From contig NZ_QNQT01000006.1 of NCBI RefSeq assembly GCF_003362805.1, forward strand, positions 1 through 64,000: 64,000 bases of DNA, in the 5' to 3' direction. This DNA is from Neobacillus piezotolerans. Lineage in GTDB: Bacteria; Bacillota; Bacilli; Bacillales; Cytobacillaceae. Position 1 is the stretch's first letter, and each line of letters begins with the position of its first letter. The position numbers and the translations under genes are program-made. The notes beneath the pieces are model-generated. The model did no database searches. It had not been told where the DNA came from and was given only the letters and a program-made list of their open reading frames with translations. Shown here one piece after another: positions 1-64,000 of the stretch.

Positions 1-48
1 CGGTTCATACCCGTAAGGTCGGGGGTTCGATCCCCTCCGCCGCTACCA
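1..48 (+). tRNA. tRNA-Met (CAT), 5' end cut by window edge
   Basis: Only the anticodon loop (TTCATAC), variable region, T arm and 3' acceptor strand are present, with CCA encoded at 46-48. The sequence resembles the elongator tRNA-Met of Bacillus. Its place ahead of Ile2-Ser-fMet-Asp-Phe-His-Gly-Ile-Asn-Ser-Glu matches the gene order of B. subtilis trnB, so an rRNA operon probably lies upstream, outside the window. Confidence 0.9.
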
Positions 49-144
49 AAACTTTTAAGTTGGACATAACTTAATTGCCTGAATAAACGTTTCAAGTAGG
101 GACCTAAAATTCAGGGATGGATACTTATAGTGATTATGTAATAT

Positions 145-218
145 GGACCTTTAGCTCAGCTGGTTAGAGCAGACGGCTCATAACCGTCCGGTCGTAGGTT
201 CGAGTCCTACAAGGTCCA
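145..218 (+). tRNA. tRNA with CAT anticodon, probably tRNA-Ile2 (lysidine-modified)
   Basis: Acceptor GGACCTT pairs with AAGGTCC and the loop is CTCATAA. The body resembles the Bacillus tRNA-Ile2 (CAU), whose C34 is converted to lysidine by TilS so that it reads AUA. The position between tRNA-Met and tRNA-Ser agrees with trnB order. CCA is not encoded; TCA follows the discriminator. The anticodon alone cannot separate Ile2 from Met; that assignment rests on body similarity and order. Confidence 0.85.
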
Positions 219-238
219 TCAATATTTTCTATATAAAT

Positions 239-331
239 GGAGGAATACCCAAGTCTGGCTGAAGGGATCGGTCTTGAAAACCGACAGGCGGGTTAAACCG
301 CGCGGGGGTTCGAATCCCTCTTCCTCCGCCA
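239..331 (+). tRNA. tRNA-Ser (TGA)
   Basis: Acceptor GGAGGAA pairs with TTCCTCC. The anticodon loop is CTTGAAA and the long variable arm is typical of a class II tRNA. CCA is encoded at 329-331. Confidence 0.95.
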
Positions 332-347
332 TTTATATTTTTATCGT

Positions 348-361
348 CGCGGGGTGGAGCA
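348..361 (+). pseudogene. 5' fragment of tRNA-fMet (partial duplication)
   Basis: The first 14 nt of tRNA-fMet plus 10 nt of its upstream flank (338-361) are repeated exactly at 454-477. The copy at 338-361 runs into unrelated sequence instead of the D loop, so it cannot fold as a tRNA. The 116-bp offset points to an insertion or aberrant duplication inside the cluster. Confidence 0.8.
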
Positions 362-463
362 ACGAGCGTTGCATCACAGATAATGCTGCGAGTTGTACCC
401 ATCTATGATGGGGACAGTCAATGCTCTCAATGGGCATGGCGAAATTTAATATCTTTTTATCGT

Positions 464-537
464 CGCGGGGTGGAGCAGTTCGGTAGCTCGTCGGGCTCAT
501 AACCCGACGGTCGCAGGTTCAAATCCTGCCCCCGCAA
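464..537 (+). tRNA. tRNA-fMet (CAT), initiator
   Basis: It has the initiator hallmarks: unpaired C1-A72 at the acceptor end and three G-C pairs (GGG/CCC) in the anticodon stem around CTCATAA. CCA is not encoded (TAT follows the discriminator A537), so it must be added by the nucleotidyltransferase. Confidence 0.95.
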
Positions 538-540
538 TAT

Positions 541-617
541 GGTCTGGTAGTTCAGTTGGTTAGAATGCCTGCCTGTCACGCAGGAGGTCGCGGGTTCGAG
601 TCCCGTCCAGACCGCCA
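541..617 (+). tRNA. tRNA-Asp (GTC)
   Basis: Acceptor GGTCTGG pairs with CCAGACC. The anticodon loop CTGTCAC carries GTC. CCA is encoded at 615-617. It lies only 3 nt after tRNA-fMet. Confidence 0.96.
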
Positions 618-625
618 TTTTTTTT

Positions 626-701
626 GGCTCAGTAGCTCAGTCGGTAGAGCAAAGGACTGAAAATCCTTGTGTCGGCGGTTCGATTCCGTCCTGAGCCACC
701 A
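626..701 (+). tRNA. tRNA-Phe (GAA)
   Basis: Acceptor GGCTCAG pairs with CTGAGCC. The anticodon loop CTGAAAA carries GAA. CCA is encoded at 699-701. Confidence 0.96.
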
Positions 702-719
702 TTATCATATTTTGGTAAT

Positions 720-796
720 GGCGGTTGTGGCGAAGTGGTTAACGCACCAGATTGTGGCTCTGGCACTCGGGGGTTCGATTCCCCTCAATCGCCCCA
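720..796 (+). tRNA. tRNA-His (GTG)
   Basis: Acceptor GCGGTTG pairs with CAATCGC with one G-U. The extra G at 720 can serve as the His-specific G-1 opposite C73. The anticodon is GTG and CCA is encoded at 794-796. Confidence 0.95.
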
Positions 797-806
797 TTTA
801 TTATAC

Positions 807-880
807 GCGGGTGTAGTTTAATGGTAAAACTCCAGCCTTCCAAGCTGATGTCGTGGGTTCGATTCCCATCACCCGCTCCA
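807..880 (+). tRNA. tRNA-Gly (TCC)
   Basis: Acceptor GCGGGTG pairs with CACCCGC. The anticodon loop CTTCCAA carries TCC. CCA is encoded at 878-880. Confidence 0.96.
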
Positions 881-885
881 TATAT

Positions 886-962
<77 letters not shown>

Positions 963-996
963 TATTTGATTTTTTATTGTAGAATATTTATATTAT

Positions 997-1071
997 TCCG
1001 CAGTAGCTCAGTGGTAGAGCAATCGGCTGTTAACCGATCGGTCGTAGGTTCGAGTCCTACCTGCGGAGCCA
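997..1071 (+). tRNA. tRNA-Asn (GTT)
   Basis: Acceptor TCCGCAG pairs with CTGCGGA. The anticodon loop CTGTTAA carries GTT. CCA is encoded at 1069-1071. Confidence 0.96.
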
Positions 1072-1074
1072 TAT

Positions 1075-1166
1075 GGGGAAGTACTCAAGAGGCTGAAGAG
1101 GCGCCCCTGCTAAGGGTGTAGGTCGGGTCAACCGGCGCGAGGGTTCAAATCCCTCCTTCTCCGCCA
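1075..1166 (+). tRNA. tRNA-Ser (GCT)
   Basis: Acceptor GGGGAAG pairs with CTTCTCC with one G-U. The loop CTGCTAA carries GCT and a long variable arm is present. CCA is encoded at 1164-1166. Confidence 0.95.
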
Positions 1167-1171
1167 TAGTT

Positions 1172-1243
1172 GGCCCCTTGGTCAAGCGGTTAAGACACCG
1201 CCCTTTCACGGCGGTAACACGGGTTCGAATCCCGTAGGGGTCA
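1172..1243 (+). tRNA. tRNA-Glu (TTC)
   Basis: Acceptor GGCCCCT pairs with AGGGGTC. The loop CTTTCAC carries TTC. CCA is not encoded. This is the last tRNA of the cluster and is followed directly by an intrinsic terminator. Confidence 0.95.
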
Positions 1244-1251
1244 TATTTACA

Positions 1252-1289
1252 AGAAAGAGCAGCGGGCATTGTGCCCGCTGCTCTTTTTC
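1252..1289 (+). terminator. Intrinsic terminator of the tRNA cluster
   Basis: A stem of about 14 bp (AAAGAGCAGCGGGCA and its complement) with a 3-nt loop is followed by a T-run, 10 bp after tRNA-Glu. Confidence 0.9.
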
Positions 1290-1414
1290 GTTGGTATCTA
1301 TTATTAAATTGTACATTGCTAATATCTTATCTTTTTTTTTGTTATAATTGCGTTTAAAAGAAAAAGCTGTGGATGTAAAAAATTGTTTAGTGTCTTCAAA
1401 CTCCACCTGGATGA

Positions 1415-2179
1415 GTGACAATGTCCGGCCACAATTCATAGGAATCGTCCTTCACCCCATTTGTGTGACATTGAACGGACAAAATCCAGAAAGAATGTCA
1501 CTCACCCCCCATTTGCGTGACATTGTACGGGCGAAATCCAGAAAGAATGTCACTCAACCCTCCTTTGCCTGACATTGTACGGACAAAATCCAGAAAGAAT
1601 GTCACTCAACCCCCATTTGCGTGACATTGTCCGGCCTAAATCCAGAAAGAATGTCACTCAAACCTCCTTTGCCTGACATTGTACGGACAAAATCCAGAAA
1701 GAATGTCACTCAACCCCCATTTGCGTGACATTGTACGGGCGAAATTCGGAAAGTATGTCACTCAAACTCCTTTGCGTGACATTGTACGGGCGAAATCCAG
1801 AAAGAATGTCACTCAACCCTCCTTTGCGTGACATTGTACGGGCGAAATTCGGAAAGAATGTCACTCAAACCCCCTTTGCGTGACATTGTACGTCCTAAAT
1901 CCAGAAAGAATGTCACTCACCCCCCATTTGCGTGACATTGTACGGGCGAAATTCAGGAAGAATGTCACTCAACCCTCCTTTGCGTGACATTGTACGGGAG
2001 AAATTCGGAAAGAATGTCACTCAACCCTCCTTTGCGTGACATTGTACGGGCGAAGTTCGGGAAGAATGTCACTCAACCCTCCTTTGCGTGACATTGTCCG
2101 GCCTAAATCCAAAAAGAATGGCACTCAAACCCCACTTGCGTGACATTGTAAGGCCTAAATCCGTAAAGAATGTCACGCA
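1415..2179. repeat. Tandem array 1: about 15 units of 52 bp
   Basis: GTGACATT (or a close variant) recurs about every 52 bp: 1465, 1517, 1569, 1621 and on to 2140, with a degenerate first copy at 1415. Each unit has a left arm GTGACATT, a spacer with AAATCC(A/G)GAAAG, a right arm AATGTCAC and a linker of about 15 nt before the next left arm. The right arm and the next left arm form an 8-bp stem. Two units have CTGACATT instead. No ORF with a plausible start spans it, and there are no variable spacers, so it is not a CRISPR. It lies between the tRNA terminator and glgC. Confidence 0.93.
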
Positions 2180-2956
2180 GCCCCACTAGACCCACAAACT
2201 CCAACTAAAACAAAGTTATCTCTCATTATCCTCCTCCTTGATTGCATCAATCCACACTTCAATTTCATTTATATCAATCCTTTTATTTCCTATCTTAATG
2301 CCAACACTTTCTTTCCTATTTAAACATTTTTCATTCAAAGATCAATTAAGATCCTCTCTCTCCAACTTCCAGAAATATTCAGAAACTTTTTTTGAGAATG
2401 GGTTTTTTTATACAGAAAAAGGGTATTAGATAGAATACTTCAAAAATACAACGAAAGTTGCTTCGGTATCCTTCCTTCTCCTTCTACTGACAATTTACAT
2501 AAACTTTTGTCTTTGGGCTATTCACTTCCCTGCCATTATTTTTTCGGGTTTAAAGGCGGGTTTTTATCTTTTTATGAAGGAAAATTTGTCAGGTGAAATG
2601 GCATTGAGCGGAATTCACGGGATTTTTGGAAAATTTCCCGATTTCTTGTCAAAAAAACAAGGAATTTTTATCAAGGATTTGGAGTGGATAAAGCGAATTA
2701 TTCTTCAAAAATAGAATATCCATTTCAAAGGGATTTCGGTGTGAACAGCATGCGTGGGCATGCCACTCCTTTTGGAAGTAATGGGTAAAGGCAGCAAAAG
2801 CTACTGTAAGACCTATACGGGCTTTAATGGGAGAGCAAAGGGGTTCCAATCTTTCCAGAAAATATGCCGGGTATGTGAGACAAGGCCTCGACGGGATGGT
2901 TTTCATTCTTCGCAAGGGCTTTTGTTTTTGCCCGGAAGAAGAGAGGAGCAGCCATA
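2180..2956. other. 777-bp intergenic region upstream of glgC
   Basis: AT-rich sequence with no convincing gene. Overlapping short ORFs on both strands (2649-3102) run into the glgC start or its complement, lack good ribosome sites and resemble no family I know. I looked for a remnant of glgB, expected here by synteny, and did not recognise one. A small inverted repeat (GGGATTTTTG/AATTTCCC) lies near 2619-2640. The glgC promoter must lie here but no clear -35/-10 pair was identified. Confidence 0.5.
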
Positions 2957-4102
2957 ATGGCAAAGAAAAGATGCGTGGCAATGCTGCTGGCGGGGGGGCA
3001 GGGGAGCAGGCTGAAAATGCTGACAAGGAATCTCGCGAAGCCTGCGGTTCCGTTTGGCGGGAAGTACAGGATCATTGACTTCACTTTAAGCAATTGCGCC
3101 AATTCGGGTATTGATACAGTAGGGGTGCTGACACAATACCAGCCGATGGTGCTGAATTCCTATATTGGGATTGGAAGCGCATGGGATTTGGACAGGAAGG
3201 ATGGAGGGGTTACGGTCCTGCCGCCGTTCAGCGAGTCTTCCGAAGTGAAATGGTACACGGGAACGGCGTGCGCGGTTTACCAGAACCTCAATTACTTAAA
3301 GCAGTATGACCCGGAGTACGTGCTCATCTTATCCGGCGATCATATTTATAAGATGAATTATGAGAATATGCTTCAGTACCATATTCAAAATAGCGCGGAT
3401 GCCACGATATCGGTGATAGAAGTTCCCTGGATGGAAGCAAGCCGGTTCGGCATTATGAATACGGATCGGGATATGAGAATTATGGAATTCGAGGAGAAGC
3501 CGGACGTTCCAAAAAGCAACCTCGCCTCAATGGGGATTTATATATTTAACTGGAATGTGCTGAAAGAAACCCTGGAATCGGATTACACGAATGAAGCGTC
3601 GAGCCATGATTTCGGAAAAGATGTCATCCCCCGCCTCGTTGAGGAAGGCAAGCGGCTTATCGCTTATCCGTTCTCGGGGTACTGGAAGGACGTAGGGACG
3701 CTCGAAAGTTTCTGGGAAGCCAATATGGACCTGCTGGATGATACGTGCGGGCTCGATTTGTTCGATAACGAGTGGAGGATTTACTCTGTCAATCCGAACC
3801 ATCCTCCCCAGTTCATATCAGGTGATGCGATGGTTGTGCACTCACTTGTAAATGAAGGCTGCACCATTGAGGGGGATATCGAACACTCGGTTGTGTTCCA
3901 GGGGGTAACAATCGAAAGAGGCGCGGTTGTTAAGGATTCTGTCATCATGCCGGATGCGGTTATTGGCAAAAACACGTTCATCGAGAGGGCGATTGTCCCC
4001 TGTCACATTGAAATTCCTGAGGGCATGGTCATTCGCCCGGAGAGCGGGGAAATTGTACTCGTTAATGAAGAAATGATCCAACAGAGATATTCAGCAACTT
4101 AA
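2957..4102 (+). CDS. glgC: Glucose-1-phosphate adenylyltransferase, catalytic subunit
   Basis: It makes ADP-glucose from glucose-1-phosphate and ATP, the committed step of bacterial glycogen synthesis. The 381-aa protein opens with the nucleotidyltransferase signature (AGGQGSR at 12-18) and [15 protein letters not shown] at about 28-42, and has [10 protein letters not shown] near residue 131. Hexapeptide repeats fill the C-terminal third (about 295-365), the left-handed beta-helix of this family. Length matches B. subtilis GlgC. The ATG follows an AGGAG site. glgD starts 21 bp downstream. Oddity: the usual partners glgB (upstream) and glgA-glgP (downstream) are absent here. Confidence 0.96.
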
Positions 4103-4123
4103 TTTATAGAAGGAGGGGCAGAA

Positions 4124-5176
4124 ATGAAGAAACAATTATTGGGAGTAATCGATGCCGCCACATACCACGAAGATCTGGAACAACTACTGCTGCACAGGCC
4201 GGTTGCCGCCCTGCCTTTCGCGGGAAGATACCGCCTAATCGACTTCATCCTTTCCAGCATGGTGAATTCAGGAATCAGCAATGTTGCTATTTTTCCTAAG
4301 TCGGGATATAGATCATTAATGGACCATATTGGTTCGGGAAAGAATTGGGATTTGAACAGGAAGAGGGATGGTTTGTTCCTTTTTCCTGCTTCTCCATCGG
4401 ATGCGGATAAAGAATCAGGCATAGGTTGTTTTTCTCACTATGCCGAAAATCTTGATTTCTTTTACAGGAGCTCTCAGGAGTATACCTTGATTTCGAATTC
4501 CTTTACCGTTATCAACACGGATTTCAACCGCCTGCTGGAGCAGCATATTGGGTGTGGATGTGATTTGACAGAAGTATACAAAAACGGTAGGCCTTTAGAT
4601 GTTTATCTCCTTAAAACGTCATTGCTCATCGATTTGATTGAGAACAGGGCCGAAACCGGGTATACGTGCATCAAGGACGTTTTTGAAGATTTGTCCAGCC
4701 CTTATACCGTATGCAGGTATGAATATGAAGGCTACGCGAAAAGGGTTGAAACGATCCAGGGTTATTATAAAACAAGCATGGAATTGCTCGATTCCCGTGT
4801 ATGGAATACGTTGTTCAAAAAGTCCCAGCCTGTGTTTACAAAAGTGAAGGATGAGCCGCCATCTCGGTATTATCCTGAGTCATCGGTGAAAAGGAGCCTT
4901 ATCGCCAATGGCTGCCAACTGAAAGGGAAAATTGAAAACAGCATTATTTCAAGGGGAATCACAATCGGAAAGGGATCAATTATCCGAAACAGCGTAATTA
5001 TGCAAAAGTGCCAGATTGGCGAAAACTGCGTCCTCGATTCAGTTATCCTTGATAAAGATGTAAAGGTCGAATCGGGAACCATCCTGATTGGGAGTCCGGG
5101 CAATCCAATTGTCTACAGCAAGGGCTCTGTCGTCGGACCTGCTGAAGCACCAGCCAAAACATTAATGATATTGTAA
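4124..5176 (+). CDS. glgD: GlgD, non-catalytic or regulatory ADP-glucose pyrophosphorylase subunit
   Basis: A 350-aa GlgC paralogue. It keeps the RPVAALPFAGRYRLIDF segment (about 26-42) and the C-terminal beta-helix repeats, but the glycine-rich nucleotide motif is replaced by LLGVIDAAT. That is typical of GlgD, which raises GlgC activity in Bacillus-type GlgCD heteromers (family knowledge). AGGAGG lies 8 nt before ATG. It is co-transcribed with glgC and ends at a strong terminator. In B. subtilis glgA and glgP follow; here the next gene is the unrelated, convergent yteA. Confidence 0.93.
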   Translation: MKKQLLGVIDAATYHEDLEQLLLHRPVAALPFAGRYRLIDFILSSMVNSGISNVAIFPKSGYRSLMDHIGSGKNWDLNRKRDGLFLFPASPSDADKESGIGCFSHYAENLDFFYRSSQEYTLISNSFTVINTDFNRLLEQHIGCGCDLTEVYKNGRPLDVYLLKTSLLIDLIENRAETGYTCIKDVFEDLSSPYTVCRYEYEGYAKRVETIQGYYKTSMELLDSRVWNTLFKKSQPVFTKVKDEPPSRYYPESSVKRSLIANGCQLKGKIENSIISRGITIGKGSIIRNSVIMQKCQIGENCVLDSVILDKDVKVESGTILIGSPGNPIVYSKGSVVGPAEAPAKTLMIL

Positions 5177-5211
5177 AAAAGCCAGCTCCATTTTTTTCGG
5201 AGCTGGCTTTT
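5175..5211. terminator. Bidirectional terminator between glgD and yteA
   Basis: A 9-bp GC-rich stem (GCCAGCTCC/GGAGCTGGC) is flanked by A-runs on the left and T-runs on the right, so it can end both convergent genes. Confidence 0.92.
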
Positions 5212-5223
5212 GGTTTGTATATT

Positions 5224-5982
5224 TTATTTCTTTTTATCGTCTACATAGCTGTCCTTGCGGTGATAATGGACGTCCCCCATTTGCGAGTCAAGCCCTTTCC
5301 GGTCCAGCATATTTTCCAATTCCTTCAGCTTGTCATTGCTCGGATTGTATTTCCGATTTCCGCCGTCCATATCATTGGAAACGAATTCCTCAATGTCCTC
5401 GGGCGGAGCTTCTTCGTTAATGCCGTTTCTGTATAGCTCTTCATAGCTGTTGTAGTCACCGACAAGATCCTGAGGTCCCTCGGACGTTCCGTAGTGCGCC
5501 ACTTCCTCGAATGAGTCGTTTGTATCAATGACCCCACCTTTGCTTCTCCCTCTGAAGGAGTTCGGCACCGATGGGTCAAGTATATCCTCTTCAACAGGCC
5601 TGTCTTTCGCGGTTGTCCGGTCAGGTGTATGCTCGACGCAGTAGAGGGTGGAAGGTACGGCTTCCAAACGCTCGTAAGGAATTTCTTCCCCGCATTCCCG
5701 GCAAACGCCGTATGAGCCATCTTCGAATGCCGCAAGGGCTTCTTTAACCTTTTCGAGCTGTGAATCGGCGTGGCCGTCCAAGGCGAAGTTCTTTTCCCTT
5801 TCAAAAAGCTCCGTTCCGAGGTCGGCGGGGTGGTTGTCATAGGACGACAGTTCCCCGACCGTTTCGGTTTCGTCCTTGTCCCGGTCCCCATAGCCGTCCT
5901 TCATTTCCAGCTGCTTTTCCAGAGCCTTTTCTTCTTCCTTCAATAAATATTTCAATGAATTTAATTGATTAGTGGTTAACAT
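5224..5982 (-). CDS. yteA: YteA family zinc-finger regulator (DksA/TraR type)
   Basis: A 252-aa acidic, mostly helical protein. A coiled N-terminal region (LKEEEKALEKQLEMK) is followed by NHPADLGTELFEREKN, typical of Bacillus TraR/DksA-like proteins, then a zinc-finger core CRECGEEIPYERLEAVP and YCVEH. The last position is His rather than Cys, giving a C3H set. Homologues are annotated as sporulation-associated YteA; the exact role is unknown. The chosen ATG begins MLTTNQLNSL; an in-frame TTG 27 bp upstream is possible. The ribosome site is weak (GGATG). It is convergent with glgD. Confidence 0.88.
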   Translation of the reverse strand: MLTTNQLNSLKYLLKEEEKALEKQLEMKDGYGDRDKDETETVGELSSYDNHPADLGTELFEREKNFALDGHADSQLEKVKEALAAFEDGSYGVCRECGEEIPYERLEAVPSTLYCVEHTPDRTTAKDRPVEEDILDPSVPNSFRGRSKGGVIDTNDSFEEVAHYGTSEGPQDLVGDYNSYEELYRNGINEEAPPEDIEEFVSNDMDGGNRKYNPSNDKLKELENMLDRKGLDSQMGDVHYHRKDSYVDDKKK

Positions 5983-6257
5983 AGACTGTTCACATCCGTT
6001 TCCATGCAAATTATCATATCTGTATTAAATTTGTTCCCCTTACGCCCTACGGCGAAACATATGCAAAGGAAGGCGGTGTCACGCTGCTTTCCGCGGTTGT
6101 GGGCCAATTTTTCAAAAAGAATAAAGCGGCTCTGTATGAATACCAACAGTTGTTTCGGGGGATTCAGGTGTATGATAGACTGGAAACCAGAGAAGCAAGT
6201 AGATTTTGGCAACCTTCGTGGGATGCAATGCGGCCGAAGGTTCGTTTTGGAGCTCGA

Positions 6258-6286
6258 TAAAAAAAGCTCCCGCAAAAGCGGAAGCT
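6258..6286 (-). terminator. Intrinsic terminator of menA
   Basis: Read on the minus strand, AGCTTCCGC and GCGGGAGCT enclose a TTTT loop and are followed by a T-run. The stem includes the menA stop codon. Confidence 0.88.
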
Positions 6287-7220
6287 AGATGAAATGGCCG
6301 ATGAAGAGGCCGATGGATAGAAGGAATCCGAAAATGGTGTTGGTCTGGGCTGTCGATTTCATGGCGGGCATCATCTGGATTGGTACTTTGCCTGCCTTGA
6401 AGCCTTTGATTGCCTTTATTGCTTTTGGCGCGCTCAGGATGACGATTGCGGCCCATGGCGAGGCGATTCCAAGTCCTATCATGATTACGACGAGAGCGTA
6501 AGCCGCGATGAACATCGCTGCCAGGAAATTGATTGCGTTTTCCCTTCCCAATAGGATGGCGAGGGTTTTCCTCCCAAACTCTTTGTCGCCGTCATGGTCC
6601 CGGATGTTGTTGGCCAGCAGGATGGCGCCGACCAGGATGGAGACCGGAACCGATACGAAGACGCTTGTCGCCGTTACGAATCCTGCCTGGATGTAGAATG
6701 AGATCAAGATGATCAGGCAGCCCATGAAGAACCCTGCGAACAGTTCGCCGAACGGGGTGTATGCAATTGGGTATGGTCCTCCTGTATACAGATAGCCCAT
6801 GAGCATTGAAACGCTGCCGATAACGGCAATCCACCAGCTCGTTTCCATGCAAATATAGATGCCGAGCAGGATGGAGAGGCCATAAAGGACCAATGCGAGC
6901 TGCATGACGGTTTTTGGTTTGATCCCGTCGCGGACAATGGCGCCGCCTATCCCGACGGAATGCTCTGTGTCGAGGCCGCGCTTGAAATCATAGTATTCGT
7001 TGAACATATTGGTAGCCGCCTGGATGAGCAGGCAGGCGAGCAGCATGGCAGTAAAGAGCCCGTAATCAATGGTTCCTTCTTGAAGCGCTAGCGCGGTTCC
7101 GAGGAAAACCGGTACGAATGCCGCTGTTAGCGTATGCGGCCTTGTCAGCTGCCACCATGCGCGGAATCCGCGGTTCGATTCGGGAATATGGGGTGTGCTG
7201 GTCTTAACTTGTGGCTGCAT
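6285..7220 (-). CDS. menA: 1,4-dihydroxy-2-naphthoate polyprenyltransferase
   Basis: A membrane UbiA-type prenyltransferase that attaches the isoprenoid tail to DHNA, giving demethylmenaquinone. The 311-aa protein has about eight hydrophobic segments and both Asp-rich motifs: NEYYDFKRGLD in the first half and NNIRDHDGD in the second, which bind Mg-diphosphate. The start chosen is the ATG at 7220 (MQPQVK), 8 nt after AAGGGAG; the GTG 9 bp upstream would sit on the ribosome site. It is divergent from menF across a 408-bp gap. In B. subtilis menA is unlinked from the men cluster; here it is adjacent. Confidence 0.95.
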   Translation of the reverse strand: MQPQVKTSTPHIPESNRGFRAWWQLTRPHTLTAAFVPVFLGTALALQEGTIDYGLFTAMLLACLLIQAATNMFNEYYDFKRGLDTEHSVGIGGAIVRDGIKPKTVMQLALVLYGLSILLGIYICMETSWWIAVIGSVSMLMGYLYTGGPYPIAYTPFGELFAGFFMGCLIILISFYIQAGFVTATSVFVSVPVSILVGAILLANNIRDHDGDKEFGRKTLAILLGRENAINFLAAMFIAAYALVVIMIGLGIASPWAAIVILSAPKAIKAIKGFKAGKVPIQMMPAMKSTAQTNTIFGFLLSIGLFIGHFI

Positions 7221-7501
7221 GATGAACACTCCCTTATATATTTTGATTCATTAAAGCTAGTATTCTTGGAAACATGGCAAAAAGCCATACCAAACTTAAG
7301 TTTATGGAATTGCCCGGAGCCTGTCAATCACTTTTTCCCGACGGTTGGAAACGAATTCCATAAAAAAGGTAAACCAGTTTCTTCACCATAAGTGCTAGTT
7401 CTTATTTTGGTGAAGAACCGAAAACGTCTTTTCCTGGGAGGTCGATGGAATTTTCCAGTGGTTTGCAGGCGGCGGTTGTCGAGCTTTGCGGTGGAATGCG
7501 T

Positions 7502-7507
7502 TATAAT
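7502..7507 (+). promoter_or_regulatory. menF: Putative -10 element for the men operon
   Basis: TATAAT lies about 120 bp before the menF start. The best upstream hexamer, TTGTCG at 7476-7481, is at a poor 20-bp spacing, so the -35 is uncertain. The 7221-7628 gap otherwise holds no visible gene. Confidence 0.45.
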
Positions 7508-7628
7508 AAGGTATGAACACGGTTGGAAGTGACAAGTGTTATTGACACTCCAGCGGACAGAGTAGTATCCTAAATGGGGTTTAGGTTGAATGGACAACAG
7601 CTTTGGATGCTGTGTTGGAGGGAAATTT

Positions 7629-9035
7629 GTGGTTACCATTCATGAAACGGAACTGAAAGAAGCAATCCATCTTGGCATTGAAAAAGCGAGGGAACAGGGC
7701 AGGCCTATTCTTGTCAGCGAGGTGCGAAAGGCTGGCGCCATTGAAGCCCTTTGTTTTTTTGATAGCGGAAGAACGGATTTTTTTGGTGAGCGGTTTTACT
7801 GGAGGGACCCGGAAGGCGGATTTTATATCGCCGGGCTGGGTATCGCGGCGCAATTAAGCTCGGACCTGGCTGAAGGCCGGTTTTCATATATAGGGCGCAG
7901 CTGGAATGAACTTATCCAGGGCGGGATTATCGTTAATCCATATAAAGAGGCGGGGCTTGGGCCACTCATGTTCGGCGGCTTTTCCTTCGATCCGCACAAG
8001 CAGAAAACGGCGCTTTGGTCGAAATATCCCGATTCCCTTTTCCACATTCCAAGGTTTATGCTGACGGTGGCTGGCGGGGAAGCGTTTTTGACAACGAATG
8101 TCGTCTGTACGAAACATGACGGAATTTCGCTTTTCAAAAAGGTCGCGGGTGAAAGGGAATCCCTCTTAAAGAATATTGGGACCCGGATGGATGTGGAAGT
8201 GCCTAGCCTAAAAGAGATAAAAGAGATTGCGGCGGGTGAATGGAAGGGAACTGTTATGGAAGCTGTAACACAGCTTCAGGAAGGTCCGCTGAAAAAGGTT
8301 GTCCTTGCGAGGGAACTGCGCTTGTTGTTCGAAAGCGAGGTTGAAAGCGGCGCGGTACTTGGCAGGCTGGAGCTGGAGCAAAAGGCGAGCTTTATTTTTT
8401 CATTTGAATCAGGCGGCGACAGCTTCATCGGGGCTTCACCTGAACGCCTTATTAAAAAACGGGGCCGGTCGGTAAGGTCGGCTTGCCTTGCCGGTTCCAT
8501 ACAGCGGGGCAAAACCGGAAATGAAGATACGATGCTTGGGAACCAGTTGCTTTCAGATGAAAAAAATCTTAAGGAACATCAATACGTGGTCGACATGATT
8601 CGGGATGCGATGGAAAAGACGTGCGACAGTGTCGTTATTCCGGACCAACCCCAATTGATGAAAGTCCGTGACATCCAGCATTTATATACCCCGGTTGAAG
8701 GGATTGCGAAGGAGTCCTCAAGCCTTCTTGACATCGTTGAAAGGCTTCATCCGACCCCGGCCCTAGGTGGGCTTCCAAAAGAAGCCGCGATTGCGAAAAT
8801 CCGCGAACTGGAAACGCTGGACCGTGGATTGTACGCGGCGCCGATTGGGTGGATGGATTATGCGGGCAACGGGGAATTCGCGGTCGCGATCCGCTCGGGC
8901 CTCATCCAGGGCAAGGAAGCTTCGCTATTTGCCGGCTGCGGGGTTGTCGCGAATTCGGACGCGGAGAGTGAATATCTTGAAACCGGGCTGAAATTCAGGC
9001 CGATGCTTTCAGCTCTTGGAGGAATAAAGGAATGA
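7629..9035 (+). CDS. menF: Isochorismate synthase (menaquinone-specific)
   Basis: It converts chorismate to isochorismate, the first committed menaquinone step. The 468-aa protein has the chorismate-binding domain in its C-terminal two thirds, with GASPERL, HPTPALGGLPKEAA and the CAGCGVVANSDAESE-like end (here FAGCGVVANSDAESE). The GTG at 7629 is chosen because GGAGGG sits 6 nt upstream; an in-frame ATG at 7590 lacks a ribosome site. It overlaps menD by 4 bp (ATGA), indicating translational coupling. Confidence 0.95.
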   Translation: MVTIHETELKEAIHLGIEKAREQGRPILVSEVRKAGAIEALCFFDSGRTDFFGERFYWRDPEGGFYIAGLGIAAQLSSDLAEGRFSYIGRSWNELIQGGIIVNPYKEAGLGPLMFGGFSFDPHKQKTALWSKYPDSLFHIPRFMLTVAGGEAFLTTNVVCTKHDGISLFKKVAGERESLLKNIGTRMDVEVPSLKEIKEIAAGEWKGTVMEAVTQLQEGPLKKVVLARELRLLFESEVESGAVLGRLELEQKASFIFSFESGGDSFIGASPERLIKKRGRSVRSACLAGSIQRGKTGNEDTMLGNQLLSDEKNLKEHQYVVDMIRDAMEKTCDSVVIPDQPQLMKVRDIQHLYTPVEGIAKESSSLLDIVERLHPTPALGGLPKEAAIAKIRELETLDRGLYAAPIGWMDYAGNGEFAVAIRSGLIQGKEASLFAGCGVVANSDAESEYLETGLKFRPMLSALGGIKE

Positions 9036-10783
9036 GCCATCAGAGTGCATTGACAGCTTATATCGCCGCTTTTGTGGCGGAGCTTGTCCATACTGGAATT
9101 AAAGATGTTGTAGTTAGCCCGGGGTCCCGCTCCACGCCAATGGCAATGGTCATGGCCGAGCACCCGGGATTGAATTTGCATATTCACGTCGATGAGCGGT
9201 CCGCCGCTTTTTTTGCGCTGGGGATTGCGAAGGCGAGCGGAAGGCCCGCGGCACTTTTGTGCACATCCGGGACAGCCGCGGCCAATTATTTTCCGGCGGT
9301 TGTCGAGGCCCGTTATTCACGCGTGCCTCTTCTTGTGCTGACGGCGGACAGGCCTCATGAACTTAGGGATGTCGGAGCGCCGCAGGCAATCGATCAAATG
9401 GATTTGTACGGGAAGCATGTAAAGTGGTTTAGTGATATGGCGTTGCCTGACGAGTCTGCTGACATGCTTAGGTATGCGAGGATGGTGTGCGGTCGCGCGG
9501 CCGCTCTGGCAATCCAGGCACCGGCAGGCCCGGTCCACTTGAACTTCCCATTCCGCGAACCTTTAATCCCCCACCTTGAAAATGAGCAGCTTTTTGAACT
9601 CGCTGAAAGGGCAGAAGGATTTGTTTCGGTAACACAGGGAAAACGCTCTTTGGACCAGGAAGCGTTGAAGAGGATCGTCTCGGAACTGGGGGCGTATGAA
9701 AATGGCATCATTGTTTGCGGTGAGCTAGACAATGAAGCTTTTTCCTGCAAAGTTGAACAGCTTGCAGAGGCGCTTGGCTATCCGGTACTTGCCGATCCTC
9801 TTTCACAGTTAAGGAGCGAAGGCAATTCCGGAGATTGGGTTGTTGATGCGTACGACGCATTCCTTCGTTTTGAGCATGCGAAACAGTGGCTCAAACCTGA
9901 TGTCGTGATTCGTTTTGGGGCGATGCCCGTTTCAAAGGCACTGACGATTTTTCTAAAAGAAAACCGGGACGCTCGCCAATTTGTTGTAGATGGGGGAGGA
10001 GGTTGGCTTGATCCGCACGCCCTTTCCACAGAAATGGTTTATTGCGATGAAGCCCTGTTTTGCGAGGGGCTCCTTTCACTCATTGACAAGAAGCAGCCCA
10101 CTAATTATGCAGGCCAGTGGCTAAAGCTTAATTCTCTAGCAAAAGCAGCAATGGATGCCGAAATGGATAGGGACAAGATGAATGAAAGCCTTGTTTATCG
10201 GGAGCTTCCCGAATTGCTTCCTGAAGGAGCGTCGCTTTTTGTCGGTAACAGCATGCCGATTCGCGATTTGGACAGCTTTTTCTGGCTGAATGATAAAAAA
10301 ATCAACGTGATGGCAAACAGGGGAGCGAATGGGATTGATGGCGTTGTCTCCACCGCGCTCGGAGCGTCCCTGTATGGAGGGCCGATGTATCTGGTTGTTG
10401 GCGATCTGACCTTTTACCATGACATGAATGGCCTTTTGCCTGCCAAATTGTATAACATGGATTTGACGGTGATTGTCATCAACAACAATGGGGGCGGAAT
10501 CTTCTCATTCCTTCCCCAGGCAGGGCAAGCACGGAATTTTGAGCGCCTTTTCGGTACCCCGCTTGATTTGGATTATACTCATGTTGTTGAGATGTATGGC
10601 GGTACATTCACGCGCGTAGAAGATTGGATTTCCTACAGGGATGCGATTTTGTCGGCGAAAAGCAAGCGAGGCCTGAAGGTGATCGAGGTTGTGACCGATA
10701 GGGAAGAAAACGCCGCGGACCATAGAAGATTATGGGCAGCGGTTTCCCGGGAAATAAGCGGGCTTGGGGACGCAGTGGAATGA
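9032..10783 (+). CDS. menD: SEPHCHC synthase (2-succinyl-5-enolpyruvyl-6-hydroxy-3-cyclohexene-1-carboxylate synthase)
   Basis: A thiamine-diphosphate enzyme that adds a succinyl group from 2-oxoglutarate to isochorismate. At 583 aa it has the family length. Visible landmarks are VVSPGSRSTP near the N-terminus, HVDERSAAFFALG (the activating Glu), and the ThDP/Mg motif GDLTFYHDMNG with NNNGGGIFSF near residues 455-490. It overlaps menF and menH by ATGA junctions. Confidence 0.96.
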   Translation: MSHQSALTAYIAAFVAELVHTGIKDVVVSPGSRSTPMAMVMAEHPGLNLHIHVDERSAAFFALGIAKASGRPAALLCTSGTAAANYFPAVVEARYSRVPLLVLTADRPHELRDVGAPQAIDQMDLYGKHVKWFSDMALPDESADMLRYARMVCGRAAALAIQAPAGPVHLNFPFREPLIPHLENEQLFELAERAEGFVSVTQGKRSLDQEALKRIVSELGAYENGIIVCGELDNEAFSCKVEQLAEALGYPVLADPLSQLRSEGNSGDWVVDAYDAFLRFEHAKQWLKPDVVIRFGAMPVSKALTIFLKENRDARQFVVDGGGGWLDPHALSTEMVYCDEALFCEGLLSLIDKKQPTNYAGQWLKLNSLAKAAMDAEMDRDKMNESLVYRELPELLPEGASLFVGNSMPIRDLDSFFWLNDKKINVMANRGANGIDGVVSTALGASLYGGPMYLVVGDLTFYHDMNGLLPAKLYNMDLTVIVINNNGGGIFSFLPQAGQARNFERLFGTPLDLDYTHVVEMYGGTFTRVEDWISYRDAILSAKSKRGLKVIEVVTDREENAADHRRLWAAVSREISGLGDAVE

Positions 10784-11589
10784 AGATAAAGATTGAAGGG
10801 GCCGACTTCCATGTTGAAATGTGCGGGAATGGCACGCCGCTCTTGCTCCTGCACGGCTTTACCGGAAGCAGCGGGACATGGATGCCTTTTTGTGAATCAC
10901 TGGGCCGCCATTCCTACATGATTTGCCCGGACCTGCCTGGACACGGAAAAACAGTTGTGGAGGGCGGAATCGGTTATTTCAGCATCGATTCGGCGGCCCG
11001 CGCCTTGAAGGAAATCCTTGACGGGCTTGGATTTGAAAAAGTGGATGTGCTTGGCTACTCCATGGGGGGGCGCCTTGCCCTTGCTTTTGCGCTAACGTAT
11101 CCAGACCTGGTAGGCAAGCTGGTTCTTGAGAGCGCCTCACCGGGGCTTGAAAGTGAAGAGGAACGGCAAGGCAGGCGCATGAAAGACCATGAACTTGCCA
11201 ATTTTATAAAAGAGCGCGGGATTGGGCCTTTTGTCGATTATTGGGAAAACATCCCGCTTTTCAAATCCCTCCAGTTGATGCCGGATACCGTTAAGCAAGC
11301 TGTCCGGAAGCAGCGTTTGGAAAACTCCCCCGATGGGCTCGCCAATTCCCTCATCGGAATGGGTACGGGGGCCCAGCCGTCCTACTGGGAAAGGCTGCCG
11401 GAACTTGAAGCAGAGGTGCTTCTTCTTGCTGGCGGACTCGACCAAAAGTTTTGCGGGATTGCGGAGAGGATGTCCGAACGCATGAAATCGGGAAAGGCTT
11501 TAATCGTGGAAGCTGCAGGACATGCAATTCATGTGGAGAATCCGGAAAAGTTTGGTACAATAGTTAGTGGGTTTTTGACACATACATAA
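10780..11589 (+). CDS. menH: SHCHC synthase (alpha/beta hydrolase, MenH)
   Basis: It eliminates pyruvate from SEPHCHC to give SHCHC. The 269-aa alpha/beta-hydrolase shows [13 protein letters not shown] (oxyanion region), nucleophile elbow GYSMGG, an acid residue in GGLDQKF and the catalytic His in [11 protein letters not shown]. The ATG at 10780 overlaps the menD stop (ATGA); in-frame upstream codons lie inside menD. menB follows after 13 bp. Confidence 0.93.
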
Positions 11590-11602
11590 GGGAGGTTTTA
11601 TT

Positions 11603-12421
11603 TTGACTGTAGAATGGGTTGCGGAACGTAAATACGATGAAATTCTATATGAAACTTATAATGGCATTGCCAAAATCACCATTAACCGTCCGGAAGTGCA
11701 CAATGCATTTACGCCGAAAACGGTTATGGAAATGATCGATGCTTTTGCTTATGCAAGGGATGATTCAAATGTCGGGGTGATCATCCTGACAGGTGCCGGA
11801 GATAAGGCATTCTGTTCGGGCGGTGACCAAAAGGTACGCGGCCATGGCGGCTATGTTGGCGATGACCAAATTCCGCGCCTGAACGTCCTTGACCTTCAGC
11901 GGTTGATCCGCGTTATTCCAAAACCAGTTATCGCAATGGTTAAAGGCTATTCAATCGGCGGCGGCAATGTGCTCCAAGTCGTTTGCGACCTGACAATTGC
12001 GGCGGACAACGCTATTTTTGGACAGACAGGCCCGAAGGTAGGCAGCTTTGACGCTGGCTATGGTTCCGGTTATCTTGCGAGGATTGTCGGACATAAGAAA
12101 GCACGCGAAATTTGGTACCTGTGCCGCCAGTACAATGCACAGGAAGCACTTGATATGGGACTTGTAAACACTGTTGTTCCTCTCGAGCAGGTGGAAGAAG
12201 AAACGATCAAATGGTGCGAAGAAATCCTTGAGAAGAGCCCTACGGCAATCCGCTTCCTGAAAGCAGCCATGAACGCGGACACGGACGGGCTTGCAGGCCT
12301 ACAGCAATTCGCTGGGGATGCAACGCTTCTTTATTACACAACCGACGAAGCGAAAGAAGGCCGCGATTCCTTTAAAGAGAAGCGCAAGCCGGACTTCGGC
12401 CAGTTCCCGAGGTTCCCATAA
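11603..12421 (+). CDS. menB: 1,4-dihydroxy-2-naphthoyl-CoA synthase
   Basis: A crotonase-fold enzyme that closes the second ring of the naphthoquinone. The 272-aa protein has [17 protein letters not shown] (CoA/oxyanion region), the [10 protein letters not shown] segment and [18 protein letters not shown], all diagnostic of MenB. The start is TTG, 7 nt after GGGAGG. It is followed by a terminator-like hairpin before menE, so menE and menC may be transcribed at a lower level. Confidence 0.97.
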
Positions 12422-12470
12422 ACCGGAAACATGCGGGGCCTAACATTTTAAAGTAAATGAACACAATCTG

Positions 12471-12500
12471 CAGCTTGATGGGAATCCCATCAGGCTGTTT
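12471..12500 (+). terminator. Terminator-like hairpin between menB and menE
   Basis: A 13-bp stem (CAGCTTGATGGGA with TCCCATCAGGCTG, one G-U) with a 1-nt gap at its apex is followed by TTTTAC. The short T-run suggests partial termination or RNA processing rather than a full stop. No separate menE promoter was evident. Confidence 0.7.
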
Positions 12501-12519
12501 TACTATAGAAGGTGAAATC

Positions 12520-14010
12520 ATGGCGCAAACAATGCCGAATTTTTTGCAAAAGCGGGCTTTCCTGACACCCGATAGGCCAGCTATTAGCTATCTCGATGAG
12601 CAGCTTACCTTTAAACAGCTTTACGAAAGAAGCTATAAGACTGCTGAAGGACTGGCGGCAATCGGGGTGAAGAAGGGCAGTTTTACAGGGGTACTGGTCA
12701 AGAACAGCCTGAATTCTGCTATTTTCCTCTATGCCCTGCAGCTCCTGGGAGCCACAGCTGTCATGCTGAACAACCGTTTATCCGAGGCAGAGCTTTCCTA
12801 TCAGCTGAATGATGCAAATGCGGATTTTCTCATTTATGAAGCTTCGTTTGAGGATCTTGCTGCTGATGCTGCTTCACCTATTCCAAACATAAAAACATTT
12901 CCGTTGGAAGAACTGGATTCCGTCGAGGGAGCTGAATGTGCAATTGAAGAAGAAGTATCCCTCGACGCAATCTGTACTGTCATGTATACCTCGGGGACGA
13001 CTGGAAATCCGAAAGGCGTTTTGCAAACATATGGAAACCACTTTTGGAGCGCGGCTGGATCAGCCTTGAACCTTGGACTGTCGCTGGACGACACTTGGCT
13101 ATGCTCAGTTCCGGTTTTTCATATTAGCGGCTATTCAATTTTAATGAGAAGCGCCATTTATGGGATGCACATCGTCTTGCACAGCCATTTCGATGCGAAA
13201 AAATCCATTGAAGATATTGTGGAGAAAAAAGTCACAATCATGTCGGTAGTCGGGACAACATTGGCGAGAATTGTGGATGAGCTCGGGGAAGGAAGGCTCC
13301 CTGAAACCTTCCGCTGCATGCTATTGGGAGGGGGGCCAGCCCCACTGCCGCTATTGGAAGCATGCCAAAGCCGGAATATTCCTGTTTACCAAACATACGG
13401 AATGACCGAAACCGCTTCGCAATCCGTTACCCTTTCGCCGGAATACAGCCTGGCTAAATTGGGGTCCGCGGGTAAACCGCTATTCCCGGTTTCCTTGAAG
13501 ATTCAACTGCCCAATGGAAAAGAGGCAGCCAACGGAGAAGAGGGAGAAATTCTGCTGAAGGGAGCGAATGTAACGCAAGGCTATCTGAACAAGCCAAAGG
13601 AAACCGCTGAAAAAATTATCGATGGCTGGCTGCATACAGGGGACATCGGACGCCTCGACGAAGAAGGATTCCTTTATGTGCTTGACCGGCGCACCGATCT
13701 TATCATCTCCGGAGGGGAAAATATCTACCCGGCTGAAATCGAAAGCGTCCTCCTATCCCATCCCGAAGTCAAGGACGCCGGGGTAGCGGGAGTGCCTGAC
13801 AGCAAATGGGGCCAGGCACCGGCCGCTTTTATCGTTCCAAGAGAGGAACACGCGCCATCCATAGAGGCTCTCCGCCAGTTTTGCCTTGAACGGCTAGCAA
13901 AGTATAAAGTGCCAAGGGATTTTTACTTAGCTACTGAACTCCCGCGGAATGCATCAAACAAACTTTTGCGCAGGAAACTTCCTGATTTGATTGGAGAGCG
14001 GGGACAATGA
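12520..14010 (+). CDS. menE: O-succinylbenzoate--CoA ligase
   Basis: An adenylate-forming enzyme that activates OSB as its CoA thioester. The 496-aa protein has the P-loop YTSGTTGNPKG, the TYGMTETAS motif, and HTGDIGRLDEEG with LDRRTDLIISGGENIYP linking to the mobile C-terminal domain. The ATG at 12520 (MAQTMPNFL) is preceded by AAGGTGA; the in-frame ATG at 12457 would put the intergenic hairpin inside the gene. It overlaps menC by ATGA. Gene order B-E-C, with menC downstream, matches B. subtilis. Confidence 0.95.
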   Translation: MAQTMPNFLQKRAFLTPDRPAISYLDEQLTFKQLYERSYKTAEGLAAIGVKKGSFTGVLVKNSLNSAIFLYALQLLGATAVMLNNRLSEAELSYQLNDANADFLIYEASFEDLAADAASPIPNIKTFPLEELDSVEGAECAIEEEVSLDAICTVMYTSGTTGNPKGVLQTYGNHFWSAAGSALNLGLSLDDTWLCSVPVFHISGYSILMRSAIYGMHIVLHSHFDAKKSIEDIVEKKVTIMSVVGTTLARIVDELGEGRLPETFRCMLLGGGPAPLPLLEACQSRNIPVYQTYGMTETASQSVTLSPEYSLAKLGSAGKPLFPVSLKIQLPNGKEAANGEEGEILLKGANVTQGYLNKPKETAEKIIDGWLHTGDIGRLDEEGFLYVLDRRTDLIISGGENIYPAEIESVLLSHPEVKDAGVAGVPDSKWGQAPAAFIVPREEHAPSIEALRQFCLERLAKYKVPRDFYLATELPRNASNKLLRRKLPDLIGERGQ

Positions 14011-15113
14011 ACCTAACCGCAATAAATGCGAATATTATTTCTATGCCTTTAAAGCAGCCATTCCACACGCACCTTGGGACAGTGTACGAAAGAGAGAGCA
14101 TCATTGTGGAAGCGGTTGATAAGGATGGAATAAACGGCTTCGGGGAAGGAGTCGCCTTCTCGTCCCCTTGGTATACGGAGGAAACTGTCGGCACAAGCTG
14201 GCATGTTATGGAGGAATTTCTGATTCCCCTTTTAAAAAAGAATCCGATTTCCCATCCTAAGGATGCATCAATTTTGTTTGGAAGCATCCGCCGGAACCAT
14301 ATGGCCAAATCGGCAATTGAATTGGCGCTCTGGGACTTGTACGCGAAACAAAAACAGGTTTCGCTTTCAAGGCTTATCGGCGGTGAGGCGGACAAGATTC
14401 CATCGGGAGTCGTCGTTGCGTCAAAAGATGAAGCAGAGGCACTCGAGCAAACAGCGATGTATGTGGAGGAAGGCTATCAGCGGATCAAGGTAAAAATAAG
14501 CCCCGCCAATGATTATCGGCTCCTTTCAAGGATACGCAACGCTTTTCCAGACTTGCCGATTATGGCAGATGCCAATTCTGCCTATACACTGAATGATGTA
14601 GACAGGCTGAAATCGCTCGATGAGCTCGGCCTGCTAATGATCGAGCAGCCGCTTGCCCATAATGATTTCCTCGAGCATGCAAAGCTTCAGTCAAAACTTA
14701 CAACTGCGATTTGCCTGGATGAAAGCATCAACTCGTATGAAGATGCCGTGTTGGCTGCGGAGCTCGGGAGCTGCCGCATTATTTCCATTAAAGCAGGAAA
14801 GGTTGGCGGGCTTACGAAAGCAATCCGGATCCATGATTTTTGCAGGGATAGAGGAATCCCGGTGTGGTGCGGGGGCATGATTGAATTTGGGGTGTCGCGG
14901 GCGCATAATATCGCACTTGCCTCGCTGCCAGGGTTTACAATTCCAGGCGATATTTCATCGTCCTCCCGTTTTTGGGAGGAGGACATCATTACGCCAGAAG
15001 TTTCGGTGGAGAACGGCTGGGTCACCGTTCCTAAAAGTCCCGGAATCGGATTTGAAGTAAATTGGCGCCGCCTTGAGCAAACGACACTCAGCAGCATGGC
15101 CTTCCATTTTTGA
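14007..15113 (+). CDS. menC: o-succinylbenzoate synthase
   Basis: An enolase-superfamily dehydratase converting SHCHC to OSB. The 368-aa protein has the catalytic KVKIS lysine motif, metal ligands in DANSAYT, IEQP and DESI, and the second lysine in SIKAGKVGG. This is the NSAR/OSBS type common in Bacillaceae, so N-succinylamino-acid racemase side activity is possible. Translationally coupled to menE; last gene of the men operon. Confidence 0.94.
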   Translation: MNLTAINANIISMPLKQPFHTHLGTVYERESIIVEAVDKDGINGFGEGVAFSSPWYTEETVGTSWHVMEEFLIPLLKKNPISHPKDASILFGSIRRNHMAKSAIELALWDLYAKQKQVSLSRLIGGEADKIPSGVVVASKDEAEALEQTAMYVEEGYQRIKVKISPANDYRLLSRIRNAFPDLPIMADANSAYTLNDVDRLKSLDELGLLMIEQPLAHNDFLEHAKLQSKLTTAICLDESINSYEDAVLAAELGSCRIISIKAGKVGGLTKAIRIHDFCRDRGIPVWCGGMIEFGVSRAHNIALASLPGFTIPGDISSSSRFWEEDIITPEVSVENGWVTVPKSPGIGFEVNWRRLEQTTLSSMAFHF

Positions 15114-15215
15114 TTTTCACAATAACGATTCTGAAAATTGCAAACGTAAAAGTTGCGGATTTTTTTGCTGCATCATATAATAAAGGAACTTATTGCTAAA
15201 GGAGGTGGGATTGAG

Positions 15216-15329
15216 ATGGAACGTTCTGTAGGATTGCAAGGCGGATTTTTAGGATTTATTTATATTTGCCGTGCAATTTTTCATGAAATTGCTTTTGACG
15301 GGACAGGTGTGCCCTCATTTAGCAATTGA
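15216..15329 (+). CDS. Small hypothetical protein, 37 aa
   Basis: The ORF starts MERSVGLQGGFLGFIY and ends GVPSFSN. It is preceded by an excellent ribosome site (AAAGGAGG, 8 nt before ATG) and followed by a weak terminator hairpin, so it looks like a translated small gene. The middle is hydrophobic but short for a membrane span. I do not recognise it. A degenerate remnant is the main alternative. Confidence 0.5.
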   Translation: MERSVGLQGGFLGFIYICRAIFHEIAFDGTGVPSFSN

Positions 15330-15386
15330 ATATGAAACAGAACGGTAAGAGGTCTCAATTCCAGTTCGATATAATCGGCGGCAAAT

Positions 15387-15409
15387 GAGAGCGGAATGCT
15401 CTTTTTTTG
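15387..15409 (+). terminator. Short intrinsic terminator after the 37-aa ORF
   Basis: AGAGC, 5-nt loop, GCTCT, then seven T. Confidence 0.65.
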
Positions 15410-15432
15410 GTGTCAAAAAATCCACGATTTAA

Positions 15433-15460
15433 TTGCCAGGCAAAACCCCCATAATAAAAT
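15433..15460 (+). promoter_or_regulatory. Putative promoter of the ABC-F leader
   Basis: TTGCCA, a 16-bp spacer and TAAAAT lie about 135 bp before the ABC-F start and upstream of the attenuator, in the position needed to transcribe a leader RNA. Confidence 0.5.
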
Positions 15461-15500
15461 TGGTTAAAACCAAACTGTGGGAAGGAAACTGGTATTATTA

Positions 15501-15533
15501 ATGGGTTTATCTATCGATAGCCATGGAGGATGA
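15501..15533 (+). CDS. Candidate 10-aa leader peptide (MGLSIDSHGG)
   Basis: ATG to TGA inside the leader. It starts before the terminator hairpin and its last codons and stop overlap the 5' arm. A GGAAGG site lies about 15 nt upstream, longer than ideal. The layout fits ribosome-stalling control known for ARE ABC-F genes, but the peptide is too short to prove by sequence. Confidence 0.4.
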   Translation: MGLSIDSHGG

Positions 15534-15553
15534 TCCCCTTCATGGCTTTTTTT
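15519..15553 (+). terminator. Attenuator-type terminator upstream of the ABC-F gene
   Basis: AGCCATGGAGG pairs with CCTTCATGGCT (one G-U) and is followed by seven T, 43 bp before the ABC-F start. It is in the same transcript direction and lies after a plausible promoter. Confidence 0.8.
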
Positions 15554-15595
15554 ATTGCCTCTTGCCACAACCTTATGTTTGAAAGGAAGAGGAAT

Positions 15596-17491
15596 ATGAT
15601 TATATGCAGCGTACAACAGATTTCAAAAATGTTTGGCGGAAATAGTATTTTTGAAAATTTATCTTTTGAAATAAAGGAAAAAGACAGGATTGGCCTAGTC
15701 GGGAGGAATGGGTGCGGGAAGACAACAATTTTCAAGCTTCTGGCAAACGAAGAGACAATCGATAAGGGACAGATCCATTTTAAAAAAGGGGCAAGGATTG
15801 GTTATTTGGCGCAGATTCCACGCTACCCTTTAGGAACAACCGGGCTGGATGTCCTTCAAACCGCTTTTTCGGATCTAATAAAAATAGCATCCCGGCTCAG
15901 GGAGCTTGAATCGAAAATGGCCGATGCTGCGGATGAAGGGATGCTTGCCAGCGATTTGGCTGAGTATGGCCGCCTGCAGGATGAATTTACCCTCTCCGGC
16001 GGCTATGAAATGGACGCCGATATTTCCAGAGTGGCAAAGGGGCTTGGGATTGAAGGGCTTCTTAAGGAGCCGTTTATGCAATTGAGCGGCGGCGAACAGA
16101 CGAAGATTTGCCTTGGCCTCGTCCTCCTACAAAAGCCAGACCTGCTGCTTTTGGATGAACCAACGAACCATCTTGATATCCTTGCTGTGGAGTGGCTTGA
16201 GGGCTATTTAGCGGAATATGGAGGCACCATTGTCTGCATCTCGCATGACCGGTATTTCCTTGATAACGTAGTTTCCAAAGTTTTTGATCTTGAGGACGGG
16301 GAACTTACGATTTATCACAAGAATTACACAGGTTTTGTAAAAGAAAAAGAGGAAAGGCTATTGCAGGAATTCCAGGCGTATCAAGAACAGCAAAAGAAAA
16401 TAAAGAAAATGAAAGAAGCGATTAAACGGCTAAGGGAATGGGCAAACCAGGCAAACCCTCCGAACGAAGGATTGCATAAACGGGCCAGGAATATGGAACG
16501 GGCACTCGAAAGAATGGAAAAAGTAAAGCGCCCTATACTTGAGCGAAAGCAAATGGACTTAGAGTTTGAAAAAACGGACAGAAGCGGGAAAGACGTGTTT
16601 TGCATGGAGGCTGTCTCAAAATCATTTGGAGGCAAAACGTTATTCGAAGAGGCCAGCTTGCTTGTCCAATACCTTGACCGGACAGCCATTGTCGGTCCGA
16701 ATGGCGCCGGAAAATCGACCATTATCAGGATGCTGCTGAACGAGGTCGAGGCGGAGAAGGGTAAGGTGAAGGTTGGGAGCAATGTGAAAATTGGCTATCT
16801 GTCACAGCATTTTTCGCCCGCGGAGCCGAATCGGAGGCTGATTGATGCTTTCAGGGATGAGGTCCATGTTGCTGAAGGGGAAGCGAGGCACATACTTGCG
16901 AAATTTTTATTTTATGGACCGGCTGTGTTTCGTTCAGTGGGCCAGCTGAGCGGCGGCGAAAAAATGCGGCTCCGCCTCGCTCAATTGATGCATCAGGACA
17001 TTAATTTCCTCGTGCTGGATGAGCCGACAAACCACCTCGACATCGACTCGAGGGAAGTATTGGAGGATGCCCTCGAAGACTTCAAAGGCACCATTCTTGC
17101 CGTGTCGCATGACCGGTACTTTCTAAATAAGCTTTTCAATAAGACATACTGGCTTTATAACAGAAAACTTTATTCTTTTGAAGGCGGCTATACATGGGCG
17201 AAAATGAAACTGGAAGAACTTAAAGGAAGGGAGGAGCCCCCGAAGGAAATGGTGCCTCCCAGACCGGTAAAGCCGACAGAGAGCAGGCCGGTGGCGCAAA
17301 ATAGCGAGAAACAAATAGAAGAAATAGAAGCGAGATTGGTGAAGGCGGAACGGGAGCTGTCAACCCTTGAATCTGAGTTGGAAACAGAAACGGAGCTTGA
17401 GAGGCTGCAGGAGCTGTTCATCTCAAAGGAAAGGCTGGAAAAAGACCGCGATTCCCTGTATGAACTGCTTGCCAAATTGATTGATGGGTAA
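15596..17491 (+). CDS. ABC-F family ATPase, probable ribosome-binding (antibiotic-protection type candidate)
   Basis: A 631-aa protein with two ABC domains and no membrane segments. Domain 1 has GRNGCGKTT (about 39-47), LSGGEQT and LLLLDEPTNHLD; domain 2 has GPNGAGKST, LSGGEKM and LVLDEPTNHLD. Between them is a charged helical linker (EEQQKKIKKMKEAIKRL-like), the interdomain arm that reaches toward the peptidyl-transferase centre in ABC-F factors. The C-terminal 70 residues form a coiled coil. The ATG at 15596 follows GGAAGAGG. The leader with hairpin and possible peptide resembles drug-inducible ARE ABC-F genes such as vmlR. A housekeeping ABC-F role is the alternative. Confidence 0.88.
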   Translation: MIICSVQQISKMFGGNSIFENLSFEIKEKDRIGLVGRNGCGKTTIFKLLANEETIDKGQIHFKKGARIGYLAQIPRYPLGTTGLDVLQTAFSDLIKIASRLRELESKMADAADEGMLASDLAEYGRLQDEFTLSGGYEMDADISRVAKGLGIEGLLKEPFMQLSGGEQTKICLGLVLLQKPDLLLLDEPTNHLDILAVEWLEGYLAEYGGTIVCISHDRYFLDNVVSKVFDLEDGELTIYHKNYTGFVKEKEERLLQEFQAYQEQQKKIKKMKEAIKRLREWANQANPPNEGLHKRARNMERALERMEKVKRPILERKQMDLEFEKTDRSGKDVFCMEAVSKSFGGKTLFEEASLLVQYLDRTAIVGPNGAGKSTIIRMLLNEVEAEKGKVKVGSNVKIGYLSQHFSPAEPNRRLIDAFRDEVHVAEGEARHILAKFLFYGPAVFRSVGQLSGGEKMRLRLAQLMHQDINFLVLDEPTNHLDIDSREVLEDALEDFKGTILAVSHDRYFLNKLFNKTYWLYNRKLYSFEGGYTWAKMKLEELKGREEPPKEMVPPRPVKPTESRPVAQNSEKQIEEIEARLVKAERELSTLESELETETELERLQELFISKERLEKDRDSLYELLAKLIDG

Positions 17492-17540
17492 AAACAGCGG
17501 AAAGCCGGGAACTCCACACAAGTAAAAGATTGTAAATACA

Positions 17541-17575
17541 AAAAAGGCCGGTCCCAAAAGGAACCGGCTTTTTTG
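17541..17575. terminator. Bidirectional terminator between ABC-F and DUF1540 genes
   Basis: GGCCGGTCCC and GGAACCGGCT form the stem around AAAA. A-run on the left and T-run on the right serve both convergent genes. Confidence 0.88.
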
Positions 17576-17586
17576 TTTCGATAAAT

Positions 17587-17745
17587 CTAATGGCCATGAG
17601 GCTCAAATGTTTTGCAATCGGTTTCCCGGCTCGTATCCGCTGTTTCTCCGGTATGGCTAACGACATAAATTTGCTCGGCGCCGCATTTATTTCCGTTTTC
17701 CCAAAACGAACAATTGTTTACTTCGCAAAGGACATCTTTTGCCAC
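17587..17745 (-). CDS. DUF1540 domain small cysteine protein
   Basis: 52 aa beginning at a GTG that lies 6 nt after AAGGAGTG; upstream in-frame codons lack a ribosome site. The pattern VLCEVNNCSFW, NKCGAE and a final CKTF gives four Cys in the spacing of DUF1540, a small probable metal-binding domain common in spore formers. Function unknown. It is downstream of cydB on the same strand, separated by 87 bp. Confidence 0.8.
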   Translation of the reverse strand: MAKDVLCEVNNCSFWENGNKCGAEQIYVVSHTGETADTSRETDCKTFEPHGH

Positions 17746-17832
17746 TCGTATCACTCCTTGGAATTGGGATACGATTATAGCTTCTGAAGCTTGGAAGGAA
17801 TTCATCCCTTCCAAAAAATGCGGGGTTTGACA

Positions 17833-18879
17833 TCAGTCCGAAGCATTGTTTTTACGAAGATATTTTTTATCATGCATAAACAGGCTCCAAAAATAGGCAA
17901 ACCCCGGAAACAGGATGGCAAAGCCAACGATGTATGTGGCAAAAACCGCCCTGAACGAATTAGGGTCAGTAAATGCCGAATGGATGGTTACATCGGGATA
18001 GACAAGATAAGGAAGATGCCCCCGTCCATAAACATAGCTCGCAACAAGGTATTGGGCGGTTATAGCGATGACGGCAAGACGTGGCATGCCAATAACGGAA
18101 CGGCCATCCTTTTTTGATGGCAGGAAAAGCGCCAGGCCTCCGACTAGGAACAGAGCCAGGGAAAGATAGAGCAGGGAAACATTGTCCATCATCCCGCTGT
18201 AAAGCCAGCCGACCTCCTTTTTAAGTGTGACCATGATCGCGAGGGCCATCACCATCGAAACAGGTCCAAGAATAAGGGCGTCCCGCCTGTATATCCGATA
18301 GGCATGGTGCTCGTGCGAGACCTTCGAATAATCAGCAAGCAGCAGTGAAGAAAGAAATAAAGTTGAACTGATCGCGAACCCAAAGAAGGCATATTCATTT
18401 GGGCTCGTGAATAACCTTGCGAGATTAAGCGTTTGCCGCCCATCAATGGTGTCAATGTAATGTCCGTGGGTAATCGGCAAAACGCTCATTAACAGCCCTG
18501 GTATCAAAAAGCCGCAAATACCCGAAACGAAAGTCAAAGGCTTTCTGTATTCATCGGCAATATTTGAAAAAACAAGGAATGCGCTTCTTAGTGTCAGGAG
18601 GATCAGAATGATACTCCCTGGTATCAGCAAAACGGTCCCAAGCGTATAAGCCCCCTTCGGAAAAAGGCTGTACACGGCAACAACCAGGGCGACAATAAAT
18701 GTATTTGTAACCTCCCAGGTCGGTGAAAGATACCGGTTGGCAATCGTTGTCCCCGATGTATTTTTCCTGTTGATATAAATCATCGACCAAAACCCCGCGC
18801 CAAAGTCCATGGTGGCCATTACGGCATAAATGAAAACAAAACCCCAAAGAATCGTGATTGCGATATAGGCATCAACCAT
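17833..18879 (-). CDS. cydB: Cytochrome bd-type quinol oxidase subunit II (YthB)
   Basis: A 348-aa integral membrane subunit with about eight or nine hydrophobic helices. The N-terminal MVDAYIAITILWGFVFIYAV and MDFGAGFWS segments fit CydB of the YthB / cyanide-insensitive-oxidase group. It begins 11 bp after cydA and forms the bd oxidase with it, using menaquinol supplied by the neighbouring men pathway. No cydC or cydD lies next to it, as in the ythAB locus of B. subtilis. Confidence 0.92.
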   Translation of the reverse strand: MVDAYIAITILWGFVFIYAVMATMDFGAGFWSMIYINRKNTSGTTIANRYLSPTWEVTNTFIVALVVAVYSLFPKGAYTLGTVLLIPGSIILILLTLRSAFLVFSNIADEYRKPLTFVSGICGFLIPGLLMSVLPITHGHYIDTIDGRQTLNLARLFTSPNEYAFFGFAISSTLFLSSLLLADYSKVSHEHHAYRIYRRDALILGPVSMVMALAIMVTLKKEVGWLYSGMMDNVSLLYLSLALFLVGGLALFLPSKKDGRSVIGMPRLAVIAITAQYLVASYVYGRGHLPYLVYPDVTIHSAFTDPNSFRAVFATYIVGFAILFPGFAYFWSLFMHDKKYLRKNNASD

Positions 18880-18890
18880 TTCGGCACCTC

Positions 18891-20252
18891 CTAAGTATTC
18901 GAACTAAAGAGCTGTCCGTTGCCGCCTGTAGCGCGGTCGAGATCCTTATGGACAGGATTCTTTTTAAAAAAGTGAAGAAGGACAAAAATCGCCGCCGCCG
19001 CGAGGATGATGTACACGATGATAAAAGAAATAAAAATCGGCCCGAGGTTTGTCTGCGTTGTGACAGATTCAGCGGTTGATAGCATCCGGTAAATATTCCA
19101 GGGCTGCCGGCCTGTGCAGGCGAAAATCCAGCCGAATTCAATCCCCAGGATGGCAAGCGGGCCGGAAGCCACATAAAGCCACAACAGCCATTTCGGGTAT
19201 TTGTCCTTTTTTAAAAATCTTTTCCAGAATATGCCCACCGCGGCAACGAGAATGAGAAAAGTGCCGATGAAAACCATTCCGTTAAAAAGGGTATGGATGA
19301 AAAGTGGCGGCCACTCGCTTTCAGGCCACTCATTCAATCCCTTGACAACTGTGTCGAAGCGGTTCCCGGCAAGAAAACTTAGCGCCCATGGAATTTCGAT
19401 CCCATACTTTACAGATTGGCTTTCCCGATCGGTCACCCCACCAATCGCGAGCGGGGCGTATGACTGTGTCTCGAAAAGCCCTTCCGCCCCGGCAAGTTTC
19501 TCTGGCTGGTATTTGTGGAGCATTTGGGCGGATTCATGCCCGTTTACGGCTGTTAGCAGCGAAAAGATGCCGCCAATGACAAGCGATAAGGTTAGGGCCT
19601 TTTGATGGAAACGGTAAATCCTTGACCCGTGTTCGGCGCGGAGCATTTTATAAGCCGCGACCATCGCGACAACGAATGCGCCGACGACATAGGCGGATAC
19701 GGCCACATGTGTCGCCGTGACGAAGAAACTTGGATTGAAAAACGCTTCCCAAGGGTTTACATTCACTATCTCACCATTGACAATTTCAAAGCCCGCAGGC
19801 GTTCCCTGAAAAGCATGGACGTTCGTAATCAGCACCGCTGAAGCCAATCCCCCGAGCGCCACAAGCACCAGGCTGGCAATTCTCATCCAAGGTTTGATCC
19901 TTTCCGCGGCGTAAACATAAATGGACATGAAAAGGGCTTCTACAAAGAAGGCATAAATCTCGATCTGAAATGGAAGGGCCATGACACGGCCAATCACTTC
20001 CATAAAGCCCGGCCATAGAAGTGAAAGCTGCATGCCGGCGATTGTCCCGGTCGGGATGCCCACTCCCAAAAGGACGGCAAAGGCTTTTGTCCAACGCTTT
20101 GCCATGACCACCCATTCAATATCCTTCGTTTTCTGATACAGAAGCTCCGCGGCGAGAATCATCAGCGGCAGGCCGACCCCAATTGTCGCATGGATAATAT
20201 GAAAGCCCATTGTCGTTCCGAAAAGGGACCGGGCTATTACTAAATCGCTCAT
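18891..20252 (-). CDS. cydA: Cytochrome bd-type quinol oxidase subunit I (YthA)
   Basis: A 453-aa haem-bearing subunit. The ATG at 20252 (MSDLVIARS) follows GGAAGAG. His in GFHIIHATIGVG, the LPFQIEIYAFFVEALF segment and IKPWMR are present. The periplasmic Q-loop is short, as in YthA/CIO-type enzymes. It reduces O2 to water with a menaquinol donor. It forms an operon with cydB. Confidence 0.93.
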   Translation of the reverse strand: MSDLVIARSLFGTTMGFHIIHATIGVGLPLMILAAELLYQKTKDIEWVVMAKRWTKAFAVLLGVGIPTGTIAGMQLSLLWPGFMEVIGRVMALPFQIEIYAFFVEALFMSIYVYAAERIKPWMRIASLVLVALGGLASAVLITNVHAFQGTPAGFEIVNGEIVNVNPWEAFFNPSFFVTATHVAVSAYVVGAFVVAMVAAYKMLRAEHGSRIYRFHQKALTLSLVIGGIFSLLTAVNGHESAQMLHKYQPEKLAGAEGLFETQSYAPLAIGGVTDRESQSVKYGIEIPWALSFLAGNRFDTVVKGLNEWPESEWPPLFIHTLFNGMVFIGTFLILVAAVGIFWKRFLKKDKYPKWLLWLYVASGPLAILGIEFGWIFACTGRQPWNIYRMLSTAESVTTQTNLGPIFISFIIVYIILAAAAIFVLLHFFKKNPVHKDLDRATGGNGQLFSSNT

Positions 20253-20340
20253 TCCACTCTTCCTTTCAAAAATGCATAGCAACAGTGTTGACCAGGCGGC
20301 CGTTTTTTAGACTGCATTTCGGCAAGAAAGGGGAGTTTTA

Positions 20341-20380
20341 ATAATAAAACATCCGCTTCCCGTAGGGGGCAGCGGATGCT
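20341..20380 (-). terminator. Terminator downstream of znuA
   Basis: GCATCCGCT and AGCGGATG (minus-strand reading) form the stem, followed by TTTTATTATT. It lies 20-55 bp after the znuA stop. Confidence 0.75.
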
Positions 20381-20396
20381 GTCGTGAATATAAGGA

Positions 20397-21359
20397 TTAG
20401 TTCATCGCCTTGTTCAGCGTTTCAAGATTTTTTTCCATTAAGGTAAAATACGTTTCTTTATCTTTGATGTTTTTCTCGGTAAGTGTGGCCAGATTGTGCA
20501 CAGGGGCAATTTCGGCTCCCGTTTCGGCCATGACAGTTTTAGCAAGCTTTGAGGAAATATTCTGTTCCACAAGGATGTACTTAATGCCAGCCTGTTTAAT
20601 GGTCGAAATAATCCTTTCCATATCTTTTTGGGTTGGCTCGCTTGCAGTTGACATACCCGCTATAGAAATTTGTTTGATTCCGTACCTTGATTCCCAATAC
20701 CCGAAAGCGGCGTGTGAGACAATGATTTCTTTATGTTTCGCATTAGCCGAGGCGTCCTTAAACTTTTGGTCCAGTTCATCCAGGCTGGAAACGAGTTCAT
20801 GATAATTTTTTTCGAATTCTGCTTTGTTTTCCGGCTGCTCTTTGGCTAGTTCTTTTTCAATCTCCGCGGCAAGCGACTTTGCGTATACAGGATCAAGCCA
20901 AACATGCGGGTCGATGCCGGCATGGCCATGGCCATGATCTCCTCCTTCTTCATCATGGCCATGCTCCCCGCTTTCTTCTTCCGCCCCGTGGCTGTCCTCA
21001 ATCCCGATATTCTTAGCGGCCGCAACCATCCTGACATCTTCATTTTTCAGGCTTGCTTTTGCTTTTTCCACAAAGCCTTCAAGGCCAAGGCCAATGTAAA
21101 AAAACAAGTCGGATTCCGCTATCGAGATCATATCCTTTTGGGAAGGTTCAAAGGAATGTTCATCCGCACCCGGAGGATAAATGGAATGAACCTCCACATG
21201 TTTTCCGCCAATTCTTTCGGTAAAATATTGAAGAGGATAAACAGTTGTGTACACAACCAGCTTATCTTTCTTTGCAGGCTCCCGCCCGGCATTGCCGCCG
21301 CATGCGGAAAGAACGGTACCTGAGATAAGGATAAAAAGTGCCAGTATTTTTTTCTTCAT
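20397..21359 (-). CDS. znuA: Zinc ABC transporter substrate-binding lipoprotein
   Basis: A 320-aa lipoprotein with lipobox LSAC near residue 19 and an SBP_bac_9 fold. A His/Asp/Glu-rich loop (HGHDEEGGDHGHGHAG, about 130-150) is the hallmark of zinc-binding ZnuA/AdcA proteins. IDPHVWLDP and the conserved SHAAFGYW and EPTQKD segments are present. The start follows GGGGGAGG. Two Zur-like boxes lie upstream. Oddity: no znuB or znuC permease/ATPase genes are adjacent, so it must work with components encoded elsewhere. Confidence 0.93.
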   Translation of the reverse strand: MKKKILALFILISGTVLSACGGNAGREPAKKDKLVVYTTVYPLQYFTERIGGKHVEVHSIYPPGADEHSFEPSQKDMISIAESDLFFYIGLGLEGFVEKAKASLKNEDVRMVAAAKNIGIEDSHGAEEESGEHGHDEEGGDHGHGHAGIDPHVWLDPVYAKSLAAEIEKELAKEQPENKAEFEKNYHELVSSLDELDQKFKDASANAKHKEIIVSHAAFGYWESRYGIKQISIAGMSTASEPTQKDMERIISTIKQAGIKYILVEQNISSKLAKTVMAETGAEIAPVHNLATLTEKNIKDKETYFTLMEKNLETLNKAMN

Positions 21360-21376
21360 AGTTGTTCCTCCCCCTT

Positions 21377-21397
21377 AAACCGTATTGATTCCGATTT
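21377..21397 (-). promoter_or_regulatory. znuA: Zur-box-like operator 1 (znuA)
   Basis: Minus-strand AAATCGGAATCAATACGGTT closely matches the Bacillus Zur consensus AAATCGTAATNATTACGATT and lies 20-40 bp before the znuA start. Confidence 0.75.
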
Positions 21398-21416
21398 AAA
21401 TTTCAAAAAAATAAAT

Positions 21417-21437
21417 AATACGTAATGATTCCGATTT
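21417..21437 (-). promoter_or_regulatory. znuA: Zur-box-like operator 2 (znuA)
   Basis: Minus-strand AAATCGGAATCATTACGTAT is a second, closer match to the Zur consensus, 40 bp from the first. Two sites 40 bp apart would allow cooperative repression under zinc-replete conditions. Confidence 0.8.
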
Positions 21438-21581
21438 GGTTTGACTGATTTATAATACACAATATCGATTTGGAAAGCAAGATTAAAAAATTGTTTTTCC
21501 GCGATTAATTCCGGTATTCTATAAAAGGAACGTTTCTCGGCGAAAACGCCGGGATAAATCTAAAGTAAAAGGTGAGAGAAA

Positions 21582-22139
21582 ATGGAAATGCTAAATGAAA
21601 TTCTTGAATACAATAAAACATTCGTTGAACAAAAGGAATATGAAAAATACCAGACGACTAAATTCCCTAATAAAAAGATGGTCATTTTAACATGCATGGA
21701 CACAAGGCTATTGGAGTTATTGCCAAAGGCGATGAATTTAAGCAATGGGGATGTGAAATTGATTAAGAATGCCGGAGCTTTGATCGCCCACCCTTTTGGA
21801 AGTATCATGCGCAGCATCCTTGTAGCGGTCTATCAGCTTCAAGCCGAGGAAGTAATGGTGATTGGCCATCATGATTGCGGGATGAGCGGGATGAAGGCCG
21901 ACCCTGTGATTGAAAGCATGAAAGAGAGGGGCGTTACAGAGGAAACGCTCGAAACCCTGAATTATTCGGGCATCAACATCAATCAGTGGCTTCATGGTTT
22001 TGAAAATGTATCCGATAGTGTAAAACACAGTGTTGAAATGATAAAAAAGCATCCGCTCATGCCGGCTGATGTGCCTGTTCACGGACTTGTCATCAACCCG
22101 GAAACCGGAAAACTTGACCTTGTCGTAAAGGGGTATTAA
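21582..22139 (+). CDS. ytiB: Beta-class carbonic anhydrase (YtiB)
   Basis: A 185-aa cytosolic enzyme interconverting CO2 and bicarbonate. Zinc ligands are visible in CMDTR (Cys, Asp-Arg dyad) and HHDCGM (His, Cys). NAGAL and the short length fit the Bacillus YtiB subgroup. ATG follows GGTGAGAG. It sits divergent to znuA and convergent to yidD, as in B. subtilis. Confidence 0.93.
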   Translation: MEMLNEILEYNKTFVEQKEYEKYQTTKFPNKKMVILTCMDTRLLELLPKAMNLSNGDVKLIKNAGALIAHPFGSIMRSILVAVYQLQAEEVMVIGHHDCGMSGMKADPVIESMKERGVTEETLETLNYSGININQWLHGFENVSDSVKHSVEMIKKHPLMPADVPVHGLVINPETGKLDLVVKGY

Positions 22140-22157
22140 TCAGGCGGCACTGAACAG

Positions 22158-22406
22158 TTATTTTTTAATCGCTTCTTTCCTTTTAGGCCATTCGTCGGGC
22201 ACCGGGTCTATGCCTCCTGGATGGAGGGGATGGCACTTGGCGATCCTTTTTGCAGCCAGCCAACCCCCTCGGAGCGCGCCGAAACGGCGGACTGCTTCAA
22301 GCCCGTATGACGAACAGGTGGGATAGAACCTGCATGTTGGCGGTTTTAAAGGGGAAATCACAATTTGGTAAAAGCGGATGATTCCGATGAAAAGTTTTTG
22401 CAGCAT
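22158..22406 (-). CDS. yidD: Membrane protein insertion efficiency factor YidD (YtjA)
   Basis: 82 aa. Residues 1-20 form an amphipathic, hydrophobic N-terminus followed by the diagnostic [14 protein letters not shown] and HPGGIDPVP motifs with conserved Cys residues. It assists YidC/SpoIIIJ-dependent insertion. A paralogue of similar name is usually linked to rnpA-yidC; this copy is next to luxS as in B. subtilis ytjA. Confidence 0.94.
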
Positions 22407-22456
22407 TGTTTTTTCTTCCTTATAGGGTTTTTTAAGACATTATAATAGGAAAATTT

Positions 22457-22603
22457 GTCTAGTTCCAGCGCCCAGCGCCTAGTGTACTTCGGTCCCCTCG
22501 CTACGATAAGTCAACATCGATTCGCTATTGCTCATCGTGTTTCCTTTATCTCCATCGGGGCCCTCCAGTCCATACGGCACTAAACGGGCGCTTACACTTT
22601 TCT
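22457..22603. repeat. Dispersed Bacillus intergenic repeat element
   Basis: It starts GTCTAGTTCCAGCGCCCAGC and ends ACTAAACGGGCGCTTACACT. The ends are inverted (AGCGCCC / GGGCGCT). From memory, elements with these ends occur in many Bacillaceae intergenic regions. It lies between yidD and luxS and has no ORF. It accounts for most of this 312-bp gap. Confidence 0.65.
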
Positions 22604-22718
22604 CATCACTCTACCATAAAAAAGAATACTCGTCTAAAACGTGAATTTCCTAAATGTAGATGAAAATAGTCGGAATTCATGGTATGATTAGAGAAGAATG
22701 TTTAAAGGAGTGAAATGC

Positions 22719-23192
22719 ATGCCTTCAGTTGAGAGCTTTGAACTTGACCATAATGCCGTGAAAGCCCCTTATGTCCGCCACTGCGGCGTCCATAAAGTCG
22801 GCAGCGATGGAGTTGTAAATAAATACGATATCCGCTTTTGCCAACCGAATAAGCAGGCGATGAAGCCTGACTCCATCCACACCCTAGAGCACCTTCTTGC
22901 GTTCAACATCCGTAAACATGCGGATAAATATGACCATTTTGATATTATCGACATTTCCCCGATGGGCTGCCAGACAGGCTACTATCTCGTTGTCAGCGGC
23001 GAACCGACTGTCGAGGAAATCATAGACCTCCTTGATGCTACCATGAAGGATGCTGTAGAAATTACTGAAATACCAGCCGCTAATGAAAAGCAATGCGGAC
23101 AGGCAAAACTTCATGACCTAGAAGGCGCAAAGAAGCTGATGCGCTTCTGGCTCGGCCACAGCAAGGAAGAACTGAAGCAGGTATTCGCCTGA
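22719..23192 (+). CDS. luxS: S-ribosylhomocysteine lyase (autoinducer-2 synthase)
   Basis: It splits S-ribosylhomocysteine to homocysteine and DPD, the AI-2 precursor, recycling the methyl cycle fed by metK in this window. The 157-aa protein has the metal site HTLEH (His54, Glu57, His58), Cys84 in GCQTG and the third ligand in KQCGQ. The ATG at 22719 follows AAAGGAGTG; an in-frame ATG 21 bp upstream lacks spacing. A terminator follows. Confidence 0.97.
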
Positions 23193-23248
23193 TTTTATAA
23201 ACTATTAGGCAGTCTGTCTGCCATGCATAAAAGATTAATAGAAAACAA

Positions 23249-23283
23249 GAGGCTTCCCGGGAATATATCCGGGAAGCCTTTTA
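23249..23283 (+). terminator. luxS terminator
   Basis: AGGCTTCCCGG / CCGGGAAGCCT stem followed by TTTT. The stem abuts the stop of the convergent membrane-protein gene. Confidence 0.88.
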
Positions 23284-23565
23284 ATTGTTGGCGATGTTTC
23301 TGGCATTTTGATTTGCATCTTCTTTTTGATTCGGAACAGGATCCACCGTATCGACCGAATGTTTAAATGCATAGGCTTTATTTGTTACAATGACTGTTAG
23401 CCATATTACCGCAATACAAATGATGATGCTAAAAATCATAACAATGACCATTTCCGCCCCCCCATTCCATTCAGCCATGCCCGCCGGCTGTTTCTTTGCA
23501 TCCATTGTAGCATAAGGGTAGTAGAAAGGCCAAAGGGCTGCAAAAAGTATGGTATTAACGGCCAT
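23281..23565 (-). CDS. Hypothetical small membrane protein, 94 aa
   Basis: A first hydrophobic segment (about 3-18) is followed by a clear transmembrane helix (about 38-62, VIVMIFSIIICIAVIWLTVIV) and a polar Asn/Asp-rich tail. No family recognised. The ribosome site before the ATG is weak, so the start could be further in. Codon use is ordinary and the frame is intact up to the luxS terminator. Confidence 0.55.
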   Translation of the reverse strand: MAVNTILFAALWPFYYPYATMDAKKQPAGMAEWNGGAEMVIVMIFSIIICIAVIWLTVIVTNKAYAFKHSVDTVDPVPNQKEDANQNARNIANN

Positions 23566-23592
23566 GGTTTAATTCACTGGATTATTCCCCAC

Positions 23593-23632
23593 GAAAAAAA
23601 GAGCCTGTTTCGTTTTCACGACAAGGCTCTCC
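23593..23632 (-). terminator. Terminator downstream of the 84-aa gene
   Basis: Minus strand: AGAGCCTTGTCGT, loop GAAA, ACGAAACAGGCTCT, then seven T. Confidence 0.85.
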
Positions 23633-23654
23633 TTTTCCCAACCCCTATGTATTT

Positions 23655-23909
23655 TTAATGTATATTTCTAGGATAGAAGGTAACGGGGCGCTGCCCGTAA
23701 TCATCCCTGGCGAATTTCCCTTTAAGGCTTTCAATCAGATAGATCCCCATAAGGTCGTAAAGCTCCTGCTTGTCCATATCCTGAATAAGCGCGAGCAAAT
23801 CTTCATGAGTCATTTCTTCAAGAAAGGCAAATGCAAGCATATCAATATCTTCCTCATCCCCGGTAAGCTTGTTGCGGTATAATTCATATAGCTCGTCAAC
23901 CAATTTCAC
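23655..23909 (-). CDS. Conserved Bacillaceae small acidic protein (DUF6154-like)
   Basis: 84 aa, acidic and helical: MKLVDELYELYRNKLTGDE then LEEMTHEDLLALIQDMDKQEL and a C-terminal FARDDYGQRPVTFYP. It resembles a small conserved family found near luxS in Bacillaceae; the domain name is from memory and uncertain. ATG follows GGAGGTG. Own terminator downstream. Function unknown. Confidence 0.7.
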   Translation of the reverse strand: MKLVDELYELYRNKLTGDEEDIDMLAFAFLEEMTHEDLLALIQDMDKQELYDLMGIYLIESLKGKFARDDYGQRPVTFYPRNIH

Positions 23910-24041
23910 AACACTTCACCTCCAGACAAGAAGAAAATTTTTGCCTATTATTTTAATACCCTTTGTTAAAAAAAGTATTCCTCCATGAACGGCGCCTATG
24001 AATAATTGATTCCGGTTTGAGGGAAACAAATCATAATACGG

Positions 24042-24392
24042 ATGAATGGGGGCTCCGCCAAATTGGAAAACGACAGGAAAACATATTATATCGCCGTAGA
24101 GAGCGGCGAAATTTCCAGGAGCGAAACAAGTTCGACCTGGAGTTTTAAAATAATGGCCACGGATGAAGAAATTACTGAGCTGCGTTCTTTATTCAATCAA
24201 AATTATGCGAATGAATGGAAGAACTTTATCAGGGCCCACATTCCGTTCGTTGAGTATCACCACGACAACGAAAATAACGCAATAGATGAAAAGCTGAAAA
24301 CAATTTATCAGGCCATCCATCGTTTAGGGGATGCACAGGCAAAACAGCATATAGAAGAAATGGGGATACTGTCCGAAGATCCACTGGCATGA
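24042..24392 (+). CDS. Hypothetical conserved protein, 116 aa
   Basis: Soluble protein with KTYYIAVESGEI, a WSFKIMATDEEI segment and FIRAHIPFVEYHHD. It looks like a conserved Bacillaceae protein of unknown function. The start is uncertain: ATG at 24042 has only a weak site, and a TTG eight codons in (after GGGGG) would begin at NDRKTYY. It is convergent with the following lipoprotein gene, with only 3 bp between their stops. Confidence 0.7.
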   Translation: MNGGSAKLENDRKTYYIAVESGEISRSETSSTWSFKIMATDEEITELRSLFNQNYANEWKNFIRAHIPFVEYHHDNENNAIDEKLKTIYQAIHRLGDAQAKQHIEEMGILSEDPLA

Positions 24393-24395
24393 ATG

Positions 24396-25220
24396 TCAAT
24401 CGCCAGCAAGCATGCGGACCGAATCAGGGACAGAGATGCCCATAATATTATTAAAGTTTGAGTAGCTTCCTTCCATCTCCTGTTTCATTGTAACAGAATT
24501 GCCCGCAATGGAAAGCTCTATTTCCGCCTTTGCGTTAAAACGTTCAGGGAAAAAGCTTTTTCTGTTAACCGCAAGTTCATAATTGAAATTTTTAATGTTC
24601 AGTTTCTCAAGCAATTCCGTGTTCAGCTGAAATTCGGAAGGCATGCTTGCCATAATGATTTTTTTTAGTTCATCCATATGCTGATTGCCCGCGGCTTTTA
24701 AAGTGACGATATACTCGCGGCTAGTACTCTCCATCGAGAGAATGTCCTGGAGTCCATCTGCCTTATGGAGCTCGGCTGCGGGATTCATTTTCATGGAAGC
24801 AGCGACTGCCAGGGCTGCCTGTTCATCGGGCACCTTTTTCCATCTGGTTTCGGTTCCGTCATTTATGAACATCTCTTCTGTTGTATAGTAAGCTTCCGAT
24901 GTTTGGGAAAGCCCGGTTTCGTGATTTGTCATGTTTGCTGTCTGGTGAAATGCCGCCGGTGAAGTCAGCAAATCCATGTTGATTACCGAAGAAAGTTTTT
25001 GCTTGGTCCCCGCTCCCACGTCCTCAATATACTGGATGATTTCCAAATTCACAGAAAGGCTGTCCAGGTTTTCAAAAGCAGCGTCTGCTTTGGCGATTAC
25101 CTCCTCCGCGCTTATGGAGCGGGTAGTTGCTTTTTGCCGCAGGCCGTCGTTATTCCCGGTGCAGGCGGCCAGCAGCAACAAAAGGAGTATGGTTTTTCCA
25201 ATGGGCAGTATTTTTCGCAA
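24396..25220 (-). CDS. Lipoprotein of the DUF6612 type
   Basis: A 274-aa exported lipoprotein with lipobox LLLAAC near residue 20. The mature part begins with a low-complexity stretch and continues with alternating beta-strand segments, including ISAEEVIAKADAAFENLDS and NMTNHETG, like Bacillus lipoproteins annotated DUF6612 (LolA-like fold, inferred). Function unknown. It is divergent from ytkD. Confidence 0.72.
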   Translation of the reverse strand: MRKILPIGKTILLLLLLAACTGNNDGLRQKATTRSISAEEVIAKADAAFENLDSLSVNLEIIQYIEDVGAGTKQKLSSVINMDLLTSPAAFHQTANMTNHETGLSQTSEAYYTTEEMFINDGTETRWKKVPDEQAALAVAASMKMNPAAELHKADGLQDILSMESTSREYIVTLKAAGNQHMDELKKIIMASMPSEFQLNTELLEKLNIKNFNYELAVNRKSFFPERFNAKAEIELSIAGNSVTMKQEMEGSYSNFNNIMGISVPDSVRMLAGD

Positions 25221-25389
25221 AAGAAAGACCCTCCTCCCTAAAACTTCCCTTTTCCTTTCATTTAGCCTTATCTTTTAAGCTGAAACGCAAAATTCGAAAC
25301 TTTTCGCCATTAATTTGAAAGGAAGGCGAATCAGGGATACTATAAAAATGTGATAATCATGGGAAGCCCCCAATTTAGTGAGGTAGTGT

Positions 25390-25869
25390 ATGAAGGTTTT
25401 TTTAGATGCAAATGGCAATAAAGTAGAGTTATCTTTTATGCGGCATGCCTTCCCGGAAAAGCAAGGGCACGTCCTGGTCATTTGCGTGTATAAGGGGAAG
25501 TGGCTTTTGACGGAACACGGAAAGCGAGGGCTTGAGTTTCCTGGTGGAAAAGTGGAGAAAGGCGAATCAGTGGAGGAGGCAGCCTGCCGCGAAGTCCTTG
25601 AGGAAACAGGGGCGGTGCTCACTGAATTGCATTGGATTGCCGAATACCGGGTAAGCAGTCCGGAGAATTCTTTCCTTAAAGCGGTTTTCTTTGCGGAAGC
25701 GGGTGAAATTCACGCTAGGGAAACCTATTTTGAAACGTATGGTCCTCAATTGGTCGATGGGGATCTTGAAGAACTCCGATTTGGGGATGGCTACAGCTTT
25801 ATTATGAAGGACGATGTCGTCGGGGAATGCCTGAAAAGGATAAAGGAACGGAAGCTTATGGCAGAATAA
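25390..25869 (+). CDS. ytkD: Nucleoside triphosphatase YtkD (8-oxo-dGTPase)
   Basis: A Nudix hydrolase that removes oxidised purine nucleotides. The 159-aa protein contains a full Nudix box GGKVEKGESVEEAACREV followed by LEETGA (about residues 57-79). The N-terminal KVELSF and C-terminal KDDVVGECLKRI match YtkD. ATG follows GTGAGGTAG. It is convergent with ytlD across a shared hairpin. Confidence 0.92.
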   Translation: MKVFLDANGNKVELSFMRHAFPEKQGHVLVICVYKGKWLLTEHGKRGLEFPGGKVEKGESVEEAACREVLEETGAVLTELHWIAEYRVSSPENSFLKAVFFAEAGEIHARETYFETYGPQLVDGDLEELRFGDGYSFIMKDDVVGECLKRIKERKLMAE

Positions 25870-25898
25870 GGGCTGGCGCGATTGCCGCCAGCCCTTAA
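25867..25898. terminator. Hairpin between convergent ytkD and ytlD
   Basis: AAGGGCTGGCG / CGCCAGCCCTT stem with a short loop. The T-run is poor on both strands, so it may be a weak bidirectional terminator. Confidence 0.6.
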
Positions 25899-25919
25899 TG
25901 GTTACAACCGGGCACACTG

Positions 25920-26723
25920 CTAGTTTTTCACGATTTTCTTTTCCAGAAGGGACACGAGTTGATACATAAGAGTCGCAAAGATGGCTATGACAAGCAGTGA
26001 CAAAAGGACAAGCGTAAAATTGAATACCTGGAAGCCGTAAATAATCATATAGCCCAACCCTCTCGATGAAACGAGAAATTCCCCGACGATAACGCCAACC
26101 CAGGAGAGGCCGACATTGACCTTTAGCGTTGAAATAATTGTCGGAAAAGATGCCGGCAGGATTGCTTCCTTGAAACACTGGTACCTTGTCGCCCCAAAGG
26201 TCTGCAGTACCTTGAGGTAATTCGGGTCGACTTCCCTGAAGGAAGTATACACAACAATCGTCGTGATGATAATCGAGATAATAGCCCCCATTGAAATGAT
26301 CGATGTATAGCCGGGGCCAAGCGCGACAATTAAAATCGGCCCGAGGGCGACTTTCGGCATCGCGTTCAGGATGACCAAATACGGGTCAAGAATTTTAGAA
26401 AGAATTGGCGACCACCAAAGGATCGCAGCAATCATCGTTCCGAGCAGTGTCCCGAGGATGAATCCGGCAACAGTTTCGGTCAGGGTAATAGCAAGGTTTG
26501 AAAGAAGGCTGCCATCCTGAAGCTTTTCGAGCATCAGGAACCATATTTTAGATGGGGAGCTGAAAATAAGCGGATCCACCCACTGATTGCGGCTGCATAG
26601 TTCCCAGCCCGCGAAAAACACTAGGAAGATCAATGCCTGGAAAAACCGGACCTTCCGCTTTTCTTTTTTTAGTGAAAGAAGGTAAAGCGCGTGTTGGGAG
26701 CTGATTCCGGTTTCATTTTTCAA
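25920..26723 (-). CDS. ytlD: ABC transporter permease (YtlD)
   Basis: A 267-aa BPD_transp_1 permease of the SsuC/TauC/ThiX type with about six membrane helices and the coupling segment [20 protein letters not shown] at 26723 is chosen: it follows GGAG within the end of ytlC and overlaps that gene by 11 bp; upstream codons lie inside ytlC. It is encoded with ytlC and ytlA. Confidence 0.88.
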
Positions 26724-27480
26724 GGGACTCCAGCTCCTTCCATATTTCTTTAAAAAGCTTGCTGTAGCTCTCATGGTTTCTTGAGTCGAATGGAGTCAGC
26801 CGCCTTATGCTTTCGGGCAAATCGAAAATTTTATGGATCCTGCCGGGGCTTGGGGAAAAGAGATAAATCCTGTCACTCATCGCAATTGCTTCACCGATAT
26901 CGTGGGTGACGAGGACAGCCGTTTTGCCAAGCCCTTTTAAGGTCGAAGAAACGAGGTCTTCAAGTTTCAGTTTCGTTTGATAATCAAGCGCCGAAAAAGG
27001 CTCATCAAGCAGCAGCACCTTTGGCTCGGCGGCAAGGGTTCTCGCAAGCGCCGCCCTTTGCCTCATGCCGCCGGACAGCTGTTTTGGAAGCTTCTTTTCG
27101 ACGCCAGGGAGGCCGATTTCCCCAAGGAGCCTGATTGCGGCTTCCCGCCGCTTGGGAGTCAGAGCATTAGCCAGTTTCAAACCAATAAGGACATTTTCTT
27201 CGATTGTTTTCCAGGGGAACAAATAGTCCTGCTGGAGCATATAGCCAATTTCGCGGGTTGCCGCCGAAGCAGGCGTGCCTCCTATCAACACGCGCCCTTC
27301 CGTGGGAACGACCAATCCGGCGATGATGGAAAGCAGCGTCGTTTTGCCACACCCGCTTGGGCCGAGCAAAGAGATGAATTCTCCTTCTTCGACGGAAAGC
27401 CCGATATCGGAGAGGGCCGTTACTGCCATATCTTTCGTGAAATAAGTGTGGTGGATTCCTTCAATCTTAAGGAAACACAT
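26713..27480 (-). CDS. ytlC: ABC transporter ATP-binding protein (YtlC)
   Basis: 255 aa with Walker [10 protein letters not shown], signature LSGGMRQR, Walker B VLLLDEP and the H-loop VTHD. It belongs to the nitrate/sulfonate/taurine (SsuB-like) class. ATG at 27480 (MCFLKIEG) follows AAAGGAGG. It overlaps the ytlD start, indicating coupling. Confidence 0.92.
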
Positions 27481-27502
27481 GGATCGGCCTCCTTTGCTGC
27501 TT

Positions 27503-28501
27503 TCATTTAACTTTTTCGGCAATATCGGTATTTACGAGTGTTTTATGGCCGATCCGCTGCGGAAGTTCGCCCGCTTCGTCCATGATGTCCTGGAGATTGT
27601 TCCACTCGTCCTCATCCAGGATCGGATCAGTGGCGAATGAACCCTGGCTCTTGTAGCGCTCGACAACGGTTTCGATAATGCCTGGGTCGGTATCTTCAAA
27701 ATACGGTTCAATTGCTTTTGCAATGTCTTTTGAATCTGTTTTCGCGACCCATTGCTGCGCCTTATAAAGCGCTTTTGTGAATTTTTCGATTGTCGCCGGA
27801 TTTTTTTTCATATAGCTTTCTTTCGCCATGAATGTGGTATAAGGTAGGTGTCCTGATTCAGTGCCGAATGATGCGACAATATGCCCTTTTCCTTCTTTTT
27901 CAAAAATGCTCGCGGTCGGCTCGAACAGCTGGACAAACTCCCCGGTTCCACCGGCAAACGCATTGGCAATGTTCGCGAAGTCGATATTCTGGATGAGCTT
28001 TAAATCCTTATGCGGCTCAATGCCGTGCTTTTTCAGGACAAACTCCCCTGCCATTTGCGGCATTCCGCCTTTGCGCTGACCAAGGAACGTTTTGCCTTTA
28101 AGCAAATCCCAGGAAAAGTTGTCAATTTTCTCACGCGAGACAAGGAAGGTTCCATCTGTCTGTGTGAGCTGGGCAAAATTGATGACTGGGTCATTCGAGC
28201 CTTGCGCATGCACATATATTGAGGTCTCAGACCCGACAAGGGCGATGTCTGCACCGCCAGAGAGAAGCGCGGTCATCGTTTTGTCGCCGCCCCATGTCGT
28301 CGTCAAGTTGACATCAAGACCTTCTTCCTTAAAGAAACCTTTTGCGAGTGCTACGTATTCGGGCGTATAGAAAATTGATCTTGTTACTTCCGCGACGCGG
28401 ACTTTTTCGAGCTTCTTTTCCTTGGGCTTTTCCTGGCATGCGGAGAGAAGCAGCATCGAGCCTGCAAGCATGGCCAAGGCGGCCCTTAACGTCTTTTTCA
28501 T
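27503..28501 (-). CDS. ytlA: ABC transporter substrate-binding lipoprotein (YtlA, NMT1/THI5-like)
   Basis: A 332-aa lipoprotein, lipobox LLSAC near residue 22, with an NMT1-type periplasmic-binding fold (YTPEYVALAKGFFKEEGLDV, ADIALVG). ATG at 28501 is 7 nt after AGGAGG; the ATG 6 bp upstream is too close. Relatives bind hydroxymethylpyrimidine, aminopyrimidine or sulfonates. No TPP riboswitch or other known element was seen in the 5' region, so the substrate is unassigned. First gene of the ytlACD operon. Confidence 0.9.
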   Translation of the reverse strand: MKKTLRAALAMLAGSMLLLSACQEKPKEKKLEKVRVAEVTRSIFYTPEYVALAKGFFKEEGLDVNLTTTWGGDKTMTALLSGGADIALVGSETSIYVHAQGSNDPVINFAQLTQTDGTFLVSREKIDNFSWDLLKGKTFLGQRKGGMPQMAGEFVLKKHGIEPHKDLKLIQNIDFANIANAFAGGTGEFVQLFEPTASIFEKEGKGHIVASFGTESGHLPYTTFMAKESYMKKNPATIEKFTKALYKAQQWVAKTDSKDIAKAIEPYFEDTDPGIIETVVERYKSQGSFATDPILDEDEWNNLQDIMDEAGELPQRIGHKTLVNTDIAEKVK

Positions 28502-28616
28502 AGACATACCTCCTGGGCAATAATAATTGGGCTATATTGTTCTTGTGATATCGTATGAACCGGGCGTGATTGTGTGAATGCCCATATTGTAAAAATAATC
28601 GGTAGGAGTGATACGG

Positions 28617-29408
28617 ATGGAAATTGCGGATGGACAAATCATTGCGGAGCAGCGCTTCCCGTCACCCAATCCGGAAGTCGCCTTGTCATTGATCACCTAT
28701 AACTCAGGGGGCTTAAAGGTAAAAGGGATGCTGGCCAAGCCAGTGGGCTATGAGCCGTCCGATGGTTTTCTGTATTTGCGGGGCGGCATCAAAAACGTCG
28801 GCAAGGTCCGTCCGGCCAGGATCGCCCAATTCGCATCCGAAGGGTTTACGGTTTTCGCGCCGTTTTACCGTGGAAACCAGGGAGGCGAGGGGGATGAGGA
28901 TTTTGCTGGTGAGGACAGGCAGGATGCTTTCGCAGCGTTCAGGCTTTTAAAGTCGCTTCCGGAGGTCCGGGATGTTCATATTTTCGGGTTTTCGCGAGGA
29001 GGGGTCATGGCGCTCTTAACAGCACTCGAGTTCCCGGAAGCCGCCTCGATGGCGACTTGGGGAGGTGTCAGTGATATGGCTCTTACCTATGTGGAAAGGA
29101 AAGACTTGCGCAGGATGATGAAACGGGTCATTGGAGGAACGCCAGTGAAATACCCCGAGAGATATCAGTACCGAACGCCGCTCTATAGACTTGAGCATCT
29201 GAAGGTACCGGTCCTCATCATTCATGGTGCGAAGGATGGAAATGTGTCCGCGGAGCATTCGTACCGGCTGGAAAAAAGGCTGAAGGAGCTCGGAAAGCCG
29301 GTTGAGAGCTGGTATTTTGGCGAATTCACCCACTACTTCCCGCCGGCGGTCAACAGGAAAGTTGTTGCCGACGTAACGAAGTGGATGAAAAGCCATAGCC
29401 GCAAATGA
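28617..29408 (+). CDS. ytmA: Alpha/beta hydrolase, prolyl-oligopeptidase-like (YtmA)
   Basis: 263 aa. Nucleophile elbow GFSRGG, acid in HGAKDGN and His in EFTHYF form a peptidase-S9-like triad. YRGNQGG (about residue 89) is the oxyanion region. ATG at 28617 follows TAGGAG; the GTG 9 bp upstream overlaps that site. Substrate unknown. ytmB follows by 37 bp as in B. subtilis. Confidence 0.88.
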   Translation: MEIADGQIIAEQRFPSPNPEVALSLITYNSGGLKVKGMLAKPVGYEPSDGFLYLRGGIKNVGKVRPARIAQFASEGFTVFAPFYRGNQGGEGDEDFAGEDRQDAFAAFRLLKSLPEVRDVHIFGFSRGGVMALLTALEFPEAASMATWGGVSDMALTYVERKDLRRMMKRVIGGTPVKYPERYQYRTPLYRLEHLKVPVLIIHGAKDGNVSAEHSYRLEKRLKELGKPVESWYFGEFTHYFPPAVNRKVVADVTKWMKSHSRK

Positions 29409-29445
29409 TATGATGGAAGTAAGATAATTCGAGGAGGGTCATAGT

Positions 29446-29688
29446 ATGGGAATGCCTCTTGAACTGAATACGATGATTGTGACAAAGGGCAGGGAGGAGC
29501 GGCTTGAGGAAAACTTATTCCTGCTTGAAAAAGAGGGCTATCGCCTGTATCCAATCGATATTCCTGTAGATATCCGGAGGACCATCGATGCAGAATCGAG
29601 CGGTACGGCAAAAATCAGGAAGGTCGAACTTGAAGGCGGAAAAACACGGATTACATACGAACTCGTTTCGCTTAGTTCGCCGAATTGA
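29446..29688 (+). CDS. ytmB: DUF2584 family protein (YtmB)
   Basis: 80 aa starting MGMPLELNTMIVTKGRE after a GAGGAGG site. It matches the Bacillaceae YtmB/DUF2584 family in sequence and position. Beta-rich and soluble; function unknown. The second 52-bp tandem array begins almost at its stop codon. Confidence 0.85.
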   Translation: MGMPLELNTMIVTKGREERLEENLFLLEKEGYRLYPIDIPVDIRRTIDAESSGTAKIRKVELEGGKTRITYELVSLSSPN

Positions 29689-29691
29689 TTT

Positions 29692-30092
29692 GTTCCAAAT
29701 TCCAGCTAAGTAGTCACAATAGCCCCGATTTCTGACAACCGAGGACCAAAATCCAGCTAGGTTGTCAGAATAAGCTTTGATATCTGACAAGCGATGCCCA
29801 AAATCGGGCTAGGTTGTCAGAATAAGCTTTGATATCTGACAAGCGAGGATCAAAATCAGGATAGGTTGTCAGAATAAGCCATGGAATCTGACAAGCGAGG
29901 CCCAAAATCCGGCTAGGTTGTCAGAATAAGCCCTGAAATCTGACAAGCGAGCACCAAAATCCAGCTAGGTTGTCAGAATAAGCCATGGTATCTGACAAGC
30001 GAGGACCAAAATCCAGCTAGGTTGTCAGAATAAGCCATGGTATCTGACAAGCGAGGACCAAAATCCAGCTGCGATGTCACAATAATCCTTGG
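29692..30092. repeat. Tandem array 2: about 7-8 units of 52 bp
   Basis: TTGTCAGA recurs every 52 bp. Each unit reads TTGTCAGA, a 13-nt spacer (often ATAAGCCATGGTA), TCTGACAA, then GCGAGGACCAAAATCCAGCT. The two arms form an 8-bp stem. The first and last units are divergent, with GTCACA in place of GTCAGA. It lies between ytmB and the terminator of convergent pckA and contains no gene. Confidence 0.95.
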
Positions 30093-30171
30093 TTCGTGGC
30101 TACGAAGCGTAAGGCAGAAACAGTAGTTCCGCCCCGTTTCCTCTGTCGGGCTCGAAAAGATAAAGAAATAC

Positions 30172-30214
30172 AAAAGCACGTGCGGGAAAACGGAACATTT
30201 CCCACACGTGCTTT
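30172..30214 (-). terminator. pckA terminator
   Basis: AAAGCACGTG.GGGAAA arms pair across an 8-nt loop (one mismatch); the minus-strand 3' side continues CTTTTGTATTTC. Confidence 0.85.
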
Positions 30215-30235
30215 ATTAATGGGGACAGCCCCGTG

Positions 30236-31825
30236 TTAATGATTGATTGGGCCGCCTTTTTCGGCGATTTCCGGAGCGACGCCGGAAAACTTTTTGAAAT
30301 TGGCGCGGAATTTTTCGGCAAGCTCCACTGCTTTTTCACGGTAGGCTTCAGCGTCCGCCCATGTTTTTTCTGGCTGCAGGACTTCGTCAGGGACACCCGG
30401 GACATGGAGCGGAACATGCAGGCCGAAAATTTCGTCCTGGACTGTTTCGATGTTGTTCAGCTCACCTTCAAGGGCCGCATGGATCATCGCGCGGGTATAA
30501 CCCAATTTCATCCTGCTGCCGGTTCCATATTCGCCGCCGGTCCAGCCCGTGTTGACAAGGAAGACTCGCGCATTGTGCTCAAGGATCTTTTCGCCAAGCA
30601 TTTCCGCATAGCGGTTGGCAGGAAGCGGAAGGAATGGCGCGCCGAAGCAAGTGGAGAACGTTGCCTGCGGTGAAGTGATGCCACGCTCGGTTCCGGCCAA
30701 CTTCGACGTGTAGCCGCTCAGGAAATGGTACATGGCCTGTTCCTTTGTCAGCCTGGAAATCGGAGGGAGCACCCCGAAAGCATCAGCTGTCAGGAACACG
30801 ATTGTGTTCGGATGGCCCGCGACGCTCGGCGACACGATGTTCTTAATCGCTTCAAGCGGATACGCCGCGCGCGTATTTTCGGTCAATGACCCGTCATCAT
30901 AGTCGGCAGCGCGGGAATTCGGTTCAACGATAACGTTTTCAAGGACCGCGCCAAAGCAAATCGCGTCAAAGATTTGTGGTTCTTTTTCACGGCTTAGGCT
31001 GATTGTTTTCGCATAGCAGCCCCCCTCGACATTGAAGACGCCGTTCGCGGACCAGCCGTGCTCGTCGTCACCGATCAGGCGGCGGTTCGGATCAGCGGAA
31101 AGTGTTGTTTTACCTGTTCCCGACAAACCGAAGAACAGTGCAACATCGCCTTCGATCCCGACGTTGGCCGAGCAGTGCATCGGCATGATTCCGGCTTCAG
31201 GCAATAAATAGTTCATGACGGAAAAAATCGATTTCTTCATTTCGCCTGCATATTCGGTTCCGCCGATTAGGACGATCCGCTTTTCAAAAGAAATGATAAT
31301 GAACGTTTCCGATTTGGTTCCATCCACCTCAGGGTCCGCCTTAAAGCCAGGTGCGGAAATAATGGTGAATTCCGGTGAATGTCCATCCAGTTCCCCTTGT
31401 TCTGGACGGATGAACAGCTGGTGCGCGAACAGATTATGCCAGGCATATTCATTGATCACCTGGATTGGAAGCATGTATTTTTTATCCGCGCCGGCAAATC
31501 CATTGAACACAAAGATTTCATTTTTTTGTTTTAAATAATCAAGTACTTTATTATAGAGGGTAGAGAATGCGTTTTCAGAGATGGGCTGGTTAATCGCGCC
31601 CCAATCAATTTTGCTGCTGCTTGATTTTTCTTCGACAATGAACTTATCTTCAGGTGAACGGCCTGTATATTTTCCGGTTGAAACGCTGATTGCGCCGGTT
31701 GATGTCAGCAGCCCTTCTCCACGGCTCAACACTTTTTCAACCAGCTCCGGTACGGATAGCTGGACTAGAAGGTTTGCTTCGGTCAGAAGCTTGAACGGAG
31801 TTTCTGGATTATGCACACCAAACAT
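30236..31825 (-). CDS. pckA: Phosphoenolpyruvate carboxykinase (ATP)
   Basis: The gluconeogenic enzyme converting oxaloacetate and ATP to PEP, CO2 and ADP. 529 aa, close to the family length. Motifs: [10 protein letters not shown] (substrate), MHCSANVG, the kinase P-loop [11 protein letters not shown] (about 236-246) and the metal/adenine segments downstream. ATG follows AAAGGGG. CcpN-like boxes overlap the predicted promoter, consistent with repression during glycolytic growth as known for B. subtilis pckA. Confidence 0.97.
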
Positions 31826-31877
31826 GTATTGATTTCCCCTTTGCTTTTGTTTGTAAAGAGCTTTTTATCTCACAAAT

Positions 31878-31888
31878 AGTATAGCACA
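31878..31888 (-). promoter_or_regulatory. pckA: CcpN box overlapping the pckA -10
   Basis: Minus-strand TGTGCTATACT fits the CcpN consensus TRTGHYATAYW at every position and contains the likely -10 (TATACT), about 55 bp before the pckA start. Confidence 0.75.
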
Positions 31889-31898
31889 TTCGAGCAAT

Positions 31899-31909
31899 TG
31901 GTCTATACT
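31899..31909 (+). promoter_or_regulatory. pckA: Second, imperfect CcpN-like box at pckA
   Basis: Plus-strand TGGTCTATACT matches 9 of 11 consensus positions, in the opposite orientation, about 21 bp from the first box. Paired sites are known at CcpN targets in B. subtilis. Confidence 0.5.
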
Positions 31910-31951
31910 AATAACCTTCTTTTTTTATAATAAATTTTTTGGGGGTCGCTG

Positions 31952-32326
31952 ATGAAGCTTTTAGCCTTGTATGACGGCAATTGTGTTCTGTGCAATAAGA
32001 CGAAGGCCAAGGCCCAAAAACTCGATTGGCTTGGACGAGTCCAATGGATTTCTCTTCAGGATTATGAGAAACAAGGCCGCGAGCCATCTTTCAGGGCTAT
32101 TGACCTTCGTAGGGAGCTGCATCTTATTGGAGAGGGTGGAAAGGTGTATAAGGGGTTTTTTGCGGCGAGGAAGCTGCTGATCCAATTTCCCGCCACTTTT
32201 TTGCCGGCATTGTTCCTTTATCTTCCGTTCGCCAAAATGGCAGGCGTCCCGATTTATAATTGGGCTGCAAGGAACAGGTATAAATGGATGGGTGAAACAT
32301 GTGCAGACGGTAGTTGTTCCATTTGA
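31952..32326 (+). CDS. DCC-family thiol-disulfide oxidoreductase-like protein (DUF393)
   Basis: 124 aa. The N-terminal DGNCVLCNK is the DxxCxxC motif that names the DCC family, a thioredoxin-like fold. Middle region FRAIDLRRELHL and a hydrophobic stretch (FPATFLPALFLYLPFAKMAG) follow. Preceded by a G-rich ribosome site. Function unknown; it lies upstream of the metK riboswitch with its own start. Confidence 0.82.
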   Translation: MKLLALYDGNCVLCNKTKAKAQKLDWLGRVQWISLQDYEKQGREPSFRAIDLRRELHLIGEGGKVYKGFFAARKLLIQFPATFLPALFLYLPFAKMAGVPIYNWAARNRYKWMGETCADGSCSI

Positions 32327-32391
32327 TTGTTTAATAACAAATTCCGCTTTAAATGGATGTTTTTTAATAAAGAATTTTCTCGGAAAAATTA

Positions 32392-32419
32392 TTGACATGC
32401 CTCGACAGTGTGGTATGAT
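32392..32419 (+). promoter_or_regulatory. metK: Promoter of the metK leader
   Basis: TTGACA, 16-bp spacer, TATGAT, ending about 20 bp before the SAM aptamer. Confidence 0.8.
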
Positions 32420-32438
32420 TTTACCTTGAACGGATACT

Positions 32439-32559
32439 CTCTTATCCTGAGCCGGTGGAGGGACAGGCCCTATGAAGCCCGGCAACCTGCATGTGAGAAA
32501 ATTTTCTCCTGGCAAAGGTGCCAAACCTGACGCAAGGCGCATGCCTTGAACGATAAGAG
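32439..32559 (+). promoter_or_regulatory. metK: SAM-I (S-box) riboswitch of metK
   Basis: P1 arms CTCTTATC and GATAAGAG enclose the S-box core: CTGAGCCGGTGGAGGGA, AGCCCGGCAACCTGC, TGGCAAAGGTGCCAA and GAACGATAAGAG. When SAM is bound the downstream terminator forms and metK is switched off. Confidence 0.95.
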
Positions 32560-32583
32560 TGAAAGGCGCAAATTACGCGATGC

Positions 32584-32614
32584 AACCTTTCCTCATAAGG
32601 GAAGGTTTTTTATT
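32584..32614 (+). terminator. metK: Terminator of the metK S-box
   Basis: AACCTTTCC with GGGAAGGTT and a T-run, 25 bp after the aptamer: the expression platform. Confidence 0.92.
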
Positions 32615-32782
32615 TGCAGCCTTATGAATCAGCATCTTTAGTAGCGGGGTATTCATAAAACCCCCAGGTTTACTTCATACTACTTAGGGAAATGAGTACC
32701 GTGAAACCGAGGTTGCTAGGCAGGCCGGAAATGTTCCATGCAGCTGACCTCATTGTATAAAGAAGATTAAGGAGGAATCCAG

Positions 32783-33982
32783 ATGCCATCAAAACGCCGT
32801 TTGTTCACGTCTGAATCAGTGACTGAAGGCCATCCAGACAAGATCTGCGACCAGATTTCTGATTCGATTTTAGATGCGATCCTGGCAAAAGACGCAAACG
32901 CCCGCGTCGCTGCAGAAACTTCCGTTACAACAGGGCTTGTTCTTGTTGCGGGAGAAATTACAACTTCAACTTATGTTGATATCCCAAAAATTGTCCGTGA
33001 TACAATCCGTGAAATCGGCTATACACGCGCGAAATATGGCTTCGATGCAGATACATGCGCCGTATTGACGTCTATCGACGAGCAATCGGCCGACATCGCG
33101 ATGGGTGTCGATCAAGCGCTTGAAGCCCGTGAAGGCAGCATGTCGGACGCGGAAATTGAAGCAATCGGCGCGGGAGACCAGGGCTTGATGTTCGGTTTTG
33201 CCTGCAATGAAACAGAAGAGCTCATGCCGCTTCCAATTTCGCTTGCCCATAAGCTTTCCCGCAGGCTGACAGAAGTGCGCAAGGATGAAACACTTCCTTA
33301 CCTGCGCCCGGATGGAAAAACGCAGGTAACAGTTGAATATGACGAAAACAACAACCCAGTCCGGATTGATACAATCGTTATTTCAACACAGCATGGCCCT
33401 GAGGCGACCCTGGAACAGATCCAGAGCGACCTTAAAAAGCATGTTATCGGCCCTGTTGTTCCGCAGGACCTGATTGATGATAAGACAAAATACTTCATCA
33501 ACCCTACTGGACGTTTCGTAATCGGCGGCCCTCAAGGGGATGCCGGGCTTACCGGACGGAAAATCATCGTCGATACGTACGGCGGCTATGCTCGCCACGG
33601 CGGCGGTGCTTTCTCCGGAAAAGATCCAACTAAGGTTGACCGTTCCGCGGCATACGCTGCACGCTATGTTGCTAAAAACATCGTGGCGGCAGGCCTTGCC
33701 GACAAGGTAGAAGTCCAGCTAGCCTACGCGATCGGTGTTGCCCGTCCAGTATCGATTGCCGTTGATACATTTGGAACAGGCACTGTAAGCGAGGATGTTC
33801 TTGTTGAACTGATCGAAAACAATTTCGATCTACGCCCAGCAGGCATCATCAACATGCTTGACCTTCGCAAGCCAATCTATAAGCAGACAGCCGCATATGG
33901 CCACTTTGGCCGCAATGATGTCGACCTTCCATGGGAGCGTACAGACAAGGCTGCAGCTTTGAAGGAACAGGCATCCAAATAA
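32783..33982 (+). CDS. metK: S-adenosylmethionine synthetase
   Basis: It makes SAM from methionine and ATP. The 399-aa protein has GHPDKICDQ (residues about 17-25), [10 protein letters not shown] and [19 protein letters not shown], all MetK signatures. ATG follows AAGGAGG. Controlled by the S-box leader. Followed by a strong terminator. SAM made here feeds the methyl cycle that luxS closes, and the MnmM/MnmL tRNA enzymes also use it. Confidence 0.98.
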
Positions 33983-33989
33983 TCGTTTA

Positions 33990-34028
33990 ACGGGAGCTGC
34001 ATGGCATCATGTGGCTCCCGTTTTTTTT
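33990..34028 (+). terminator. metK terminator
   Basis: ACGGGAGC / GCTCCCGT arms followed by eight T. Confidence 0.9.
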
Positions 34029-34297
34029 GCGACGCGGAAAGAGTGTTTACCAACCTTGTTTTTGGTCTAAAATCCAAATGTTGCCGCAATTTTCCTTTAG
34101 CTCCAAGTGCCATTTTTTTCTGAAAAATGATAGTATTAAATGGTGTGGCACAACTGCAATTAAATTTGCAGATGTAATGAGGAATTTTGTCATAGTTGGC
34201 GATTAAATTCCGCAATGGGTACGCATGCTGTTTTTGAAATCAGCGTAGCGATTATCACAATCACAAAAATGCAATGATCGGAGTAGGTGAATACATA
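34029..34297. other. Intergenic region before asnB
   Basis: No gene seen. It contains the palindrome CTGCAATTAAATTTGCAG (about 34155-34172), a possible operator, and AT-rich sequence likely to hold the asnB promoter; no confident -35/-10 pair. Confidence 0.4.
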
Positions 34298-36187
34298 ATG
34301 TGCGGTTTTATCGGATGTGTTCATGAACAGGCACAGACTTTCAGGGATGAAGAAAAGAAGATTTTTAAAAGCATGAATGATATCATCACCCATCGCGGGC
34401 CGGATGATGACGGATATTATTTCGACGAACATGTGCAGTTTGGCTTTAGGCGATTGAGCATTATCGATATCGAGTGCGGCGCCCAGCCGCTCACATATGA
34501 AAACGAGCGTTATTGGATCATTTTTAACGGCGAGGTGTACAACTACGTCGAGCTTCGCGATGAGCTTTTAAAAGAAGGGCTCGAATTTGCGACGAGTTCA
34601 GATACAGAAGTCATCATCGCCTTGTACAGCCATCTGAAGGAAAAGGCTGTCCAAAAGCTGCGCGGAATGTTCGCTTTCGTCATCTGGGACAAACAGGAGA
34701 AAACGCTTTTCGGCGCCCGCGACCATTTCGGGATCAAACCATTCTTTTATTATGAGGGCCAAGAAAGGACTTTCTTTGCTTCTGAAAAAAAGAGCATCCT
34801 GCTTGCTTTGGAAAAAGAGGAACTGAATTATGATTCGCTTCAGCACTACCTGACGTACCAATTCGTTCCTGAGCCGGAAACGATGACGGACGGAATCCAT
34901 AAGCTGGAGCCGGGCCATTATTTTACAAAAAAAGCTGGCGGCAAAATGGACATCAAACGGTACTGGAAGGCGAATTTCGCGCCAGTGCTGAAGTCCGAAG
35001 ATGAATTTGTTAAGGAAATCAGGGATGTCCTGTTCGATTCGGTTAAAATGCATATGCGGAGCGATGTGCCGGTCGGCTCTTTCTTATCCGGAGGAATTGA
35101 TTCATCGATTATCGCCTCAATCGCAAAGGAATACCATCCAGCCATCAAGACGTTTTCAGTCGGTTTTGAGAGGGACGGCTTCAGTGAAATTGATGTGGCG
35201 AAAGAAACCGCCGAAAGGCTAGGCGTAGAAAACATCAGCCGGGTCATTACCCCTGAGGAGTATATGGCCGAGGTGCCTAAAATTATGTGGCATATGGATG
35301 ATCCTCTTGCGGATCCTGCATGTGTCCCGTTGTACTTCGTCGCGCGCGAGGCCAGGAAGCATGTAACGGTTGTCCTATCTGGCGAAGGCGCGGACGAGTT
35401 GTTCGGAGGGTATAATATTTACCGCGAACCGGGCGATTTGGAAGTATTCAACAAAATTCCTCGAGTAGGGAAAGTCCTTTTAAAAGGAATTGCGGGGATG
35501 ATGCCTGAAGGAACAAAGGGGAAGAGCTTTATTGAACGCGGTGTAACCCCGATGGAGGAACGTTATATCGGGAATGCCAAAATGTTCACTGAGGAAGAAA
35601 AGCGCGAACTTTTGAACGTATACCGCGAAGGACTTGATTTTACGGACATAACGAAAAAGCTGTACGCCGAGAGCCAGGGCTATAATCCTGTCGACCGGAT
35701 GCAATATATTGACATCCATACGTGGATGCGGGGAGACATCCTGTTGAAGGCGGATAAAATGACGATGGCGCATTCACTCGAGCTGCGGGTGCCGTTCCTT
35801 GATAAGGAAGTGTTCTCGGTCGCTTCGAGGATTCCAGCCGACTTGAAAACTGCCAATGGGACTACGAAGTATATCCTGAGGAAAGCGGCGGAAAGCTTTG
35901 TGCCAGCCCATGTGCTTGACCGGAAAAAGCTTGGCTTCCCGGTGCCGATCCGCCACTGGCTGAAGGACGAAATGAATTCGTGGGCAAAGGACATCATCCG
36001 CGAAAGCAACACGGATCACTTGTTCAATAAACAATACGTACTTAAGCTTCTCGATGACCATTGCCTCGGAAAAGCCGACAATAGCCGGAAAATCTGGACA
36101 GTGCTCATGTTCATGGTGTGGCACCAGGTGTATGTGGAAGATAAGTATTCTTTCGGGGCCGAAAAATCGTACCAGGCGATGAATTAA
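34298..36187 (+). CDS. asnB: Asparagine synthase (glutamine-hydrolysing)
   Basis: 629 aa. Cys2 after the initiator Met is the glutaminase nucleophile, followed by THRGPDDDG and FNGEVYNY; the synthetase domain has the PP-loop SGGIDSS (about residues 263-269) and SGEGADELFGGY. The ATG at 34298 is set by Cys2 and by AGGTGA 7 nt upstream. Same neighbour (metK) as in B. subtilis. Ends at a terminator. Confidence 0.97.
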   Translation: MCGFIGCVHEQAQTFRDEEKKIFKSMNDIITHRGPDDDGYYFDEHVQFGFRRLSIIDIECGAQPLTYENERYWIIFNGEVYNYVELRDELLKEGLEFATSSDTEVIIALYSHLKEKAVQKLRGMFAFVIWDKQEKTLFGARDHFGIKPFFYYEGQERTFFASEKKSILLALEKEELNYDSLQHYLTYQFVPEPETMTDGIHKLEPGHYFTKKAGGKMDIKRYWKANFAPVLKSEDEFVKEIRDVLFDSVKMHMRSDVPVGSFLSGGIDSSIIASIAKEYHPAIKTFSVGFERDGFSEIDVAKETAERLGVENISRVITPEEYMAEVPKIMWHMDDPLADPACVPLYFVAREARKHVTVVLSGEGADELFGGYNIYREPGDLEVFNKIPRVGKVLLKGIAGMMPEGTKGKSFIERGVTPMEERYIGNAKMFTEEEKRELLNVYREGLDFTDITKKLYAESQGYNPVDRMQYIDIHTWMRGDILLKADKMTMAHSLELRVPFLDKEVFSVASRIPADLKTANGTTKYILRKAAESFVPAHVLDRKKLGFPVPIRHWLKDEMNSWAKDIIRESNTDHLFNKQYVLKLLDDHCLGKADNSRKIWTVLMFMVWHQVYVEDKYSFGAEKSYQAMN

Positions 36188-36216
36188 GCCTAGCGAAAAA
36201 TTATTAAAGAAACAAA

Positions 36217-36249
36217 GGAGCTCCCGCTTGGACAGGGGAGCTCTTTTCT
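36217..36249 (+). terminator. asnB terminator
   Basis: GAGCTCCC / GGGAGCTC stem, 10-nt loop, then TTTT. Confidence 0.85.
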
Positions 36250-36276
36250 GTACCATTCAGATTTGGCGTGAGCGCC

Positions 36277-36801
36277 TTATTTCTGATTTATTGGCGTAAG
36301 GCCTTTGTAATATTGGGCTTTTTCCGCGTATTCCTTTGTAATCCGCTCCATTTCTTTCACATCATCAGGAGTAAGTTCGCGGACGACTTTTGCCGGCCTT
36401 CCAAGGGCTAATGTACGGGGAGGGATTTTTTTGCCGGGCGGGACAAGGCTTCCCGCTCCAATGAACGCCCCTTCGCCAATCTCGGCACGGTCAAGGATAA
36501 TCGACCCCATCCCGATCAGCGCGTTTTTGCGGACGATGCAGCTATGTAATGTGCACTGATGGCCGACCGTTACTTCATCCTCGAGAACCAAAGGATTGCC
36601 GGGGCTTTGATGTAGCACGGAATTGTCCTGGATATTGACCTTTTTCCCAATGATCGTAGGCGCGATATCCCCACGGATGACCGTGTTGTACCAGACGCTT
36701 GATTCGGGACCGATTTCAACATCTCCCGAAATGGTCACGAAATCGGCGATGAATGCCGTATCATCTATTTGCGGATACTTCCCCTTATACGGATAAATCA
36801 T
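36277..36801 (-). CDS. ytoA: Gamma-carbonic anhydrase-like protein (YtoA)
   Basis: 174 aa of hexapeptide repeats forming a left-handed beta-helix trimer. Metal-type His residues occur in VLHQSPG and GHQCTLHSC. ATG at 36801 (MIYPYKGK) follows AGGGGAG; in-frame codons upstream have no site. Enzymatic activity of this subgroup is unproven, so carbonic-anhydrase function is an inference from the His pattern. The beta-type YtiB enzyme is also in this window. Confidence 0.9.
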   Translation of the reverse strand: MIYPYKGKYPQIDDTAFIADFVTISGDVEIGPESSVWYNTVIRGDIAPTIIGKKVNIQDNSVLHQSPGNPLVLEDEVTVGHQCTLHSCIVRKNALIGMGSIILDRAEIGEGAFIGAGSLVPPGKKIPPRTLALGRPAKVVRELTPDDVKEMERITKEYAEKAQYYKGLTPINQK

Positions 36802-37033
36802 TTGATACTCCCCTTTATCATTATCATTCACTGAAAGTGTACCGGATTTTGTCCCCATCTTGCAAAGCAAATTGGGTATACCCGGCACATTTCTATGTTA
36901 TAGTACTTTTAACGTAAGTTTTCGGTAGCTGCTTAGGAATTCATAATATGGTACTTTGTGGATAAGCACGAAATAAGTTATTTGTGCATGTCGCGCCAGG
37001 CGCCTGCGCATTTTGTTCTAGGAGGAAGGTTTT

Positions 37034-37840
37034 ATGTGGAAATGGGAAGCAGACGGCGAGGCAAAGGCCGTCATCGTGATGGTGCACGGAGCCATGGAGC
37101 ATCACCGCCGGTACGGATGGCTGATTGAAATGTGGCGTACGTCCGGGTTCCATGTGATCATGGGCGACCTTCCCGGCCAAGGGATGACGACACGCGCTCA
37201 CCGCGGCCATATTGATTCATTCGATGAATATTTAACTGAAGTAAGGGATTGGATAGAGGCGGCCTACACATACGGACTGCCGGTTTTCCTGCTCGGCCAC
37301 AGCATGGGCGGGCTGATTTCCATCAGGCTCCTTCAGGAAGAAAAGTTGACAATCGCTGGGGTAATCCTGTCATCGCCGTGCCTCGGGCTTGTCCATGAAC
37401 CGCCAAAGTTTATCAATTTCCTTTCCTACGGATTGAACCTGGTGTTCCCGTCTCTCAGGATGAAATCGGGAATTACGGTTAAAATGGCGACACGGAATAA
37501 GGAAGTTCAGGAATTTGATTTAAACGACACTCTTTATGTAACGAAGGTTTCGGTCAGGTGGTACCGGGAGCTTCAGGATGCCATGAAAGCAGCTTTCCAT
37601 GAATTAGGCCAAATCCAGGATGTCCCGGCGCTCGTCATGCAGGCGGGAGATGACTTGATTGTCAACAAAAAAGCGGTCAGGAGCTGGTTCAACCAGGCGC
37701 CGCTATCAGAAAAACGGTTCAAGGAGTGGCCGGATTTCTACCACGAAATTTTTAATGAGCCCGAGCGGGACAAAGTCTTTGAATATGCCCGCGATTTTGT
37801 TCATGGCCAGTTGCGGGAAATTGGTTATGTTATTGACTAA
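37034..37840 (+). CDS. ytpA: Alpha/beta hydrolase, YtpA-type phospholipase
   Basis: 268 aa with HGAMEHHRRYG (oxyanion hole), nucleophile GHSMGG (Ser near residue 94), acid in AGDDLIV and His in FYHEIFNE. In B. subtilis YtpA is linked to bacilysocin, a lysophospholipid antibiotic, through phosphatidylglycerol deacylation (family knowledge). ATG follows AGGAGG. It forms a likely operon with ytpB. Confidence 0.9.
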   Translation: MWKWEADGEAKAVIVMVHGAMEHHRRYGWLIEMWRTSGFHVIMGDLPGQGMTTRAHRGHIDSFDEYLTEVRDWIEAAYTYGLPVFLLGHSMGGLISIRLLQEEKLTIAGVILSSPCLGLVHEPPKFINFLSYGLNLVFPSLRMKSGITVKMATRNKEVQEFDLNDTLYVTKVSVRWYRELQDAMKAAFHELGQIQDVPALVMQAGDDLIVNKKAVRSWFNQAPLSEKRFKEWPDFYHEIFNEPERDKVFEYARDFVHGQLREIGYVID

Positions 37841-37949
37841 AATACTCAGATCGGCCGGGCGCCGGTAAGGGATTCAGGATAACGAAGCCCGCAAAAAGGC
37901 TTCTCCGTCCCTTCAAGCGTCTGTGCTATACGGATAATAGGTGATAAGA

Positions 37950-39020
37950 ATGGCAATCCCAATTAAACCGGCCAGTTTGATGGCTACAACATACCGAAAA
38001 ATTTTCCCGGCAGTGAAGGAAGAACTCTCTTACTGGAAAAAAAGGGCTGAAGCCATACCGAATTCAGAGCTTCGCAAACAGGCGCTGGCAAGCATCGAAA
38101 CGAAGGCGTTTCATTGCGAAGGCGGCGCCATCCTGGGTCTTATCGCCAAAGAGGAATACCGCAAGGCAATTTCCTTTATTGTCGCCTACCAGACAATCAG
38201 CGACTATCTTGATAATCTTTGCGACCGAAGCACTTCGCTTGACCCTGAAGATTTCGCCAGCCTCCATGACGCGATGTTTGATGCTCTAATCCCGGGCCAG
38301 TCGTACGGCGATTATTACAGCAAGAGGGAAGACCGGGATGACGGCGGATACTTAGCGGACCTTGTCGGAGCATGCAATACGGTGCTCGCTTCAATGGGGA
38401 AATATCCCGTCATTAAGGACCATCTTCTTGAATTATGCGGCTTTTATTGCGAGTTACAGGTACATAAGCATGTTACCCCGGAGGAAAGGGAATCGCGCCT
38501 AAAGGAATGGTTCGCGAGGCATAAAACACGGTTGCCGGACATGGAATGGTATGAATTTTCCGCCTGCTCCGGCTCTACGCTCGGCATTTTCTGCCTTGTC
38601 TCCTATGCACTTGGGTCCAATTTTGGGGAACGGGAAGCGGAAAAGGTCATGAATGGCTATTTCCCGTATATCCAGGGACTCCATATCCTCCTCGATTATT
38701 TGATCGACCAGGAAGAGGACCGCGCGGGCGGAGATTTGAATTTCTGCTTTTATTACAAAAACCAGGAAACGCTGTTCAATAGGCTGATGCATTTTATGGA
38801 GGAGGCAGATCGGCATACGGAAGGTCTCCCGAACCAGCGATTCCACAGGCTGATCAACCGGGGGCTGCTTGGCATCTATTTGTCGGATGAAAAGGTCCGC
38901 AGGCAGGAGGGTGTCCGGAAGCTTGCGAAAAAAATCATCAAGTCCGGCGGCCCTGTCAGCAGGTTTTTCTATGTGAACGGCATCGCTTACCGGTTTTTCC
39001 AAAGGCTTATTCCAAATTAA
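37950..39020 (+). CDS. ytpB: Tetraprenyl-beta-curcumene synthase (YtpB, DUF2600)
   Basis: 356 aa, all-helical terpene synthase of the atypical class lacking DDxxD; DYLDNLCDR and YLIDQEEDRAGGDLN are the conserved acidic stretches. In B. subtilis YtpB cyclises tetraprenyl diphosphate to make C35 sesquarterpenes found in spores. ATG at 37950 follows AGGTGAT; a GTG 9 bp upstream overlaps it. Terminator follows. Confidence 0.9.
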   Translation: MAIPIKPASLMATTYRKIFPAVKEELSYWKKRAEAIPNSELRKQALASIETKAFHCEGGAILGLIAKEEYRKAISFIVAYQTISDYLDNLCDRSTSLDPEDFASLHDAMFDALIPGQSYGDYYSKREDRDDGGYLADLVGACNTVLASMGKYPVIKDHLLELCGFYCELQVHKHVTPEERESRLKEWFARHKTRLPDMEWYEFSACSGSTLGIFCLVSYALGSNFGEREAEKVMNGYFPYIQGLHILLDYLIDQEEDRAGGDLNFCFYYKNQETLFNRLMHFMEEADRHTEGLPNQRFHRLINRGLLGIYLSDEKVRRQEGVRKLAKKIIKSGGPVSRFFYVNGIAYRFFQRLIPN

Positions 39021-39021
39021 C

Positions 39022-39062
39022 AAAGAGGCATCCGCGAATTCCTTATTGCGGATGCCTCTTTC
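39022..39062. terminator. Bidirectional terminator between ytpB and mnmM
   Basis: AAAGAGGCATCCGC and its complement enclose a 12-nt loop; T-rich on both outer sides. Confidence 0.88.
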
Positions 39063-39065
39063 AAT

Positions 39066-39638
39066 TTACCGTTTCTCAATCGCTAGGATGAAGGGCGGGT
39101 TATTTTTCTGGTTGATGAACTCGTATTGAAGGACATGGGCCTCTTTTTGGTCAAGCCCCCTTGCGAATGCGAGCAATTTGTCCCGTTCTTCCGCGCCTCC
39201 CTCATGTCCGTGGTAGATGACGAGGACAATGATTCCGCCGGGGGCCATCATTCCTAGCAGCTGACTTACCGCGGATATCGTTGTTCCTGGTTTTGTGACA
39301 ATGCTTTTATCGCTTCCCGGCAAGTAGCCGAGGTTAAAAATAGCGCCCTGCAGTGTTCCATGGAAAGGATCCGGAATCAGCTCCGCAGCACGTTCATGGC
39401 CGGAGTGAAATAGAGTGGCCCAGGTTTCGGCGCCATTTTCGGCAAGCCGCTTCTTGGTCGTTTCAATCGCGTCGGATTGAATATCAAATCCGAATACCAT
39501 TCCGTTTTCGCCTGTGAGGCTGGTGAGGAAAAGCGTGTCATGGCCGTTCCCCATTGTCGCATCGACGGCGGCGCCGCCTTTCATGACCGCCTTTTCAAGC
39601 AGGATCCTTGCGAAAGGAAGTACGCCATCAAGCTTCAT
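39066..39638 (-). CDS. mnmM: tRNA mnm5s2U34 methyltransferase MnmM (YtqB)
   Basis: 190 aa, class I SAM-dependent methyltransferase with DATMGNGHDT (motif I) and FNLGYLPGSDK. In B. subtilis YtqB completes mnm5 formation at the tRNA wobble uridine. ATG at 39638 (MKLDGVLP) lies 9 nt after GGAGG, inside the end of ytqA, so the two genes overlap by 11 bp and are coupled. Confidence 0.9.
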   Translation of the reverse strand: MKLDGVLPFARILLEKAVMKGGAAVDATMGNGHDTLFLTSLTGENGMVFGFDIQSDAIETTKKRLAENGAETWATLFHSGHERAAELIPDPFHGTLQGAIFNLGYLPGSDKSIVTKPGTTISAVSQLLGMMAPGGIIVLVIYHGHEGGAEERDKLLAFARGLDQKEAHVLQYEFINQKNNPPFILAIEKR

Positions 39639-40626
39639 TGCGGGTACCTCCAGGTTCTTTCCCATCAACAAGGATTGCATGCTTTTTGAAAAATTTCCCC
39701 TGCCAGCTGTTTCGCCGCTTCATTTCCGCATCGATTGCGTTCAGCACTTCCCATTTATTGACGCTCCACATCGGCCCGATCATCAAATTGATTGGCCCGT
39801 CCCCGGTAATCCGGTGGACAATCATCTCAGGCGGCAAAAGTTCAAGCTGGTCGCAAACCAGGCTCACATATTCGTCAAACTGTAGGAATTCGAGAAGCCC
39901 TTTGTCATACTGCTTGACCATAGGTGTTCCTTTCAGGAGATGGAGCAGATGGATTTTGATTCCCTGGACATCGAGATTCGCAACCTCGCGGGCGGTTTCA
40001 AGCATCATCTCTTTTGTTTCAAGCGGAAGGCCGTTGATAATATGCGTACAAATCCGGATATTGTGCTTTCGGAGCTTGGCGACTCCTTCCTTGTAGCAGT
40101 CGTAATCATGCGCACGGTTCACGAGCTGGGCTGTCCGCTCATGAATTGTCTGCAGCCCGAGTTCGACCCATAGATACGTTCTTTCATTCAGCTCGGCGAG
40201 GTATTCGACCACATCATCCGGCAGGCAGTCGGGCCGGGTGGCGATTGACAACCCGACAACGCCTTCCTGCTTAAGGACAGCCTCGAATTTTTCGTGGAGC
40301 TCGGCAACGGGTGCGTGAGTATTGGTGAAGGCCTGGAAGTACGCCATATACTTGCCTTCTTTCCACTTTGTATGCATCTTTTCCTTAATTTCATTGAACT
40401 GGGTCTCGAGTTCGTCCGCCCGCTTCCCGGCAAAATCTCCGGAACCCGCCGCGCTGCAGAACGTACAGCCGCCATGAGCCACCGTTCCATCCCGGTTGGG
40501 GCAGTCAAAGCCGCCATCGAGAGCCACTTTGAAAACCTTGTGGCCAAAATGGCCGCGTAGGTGATAGTTCCATGTATGATACCGTTTATTGTCTATTGCA
40601 TATGGAAAAAGGCTGGTTTGCCCCAA
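39628..40626 (-). CDS. mnmL: Radical SAM protein MnmL (YtqA, TIGR01212)
   Basis: 332 aa. The cluster motif CPNRDGTVAHGGCTFC is the atypical Cys pattern of this family; the remainder is a TIM-barrel (THAPVAELHEKFEA, WVELGLQT, HIINGLPLET). In B. subtilis YtqA acts before YtqB in tRNA wobble modification. The start is TTG, preceded by GAGGTG. Coupled to mnmM. Confidence 0.9.
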   Translation of the reverse strand: MGQTSLFPYAIDNKRYHTWNYHLRGHFGHKVFKVALDGGFDCPNRDGTVAHGGCTFCSAAGSGDFAGKRADELETQFNEIKEKMHTKWKEGKYMAYFQAFTNTHAPVAELHEKFEAVLKQEGVVGLSIATRPDCLPDDVVEYLAELNERTYLWVELGLQTIHERTAQLVNRAHDYDCYKEGVAKLRKHNIRICTHIINGLPLETKEMMLETAREVANLDVQGIKIHLLHLLKGTPMVKQYDKGLLEFLQFDEYVSLVCDQLELLPPEMIVHRITGDGPINLMIGPMWSVNKWEVLNAIDAEMKRRNSWQGKFFKKHAILVDGKEPGGTRNEA

Positions 40627-40909
40627 TTTTGTACACCTCTTTTAATTAGTTGCGTTCATTTTTTTCGGAAAAAATTCACTCCCGGACATCCGGTGGAATT
40701 TCCCCTTGTGTATCGAAAGTGAATTCCAATTTACAACCTGAATTTTAACATGAACAGCTTCTGTAGGCTATTTCAATTCTTCCCACTAATTATCAGCCCG
40801 CATCCGTGATAGTCGAAGGCTCGGTGAACAAACTAAGAATGAAGCTGCTAATTGGCAGGTTCCGGCCTATTTGCTACGGGCCGTATCATCAAGGTTAGGG
40901 GGGACTTCA

Positions 40910-41173
40910 TTGGCAACCCGGCAATCAATTGAAGATTTCATCAGCAAATGCCAGCAGGCGGTCGAATTTGCCCAGGAACAATACAATCACACGGCCAGGC
41001 AAGAGCATTACAATGCAGATGGTTATACTGAAGCGCTTAAAGCGCTCGAGGATGCTTACAATGAAATGGCCGTTCTTGCATTAAGCGCCAATTCCCAGCA
41101 GCGTGAACGGCTGAACAGGATGAGGCTTCAGCTTCAGGGAATCCAGAATGATCTAATCCTGCAAAGGCACTAG
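40910..41173 (+). CDS. ytzC: YtzC family protein (DUF2524)
   Basis: 87 aa, helical: QSIEDFISKCQQAVEFAQEQY then a Gln/Arg-rich coiled segment to the end. The start is TTG at 40910 with AGGGGGG 6-7 nt upstream. Sequence and location next to ytqA match B. subtilis YtzC. Function unknown. Confidence 0.82.
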   Translation: MATRQSIEDFISKCQQAVEFAQEQYNHTARQEHYNADGYTEALKALEDAYNEMAVLALSANSQQRERLNRMRLQLQGIQNDLILQRH

Positions 41174-41185
41174 GAGGGCGCGTGT

Positions 41186-41362
41186 ATGAAAAAAAGATCC
41201 AAAAAGAATAATCCCGAGCAGAAAACACGTAATGGCTACAACAGCCAGGATGTTGAAGTGGGGACAGACCTTGATTTGATTGACCGAGCGAAACGGGCCT
41301 ATGAAAAGACTGGCGGGCAGCCGGTGAAATCAAAAATGCACGTTGAAAACAATAAGTATTAG
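41186..41362 (+). CDS. Small basic protein, 58 aa
   Basis: Starts MKKRSKKNNPEQKTRNGY and ends KMHVENNKY. AGGAGGG lies 8 nt before ATG and it begins 12 bp after ytzC, so the two are probably co-transcribed; a terminator follows within 30 bp. Basic N-terminus, acidic middle. I do not recognise it; small spore or DNA-associated protein is possible but unproven. Confidence 0.75.
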   Translation: MKKRSKKNNPEQKTRNGYNSQDVEVGTDLDLIDRAKRAYEKTGGQPVKSKMHVENNKY

Positions 41363-41388
41363 CCTTTGATAAATGGAACTTCCTCCCA

Positions 41389-41419
41389 AGGCAGCGCCCG
41401 GATGGGTGCTGTCTTTTTT
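41389..41419 (+). terminator. Terminator after ytzC and the 58-aa gene
   Basis: GCAGCGCCC / GGGTGCTGT stem around GGAT, then six T. Confidence 0.82.
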
Positions 41420-41598
41420 CAATGGTATTCATCGAGCAGCCTATCCTCCAATGTGCAGAGCGCTTGCGCTTTTACCTCATGTTCATAAAATCTTCATAAT
41501 TCCCGCACCTCTTCATCCGCCATAAAACCTTGATTTTCCTAAAACCAAAAACAGTGAAAATTTGCCGTTCACAATTTGGAAACGAGTCGTTTTAATTT

Positions 41599-41614
41599 TG
41601 TGATGTTGGTCACA
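41599..41614 (+). promoter_or_regulatory. Fnr-type operator upstream of the nrf cluster
   Basis: TGTGATGTTGGTCACA is a perfect TGTGA-N6-TCACA palindrome, the Bacillus Fnr consensus core. A -10-like TAAATA lies at 41638-41643, which puts the box near -41.5/-43, the activating position. No other gene start is near, so anaerobic activation of the six-gene cluster is inferred. The rest of the 41363-41728 gap shows no gene. Confidence 0.8.
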
Positions 41615-41728
41615 GAAAGAGGGGATGTTCCGTGGTTTAAATAAGGTAGCAAATCAGTGGAAAATCCTTTAGTAAAGCCTCGCTACAAAGGCGTTCGGCT
41701 GGGTTTCCCTTGAAAGGAAGAGTGGACG

Positions 41729-42685
41729 ATGGCAAAAAAAATGATCGCCTTTTTACTAATGATGGTTCTTATCCTACCGGCCGCGGCGTTTGGTGAAGAA
41801 ATTGAAAACGGTACTTTGAAATTGGAGGAGCTGTCTATCCAGGTGATGCCGGAATTCGCGAAACATCCTAATGACAAAGAGACGAAGCGGCCTCCACTCC
41901 TGATTGGCTACCAGGGAAGCCTGATCAACAACACCGGGAAGGCACAAAATGGGAAAATAGAAATTCCTCTCCCAGTGAACGAGAAAAATTTCCGGATTGG
42001 GTTCGTTGCCGATTATTCCAGCGATCTTTCTCAAATGTTTGAAATCAACTATGAGCTTGATTTGGAAAAAGGGATAATCTCCTGGGAGACAAGCCGGGAA
42101 ATTGCGCCAAATGACCAATATAAATTCGTGATCGAGTTTTATACAGATGCAATTAAAACAAAAGGCAATGAAAAAACGCTCGATTATTCATTTAAAAGCT
42201 TTGCCGACATCACACTTGTGAATCTGACCATACTTGAACCGATGAACGCCGGAAACGTAAAGCTTGAACCAGCGGCGACCGAAGCCCCCCATGAAAATCC
42301 ATACGGTTTGAATATGCATACGTACCAAATCAAAGGGATGAAAGCGGGGCAGGAGAAGGAATTTAAACTTTCCTATGACCGGAAAGAAACGAAGACGACG
42401 AATGAGCTGCTTGAAGCCGCCGGAAAAAGTACCCCGCAAGCCAAAGCCAAGAAAACGGAAAAAATGCCCCTGGGCCTTACAGTTGCCGGCATCAGCGCGG
42501 CAAGCCTGCTCGCATGCGGGCTGCTCATTCTCTTCCTGAAGAAAAAGTTCGCACCATCATCAACCGTAACGGCATCTTTTGAGCCTGAAGCCCGAACCAA
42601 AAAAGCTCAGCTTCGCAGGCTGCTAATGGATGGGATGATTACGGAAGAAGAATACAACGAGCTCCATAAAAAACTGAACTTATAA
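41729..42685 (+). CDS. Unknown exported/membrane-anchored protein of the nrf cluster
   Basis: 318 aa. Signal peptide (about 1-22, ending AAAFGEE), an outside domain of about 220 residues rich in beta-strand patterns (LLIGYQGSLINNTGKAQNG), one transmembrane helix (about 250-270, LTVAGISAASLLACGLLILF) and a cytoplasmic tail ending in a SHOCT-like motif (LRRLLMDGMITEEEYNELHKKL). ATG follows GAAAGGAAG. It is the first gene after the Fnr box and ends 18 bp before ccmF. No haem-binding CXXCH. A role in haem delivery or maturation of NrfHA is inferred only from position. Confidence 0.85.
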   Translation: MAKKMIAFLLMMVLILPAAAFGEEIENGTLKLEELSIQVMPEFAKHPNDKETKRPPLLIGYQGSLINNTGKAQNGKIEIPLPVNEKNFRIGFVADYSSDLSQMFEINYELDLEKGIISWETSREIAPNDQYKFVIEFYTDAIKTKGNEKTLDYSFKSFADITLVNLTILEPMNAGNVKLEPAATEAPHENPYGLNMHTYQIKGMKAGQEKEFKLSYDRKETKTTNELLEAAGKSTPQAKAKKTEKMPLGLTVAGISAASLLACGLLILFLKKKFAPSSTVTASFEPEARTKKAQLRRLLMDGMITEEEYNELHKKLNL

Positions 42686-42703
42686 GGAAAGGAGGCCGGC
42701 AGC

Positions 42704-44683
42704 GTGTATATTATCGGAAACTTAACATTAATCCTTGGAATGCTGCTGTCGGCCTATACCGTTGCCGCGACTGTCAGAGGCATCGTAAAACAAAGCCCCC
42801 AGTGGCTTGGCAGTGCGAAGGGGGCAATCTTTGGGGTATCACTTGCTTCAATATCCGCATCCGGCCTGCTTCTATATTTCCTGACGGCAGGCCGATACGA
42901 GTATACGTATGTTGCTTCCTATACTAACGATGCCCTGCCGTTCCTTTATAAGCTGTCCGCTTTCTGGGCGGGAAATGCCGGGTCGCTTTTGTTCTGGACA
43001 CTTTTGCTTAGTTTGTACACTGCAATCATAGGCTTTTCAAAAAACAATAAATACAGTCCGTACGTACTCTCGGTACTGGCGCTTAACCTGTTATTTTTCT
43101 TCATCGTCATGCTTGCGCTGGCAAATCCGTTTGAAATGTCGGATACCGTGCCTCCGGACGGCAACGGCTTAAATCCGATGCTGCAAAACCCGGGGATGGT
43201 CATCCATCCCGTAACGCTTTATCTCGGCTATGTCGGGCTGGCCGTTCCATTCGCGTTCGCGATGGCTTCGCTTATGTTAAAAAGCATGGATTCGGCATGG
43301 CTAAAGCTGATCAGGAAATGGACACTTACATCATGGATGTTTTTAACCGCAGGGAACCTGATTGGTGCCTGGTGGGCGTACGTGGAACTCGGCTGGGGCG
43401 GCTACTGGGCATGGGACCCGGTTGAAAATGCCTCGTTTATGCCGTGGTTAACTGTATCGGCATTCCTTCACTCCGTTATGATTCAGGAGCGGAAAAACAT
43501 GCTTAGAAAATGGAACCTGACCCTGGCTATCCTGTCATATGGGCTCACCTTGTTCGGAACATTCCTAGTCCGGAGCGGCATCCTGACAAGCGTCCACGCC
43601 TTCGCCGACAGCAGCCTTGGGACATACTTTTTCATCTTCCTGGCATTCATGGTCCTCTTCGCCTCCTACCTGGTCGTATCGAGGAACGGGCTCATCAATA
43701 GCAGGAGCGTACCCGTAACAGCATACTTTTCAAAGGAAAGCAGTTTCCTGCTGAACAACTATATTTTGCTCGCGGCAGCTTTCGCTGTCTTTTGGGGAAC
43801 CATCTTCCCGCTTGTTTCGGAAACATTTTTAGGAACGAAAATCAACACCGGCGCCCCCTATTTCAACAAAGTAATGGCACCGATCCTGTTGGCGCTCATT
43901 TTGCTGATGGCAGTCTGCCCTGCAATCCCTTGGGAAAAAGCAAGCCCATCGCGCACGTTGATGCAAATCCGCTGGCCGCTTGGACTTTCTGTTGTGACCG
44001 CTGGCATTCTGGCCGCGATGGGCGTAAATGGGATGTTTGCCGTGTTCGGGTTATCTGCATGCATGTTCATGCTTGCAACACACGTGATGGAAATCACCAG
44101 GGCGGTCCGGGCGCGGAGAAGGGCGACTTCCGAAAATCCGGCAACAGCCTTTTTAAAGCTTTTTTCAAAAAACAGGCGCAGATACGGCGGCTATATCGTC
44201 CATATCGGCATAGGGGTGCTTGCTGTAGGAATCATTAGCTCCCAGGCTTACCCTTTAGAACTTATAAAAACTGTAAATCGGGGAGAAAGTTTCACGATTG
44301 GGGGTTATGAATTAACCTTCAACAGTTTTAATAAAACGAAACAAACCGACAGCGACATCATTTTTGCCGAAATGGGAGTAGCCTATAAAGGAAAAAAACT
44401 GGCGCCGGTCCACCCGGAGAAAATTTACTATGACAACTGGGCGGAGCCATCGACAGAGGTGGCTGTAAAGTCCCGATGGAACGAGGATTTATATGTTGTC
44501 CTGAGTTCGTGGGAAACGAAAAATAAAATCACCGTCCTTGCAAGGGTGAATCCGTTCATCAGCTGGATATGGGCGGGCGGATACATAATGCTGGCCGGTA
44601 CTTTGGTATCACTGACAGTAGGACGGCGGACAGCTGGGATTTCTCTTGTGCAGAATCTCACAAAAAGGGAGGCGGTCCGATGA
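42704..44683 (+). CDS. CcmF/NrfE-type cytochrome c haem lyase subunit
   Basis: 659 aa with about 13-15 hydrophobic helices, the CcmF length. The tryptophan-rich haem-handling motif WGGYWAWDPVENASFMPWL lies near 229-247, and FLVRSGILTSVHAFADS follows. The C-terminal part matches the CcmF outside domain (GIISSQAYP, GGYELTF). GTG start 8 nt after AAAGGAGG. It overlaps the next gene by ATGA. In E. coli NrfE, a CcmF paralogue, helps attach haem to the NrfA CXXCK site; here linkage to nrfHA suggests the same. System I components CcmABCDE are not in the window. Confidence 0.9.
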   Translation: MYIIGNLTLILGMLLSAYTVAATVRGIVKQSPQWLGSAKGAIFGVSLASISASGLLLYFLTAGRYEYTYVASYTNDALPFLYKLSAFWAGNAGSLLFWTLLLSLYTAIIGFSKNNKYSPYVLSVLALNLLFFFIVMLALANPFEMSDTVPPDGNGLNPMLQNPGMVIHPVTLYLGYVGLAVPFAFAMASLMLKSMDSAWLKLIRKWTLTSWMFLTAGNLIGAWWAYVELGWGGYWAWDPVENASFMPWLTVSAFLHSVMIQERKNMLRKWNLTLAILSYGLTLFGTFLVRSGILTSVHAFADSSLGTYFFIFLAFMVLFASYLVVSRNGLINSRSVPVTAYFSKESSFLLNNYILLAAAFAVFWGTIFPLVSETFLGTKINTGAPYFNKVMAPILLALILLMAVCPAIPWEKASPSRTLMQIRWPLGLSVVTAGILAAMGVNGMFAVFGLSACMFMLATHVMEITRAVRARRRATSENPATAFLKLFSKNRRRYGGYIVHIGIGVLAVGIISSQAYPLELIKTVNRGESFTIGGYELTFNSFNKTKQTDSDIIFAEMGVAYKGKKLAPVHPEKIYYDNWAEPSTEVAVKSRWNEDLYVVLSSWETKNKITVLARVNPFISWIWAGGYIMLAGTLVSLTVGRRTAGISLVQNLTKREAVR

Positions 44684-45156
44684 GTAAAAAAACGATCGTT
44701 CTTCTGGCGTTTTTTCTGGCGGCGCTTCCCGCCATGGTGTATGCATCCTTTACGGAGAATTCCCCGGAATTCAGGGAAGTAACAAGCCAGCTAAATATGG
44801 ATGGGCATTCCGACCATGATATTTCAACCTGCAAGGTGCGGAAAGCCTATAACAGCGAAGTCATTGAAATGCTGAATAAGGACATGTCACCGGAGGATAT
44901 CATTCGCTATTATACCGATGAACTCGGGACGGGGGCTCTTAAAGTCCCATATAAAGAAGGAAGCGGGCTCCTCGCCTGGCTCATGCCGGCGGCGGGGCTA
45001 GCGGCCGGCGCCGCGATAGCAGGATTGGCCATTAAAAGGATAACAAACAGGAAAGCGGAAAAGGATTCCCCGACGATTATTGAAATGCAACTTAGCGGCG
45101 GGGAGTATTCAAGCCTGGAAGAAACGCTCGACAACGAGCGGAAAAAGTATTTTTAA
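44680..45156 (+). CDS. CcmH/NrfF-like protein with a single Cys
   Basis: 158 aa. Signal-anchor at the N-terminus (ending MVYASF), then a CcmH-like helical region: SEVIEMLNKDMSPEDIIRYYTDELG and a Pro-rich GSGLLAWLMPAAGLAAG membrane helix. The family normally carries LRCxxC to reduce apocytochrome thiols; here the equivalent place reads STCKVR, leaving one Cys. Starts inside the ccmF stop (ATGA). It could act with a separate thioredoxin or be a degenerate chaperone subunit. Confidence 0.75.
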   Translation: MSKKTIVLLAFFLAALPAMVYASFTENSPEFREVTSQLNMDGHSDHDISTCKVRKAYNSEVIEMLNKDMSPEDIIRYYTDELGTGALKVPYKEGSGLLAWLMPAAGLAAGAAIAGLAIKRITNRKAEKDSPTIIEMQLSGGEYSSLEETLDNERKKYF

Positions 45157-45173
45157 AAAAAGGGGTGGCAGGT

Positions 45174-45506
45174 TTGCTTTCTATCATACTTGTGTGTGCA
45201 CTGCTTGTCGCGGCCTGCCTCTATCTTATCCTGGCCCCCTTTTTTGGGGGAAGGCAACCGGAGCAGGCAAACGGAAGCGAGGAAGGCCTGGATATGAAAC
45301 TAGTGTACGAAGCGGTAAATGAGCTTGAAATGGATGCATTGATGGGCAAGATTTCTTTCGATGATTTTAAAAAAACCAAAGAAGCCTATTACCGCGCCGC
45401 TGCCGAATCCATCCATGAAAAAAGGAATGTAGACGGGGATATCCTGGAAGCGCTTGACACAATCCGCTCTGAAGCAAAAACGGCGATTACCGGAAAGAAC
45501 GTATAA
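45174..45506 (+). CDS. Small membrane protein of the nrf cluster (CcmI-like position)
   Basis: 110 aa. N-terminal transmembrane helix (LSIILVCALLVAACLYLILA) then a soluble helical part with YEAVNELEMDALMGKISFDDFKKTKEAYY, a SHOCT-like pattern also seen in the first gene of the cluster. TTG at 45174 is preferred (GGGG 8 nt upstream); GTG at 45165 is the alternative. The layout, one helix plus a short soluble tail after CcmH, recalls the start of CcmI. Function inferred from context. Confidence 0.72.
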   Translation: MLSIILVCALLVAACLYLILAPFFGGRQPEQANGSEEGLDMKLVYEAVNELEMDALMGKISFDDFKKTKEAYYRAAAESIHEKRNVDGDILEALDTIRSEAKTAITGKNV

Positions 45507-45595
45507 CCCGGGCCGGGGAGTACACGGCGGTATGAATATGGTTAGAACACAAAAGGTGTTTTAATAGATAAACATTTACCTGGGGAGGTGAAAGA

Positions 45596-46108
45596 ATGTT
45601 TAAGAAACTTTTGGCGATTGATAAAAAAATACTGATTTTCGCCGCGCTCTTCGCGGGGATTGTCCTGTCCGTCGTGACTGTGAAAACATTGGCCTATACG
45701 GACTCGCCAAATTTCTGCCAGAGCTGCCACATCATGGACTCTGCGTACGGATCGTTTACCGATTCAACACATTCGACTTTATCCTGCAATGACTGCCACC
45801 TGCCGCATGACAATGTGGCGAAGAAGCTGGTATTCAAGGGCAAGGCTGGAATGGGGCATATGTACTTTAATACGCTCGGTACCGAAAAAATTCCGAATGT
45901 GCTGCATGCAACCGAAAAGACCGAGAGGGTTGTTGAGCAAAACTGTATAACATGCCATGAAAGCACGCTGACAAACATCGAACACGATGCGAAGGAAAGC
46001 TGCACGACGTGCCACCGCACAGTGCCGCACGGAAAGAATTTTAAAACAAAAGAATTCAATAAGCCGCCTAAATCCGGCGAGCTGCTTGAACATAAAGGAG
46101 GATTTTAA
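45596..46108 (+). CDS. nrfH: Cytochrome c nitrite reductase small subunit NrfH
   Basis: 170 aa. One N-terminal membrane helix (about 12-30) anchors it outside the membrane. Four haem motifs: CQSCH (41-45), CNDCH (64-68), CITCH (117-121), CTTCH (136-140), the NapC/NirT-family count. It passes electrons from menaquinol to NrfA. ATG follows GGGGAGGTG. NrfA starts 2 bp after its stop. Confidence 0.96.
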   Translation: MFKKLLAIDKKILIFAALFAGIVLSVVTVKTLAYTDSPNFCQSCHIMDSAYGSFTDSTHSTLSCNDCHLPHDNVAKKLVFKGKAGMGHMYFNTLGTEKIPNVLHATEKTERVVEQNCITCHESTLTNIEHDAKESCTTCHRTVPHGKNFKTKEFNKPPKSGELLEHKGGF

Positions 46109-46110
46109 GG

Positions 46111-47553
46111 ATGTCCAAGTTCCGATTCGGAGCCTACCTGATGCTTTTGGCATTTATTCTGATCATAACGGGCTGCAGTTCCTCCAGTGAACAGGCAGCT
46201 GCCAAACCGAAAACAACAGGGCTTTCCAAAGAAGAGATTTCAAATGAAGCGTTCAATGATATGTTCCCGCTTCAATACAACAGCTATAAGAAAAATGAGA
46301 AAATGTCGGATACGAAATACAGCGGCTCCGTAAAGCGCTCAAAATTCGATCCGGACAAAGAACCGTATTTGCCGATTCTGTTCAACGGCTATGGTTTCGC
46401 GACAGAATACAACGAAGACCGGGGCCACGTCTATGCCCTTGAAGATATTAAGAGCGTTGCCAGGATAACCGATAAGTCCGTAGGTTCATGTTACACATGT
46501 AAATCGACGGCCGTGCCGAAAATGATTGAAGAAATGGGCGAAAAGTATTGGAGCGCTAATTTTAAAACAGAAATTTTCCCTAAGGGTGAAAAAATGGGCC
46601 ATTCGCCAATCGGCTGTTCCGATTGCCACGACCCGCAGACAATGGACCTTCGCGTAACACGCCCAAGCTTCGTAAAGGCGATGGAGCGTAAGGGAATCGA
46701 TGTATCGAAGGCTACGAAAAATGACATGCGCAGCTATGTGTGCGGCCAGTGCCACGTTGAATATTATTTCGATGCGACAACCAGTGAAGTAACATTCCCG
46801 TGGGACAAGGGCTTCAAGCCGGAAGATATGTATGAGTACTACTCGACAATCGCCAAGGAAAAAGGCTTTGAAAAAGACTGGATCCACAATATTTCCGGGA
46901 CTCCAATGCTGAAGTCGCAGCATCCGGATTTTGAAACATTCATGGAAGGCACACACGGAAAAGCCGGAGTTGCCTGCGCGGATTGCCATATGCCATATGA
47001 ACGCGTCGACGGAAAGCGCAAGATTTCATCCCACTGGTGGACGTCCCCGCTCAAGACGATGAAAACGTCCTGCGGAACATGCCACGGCGACAGGGATCTT
47101 GACAAGCTTGAAGCAAGGGTCATCGAAATCCAGGATACCCATATGAAACAGCTGCATAAAGCCGAGGAAGTTTCCATCAACGCCCATTACTATGTGAACA
47201 AAATGATTACCACCGGAGTGAAATCCGACAAGGTCAAAGCGGCCCAAGAGCATGTCCGGAAAGGGCAATGGTTCTGGGATATCATCGCGGCTGAAAGCTC
47301 CGCTGGCTTCCATAACCCGCAAGGCGCGATGGACTCGCTTGCCGTTTCAATCGAAGAATCGAACCAAGCCATCAATATTGCCACTGAAGAGCTTGTTAAA
47401 AAAGGCGTCGATATCGATAAGCTGAAAGAAGAAATTGAAAAGGCGAAGAAAGCTGTAACGGGAGAAAAAGATAACTTCCAAAAGAAATCACATGCCATCA
47501 ATGCGCAATTCCCGGCACAGCAGCCGGTTGTTCCGGCAGTACCAAAAAAATAA
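46111..47553 (+). CDS. nrfA: Ammonia-forming pentahaem cytochrome c nitrite reductase NrfA
   Basis: 480 aa. It reduces nitrite to ammonium with six electrons. Haem motifs: catalytic CYTCK (127-131, Lys ligand), CSDCH (169), CGQCH (211), CADCH (289) and CGTCH (321), exactly the NrfA set. A lipoprotein signal (IITGC, Cys22) suggests anchoring to the outer face of the membrane, as expected for a Gram-positive. ATG follows AAAGGAGG by 9 nt. Last gene of the cluster, followed by a terminator. The C-terminal Lys-rich helix and KKSHAINAQFPAQQP tail look normal. Confidence 0.97.
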   Translation: MSKFRFGAYLMLLAFILIITGCSSSSEQAAAKPKTTGLSKEEISNEAFNDMFPLQYNSYKKNEKMSDTKYSGSVKRSKFDPDKEPYLPILFNGYGFATEYNEDRGHVYALEDIKSVARITDKSVGSCYTCKSTAVPKMIEEMGEKYWSANFKTEIFPKGEKMGHSPIGCSDCHDPQTMDLRVTRPSFVKAMERKGIDVSKATKNDMRSYVCGQCHVEYYFDATTSEVTFPWDKGFKPEDMYEYYSTIAKEKGFEKDWIHNISGTPMLKSQHPDFETFMEGTHGKAGVACADCHMPYERVDGKRKISSHWWTSPLKTMKTSCGTCHGDRDLDKLEARVIEIQDTHMKQLHKAEEVSINAHYYVNKMITTGVKSDKVKAAQEHVRKGQWFWDIIAAESSAGFHNPQGAMDSLAVSIEESNQAINIATEELVKKGVDIDKLKEEIEKAKKAVTGEKDNFQKKSHAINAQFPAQQPVVPAVPKK

Positions 47554-47600
47554 CTCTGGACTAAGGTTTCCGATGGCCGGAAAGCCAAAAGTCTAAATGG

Positions 47601-47631
47601 GAGCACTGTAGCCATGGTTACAGTGCTTTTT
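47601..47631 (+). terminator. nrfA terminator
   Basis: AGCACTGTA / TACAGTGCT stem with a 7-8 nt loop followed by five T. Confidence 0.88.
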
Positions 47632-47762
47632 CATATTTGGAATAAAAACCATTGCACAGTTTTGGGAAAAGGAATAGAATATCCTTTGTGCTTGAAAAAG
47701 GACCTTAATGATTAGTGTATTAAATTTGAGCGATAGCGCTTGAAAAATAAGAATTTTATAAA

Positions 47763-47802
47763 TTTGTCCAGCACGGCGCTAAACGGACGCATCCGGTTTT
47801 TT
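47763..47802. repeat. Probable internally deleted copy of the dispersed element at 22457
   Basis: TTTGTCCAG joins directly to CACGGCGCTAAACGGACGC. These resemble the first 9 and last 30 nt of the element at 22457-22603. The rest of the 47632-47846 gap shows no gene. Confidence 0.4.
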
Positions 47803-47846
47803 TAGTCGAGTTGGCGCGTGGGCTTTAAAAAGAAAGGAGAATCATG

Positions 47847-49028
47847 ATGCCTCGTTCATTATGGCTTTTAATCATCGGAATGGTTGTCAACGTCACGGGT
47901 TCATCCTTTCTCTGGCCCTTGAATACAATTTACATCCATGACCATCTAGGGAAATCGTTATCGACTGCCGGCATAATCCTTATGCTGAACTCCGCGGCTA
48001 GCGTCGCGGGAAACCTGGCTGGGGGAAGCCTCTTTGACAGGTTTGGCGGCTACAGGTCGATCCTGCTTGGGATTGGGATTGCGCTTCTCGCTCTTCTTGG
48101 TTTGACCTTTTGGAACAGCTTTACCCCATACACGATTTTCCTTACCATTTCGGGGTTCGGCGCGGGAATCATTTTTCCGGCAATGTACGCGATGTCGGGG
48201 GCTGTCTGGAAGGAAGGCGGGAGGAAAGCGTTCAACGCCATCTATGTTGCACAGAATCTTGGGGTGGCTGTCGGAGCCGCGCTTGGAGGATTCGTTGCGG
48301 ACTATTCCTTCCAACTAATATTCGTTGCAAACTTGTTTATGTATATCATCTTTATGGGTATTGCCGTTTTTGGCTATAAAAACATAGCCGAACGGAATGC
48401 CGCCCAGACTTCAATCCTTTCTGAGAATCCACCGGCGGGGATGAACAGGAAGTTAAAAGCGCTGCTTATATTATGCATCGGCTACCTTTTATGCTGGGTT
48501 GGCTACGTCCAGTGGCAGACAACGATTGCTTCCTATACACAAGAAATCAATATTACCCTTACCCAATATAGCCTTTTGTGGACCGTGAACGGCGCGTTGA
48601 TCGTGTTGGGGCAGCCGGTGCTCAACGGCTTCCTGAAGCGGTTTGGCCGATCGCTTAAAACGCAGATGGTCCTCGGCATGCTTATATTTGTAGTGGCGTT
48701 CATCGTCGCGGCCAACTCTGGCAGCTTTTCTGGATTTATGGCGGGGATGATTATTTTGACAGCAGGCGAAATGCTCATCTGGCCGGCTGTCCCGACAATT
48801 GCCAGCGAACTTGCCCCTCGGGGCCGGGAAGGCTTTTACCAGGGAATCGTCAACAGCACGGCAACAGGCGGCAGGATGATCGGCCCGCTCCTCGGCGGGA
48901 TTCTCGTAGATCTGTACGGCATGTCGATGCTGTTCATCATCCTGATTGGTTTGTTTGTTATTTCAATAGGAACAACTGTTGTGTATGACCGTGGCATCAA
49001 GGAAACAAAGCACTCGGTTGGTATTTAG
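47847..49028 (+). CDS. yttB: MFS transporter (YttB)
   Basis: 393 aa, about 12 membrane helices. The loop motif GGSLFDRFGGYRS between helices 2 and 3 is the MFS motif A. The pair of ATG codons after AAAGGAG allows a start at 47844 or 47847; the second has better spacing. Its substrate is unknown; homologues are annotated as multidrug-type exporters. Located upstream of leuS as yttB in B. subtilis. Terminator follows. Confidence 0.88.
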   Translation: MPRSLWLLIIGMVVNVTGSSFLWPLNTIYIHDHLGKSLSTAGIILMLNSAASVAGNLAGGSLFDRFGGYRSILLGIGIALLALLGLTFWNSFTPYTIFLTISGFGAGIIFPAMYAMSGAVWKEGGRKAFNAIYVAQNLGVAVGAALGGFVADYSFQLIFVANLFMYIIFMGIAVFGYKNIAERNAAQTSILSENPPAGMNRKLKALLILCIGYLLCWVGYVQWQTTIASYTQEINITLTQYSLLWTVNGALIVLGQPVLNGFLKRFGRSLKTQMVLGMLIFVVAFIVAANSGSFSGFMAGMIILTAGEMLIWPAVPTIASELAPRGREGFYQGIVNSTATGGRMIGPLLGGILVDLYGMSMLFIILIGLFVISIGTTVVYDRGIKETKHSVGI

Positions 49029-49033
49029 GGATT

Positions 49034-49066
49034 GTCCCGCGCATAGATGCATGCGCGGGATTTTTT
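49034..49066 (+). terminator. yttB terminator
   Basis: TCCCGCGCAT / ATGCGCGGGA stem then six T. Confidence 0.9.
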
Positions 49067-49239
49067 GCGGGGGTTATTTGTTTTTTGCCTATAATTAAAC
49101 TTATTTAACCCGCGGGTTGCGGCGGCAAGTCTTTGGGAATACTTCCGCTATAGCACATTTTCGCCTTAGCGGCTTGCATCCCGAGGGAAATTAATTTAAA
49201 ATAATTTAATATAAATCATTAAATGACTTTGATAAGGAA

Positions 49240-49457
49240 TAGTAGTGATTCCGTCCCGCCATTAGAGAGCTGGCGGTTGGTGCAAGCCGGCCGGGACCAT
49301 CATGAACTCGCCTTTGAGTCGCGGGTGTGAAGAACTAGTAATGCCCGCCGTTTTCCGCGTTAAGGATGAATGAAGCGAGTGTTTTCACACTAATGTGGGT
49401 GGTACCGCGGGAAGATACATATCCTCTCGTCCCTGTTTAAGGGATGGGAGTTTTTTA
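49240..49457 (+). promoter_or_regulatory. leuS: T-box leader of leuS (leucine)
   Basis: Stem I contains AGAGAGCTGG and GGTGCAAGCCGG. The specifier loop GAACTCGCC carries CTC (Leu). The T-box TGGGTGGTACCGCGG is at 49396-49410 and precedes a terminator. Uncharged tRNA-Leu(GAG) would favour the antiterminator and leuS transcription. The 5' boundary is approximate. Confidence 0.94.
49423..49457 (+). terminator. leuS: T-box terminator of leuS
   Basis: CTCTCGTCCC with GGGATGGGAG around TGTTTAA, then six T; 34 bp before leuS. Confidence 0.93.
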
Positions 49458-49490
49458 TTTTTTCAAAGAAGATTGAGGGAGGAAATCCAG

Positions 49491-51902
49491 ATGAACTTCA
49501 ACCACAGGGAAATCGAAAAAAAGTGGCAGACGAAGTGGGAAACAGAAAAAACTTTTAAAACAGGCGAGGAAAAAGGCAAGCCGAAGTTTTACGCGCTTGA
49601 CATGTTCCCTTATCCTTCAGGGGCCGGGCTCCATGTCGGCCATCCTGAAGGCTATACGGCGACCGACATCCTTTCCCGCATGAAACGGATGCAGGGCTAT
49701 AATGTGCTTCATCCGATGGGATGGGACGCGTTCGGGCTTCCAGCCGAGCAATACGCGCTAGATACAGGAAACGACCCGGCGGAGTTTACCGAAAGAAATA
49801 TAAACACGTTCCGCCGCCAAATCAAGGAATTGGGCTTTTCTTACGATTGGGACCGGGAAGTAAATACTACAGATCCTGATTATTACAAATGGACACAGTG
49901 GATTTTCCTGAAGCTTTACGAACATGGCCTTGCCTATATCGACGAAGTATCGGTTAACTGGTGCCCGGCGCTTGGTACTGTTCTTGCCAATGAAGAAGTC
50001 ATCGACGGCAAGAGTGAGCGCGGGGGCCATCCGGTCGAACGCCGCCCTATGAAGCAGTGGGTATTGAAAATTACCGCCTATGCCGATCGCCTGTTGGAGG
50101 ACCTTGAAGAACTCGACTGGCCAGAAAGCCTGAAGGATATGCAGCGCAATTGGATCGGCCGTTCCGAAGGCGCCGAGGTTACTTTTAACATAAAAGGCCA
50201 TGGCGAAACATTTACGGTTTTCACTACACGCCCGGATACACTTTTTGGCGCGACGTATGCCGTCCTTGCACCGGAGCACGCGCTTGTCGAAAAAATTACC
50301 ACTGCCGAGCAAAAGGAAGCGGTGGAGGCGTATCTTGAAAAAATTAAAAGCAAGAGCGACCTGGAAAGGACCGATCTTGCAAAAGAAAAGACCGGCGTTT
50401 TCACAGGTGCCTATGCGATCAATCCGGCAAACGGCGAAGAAATGCCAATCTGGATTGCGGATTACGTTCTTGCCAGCTATGGAACCGGCGCGATTATGGC
50501 CGTTCCGGCTCATGACGAGCGTGACTATGAATTCGCCAAGCAATTCGGCCTTCCAATTGTTGAAGTCGTAGCAGGCGGGGATATTGAAAAAGAAGCGTAT
50601 ACAGGTGACGGTGATCATGTGAATTCCGGATTCCTGAATGGCTTAAGCAAGGGCGATGCGATCCGTGACATGATTGCCTGGCTAGAAGAGAAAGGCATTG
50701 GCACGAAAAAGGTGACTTACCGCCTGCGCGACTGGCTGTTCAGCCGTCAGCGCTATTGGGGAGAGCCGATTCCTATCATCCATTGGGAGGACGGAACCAG
50801 CACGGCTGTTCCTGAAGACCAGCTGCCACTTGTTTTACCAAAAACAACCGACATTAAACCATCCGGTACTGGGGAATCTCCTCTTGCGAACATTGATGAC
50901 TGGGTAAATGTCGTTGACCCTGAAACAGGCAAAAAGGGACGCCGTGAAACGAACACAATGCCACAATGGGGCGGAAGCTGCTGGTATTATCTTCGCTATA
51001 TCGATCCGAAAAATAACGATAAGTTAGCCGATCCAGAAAAATTGAAGGAATGGCTTCCTGTCGACATTTACATTGGCGGCGCAGAGCATGCGGTGTTGCA
51101 TTTGCTATACGCGCGTTTCTGGCACAAGTTCCTTTATGACATCGGTGTTGTTCCGACAAAGGAACCATTCCAGAAGCTCTTCAACCAAGGAATGATCCTT
51201 GGTGAAAACAACGAAAAAATGAGCAAGTCAAAAGGCAATGTCGTCAATCCGGACCATATCGTAGAAAGCCACGGGGCAGACACATTAAGGCTTTACGAAA
51301 TGTTCATGGGGCCACTTGATGCTTCCGTTGCCTGGTCGACAAACGGCCTCGACGGCGCGCGCAGGTTCCTTGACCGCGTATGGCGCCTGTTCATCGAATC
51401 GGATGGAACGGTTTCCGCGAAAATCCAGGAAGGCGCGAAGGCGGAAAACCTTGAGAGGGTCTACCACCAGACGGTGAAAAAGGTTACGGAGGACTATGAA
51501 GGACTCCGGTTCAATGTCGGTATTTCACAATTGATGGTCTTCATCAATGAAGCATATAAATCCGATGTTCTTCCAAAGGAATATATGGAAGGTTTCGTAA
51601 AACTTCTTTCCCCAGTTGCGCCGCACGTTTGCGAAGAACTTTGGCAAAAGCTCGGCGGCACTGATACAATTGCTTATGACCCATGGCCAACCTTCGATGA
51701 GTCAAAACTTGTTGAGGACGAAGTAGAAATCGTTGTCCAAGTTAACGGCAAGCTGAAGAAGAAGCTTATGATTCCAGCCGATGCGACGAAAGAAGCGATG
51801 GAAGAGCTTGCAATGAAGGAAATCAGCGCCGAGCTTGAGGGCAAAACCGTCCGCAAGGTTATTGCCGTACCAAGCAAGCTTGTCAACGTTGTCGCAAATT
51901 AA
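49491..51902 (+). CDS. leuS: Leucyl-tRNA synthetase
   Basis: 803 aa class I synthetase. HIGH variant HVGH in [12 protein letters not shown], an editing domain (about 220-420, with [12 protein letters not shown] and ATP-independent [15 protein letters not shown]), and KMSKS in [13 protein letters not shown] at 49491 ([12 protein letters not shown]) follows GAGGGAGG; upstream in-frame codons lie in the T-box. Controlled by the leucine T-box. Confidence 0.98.
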
Positions 51903-51980
51903 TAGCCTTCAATTTCTTGGCCTTATTTCTGGCTGAAAACGAGGGTTTATGGGAAACTATAGTTTGATAAACCATTTATT

Positions 51981-52009
51981 TCATCCCCCGGCAACCGGGG
52001 GATGTTTTT
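51981..52009 (+). terminator. leuS terminator
   Basis: CATCCCCCGG / CCGGGGGATG stem, CAA loop, then five T, just before ytwF. Confidence 0.9.
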
Positions 52010-52025
52010 AACAAGGGGTGTAAGG

Positions 52026-52340
52026 ATGGAACCAATTAAAACGATTTCGACGGAAGATCTGAAAAAGAAGCTTGAGGATGGAGAGAACCTTGAGCTGATT
52101 GATGTCAGGGAAGACGAGGAAGTTGCATATGGTATGGTCCCGGGCGCGAAGCATATCAAAATGAGTGATATCCCAGCACGGATTGAGGAACTGGACAAAA
52201 ACAAGGAATACATCTTCATCTGCCGTTCAGGTGGACGGAGCATGAACGTCTGCCACTATCTTCAGCAGCAGGGCTTCAAGGTCATCAACATGAAAGGCGG
52301 CATGCTTGAGTGGGAAGGCGACGTCGAGGTGCAAGGGTAG
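52026..52340 (+). CDS. ytwF: Rhodanese-domain protein (YtwF)
   Basis: 104 aa single rhodanese domain: ELIDVREDEEVAYG, then the sulfur-carrying Cys in ICRSGGRSM and GGMLEW. Start at 52026 after AAGGGG; codons upstream fall in the leuS terminator. It is probably a sulfur-transfer protein; its partner is unknown. Terminator follows. Confidence 0.92.
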   Translation: MEPIKTISTEDLKKKLEDGENLELIDVREDEEVAYGMVPGAKHIKMSDIPARIEELDKNKEYIFICRSGGRSMNVCHYLQQQGFKVINMKGGMLEWEGDVEVQG

Positions 52341-52386
52341 CTGCTTAAATTGGCGGGTGACGGTGAATTTCATTAGCCGTTTTCAT

Positions 52387-52430
52387 AAAAAATGCTTTTC
52401 CTGGTTAATGAGGAAAAGCGTTTTTTATTT
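52387..52430 (+). terminator. ytwF terminator
   Basis: AAATGCTTTTCCT / AGGAAAAGCG stem with 8-nt loop followed by TTTTTTATTTT. Confidence 0.85.
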
Positions 52431-52512
52431 TATTTAGTGGTAAAGGTTGTTCCATGAACCTATTTTGTCTCAGCTATTCTTAATTTAAGCGAGTATGAGT
52501 CAAATGCGAACC

Positions 52513-52690
52513 GATGTTTGGACAGCAAAGTGAATTTCCGAGGGTTGCATGTCCAAAGATACCCGATGTTTGGACAGCAAAGTGAATTTTTAAGGGTTGC
52601 GTGTCCAAAGATACCAGATGTTTGGACAGCATAGTGAATTTTTAAGGGTTGCGTGTCCAAAGATACCCGATGTTTGGACAGGATCCCAGG
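52513..52690. repeat. Tandem array 4: 3.5 units of 52 bp
   Basis: TTTGGACA occurs four times at 52-bp intervals (52517, 52569, 52621, 52673), each followed by GCAAAGTGAATTTTTAAGGG or a close variant and TGTCCAAA 33 bp on. The right arm and the next left arm form an 8-bp stem with an 11-nt loop (GATACCCGATG). Same period as arrays 1-3 but different arms. It lies between the ytwF terminator and convergent SASP gene. The rest of the 52431-52781 gap has no gene. Confidence 0.93.
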
Positions 52691-52781
52691 TTAACAAATA
52701 AATTGAGTCCAAAGTTGTTCCTAGAATGTGAATGGATCACATCGCCTAATAAATGTCCTCTATAAAAACATGCCTGAACAT

Positions 52782-53033
52782 CTATTTCTTTTTCAAATTC
52801 TCCTGCGCCATTCGGACGAGCTCCTTAACCATGCTGCCGCCAAGCCTTCCGCCGACTTTCCCGGCATCCTCAGCCGCCAGCCTGCCATTATAGCCGTGCT
52901 GAAGCGGTACGCCAACTTCTTTCGCGGCTTCATATTTTGCATCCTCAGGACGGTTGGCGCCGACCACCTTCGCTTTTAATTCATCGAGTCCTTTTCTCGC
53001 TTCGGGAACAAGGATTTTGTTGCGTCTAGCCAT
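52782..53033 (-). CDS. Alpha/beta-type small acid-soluble spore protein
   Basis: 83 aa, starting MARRNKILVPEARKGLDEL. KYEAAKEVGV is the GPR-cleavage-like segment, and GYNGRLAAEDAGKVGGRLGGSMVKELV is the second conserved DNA-binding block. It coats spore DNA in the developing spore. ATG at 53033 follows AAAGGAGG. Several paralogues are usual in Bacillus, so no specific ssp name is given. Confidence 0.93.
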   Translation of the reverse strand: MARRNKILVPEARKGLDELKAKVVGANRPEDAKYEAAKEVGVPLQHGYNGRLAAEDAGKVGGRLGGSMVKELVRMAQENLKKK

Positions 53034-53149
53034 GTTTTCCAGCCTCCTTTTTAAATTTATTTTTCCTAAAAAAATAAACCTTATCCATTCCATTTGTTAA
53101 AAAGTTGTAATTTTGGAAAAACTGATGAAAAAAGAGGGAGGAAGGCAAA

Positions 53150-53332
53150 ATGATACAGGTAAAACTTTTCGATAAAGAGCATGAAGTAGATCTTGAAACC
53201 GATATGAATAATTTCCTAAAAGGGCTGGATGAAAAAAAGCTGCTAGATATTAAATACAATGTAGCGGCACTTCAGGAAGACGAGGATGACCAAATTTATT
53301 GCTTTTCGGCCATGGTCATCTATAGGGCTTGA
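53150..53332 (+). CDS. cse60: Sporulation protein Cse60-like
   Basis: 60 aa: MIQVKLFDKEHEVDLETDMNN-type start, then IDIKYNVA-like (LDIKYNVAAL) and YCFSAMVIYRA at the end. Length and both ends match Cse60, a sigma-E-dependent B. subtilis protein of unknown function. ATG follows GGGAGGAAGG. Divergent to the SASP gene. Confidence 0.8.
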   Translation: MIQVKLFDKEHEVDLETDMNNFLKGLDEKKLLDIKYNVAALQEDEDDQIYCFSAMVIYRA

Positions 53333-53445
53333 CCGCTATTTTTCATATACAAATAGAAGGGGGATACCCAGCATTAAGTTAAGCTTATTTATTCCGTCAC
53401 GTTCATTTTATAGAGTTGGCCATGTTTTGGATCGAAGATAAATGT

Positions 53446-53492
53446 AACGGAGCTCCCCAGCACACGAGCCTTGCGGGGAGCTCCGTTTTTTA
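53446..53492 (+). terminator. Terminator between cse60 and ytfP
   Basis: AACGGAGCTCCCC and GGGGAGCTCCGTT arms, about 16-nt loop, then T-run; AT content on the left is weaker for the minus strand. Confidence 0.85.
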
Positions 53493-53500
53493 AAAAATTA

Positions 53501-54772
53501 TTATTGGCCGCCGGCTGCGAATTCGGCGGCGCTGCCCCCGGCAAGCCTGCCGGTCACGAACGCTGCGGTAATATTGTAGCCGCCAGTATATCCGTGTATG
53601 TCTAGAATTTCACCGCAAAAATAGAGTCCGTCCATCATTTTCGATGCCATTGTCTGCGGCTCGATCTCCTTTACGGAAACGCCTCCTCCCGTGACGAAAG
53701 CTTTTTCAAGCGGGAGGGTGCCGTCGACCTTGAACGTAAACTGCTTGCACAGCACGCAGAATGAGCGGATTTTCTCGTGCGAAACCTCCGAACCTTGCGC
53801 GCCGGCGTCTATCCCCGATCTTTCAAGCAAAAACAGCAAATATCTTTCCGGCAAAAAGCCTTTCAGTAAATTTTTCATGCTCTTTTTTGGCTCTTCCTTA
53901 ACGAGCTTCGCAATTTCCTGAAAAAGCGCTTCGCCGTTCTGGTCCGGCAGCGCGTCGATTTGCATCTCCACTTCCTTCAGGTTCCATTTCTTAATCGCTT
54001 TTACAACGAACTGGCTCGAGCGCAGAACCGCGGGGCCGCTTACGCCAAAATGGGTGAAAAGCATGTCCATCCGATGGGTGATAAGCGGTTTCCCTTTTGG
54101 ATTGAGCACGCTGACCGCAACACTGCGGAGCGACAGCCCCTGAAGGATTTTACTTTTGATAAAAGGTTCTTTGGACGTCACAGGCACTTCGGTCGGAAAA
54201 AGCTCGGTAATTGTGTGGCCCGCCTTTTCGGCCCAGGCATAGCCGTCCCCGGTCGAACCGGTATGGGGAACCGATTTCCCGCCGACAGCGACAACGACCG
54301 CACCGGCTTCAATCTCCGACCCATTGGCAAGCAGAACGCCCTTCGCCCTGCCGCCCTCAAATAACAAATCCTTAACCGGCGAGTTCGTATAAGTTTTTAC
54401 TTTTAACTCTTCCAGTTTCCCTAGGAGTGCATCAACAACGGATTGTGCTTTGTCGGTAACCGGAAACATCCGGCCATGGTCTTCTTCCTTCAACTGAATA
54501 CCTAACCTTTCGAAAAAAGCGATAATATCTTCATTGCTGAAAATCGAGAATCCGCTGTACAAAAACCGGCCATTCCCTGGAATATGTTTAATGATTTCGT
54601 CGACCGGCAGCCTATTTGTCACATTGCACCGGCCTCCTCCGGAAATGGCGAGCTTCCGGCCAAGCTTGTCGCCCTTGTCGATCAACAGGACACGGGCTCC
54701 CTTTTCCCCTGCCGCGGCCGCGGCCATCAATCCGGATGGCCCTCCCCCAATTACGATGACATCATATGTCAT
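53501..54772 (-). CDS. ytfP: FAD-dependent oxidoreductase, HI0933 family (YtfP)
   Basis: 423 aa. N-terminal dinucleotide motif [15 protein letters not shown] (about 6-20), [11 protein letters not shown] and C-terminal [11 protein letters not shown] with [15 protein letters not shown], typical of the BaiN/HI0933 flavoproteins. Substrate unknown; family members may reduce C=C bonds. Same neighbourhood (ytgP, ytzG) as in B. subtilis. Confidence 0.92.
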
Positions 54773-54865
54773 AAAAAAACACCAACTTTTTTAGTCATGA
54801 TATGTGGTAAACTTGTTTTCTTATTATATACATTGAAAGGCCGCCGTGAAAAGGAGGCCCGATTC

Positions 54866-54934
54866 GTGAAAAAAATCGAAACGGCGTGGGTGGCAGTGGC
54901 GCATTGGCGAAAAGAAAGGTACACTACTAATTAG
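54866..54934 (+). CDS. Candidate 22-aa small protein
   Basis: GTG start 8 nt after a perfect AAAGGAGG, coding for MKKIETAWVAVAHW then RKERYTTN and TAG. It is divergent from ytfP and 86 bp upstream of murJ. Basic at both ends with a short hydrophobic, Trp-containing middle. Too short to identify by homology; the strong ribosome site is the main evidence. Confidence 0.45.
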   Translation: MKKIETAWVAVAHWRKERYTTN

Positions 54935-55020
54935 CGTGCGGAACAGGAAAGAGTACCTTTTTAAAAATCTTGTTACCCTTAAGCGCAAGATAATGGATTT
55001 TTTAAGTGAGAAGGGATTTT

Positions 55021-56625
55021 ATGTCGTCATCAAAATTAATCAGGGGAACATTCATATTGACGCTTGGAACGATCATTTCCAAGATGCTCGGGCTTTTTTA
55101 TGTTATTCCATTTACGCGGATTGTCGGGTTGGAGGGGACTCGGCTTTACCAGTATTCGTATATCCCTTATACAATTTTTATCAGCATAGCCACGGCTGGC
55201 ATTCCGCTCGCCGTTTCAAAATTCATAGCGAAATATAATGCGATGGAAGAATACTCTGTCGGACGGAAGCTTTTCAAATCGGGGCTTGTTGTGATGATGT
55301 GCTCCGGTATCGTAGCGTTTTTGGTCCTGTATTTTACAGCGCCGCTGCTTTCGACGGGAAAGGATTTGCCGGCGGAGGACATTACATCTGTCATTCGGGC
55401 CGTTTCCTTTGCGCTCATCATTGTTCCGTTCATGAGCATGATCCGGGGTTTTTTCCAGGGGCATCAGTCCATGGGCCCATCTGCGGTTTCACAGGTTGTT
55501 GAGCAGGTTGTCAGGATCGTATTCGTTATCGCCGGAGCTTATATCATTTTAAAATTCCTTGACGGAAATACTGTCGATGCTGTCAAGGCTGCCACATTTG
55601 CCGCATTTGTCGGCGCGGTCGGCGGTCTTGCTGTCCTTGTATGGTACTGGGTAAAAAGGAAGCCTGGACTTGATGAACTGCTTGAGAAGGATAAAGGAAC
55701 TGTGGATATCTCCTTAAAGGAAATGTACAAGGAAATCCTGATTTACGCCGCGCCGTTTGTACTAGTCGGGATAGCGAATCCGCTTTTCCAATTCATTGAC
55801 CAAATTACTTTTGAACGCGCGATGGTTTCGATTGGAATTAGCGAAACGGCAGCGGGTGATGCATTTTCAATCTTGAATTTCCAGTCGCATAAGTTGGTCA
55901 TCATTCCGGTTTCGCTTGCGACAGCTTTTTCACTTACGCTCGTTCCCAGCATCACCAAGGCATTTGTGGAGAATGACCGGAAGAGCCTGAACCGACAGCT
56001 GAACCAGACGTTCCAGGTGCTTTTGTTCCTGACCTTGCCGGCCGCAGCAGGATTATCGCTGCTCGCTGAACCATTCTATACGGTTTTCTACGGCCATATG
56101 GACCTTGGGACGGAAGTGCTGCGAATGTACGCACCTGTCGCCATCTTTTTTGCCCTATACTCGGTTACCGCGGCAATCTTGCAGGGGATTAATGAACAGA
56201 AATGGACAATTCTAAGCCTGCTGACGGGCTTGCTTGTAAAATTCGCCCTCAATATGCCGCTTATTAAGCTGTTTGAAACCGACGGGGCGATTTTGGCGAC
56301 TACTCTCGGTTATGGCGCGGCCATCATGATTAATTTGATTGTCATTAAAATTTTTTCAAAGTACCAATTCAGGCTTGTGGTGCGGCGCAGCTTCTTGATT
56401 GTTATATTTGGCGGGTTGATGCTTGCCGCCGCGGCTGGCGTGTACAAGCTTTTAACAGGATTCCTGTCGCCCGCATCGGAATTTCAGTCATTGATCCTCA
56501 TCCTTGTCAGCGCCATTGCCGGAGGGATCGTGTATTTTTACATTTCCTTTAAAACCCGGCTTATCTACTTCCTGTTTGGGGACAAGGTGGATAAGCTTAT
56601 GGGCAAGCTGAAATTGAGGGCCTAG
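55021..56625 (+). CDS. murJ: Lipid II flippase MurJ-type polysaccharide exporter (YtgP)
   Basis: 534 aa, about 14 membrane helices, MATE/MOP superfamily. The N-terminus (RGTFILTLGTIISKMLGLFY) and PFMSMIRGFFQGHQSMGPSAVSQVVEQVVR fit Bacillus YtgP, now called MurJ, one of two redundant lipid II flippases with Amj (family knowledge). ATG at 55021 follows AAGGG; an in-frame codon 15 bp upstream lacks good spacing. ytzG follows by 73 bp. Confidence 0.9.
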   Translation: MSSSKLIRGTFILTLGTIISKMLGLFYVIPFTRIVGLEGTRLYQYSYIPYTIFISIATAGIPLAVSKFIAKYNAMEEYSVGRKLFKSGLVVMMCSGIVAFLVLYFTAPLLSTGKDLPAEDITSVIRAVSFALIIVPFMSMIRGFFQGHQSMGPSAVSQVVEQVVRIVFVIAGAYIILKFLDGNTVDAVKAATFAAFVGAVGGLAVLVWYWVKRKPGLDELLEKDKGTVDISLKEMYKEILIYAAPFVLVGIANPLFQFIDQITFERAMVSIGISETAAGDAFSILNFQSHKLVIIPVSLATAFSLTLVPSITKAFVENDRKSLNRQLNQTFQVLLFLTLPAAAGLSLLAEPFYTVFYGHMDLGTEVLRMYAPVAIFFALYSVTAAILQGINEQKWTILSLLTGLLVKFALNMPLIKLFETDGAILATTLGYGAAIMINLIVIKIFSKYQFRLVVRRSFLIVIFGGLMLAAAAGVYKLLTGFLSPASEFQSLILILVSAIAGGIVYFYISFKTRLIYFLFGDKVDKLMGKLKLRA

Positions 56626-56698
56626 CACATGATGTGCGCCTGCCTGTCGGGTGGGTGGTTTTTTAAAAAAAAAGAGCCCTGCAAAAGGAGGGGACGGA

Positions 56699-57415
56699 AT
56701 GAGAATTGATAAGATGCTGGCCAACCTTGGCTTTGGGAGCAGGAAGGAAGTAAAGAAGCTTTTGAAGGATGGAGCCGTGACGGTGAATGACAAGGCGGTC
56801 AAGGATCCAAAGCAGCATGTGGATCCGGAAAAGGATGTTGTGATGCTGAATGGTGCTGTCATTGAATATAAAGAGTTTGTTTATTTAATGATGAACAAGC
56901 CGCCGGGCGTCCTGTCGGCAACGGAGGACACGCGGGATGAGACGGTTATTGACTTGCTTCAGCTGGAGGACCAGGTGTATGAGCCTTTTCCGGTCGGCAG
57001 GCTTGATAAGGATACGGAGGGGCTGCTTCTGATTACGAATGATGGGCAGCTTGCGCATCGCCTGCTGTCTCCGAAGAAGCATGTGCCGAAAACGTATTTC
57101 GCGGTCATTGAGGGCGAGGTTACCGAGGAGGATGCGGCGGCGTTCCGAAAGGGTGTTACGCTTGATGATGGGTACCACACGAAGCCGGGCGAGCTGAAAA
57201 TCCTAAAGTCGGGGCTGATGTCGGATATCGAGCTGACGATTACGGAAGGGAAATTCCATCAGGTGAAGCGGATGTTTCAGGCGGTCGGAAAGCGTGTCGT
57301 GTATTTGAAGCGGCTGACGATGGGGCCGTTGAAGCTTGATGAGACGCTTGAGCTCGGCGAGTACCGGGAGCTGACGGATGAAGAGATCGAGATGCTGATG
57401 GAGTATCAGCCATGA
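56699..57415 (+). CDS. ytzG: RsuA-family rRNA pseudouridine synthase (YtzG)
   Basis: 238 aa. S4 domain at the N-terminus (RIDKMLANLGFGSRKEVKKLLK), then the catalytic GRLDKDTEGLLLIT (Asp near residue 101) and KRMFQAVGKRVVYLKR. Probably modifies 16S rRNA; exact site not derivable. ATG at 56699 after AAAGGAGGGG. Compared with neighbours it uses many GAG/CTG-rich codons but the frame is intact. Confidence 0.93.
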   Translation: MRIDKMLANLGFGSRKEVKKLLKDGAVTVNDKAVKDPKQHVDPEKDVVMLNGAVIEYKEFVYLMMNKPPGVLSATEDTRDETVIDLLQLEDQVYEPFPVGRLDKDTEGLLLITNDGQLAHRLLSPKKHVPKTYFAVIEGEVTEEDAAAFRKGVTLDDGYHTKPGELKILKSGLMSDIELTITEGKFHQVKRMFQAVGKRVVYLKRLTMGPLKLDETLELGEYRELTDEEIEMLMEYQP

Positions 57416-57420
57416 ATGAG

Positions 57421-57456
57421 CGGCCGGGGAAGGAAGACTTCCGCCGGCTTTTTTTA
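57421..57456 (+). terminator. ytzG terminator
   Basis: GCCGG.GGAAG / CTTCC.CCGGC stem followed by seven T. Confidence 0.88.
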
Positions 57457-57530
57457 TTGGTTCTTCTTGTTTGTGGGGTTTGGGCAGGGGGGCATGTATA
57501 AGGGACATCCGTGGGGCAAAAGCCAGGTCA

Positions 57531-57905
57531 TTTGTCAGAAAAAGCCTCAATATATGACAAGCGGGAGCTGAAATCCGGGTTGGTTGTCAGAAAACGCCTG
57601 TATATCTGACAAGCGGGAGCTGAAATCCGGGTTAGTTGTCAGAAAGAGCCTGTATATCTGACAAGCGGGCGCTGAAATCCGGGTTGGTTGTCAGAAAAAG
57701 CCTGTATATCTGACAAGCGGGAGCCGAAATCCGGGTTGGTTGTCAGAAAAAGCCTATATATCTGACAAGCGGGAGCTGAAATCCGGGTTAGTTGTCAGAA
57801 AAAGCCTGTATATCTGACAAGCGGGAGCTGAAATCCGGGTTGGTTGTCAGAAAGCGCCTATATAGCTGACAAGCGGAAGCTGAAATCGGGATCAGTTGTC
57901 ACAGA
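57531..57905. repeat. Tandem array 3: 7 units of 52 bp plus a terminal half unit
   Basis: TTGTCAGA at 57532, 57584 and every 52 bp to 57844, then a last TTGTCACA at 57896. Unit: TTGTCAGA, AAAAGCCTGTATA, TCTGACAA, GCGGGAGCTGAAATCCGGGTTGG. Arms as in array 2; the spacer and linker differ. Lies in the 600-bp gap between ytzG and a convergent membrane-protein gene; the remaining 57906-58015 shows nothing more. Confidence 0.95.
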
Positions 57906-58015
57906 AGTAATGGCTCCGTTGTTAAGCCGCTGTTTATTTTCTAAGCCAAGGAGATTATAAGGATTGCCATCAAAAGTACGATATGCGTCCCCTTGCTTAA
58001 CCGATAAGTCTGCAT

Positions 58016-58231
58016 TTATTTCTGATTGTTTTTAAGTTGTTCCCGGTAAACATAATCGGCATTTTTAGTGTAAGTCCATTTGCTTATGAACATGGCGCAA
58101 AACAGGAATACGCCCATTACAATTAACGACAATTTATAAAATCCTATAAAAAACAATACAAATCCTCCAACCAGGCTGACAATCAGGAAAACCAGCAATA
58201 TGTTAATAATTCTTTCCTTCTTTTTCTCCAT
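58016..58231 (-). CDS. Small two-helix membrane protein, 71 aa
   Basis: MEKKKERIIN, then two membrane helices (about 11-31 and 34-50) and a charged tail with YTKNADYVYREQLK. ATG follows AGGAGG. AT-rich compared with the surrounding core genes. No family recognised. Divergent to the lipoprotein at 58336. Confidence 0.72.
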   Translation of the reverse strand: MEKKKERIINILLVFLIVSLVGGFVLFFIGFYKLSLIVMGVFLFCAMFISKWTYTKNADYVYREQLKNNQK

Positions 58232-58335
58232 AAGCCACCCTCCTATATCCGTATTTTTCGTAATTTTCCTATATTATACAATGAATTGTAATAAAATGTA
58301 ATTAGGTTTAGTTTTTACAAAAAAGGGGGATGGCC

Positions 58336-59205
58336 TTGGTAAATAAAATAATCCTATTTATCTTTATGTTGCTGTTAATGGCTGGCTGTACAACTAATCC
58401 GCCAATTAAAGAGGCAAAGGGCCTTCAGGAAAATATAGCTGTCACGGATGATGGAGAAGTGACTTTTAAAATTTTTAATACAGCAAATGTGCCAGCCGAA
58501 AGAGTAGATGCCGTCAAAAAAGAACTTACACAGGCTTACAATGAGATTAGGCAAACAATTAAAACAGACTATACCCCCTCCAAAAGAATCAACATTCATC
58601 TCCTGGAAGGGAGTGAGGTCTCCTGGGGCTTTAAGGCTGATATAAAATTATACGGCGTCCGGAACGGGAAGGACCCTCTAGTACACGAACTTACCCATAC
58701 CTTATTGGGATATGGCGTTAATAATGATTCAACCAGGGGGTATCTCACTCAGGAAGGTCTTGCGGTTTATATGGAAAATAGATTCGGCAAACAGAAATCC
58801 CCAGTCCACAAGGTAATGAAGTTGTTTTTAAATCTGGGGAAGGCAATTCCGTTAAATAAGCTTATTGATCTGGACAACGATGACCGCCTTTTCAGCCCAG
58901 CTATAATTGGTCCAGATGGCTTTGCTATTCAAGTGATGAGCTATTACCATGCGGCTTCCTTCGTAACATATTTGATTGATACATATGGACTTGATAACTT
59001 CGAAAAAATCTATAATAAGCCTATGCTAAGTGAAAAGTTTGCTGAAGTGTATGGCAAGAACGTGGACGAATTGGAGGGGGAGTGGCTTTCTTATATTGAC
59101 AAAAATTATAATGAGCCGGAAATGGAAGAAAAAATGAAGATTGAAAATTTCTATTCACTCTTATCCTCGATTGATTCAATTGATGAGCAAATTTTTCAGC
59201 GCTGA
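58336..59205 (+). CDS. Lipoprotein with a gluzincin-like metallopeptidase motif (peptidase MA-like)
   Basis: 289 aa. Lipobox LMAGC near residue 18. A zinc-protease motif VHELTHTLLGYG (HExxH) is followed about 25 residues later by QEGLAVYMENRFG, where Glu could be the third ligand, as in the MA clan. TTG at 58336 is chosen (GGGGG 6 nt upstream); the ATG at 58330 overlaps that site. More AT-rich than neighbours. Extracellular, membrane-anchored protease activity is an inference; substrate unknown. Confidence 0.8.
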   Translation: MVNKIILFIFMLLLMAGCTTNPPIKEAKGLQENIAVTDDGEVTFKIFNTANVPAERVDAVKKELTQAYNEIRQTIKTDYTPSKRINIHLLEGSEVSWGFKADIKLYGVRNGKDPLVHELTHTLLGYGVNNDSTRGYLTQEGLAVYMENRFGKQKSPVHKVMKLFLNLGKAIPLNKLIDLDNDDRLFSPAIIGPDGFAIQVMSYYHAASFVTYLIDTYGLDNFEKIYNKPMLSEKFAEVYGKNVDELEGEWLSYIDKNYNEPEMEEKMKIENFYSLLSSIDSIDEQIFQR

Positions 59206-59302
59206 TTGGATTCCACTCCTGCTCCACTTAAACTAGAATGCAGCAGATTCACCGCTTCATAGGAGAAAATAAAGCAAATGGTCCGTCTCCTGCTTCACCA
59301 AT

Positions 59303-59337
59303 TAAAAAAGGAAACCGCCAAACTTTAGGCGGTTTCC
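59303..59337 (-). terminator. ytzE terminator
   Basis: GAAACCGCC / GGCGGTTTC stem around an 8-nt loop; minus strand continues into TTTTTT. Confidence 0.85.
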
Positions 59338-59344
59338 CGTTCTT

Positions 59345-59566
59345 CTATGAGGACATTTTTACTCGTTTTCGTGTGGTGGTCCATTTTCCTCTGCTTGTGC
59401 TTTGGACGAGGTCATTGTAGGCAAGGACGTTCAAGTCCCGCTGAATGGTGCGAGGAGTGATGCCGAATTCCTCTACTAGGTCCTGTGTTGTCACAGTCCC
59501 ATTCTCCGAAATGAACATGTAGATGCACTTGATGCGGTTTAACATACGGTTAGTCGAAGGTTTCAA
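59345..59566 (-). CDS. ytzE: DeoR-type HTH protein, single domain (YtzE)
   Basis: 73 aa containing only the winged-helix DNA-binding part: LNRIKCIYMFISENG, TTQDLVEEFGITPRTIQRDLNVLAYNDLV. No sugar-phosphate domain, as in B. subtilis YtzE. TTG start with GGGAGTGG upstream. Targets unknown. Confidence 0.85.
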   Translation of the reverse strand: MKPSTNRMLNRIKCIYMFISENGTVTTQDLVEEFGITPRTIQRDLNVLAYNDLVQSTSRGKWTTTRKRVKMSS

Positions 59567-59995
59567 AAAACCACTCCCTATCCATTTTTCAAACCCTTGG
59601 CATTTCCTACTGAAGGCGGCAGGTTAAGATCCAGTTAAGAAATCCTTTCCTGGCAGCCACTCCCTTCCAATACATACTATAAACCATTTGTCTATATTGT
59701 ATCCCTCTTTTAAGTGGAATTCTACCCTAATTAGAAAATTTACAAAATATTTATGAAAAATTCATCTTTAATATTCGGAAATTACATGAAAAATTTCATA
59801 AAATTGTTCTGTTTTTGAAAAAAATATAGTTTAAAGGGTATTTGTAAGAATATTATGGTAAAGTGTGCGCGTGAAATTGAGTTGTTTCTCCAGTTAATTG
59901 CTTCGTTTTTTTAAAAAATATTGGTAAGATTAGTGCCATACGGAAAGTCTTATTTTATGGGCGATTCCCATATACTTTCATTGGAGGTTTTCTAA
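59567..59995. other. 429-bp AT-rich intergenic region before pepV
   Basis: No ORF with a ribosome site. Very AT-rich between 59700 and 59960. TTGGAGG at about 59980 is the pepV ribosome site. The sequence before it should hold the pepV promoter, but several AT-rich hexamers are possible. Confidence 0.4.
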
Positions 59996-61420
59996 GTGGG
60001 AAAGGTCAATTGGATCGATGAGGTTGAAAAAAGGAAGGACAATCTTCTAGAGGATACCCAGAAGCTTTTGCAAATAAAAAGCGTACTTGACGAGGAAGCT
60101 GTCTCCCCGGAAGCACCGCTTGGCGAAGGGATTAAGGAAGCGCTCGACTTTATGCTGAATCTCGGAGAAACTGACGGTTTTGCGGTGAAAAATACGGACA
60201 ATCTTGCGGGGCATATTGAAATGGGCGAAGGTAAGGAACTTGTCGGCATTCTTTGCCATGTCGATGTCGTTCCTGAAGGCGACGGCTGGACAAGCGATCC
60301 GTATACCGCTGAAATCAGGGACGGAAAAATATTCGCGCGAGGAGCCCTGGATGACAAAGGGCCGACAATGGCCGCGTACTACGGTATGAAAATTGTAAAG
60401 GAACTCGGGCTACCGCTGAAAAAACGGGTCCGGATGATTATTGGAACGGATGAGGAAAGTAATTGGCGCTGCGTCGACCGCTATTTTAAAACAGAGGAAA
60501 TGCCAGGACTTGGTTTTGCGCCTGATGCGGATTTTCCTATCATAAATGCGGAAAAAGGCCTTTCCGACATTGACCTTGTGCAGGGCGCCGGGCAGTCCGG
60601 GGAGGATGGAAAGACCCAAGTTGACGTTCTTCGGTTTGAATCGGGCCGCCGATACAATATGGTGCCGGATTATGCGAAAGCCGCACTTCTCATACATAAC
60701 GGCGAAACTGAAATCATGCAAAGATTCCTCGAATTCATGGACCAGCATGGCCTCGAACGAAATTATTATGTCGATGCTGGCGAAACAATCCTTGAAGTAA
60801 ATGGGGTTTCCGCGCATGGAATGGAACCTGAGCACGGCAAGAATGCCGGACTGTATCTGGCGGAATTCATCTTTTCCCTTGATGCGGATCCAAGGGCAAA
60901 AGATTACTTCGGATTTGTCTCTCGCTTCTTTTTCAAGGACTCCAGAGGCGTCCGGCTTGGTGTTGCGTTCCGGGATGATATTTCCGGCGAGCTGACAATC
61001 AATGTGGGCAAGCTGGTTTACACGAATGGTGAAGGCGGCATGCTTGGCTTGAACCTAAGATACCCGGTAACCGGAAGATTTGATGACATTAAGGCAAAAA
61101 TCGAACCTGTTATACAGGAAAACGGCTTCCATATCGGCCGGTTCAGCAATGCAACCCCCCATCATGTGGATGAAAGTGATTTCCTTATCCAGGTCCTGAA
61201 AAGGGTCTACGAGGAACAGACCGGAGACCCTGCCGAATTGATCGCGATTGGCGGGGGGACGTATGCAAGGTCGCTCAAGTCCGGAGTTGCGTTTGGGCCG
61301 CTTTTCCCAGGCCGGCCGGACGTTGCCCATCAAAAGGATGAACATATGTTTGTCGAAGATCTTCTGAAAGCGGCGGCAATTTATGCCCAGGCCATCTATG
61401 AACTGGCCAAGGAAGAATAA
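59996..61420 (+). CDS. pepV: Dipeptidase PepV (M20 family, YtjP)
   Basis: 474 aa zinc metallopeptidase. Metal/catalytic motifs: CHVDVVPEGDGW (His, Asp), GALDDKGP, GTDEESNW, and a later HHVDESDFL with GGGTYARSLKSGVAFG. GTG start after TTGGAGG at 8 nt. It releases amino acids from dipeptides in the cytosol; related enzymes affect D-Ala pools in other Firmicutes. Linked to dat as in some other Firmicutes (from memory, Staphylococcus). The 141-bp repeat array starts within its stop codon. Confidence 0.93.
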   Translation: MGKVNWIDEVEKRKDNLLEDTQKLLQIKSVLDEEAVSPEAPLGEGIKEALDFMLNLGETDGFAVKNTDNLAGHIEMGEGKELVGILCHVDVVPEGDGWTSDPYTAEIRDGKIFARGALDDKGPTMAAYYGMKIVKELGLPLKKRVRMIIGTDEESNWRCVDRYFKTEEMPGLGFAPDADFPIINAEKGLSDIDLVQGAGQSGEDGKTQVDVLRFESGRRYNMVPDYAKAALLIHNGETEIMQRFLEFMDQHGLERNYYVDAGETILEVNGVSAHGMEPEHGKNAGLYLAEFIFSLDADPRAKDYFGFVSRFFFKDSRGVRLGVAFRDDISGELTINVGKLVYTNGEGGMLGLNLRYPVTGRFDDIKAKIEPVIQENGFHIGRFSNATPHHVDESDFLIQVLKRVYEEQTGDPAELIAIGGGTYARSLKSGVAFGPLFPGRPDVAHQKDEHMFVEDLLKAAAIYAQAIYELAKEE

Positions 61421-62329
61421 AGTAAAACTTCCATCAGCGGAGGTTTTCAGCTGATGGTTAGTTGAACCAATCGGACCTTTACGGGCAGTTGACCCCATCC
61501 ATCATCTTCGATTCCTCTGAATCTTGAGGTGGGGTCTTACTGCCCGTTAAGAGTGGGATAAAGTGAAACTTCCATCAGCGGAGGTTTTCCGCTGATGGTT
61601 AGTTGAACCAATCGGACCTTTACGGGCAGTTGACCCCATCCATCATCTTCGATTCCTCTGAATCTTGAGGTGGGGTCTTACTGCCCGTTAAGAGTGGGAT
61701 AAAGTGAAACTTCCATCAGCGGAGGTTTTCCGCTGATGGTTAGTTGAACCAATCGGACCTTTATGGGCAGTTGACCCCATCCATCATCTTCGATTCCTCT
61801 GAATCTTGAGGTGGGGTCTTACTGCCCGTTAAGAGTGGGATAAAGTGAAACTTCCATCAGCGGAGGTTTTCCGCTGATGGTTAGTTGAACCAATCGGACC
61901 TTTATGGGCAGTTGACCCCATCCATCATCTTCGATTCCTCTGAATCTTGAGGTGGGGTCTTACTGCCCGTTAAGAGTGGGATAAAGTGAAACTTCCATCA
62001 GCGGAGGTTTTCCGCTGATGGTTAGTTGAACCAATCGGACCTTTACGGGCAGTTGACCCCATCCATCATCTTCGATTCCTCTGAATCTTGAGGTGGGGTC
62101 TTACTGCCCGTTAAGAGTGGGATAAAGTGAAACTTCCATCAGCGGAGGTTTTCCGCTGATGGTTAGTTGAACCAATCGGACCTTTATGGGCAGTTGACCC
62201 CATCCATCATCTTCGATTCCTCTGAAGCTTGAGGTGGGGTCTTACTGCCCGTTAAGAGTGGGATAAAGTGAACCTTCCATCAGCGGTGGTTTTCCGTTGA
62301 TGATTAGTTGAACCAATCGGAGGAAATTA
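61419..62329. repeat. Tandem array of 141-bp hairpin repeats, six full plus one partial copy
   Basis: Copies begin at 61419, 61560, 61701, 61842, 61983, 62124 and (partial, 65 bp) 62265. They are almost identical. Hairpin A: CCATCAGCGG / CCGCTGATGG. Hairpin B: outer ACGGGCAG / CTGCCCGT with inner GACCCCA / TGGGGTC. In copies 3, 4 and 6 a C-to-T change in the outer arm keeps pairing as U-G. The partial last copy ends in AATCGGA, which becomes part of the dat ribosome site. No ORF, T-run or spacer. It lies between pepV and dat on the same strand. Confidence 0.97.
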
Positions 62330-62330
62330 T

Positions 62331-63197
62331 ATGGAATATGTAGTATTCAACGGGGAAATCATTGAACGAAGCCAGGCAAAAATCGATGTTGAAGACCGTG
62401 GCTATCAATTCGGGGATGGCGTTTATGAAGTCATCCGCGTCTATAACGGAAAAATGTTCACCGCCAACGAGCATCTTGAACGGCTTGTATCAAGCGCTGA
62501 AAAAATCGGCATGAAACTCGGGTGGTCAATTGGGGAACTTGAAAGCCTCTTTGCTACATTAATAGAGAAAAATGGGCTCGGCACCGGAATTGTGTATATG
62601 CAGGTGACAAGGGGCGCGTCTCCAAGGAACCACGCATTCCCTCCCGCCGGCGTTGCCCAGACGCTTGTTGCATACACAAGGGACATGAAGCGTCCGGTGA
62701 ACAACTTTGCGAACGGAGTAAAAACGATTTTGGCGGAAGACATCCGTTGGCTCCGCTGCGACATTAAAAGCCTGAATTTGCTCGGCAATATCCTGGCAAA
62801 ACAAAAGGCTGCCGAAGCTGGCTGCTATGAAGCCATCCTCCACAGAGGGGAAAAAATTACCGAGGGCAGTTCCTCGAATATTTTTATCATCAAAGACGGC
62901 GCGGTAATAACCCACCCGGCCAACAATTATATCCTTAATGGAATTACAAGGCAAACGCTCGAAAAAATATGCGCGGCCAGTGGGATTCCGTTTATAGAAA
63001 AGGAGTTTACTGTCGCGGATTTGCTTGGGGCCGATGAAATCGCCGTGGGCAGCACGACATCGGAAATAACGCCGGTTGTCGAAGTGGACGGTAAGCATGT
63101 AGGCGACGGGGCACCAGGGCACGTAACGAAAAAACTTCAATCCCTGTTCGATCAAGAGATTGAAAGGCAATGCGGAAAGCTTGCCGTAAATAACTAG
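62331..63197 (+). CDS. dat: D-amino-acid transaminase (D-alanine aminotransferase)
   Basis: 288 aa PLP fold-type IV enzyme interconverting D-Ala and D-Glu. The Schiff-base Lys is about 146 in DIKSLNLLGN; SSSNIFI and STTSEITPV are the phosphate-binding turns. YQFGDGVYEVIRVY is typical of D-AAT. ATG 8 nt after CGGAGG, which overlaps the end of the 141-bp array. It supplies D-Glu/D-Ala for the cell wall. A terminator follows. Confidence 0.95.
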   Translation: MEYVVFNGEIIERSQAKIDVEDRGYQFGDGVYEVIRVYNGKMFTANEHLERLVSSAEKIGMKLGWSIGELESLFATLIEKNGLGTGIVYMQVTRGASPRNHAFPPAGVAQTLVAYTRDMKRPVNNFANGVKTILAEDIRWLRCDIKSLNLLGNILAKQKAAEAGCYEAILHRGEKITEGSSSNIFIIKDGAVITHPANNYILNGITRQTLEKICAASGIPFIEKEFTVADLLGADEIAVGSTTSEITPVVEVDGKHVGDGAPGHVTKKLQSLFDQEIERQCGKLAVNN

Positions 63198-63231
63198 GCA
63201 AGGCTCCAAATTAAACAGGGGCCTGCAGGAA

Positions 63232-63268
63232 AGGGCTGCCCGTCAATGAATGGGCGGCCCTGTTTTTT
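63232..63268 (+). terminator. dat terminator
   Basis: GGGCTGCCC / GGGCGGCCC stem (one G-U), about 10-nt loop, then T-run. Confidence 0.88.
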
Positions 63269-63336
63269 CAAAGCATAAGGAATGTTTAACCTTATTTGGG
63301 GATGGTTTGCTAAAATAGACTTAAAGGGTGGATACA

Positions 63337-63897
63337 ATGAGCCATTATTTTTTTGCGGCAAAAATTCCAACTGAAACGAAGGTAGCCATGGAAGACAGGA
63401 TGAAAGAGTTAAGGGAACAGTTTCCTTTCCGGCGCTGGGTCCATTATGAGGATTTGCATATAACCCTCGCATTTCTTGGGGCGGCTCCGGAAGGCAAAGT
63501 GGAAAAAGCGAGTTCATTAGTCGGAGAAACACTGGCCAACTCCAAGTCTTTTCCGCTCACAATCACTGGTTTGGGGGTTTTCGGCCAAAAGGACAGCCCC
63601 AGGGTATTTTGGGCTTCACTTTCAAAAAGTGAAAAACTTGGCGAACTAAGGAACAGGGTATTTGCAGCATGTAAAGAGGCGGGGTTCCAATTGGAGACGA
63701 GGCCGTTCGCTCCCCATGTGACTCTTGCTAGGAATTGGGAAGGGGAAGCCCCATTTAATCCCGGAAAATTGGCTGAACAGCCGCTTGATCTCGACTTTTT
63801 GCTTGATGAAGTTGTCCTTTATCGGACAAATATGGAAAAAACGCCTAAATATGAATCTATACAGAGTTTCAGTCTAAACAGCACTGAACTGCAATAG
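63337..63897 (+). CDS. thpR: RNA 2',3'-cyclic phosphodiesterase (ThpR/LigT, YtlP)
   Basis: 186 aa 2H phosphoesterase. The two HxTx motifs are HITLAFLG (about 42-49) and HVTLARNW (about 127-134). ATG at 63337 follows GGGTGG; ATG at 63328 is too close to it. Precedes ytlR as in B. subtilis. Confidence 0.93.
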   Translation: MSHYFFAAKIPTETKVAMEDRMKELREQFPFRRWVHYEDLHITLAFLGAAPEGKVEKASSLVGETLANSKSFPLTITGLGVFGQKDSPRVFWASLSKSEKLGELRNRVFAACKEAGFQLETRPFAPHVTLARNWEGEAPFNPGKLAEQPLDLDFLLDEVVLYRTNMEKTPKYESIQSFSLNSTELQ

Positions 63898-63936
63898 AAA
63901 TAGAGAATTGAATGGCAGAGGGACAGGAGCCGGCAA

Positions 63937-64000
63937 ATGAATACATTTTATTTTATCGTGAACCCGAAGGCGGGAAACGGCAAAGGCAGGGCGGTTTGGA
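63937..64000 (+). CDS. ytlR: Diacylglycerol kinase-like lipid kinase (YtlR), N-terminus only
   Basis: The first 21 codons read MNTFYFIVNPKAGNGKGRAV, the opening motif of DAG-kinase catalytic domains (VNPKAGNGKG). ATG follows GGAG. The gene continues beyond the window end, so nothing more can be said. Confidence 0.85.
   Translation, partial: MNTFYFIVNPKAGNGKGRAVW

Follow-up and report, generated by a model that had tools for sequence, protein, structure and literature searches.

Tandem arrays with a 52-bp period in Neobacillus piezotolerans are probably the cognate binding sites of a chromosomal protein family that combines a NERD domain, a zinc ribbon and a probable helix-turn-helix, and their maintenance would depend on the genes of that family. 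We base this reading on the sequence of a 64-kb stretch of the genome (the window, 64,000 nucleotides), of further parts of the same genome and of other genomes. The repeats themselves were already described: Subirana and Messeguer (2021; PMC8161180) reported 52-nt and 20-21-nt Bacillus tandem repeats of constant size and variable sequence, and the part of that paper available to us gives no sequence conservation, partner protein or function for the 52-nt class. The arrays considered here belong to this class, since they are non-coding, tandem, 51-53 nt long per unit, constant in size, variable in sequence and present as several families per genome. As in that part of the published account, a short motif and its reverse occur within one repeat; our arrays differ from it in a common 10-7-10-25 layout, a 10.4-bp phasing and a linked NERD subfamily per class. 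The first-pass annotation knew of no named element with these properties, which holds for function and partner but overlooks the published 52-nt class. What is new is the gene-satellite system, with its unit layout, the covariation of its arms, five A/T cycles and a NERD partner gene.

All four period-52 arrays that had been noticed in the window were recovered by TRF, none of them assigned to a strand. Array 1 (1455..2184; 14.1 copies of 52 bp) has arms of type A (TGTCAC...GTGACA; unit consensus), and arrays 2 (29695..30085; 7.5 copies) and 4 (57532..57901; 7.1 copies) both have arms of type B (TGTCAGA...TCTGACA), with the arm pair TTGTCAGA/TCTGACAA found in both. Array 3 (52482..52681; 3.9 copies) has type C (TGTCCAAA...TTTGGACA), so that the pair TTTGGACA/TGTCCAAA belongs to the array at 52.5 kb. 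The arms are indeed complementary within a unit, differ between arrays and hold TGTC/GACA in all four, as had been claimed; however, some pairs had been mis-assigned, because the shared pair is that of arrays 2 and 4 and not of 2 and 3. Similarly, the AAATCC block assigned to arrays 1-3 is the spacer core of arrays 1, 2 and 4 but is missing from array 3. One frame, TGTC-N19-GACA-N25, is common to the four arrays. Two consecutive units of it were matched 166 times in the whole genome and the reversed pattern 0 times, so the frame is not due to chance. In 864 kb of the same genome, picked partly for already known arrays, period 52 was the commonest, with 16 TRF arrays against 8 for the next period, 21. 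The frame was held by 15 of these 16 arrays (the remaining one has 2.1 copies at 75%). Within the same 864 kb, 107 of the 115 TGTC-N19-GACA matches lay inside arrays, six of the eight outside the array mask came from a single array that the mask had missed, and no REP-like single palindromes were found outside arrays.

Each unit consists of a 27-bp palindrome (a 10-bp arm, a 7-bp centre and a 10-bp arm) followed by a 25-bp spacer; in array 2, pattern matching and the pairing profile place a representative palindrome at 29763..29789, with the next unit 52 bp on. Arm bases covary between arrays, and arm symmetry ends at pair 10 even across unrelated arrays. The A/T content runs through five cycles of 10.4 bp per unit, a phasing well above that of shuffled sequences in two array sets, the second of which included two loci (L262 and L274) with fewer than three palindromes and hence unreliable frames. 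Because the arms covary without a significant G-U bias, the constraint on the unit acts at the level of DNA. The compensated arm changes, the constant period and the helical phasing thus agree with the earlier suggestion of a structural or protein-binding unit under constraint. A universal TGTC/GACA core, in contrast, was rejected: the core is frequent, but gene-linked arrays in other genomes show other outer bases, in a tally of outer 4-mers that counts the four loci with unreliable frames (L262, L270, L274 and L294). The arrays are also not CRISPRs, since whole 52-bp units, spacers included, are alike within one array and the enriched neighbour gene is a NERD gene.

This gene family (PF08378), identified by clustering the neighbours of arrays, provides the linked and co-distributed gene that the first-pass annotation had proposed to look for. 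A period-52 array lies directly 3' of the NERD gene at 83 of 102 loci chosen by gene score (29/30, 20/30, 12/12 and 22/30 in the four locus sets) and on either side at 90 of 102, as compared with an array 3' of 9 of 614 background ORFs; genes for the background, neighbour and intergenic-gap comparisons were simple ORF picks. The first set is not fully independent, because most of the genes behind the family profile were themselves neighbours of arrays, and in the second set 6 of 30 arrays lie 5' of the gene instead of 3'. Twelve of the 102 loci are without an array, three of them at contig ends. Arrays were present in 148 of 175 genomes with a strong NERD gene versus 4 of 18 without (p 8e-8). 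A few genomes have arrays but no strong gene: G027 (155 matches), G008 (9), G025 (1) and G078 (27; genome 66% complete). Intact genes (86) adjoin arrays with a median length of 539 bp, and broken or partial genes (15) arrays with a median of 169 bp (p 5e-5), a difference that may simply reflect joint decay of broken genes and short arrays. A copy-number comparison for type C in the N. piezotolerans genome was weak, with p 0.006 when one period-51 array was excluded and one gene-linked array included, and 0.026 and 0.038 under other counting. Weaker NERD relatives adjoin arrays of the other enigmatic class, with a period of 20-21 bp, in 18 of 21 cases; two further copies of such relatives in the N. 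piezotolerans genome have no 20-21-bp array.

The NERD protein also appears matched to the variable arms of the repeat. The window has three arm types, and the N. piezotolerans genome has one strong NERD copy beside each of them: G000:C12:178444-179349 beside type A (as array 1), G000:C23:277669-278571 beside type B (as array 2), and a broken gene, G000:C5:76031-76933, beside type C (as array 3). The C23 and C12 paralogs differ at 7 of 210 residues before the zinc ribbon and at 20 of 59 at the C-terminus, and the arrays linked to them have different arms and an identical spacer core. Protein and arm distances were correlated (r 0.62, 0/2000) in a Mantel test, which ignores phylogeny, and the C-terminal region of the protein tracked the arms best. 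The same type of test in a second set, with the four unreliable loci excluded, gave 0.33, and 0.35 for the C-terminal region (3/2000), a slight lead over the 0.32, 0.29 and 0.28 of other regions. With these loci likewise left out, 19 of 28 dispersed arrays ranked first of 16 against the gene-linked arms of their own genome (0/2000); for the other nine the best match was not among the sampled gene arms of their genome.

The partner is a nuclease-like and probably DNA-binding protein of ~302 aa that has a NERD domain, a zinc ribbon, a probable helix-turn-helix and an intact PD-(D/E)XK motif. Pfam matches to PF08378 were found for 4/4 scanned proteins of the first subfamily (47-75 bits) and 5/5 of the second (52-75 bits), with a gathering cutoff of 22.1. 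The motif residues E42, D74, D/E87 and K89 are present in 69 of 69 intact genes, and the genes are under purifying selection (omega 0.15). The predicted full-length structure was poor (mean pLDDT 52.7, with blocks at 64-88 in the part that follows residue 240), and residues 205-302 modelled separately gave the same two helices again at a mean pLDDT of 50; since both models are of low confidence, the C-terminal helix-turn-helix is a probable reading only. In a PDB search with the poor full-length model the top match was a response-regulator DNA-binding domain at E 0.1, and none reached E 0.001. Upstream of the NERD genes, a TTAACA-N5-TTCAYA promoter motif occurs in 13/77 cases versus 0/588 control ORFs (20/77 versus 5/588 in a looser form). 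We take it to resemble a PhoP box, and a literature search on this likeness found no paper; the PhoP-type motif is a lead.

Taken together, linkage, paralog-arm matching, arm covariation, phasing, the nuclease motif, purifying selection and the shorter arrays beside broken genes are the computed results behind the reading of the arrays as cognate binding sites. In the mechanism that we propose, a dimer would read both 10-bp arms through the C-terminal region of the protein, and the sites of neighbouring units, spaced by exactly five helical turns, would all face the same side of the double helix. Arrays that share an arm type but have no adjoining gene are dispersed through the genome and would be further cognate sites. 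Cutting or nicking by the protein may then trigger recombination that amplifies and homogenises the array, so that gene and satellite would propagate together; we consider this nuclease-driven step by itself slightly less than an even bet. A point against the proposal is that a nuclease facing numerous sites in the chromosome that encodes it would have to be tightly controlled.

Several known systems resemble parts of this arrangement. REP sequences are dispersed extragenic palindromes served in trans by RAYT (Y1) transposases, encoded by a chromosomal single-copy-type gene; here the family enriched among the neighbouring genes is NERD, the arrays are long and exact in period, and isolated palindromes are lacking in the 864 kb. 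Plasmid centromeres of the ParR-parC type and iterons are likewise tandem, helically phased sites adjoining a gene whose product probably binds them, whereas the arrays here are chromosomal, many and dispersed, with a nuclease motif in the partner; neighbours differ between loci, and searches of plasmids with array 4 and with one NERD protein gave no match. A search of phages with array 1 also gave none; a three-unit pattern found one stretch in viral contigs, and there was no confirmed NERD relative among 76 pattern stretches in viral contigs. TGTC-type half-sites may also resemble resolvase or TnsB-type recombination sites, which are linked to a cognate recombinase or transposase. Alpha satellite is a constrained unit with a CENP-B box, the target of a protein that has DNA-cutting enzymes among its relatives, and such motifs were proposed, in the part of the source available, to promote array rearrangement (PMC3694981); the present system is bacterial, its gene adjoins its own array, and several paralog-arm pairs occur per genome. 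SmdA shares the NERD domain with the array partner, but is a membrane cell-division protein that, in the available part of its description, lacks several conserved NERD residues; its authors stated in 2022 that NERD was previously unstudied in any bacterial protein (PMC9040797).

An unlikely alternative is that the arrays organise the host chromosome. In this view the NERD protein would coat them in helical register and thereby anchor, insulate or segregate the nucleoid; its nuclease fold would be incidental or regulatory, and host selection would keep the arrays. Five-turn phasing, chromosomal dispersal and purifying selection agree with this, as do the convergent gaps that hold 35 of 121 classified arrays versus 222 of 1289 gene gaps, and nucleoid proteins were proposed in the available part of PMC8161180. 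However, the nuclease motif is invariant, presence is patchy, several arm types occur per genome, arrays beside broken genes are shorter, and turnover is fast between close relatives; array 4, for instance, is missing at the corresponding place in the relative G020. We regard as improbable a defence device in which a nuclease, retained or titrated by the arrays, is released on invading DNA. NERD does occur in defence proteins, but the domain-level matches to PglW and MkoA are weak and cover the NERD part only, and the gene neighbours are housekeeping-like by eye and mostly unshared between loci. Slightly less probable still is action as RNA, with the tandem hairpins produced in the form of small RNAs or 3' UTRs. 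Transcription of 52-nt repeats in B. coagulans (PMC8625621, in the part available) fits this idea, as do the position of arrays 3' of the gene in a fixed orientation (TGTC..GACT 20, AGTC..GACA 1) and an excess of G-T over A-C in raw counts of gene-sense units (237 vs 141; 240 vs 184 oriented by neighbouring genes) and in 74 gene-linked consensi (26 vs 14, p 0.08), the four unreliable loci being excluded from gene-linked orientation and G-T counts. The excess disappears in consensus counts (62 vs 60; 29 vs 28 oriented by co-directional genes) and in 51 non-redundant gene-linked arrays (12 vs 11); moreover, a 10.4-bp phasing is a property of the double helix, and an Rfam scan of the arrays at gathering scores gave no match. 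Very improbable is a neutral origin by tandem duplication, in which template switching would have perfected the palindromes and the protein would be unrelated. Mutation is known to correct palindromes, and turnover is fast, but arm symmetry ends at pair 10 across unrelated arrays, the phasing is far above that of shuffled sequences in two sets, and gene linkage far exceeds the background.

Fixed-length, free-sequence repeats are an open puzzle of Bacillus genomes, as posed in the available part of PMC8161180, and it becomes testable through a partner gene whose specificity matches the repeats, which also suggests what the NERD domain may do. More tentatively than the amplification step, we suggest that these are self-propagating bacterial satellites, in which sequence-specific NERD nucleases would each amplify, homogenise and disperse their own phased array and gain new specificities by C-terminal divergence or swap, one subfamily making 52-bp (five-turn) arrays and its relatives 20-21-bp (two-turn) arrays. 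If this is true, one protein family explains both enigmatic Bacillus repeat classes. The system provides a tractable model for the co-evolution of satellites with their reader proteins, and its many natural protein-arm pairs might be deciphered as a recognition code.

With TRF we recovered all four period-52 arrays at the places where the first-pass annotation had put them (arrays 1 to 4, at 1455-2184, 29695-30085, 52482-52681 and 57532-57901), and the arms indeed differed between arrays, but those of arrays 3 and 4 had been swapped. When superposed, these arrays shared a frame of TGTC, 19 bases, GACA and 25 bases. A search for this frame in related genomes, as the annotation had advised, found two consecutive units in 136 of the 193 genomes searched within the family, representing 17 of 25 genera, with up to 615 occurrences per genome, whereas the reversed frame was absent from the 193 genomes except for two with one occurrence each. 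A variant ending in GACT was present in 97 of the 193 (reversed-pattern control, at most 8, in one array-rich genome); an array of a further arm type with this pattern lies at 288 kb of contig C1 of the N. piezotolerans genome, with no adjoining NERD gene. Scanning one genome per species gave at least 116 stretches with the frame, and among the matches listed all were Bacillota by title bar four labelled Chryseobacterium sp. ISL-80 (L059, L114, L115 and L159), a Bacteroidota genus. Because strains ISL-18 to ISL-55 of the same list are titled Bacillus and the arrays agree, ISL-80 is probably a mislabelled Bacillus.

Other features of the window include 11 clustered tRNA genes (144-1244), which end ~200 bp before array 1, a SAM riboswitch (32439-32559) and a T-box leader (49220-49437). 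A 141-bp tandem array (61417-62321; TRF, 6.4 copies, 98%) without an Rfam match lies between two + strand ORFs, immediately upstream of the one at 62331, and has inverted repeats in each unit.

The unit was dissected with 148 consensus units (101 non-redundant), built from 152 chains that were each three or more units long; eight positions are invariant by construction, since consensus units were selected on TGTC and GACA. Among the 101, complementarity was far over expectation at palindrome pairs 5 to 10 (pair 6 in 78, 28 expected), showed no excess at pairs 11 to 13, and was in weaker excess at two pairs beyond the palindrome. The unit therefore consists of two 10-bp arms, a 7-bp centre and a 25-bp spacer. 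Arm mismatches showed no G-U preference (62 G-T vs 60 A-C in the consensi, 12 vs 11 in 51 non-redundant gene-linked arrays); counts over single units, which are not independent, leaned to G-T. Where arms were unequal, the imperfect arm kept a single orientation to the gene (TGTC..GACT 20 vs AGTC..GACA 1 in gene-linked arrays). A/T content went through five cycles per 52 bp (|F5| 4.25 vs at most 0.85 in 2000 shuffles; symmetrising the units sets the phase and leaves the amplitude free), and the spacer alone had a best period of 10.4 bp. Phasing was also seen in 75 arrays chosen by adjacency to a NERD gene and not by TGTC (|F5| 4.77 vs at most 1.02 in 1000 shuffles).

The annotation had also proposed looking for a linked or co-distributed gene, and this turned out to be a NERD gene. 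Clustering of 464 array-adjoining ORFs gave as top family a NERD protein (9 ORFs in 8 loci), followed by clusters of 8 and 7 that by eye resemble common families; tblastn found 8 strong and 2 weak cases of NERD relatives in 132 array loci. In the protein (~302 aa), a NERD domain (PF08378) is accompanied by a zinc ribbon with four cysteines and, at the C-terminus, by a probable helix-turn-helix. The latter is judged from a structure model, of low confidence overall, that places helices near 244-258, 266-273 and 279-289; a separate, low-confidence model of the C-terminal piece again gave the last two. E42, D74, D/E87 and K89 were invariant in 69 intact genes, and median omega was 0.15 (33 gene pairs). 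A TTAACA-N5-TTCAYA motif, resembling a PhoP box, is conserved 70-90 bp upstream of NERD genes (e.g. L209, L239 and L249) and occurred in 13 of 77 vs 0 of 588 controls.

Linkage was assessed in four sets of loci chosen by gene score. In the best 30 loci from a profile search of the 193 genomes, a set partly non-independent because the profile was built mostly from array-adjoining genes, a period-52 array lay 5-286 bp 3' of the gene in 29 and 5' in none. Among thirty loci from 19 named genomes with arrays already known, 20 had one 3' of the gene, 6 had one 5' and 4 had neither. Part of the concern over profile independence is met by the remaining sets: 12 loci in 9 genomes without a TGTC..GACA match, all with a 3' array, and 30 loci in 20 genomes matching neither pattern (22 with a 3' array, 1 with a 5' array, 7 without, three of these at contig ends). 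Overall, the array was 3' of the gene in 83 of 102 loci and on either side in 90, against a background in the organism's own sequence of 9 in 614 ORFs of at least 150 aa with an array within 300 bp 3', a count that by construction includes the NERD gene of the stretch concerned. By hand tally, 148 of the 175 genomes that hold a strong gene had arrays of either pattern, vs 4 of the 18 that lack one (p 8e-8). Two genomes with arrays and no strong gene, G027 (L301; 155 pattern matches) and G008 (L300; 9), may have lost it, may hold one too divergent, or may have it within an assembly gap. Genome G112 (L291-L294) has four NERD copies, each followed by a period-52 array, with clearly different arms in three and an unreliable frame in the fourth.

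In the N. piezotolerans genome, three NERD copies are strong matches (all at E 6e-128 or better) and a further four are weak (E between 7e-21 and 4e-12); the 64-kb window has no NERD match. The strong copies on contigs C12, C23 and C5, the last interrupted by TAG, adjoin arm types A, B and C, respectively, which recur in the window as array 1 (A), arrays 2 and 4 (B) and array 3 (C). The C23 and C12 arrays have unlike arms and a common AAATCC spacer core; the proteins encoded beside them show 7 differences in the 210 residues that precede the zinc ribbon, 5 in its 32 residues and 20 in the 59 that follow it. Since synonymous divergence is raised in the C-terminal part too (0.96 vs 0.17), the gene is a mosaic. 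Protein and arm distances correlated over 39 gene-array pairs (r 0.62, 0 of 2000 permutations), and by region r was 0.70 for the C-terminal part, 0.54 for NERD, 0.52 for the zinc ribbon, 0.50 for the middle and 0.42 for the N-terminus. A second set of 28 gave 0.35, 0.28, 0.29, 0.32 and 0.00, so that the C-terminal part was highest and the N-terminus lowest in both, the lead of the former being small in the second. Compared with gene-linked arms from 16 genomes, for some of which gene sets were incomplete, 19 of 28 dispersed arrays ranked their own genome first (0 of 2000 shuffles equal).

Weaker NERD relatives (L304-L324), alignable with the first subfamily over NERD and zinc ribbon, had a 20-21-bp array next to them at 18 of the 21 loci (first subfamily, 2 of 104) and a 52-bp array at 1 of the 21 (first subfamily, 92 of 104). 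The 21 comprise 20 hand-picked control loci and one of the four weak own copies; within the retrieved flanks, two of these four copies had a 20-21-bp array and the others none. Tandem repeats of 52 nt and 20-21 nt, constant in size and variable in sequence, were described in Bacillus by Subirana & Messeguer (2021, PMC8161180), with species-specific short motifs and their reverse within one repeat. Because the two array lengths split by NERD subfamily, each of these classes goes with a different part of a single protein family, in a small second-class sample of 11 named genomes plus N. piezotolerans.

Arrays had a median of 539 bp beside 86 intact genes (5 without array) and 169 bp beside 15 broken or partial ones (4 without; p 5e-5), possibly reflecting joint decay. 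Own type C arrays, whose sole strong gene is broken, tended to fewer copies than A/B (5 vs 10 arrays, p 0.006; 0.026 and 0.038 with other inclusion choices). At the site of window array 4, the related genome G020 lacks a counterpart and shows, as judged by eye, degenerate units of a different type. The site of array 2 is occupied by an array in G020 and empty in G019, G022 and G023, and in G017 and G021 the gap is, from coordinates, too short for one. Two own paralogs are alike from ~80-90 bp ahead of the gene start, a pattern that would fit joint movement of promoter, gene and array.

The annotation's remark that no named element fits was half right: the 52-nt class is described in PMC8161180, whose authors know of no function and suggest nucleoid proteins or small RNAs. 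PMC8625621 reports that B. coagulans repeats are transcribed. The main rival to our reading is a host role in chromosome organisation. Best supported is the prediction that the arrays are DNA dyads serving as binding sites for their own NERD proteins. Given the invariant motif, the shorter arrays next to broken genes and the fast turnover of arrays, we prefer the view that a putative nuclease activity of these proteins would amplify the arrays. A search of one literature collection for NERD together with tandem repeats found no paper; the repeats themselves were previously described, and what is new is the gene-satellite system.
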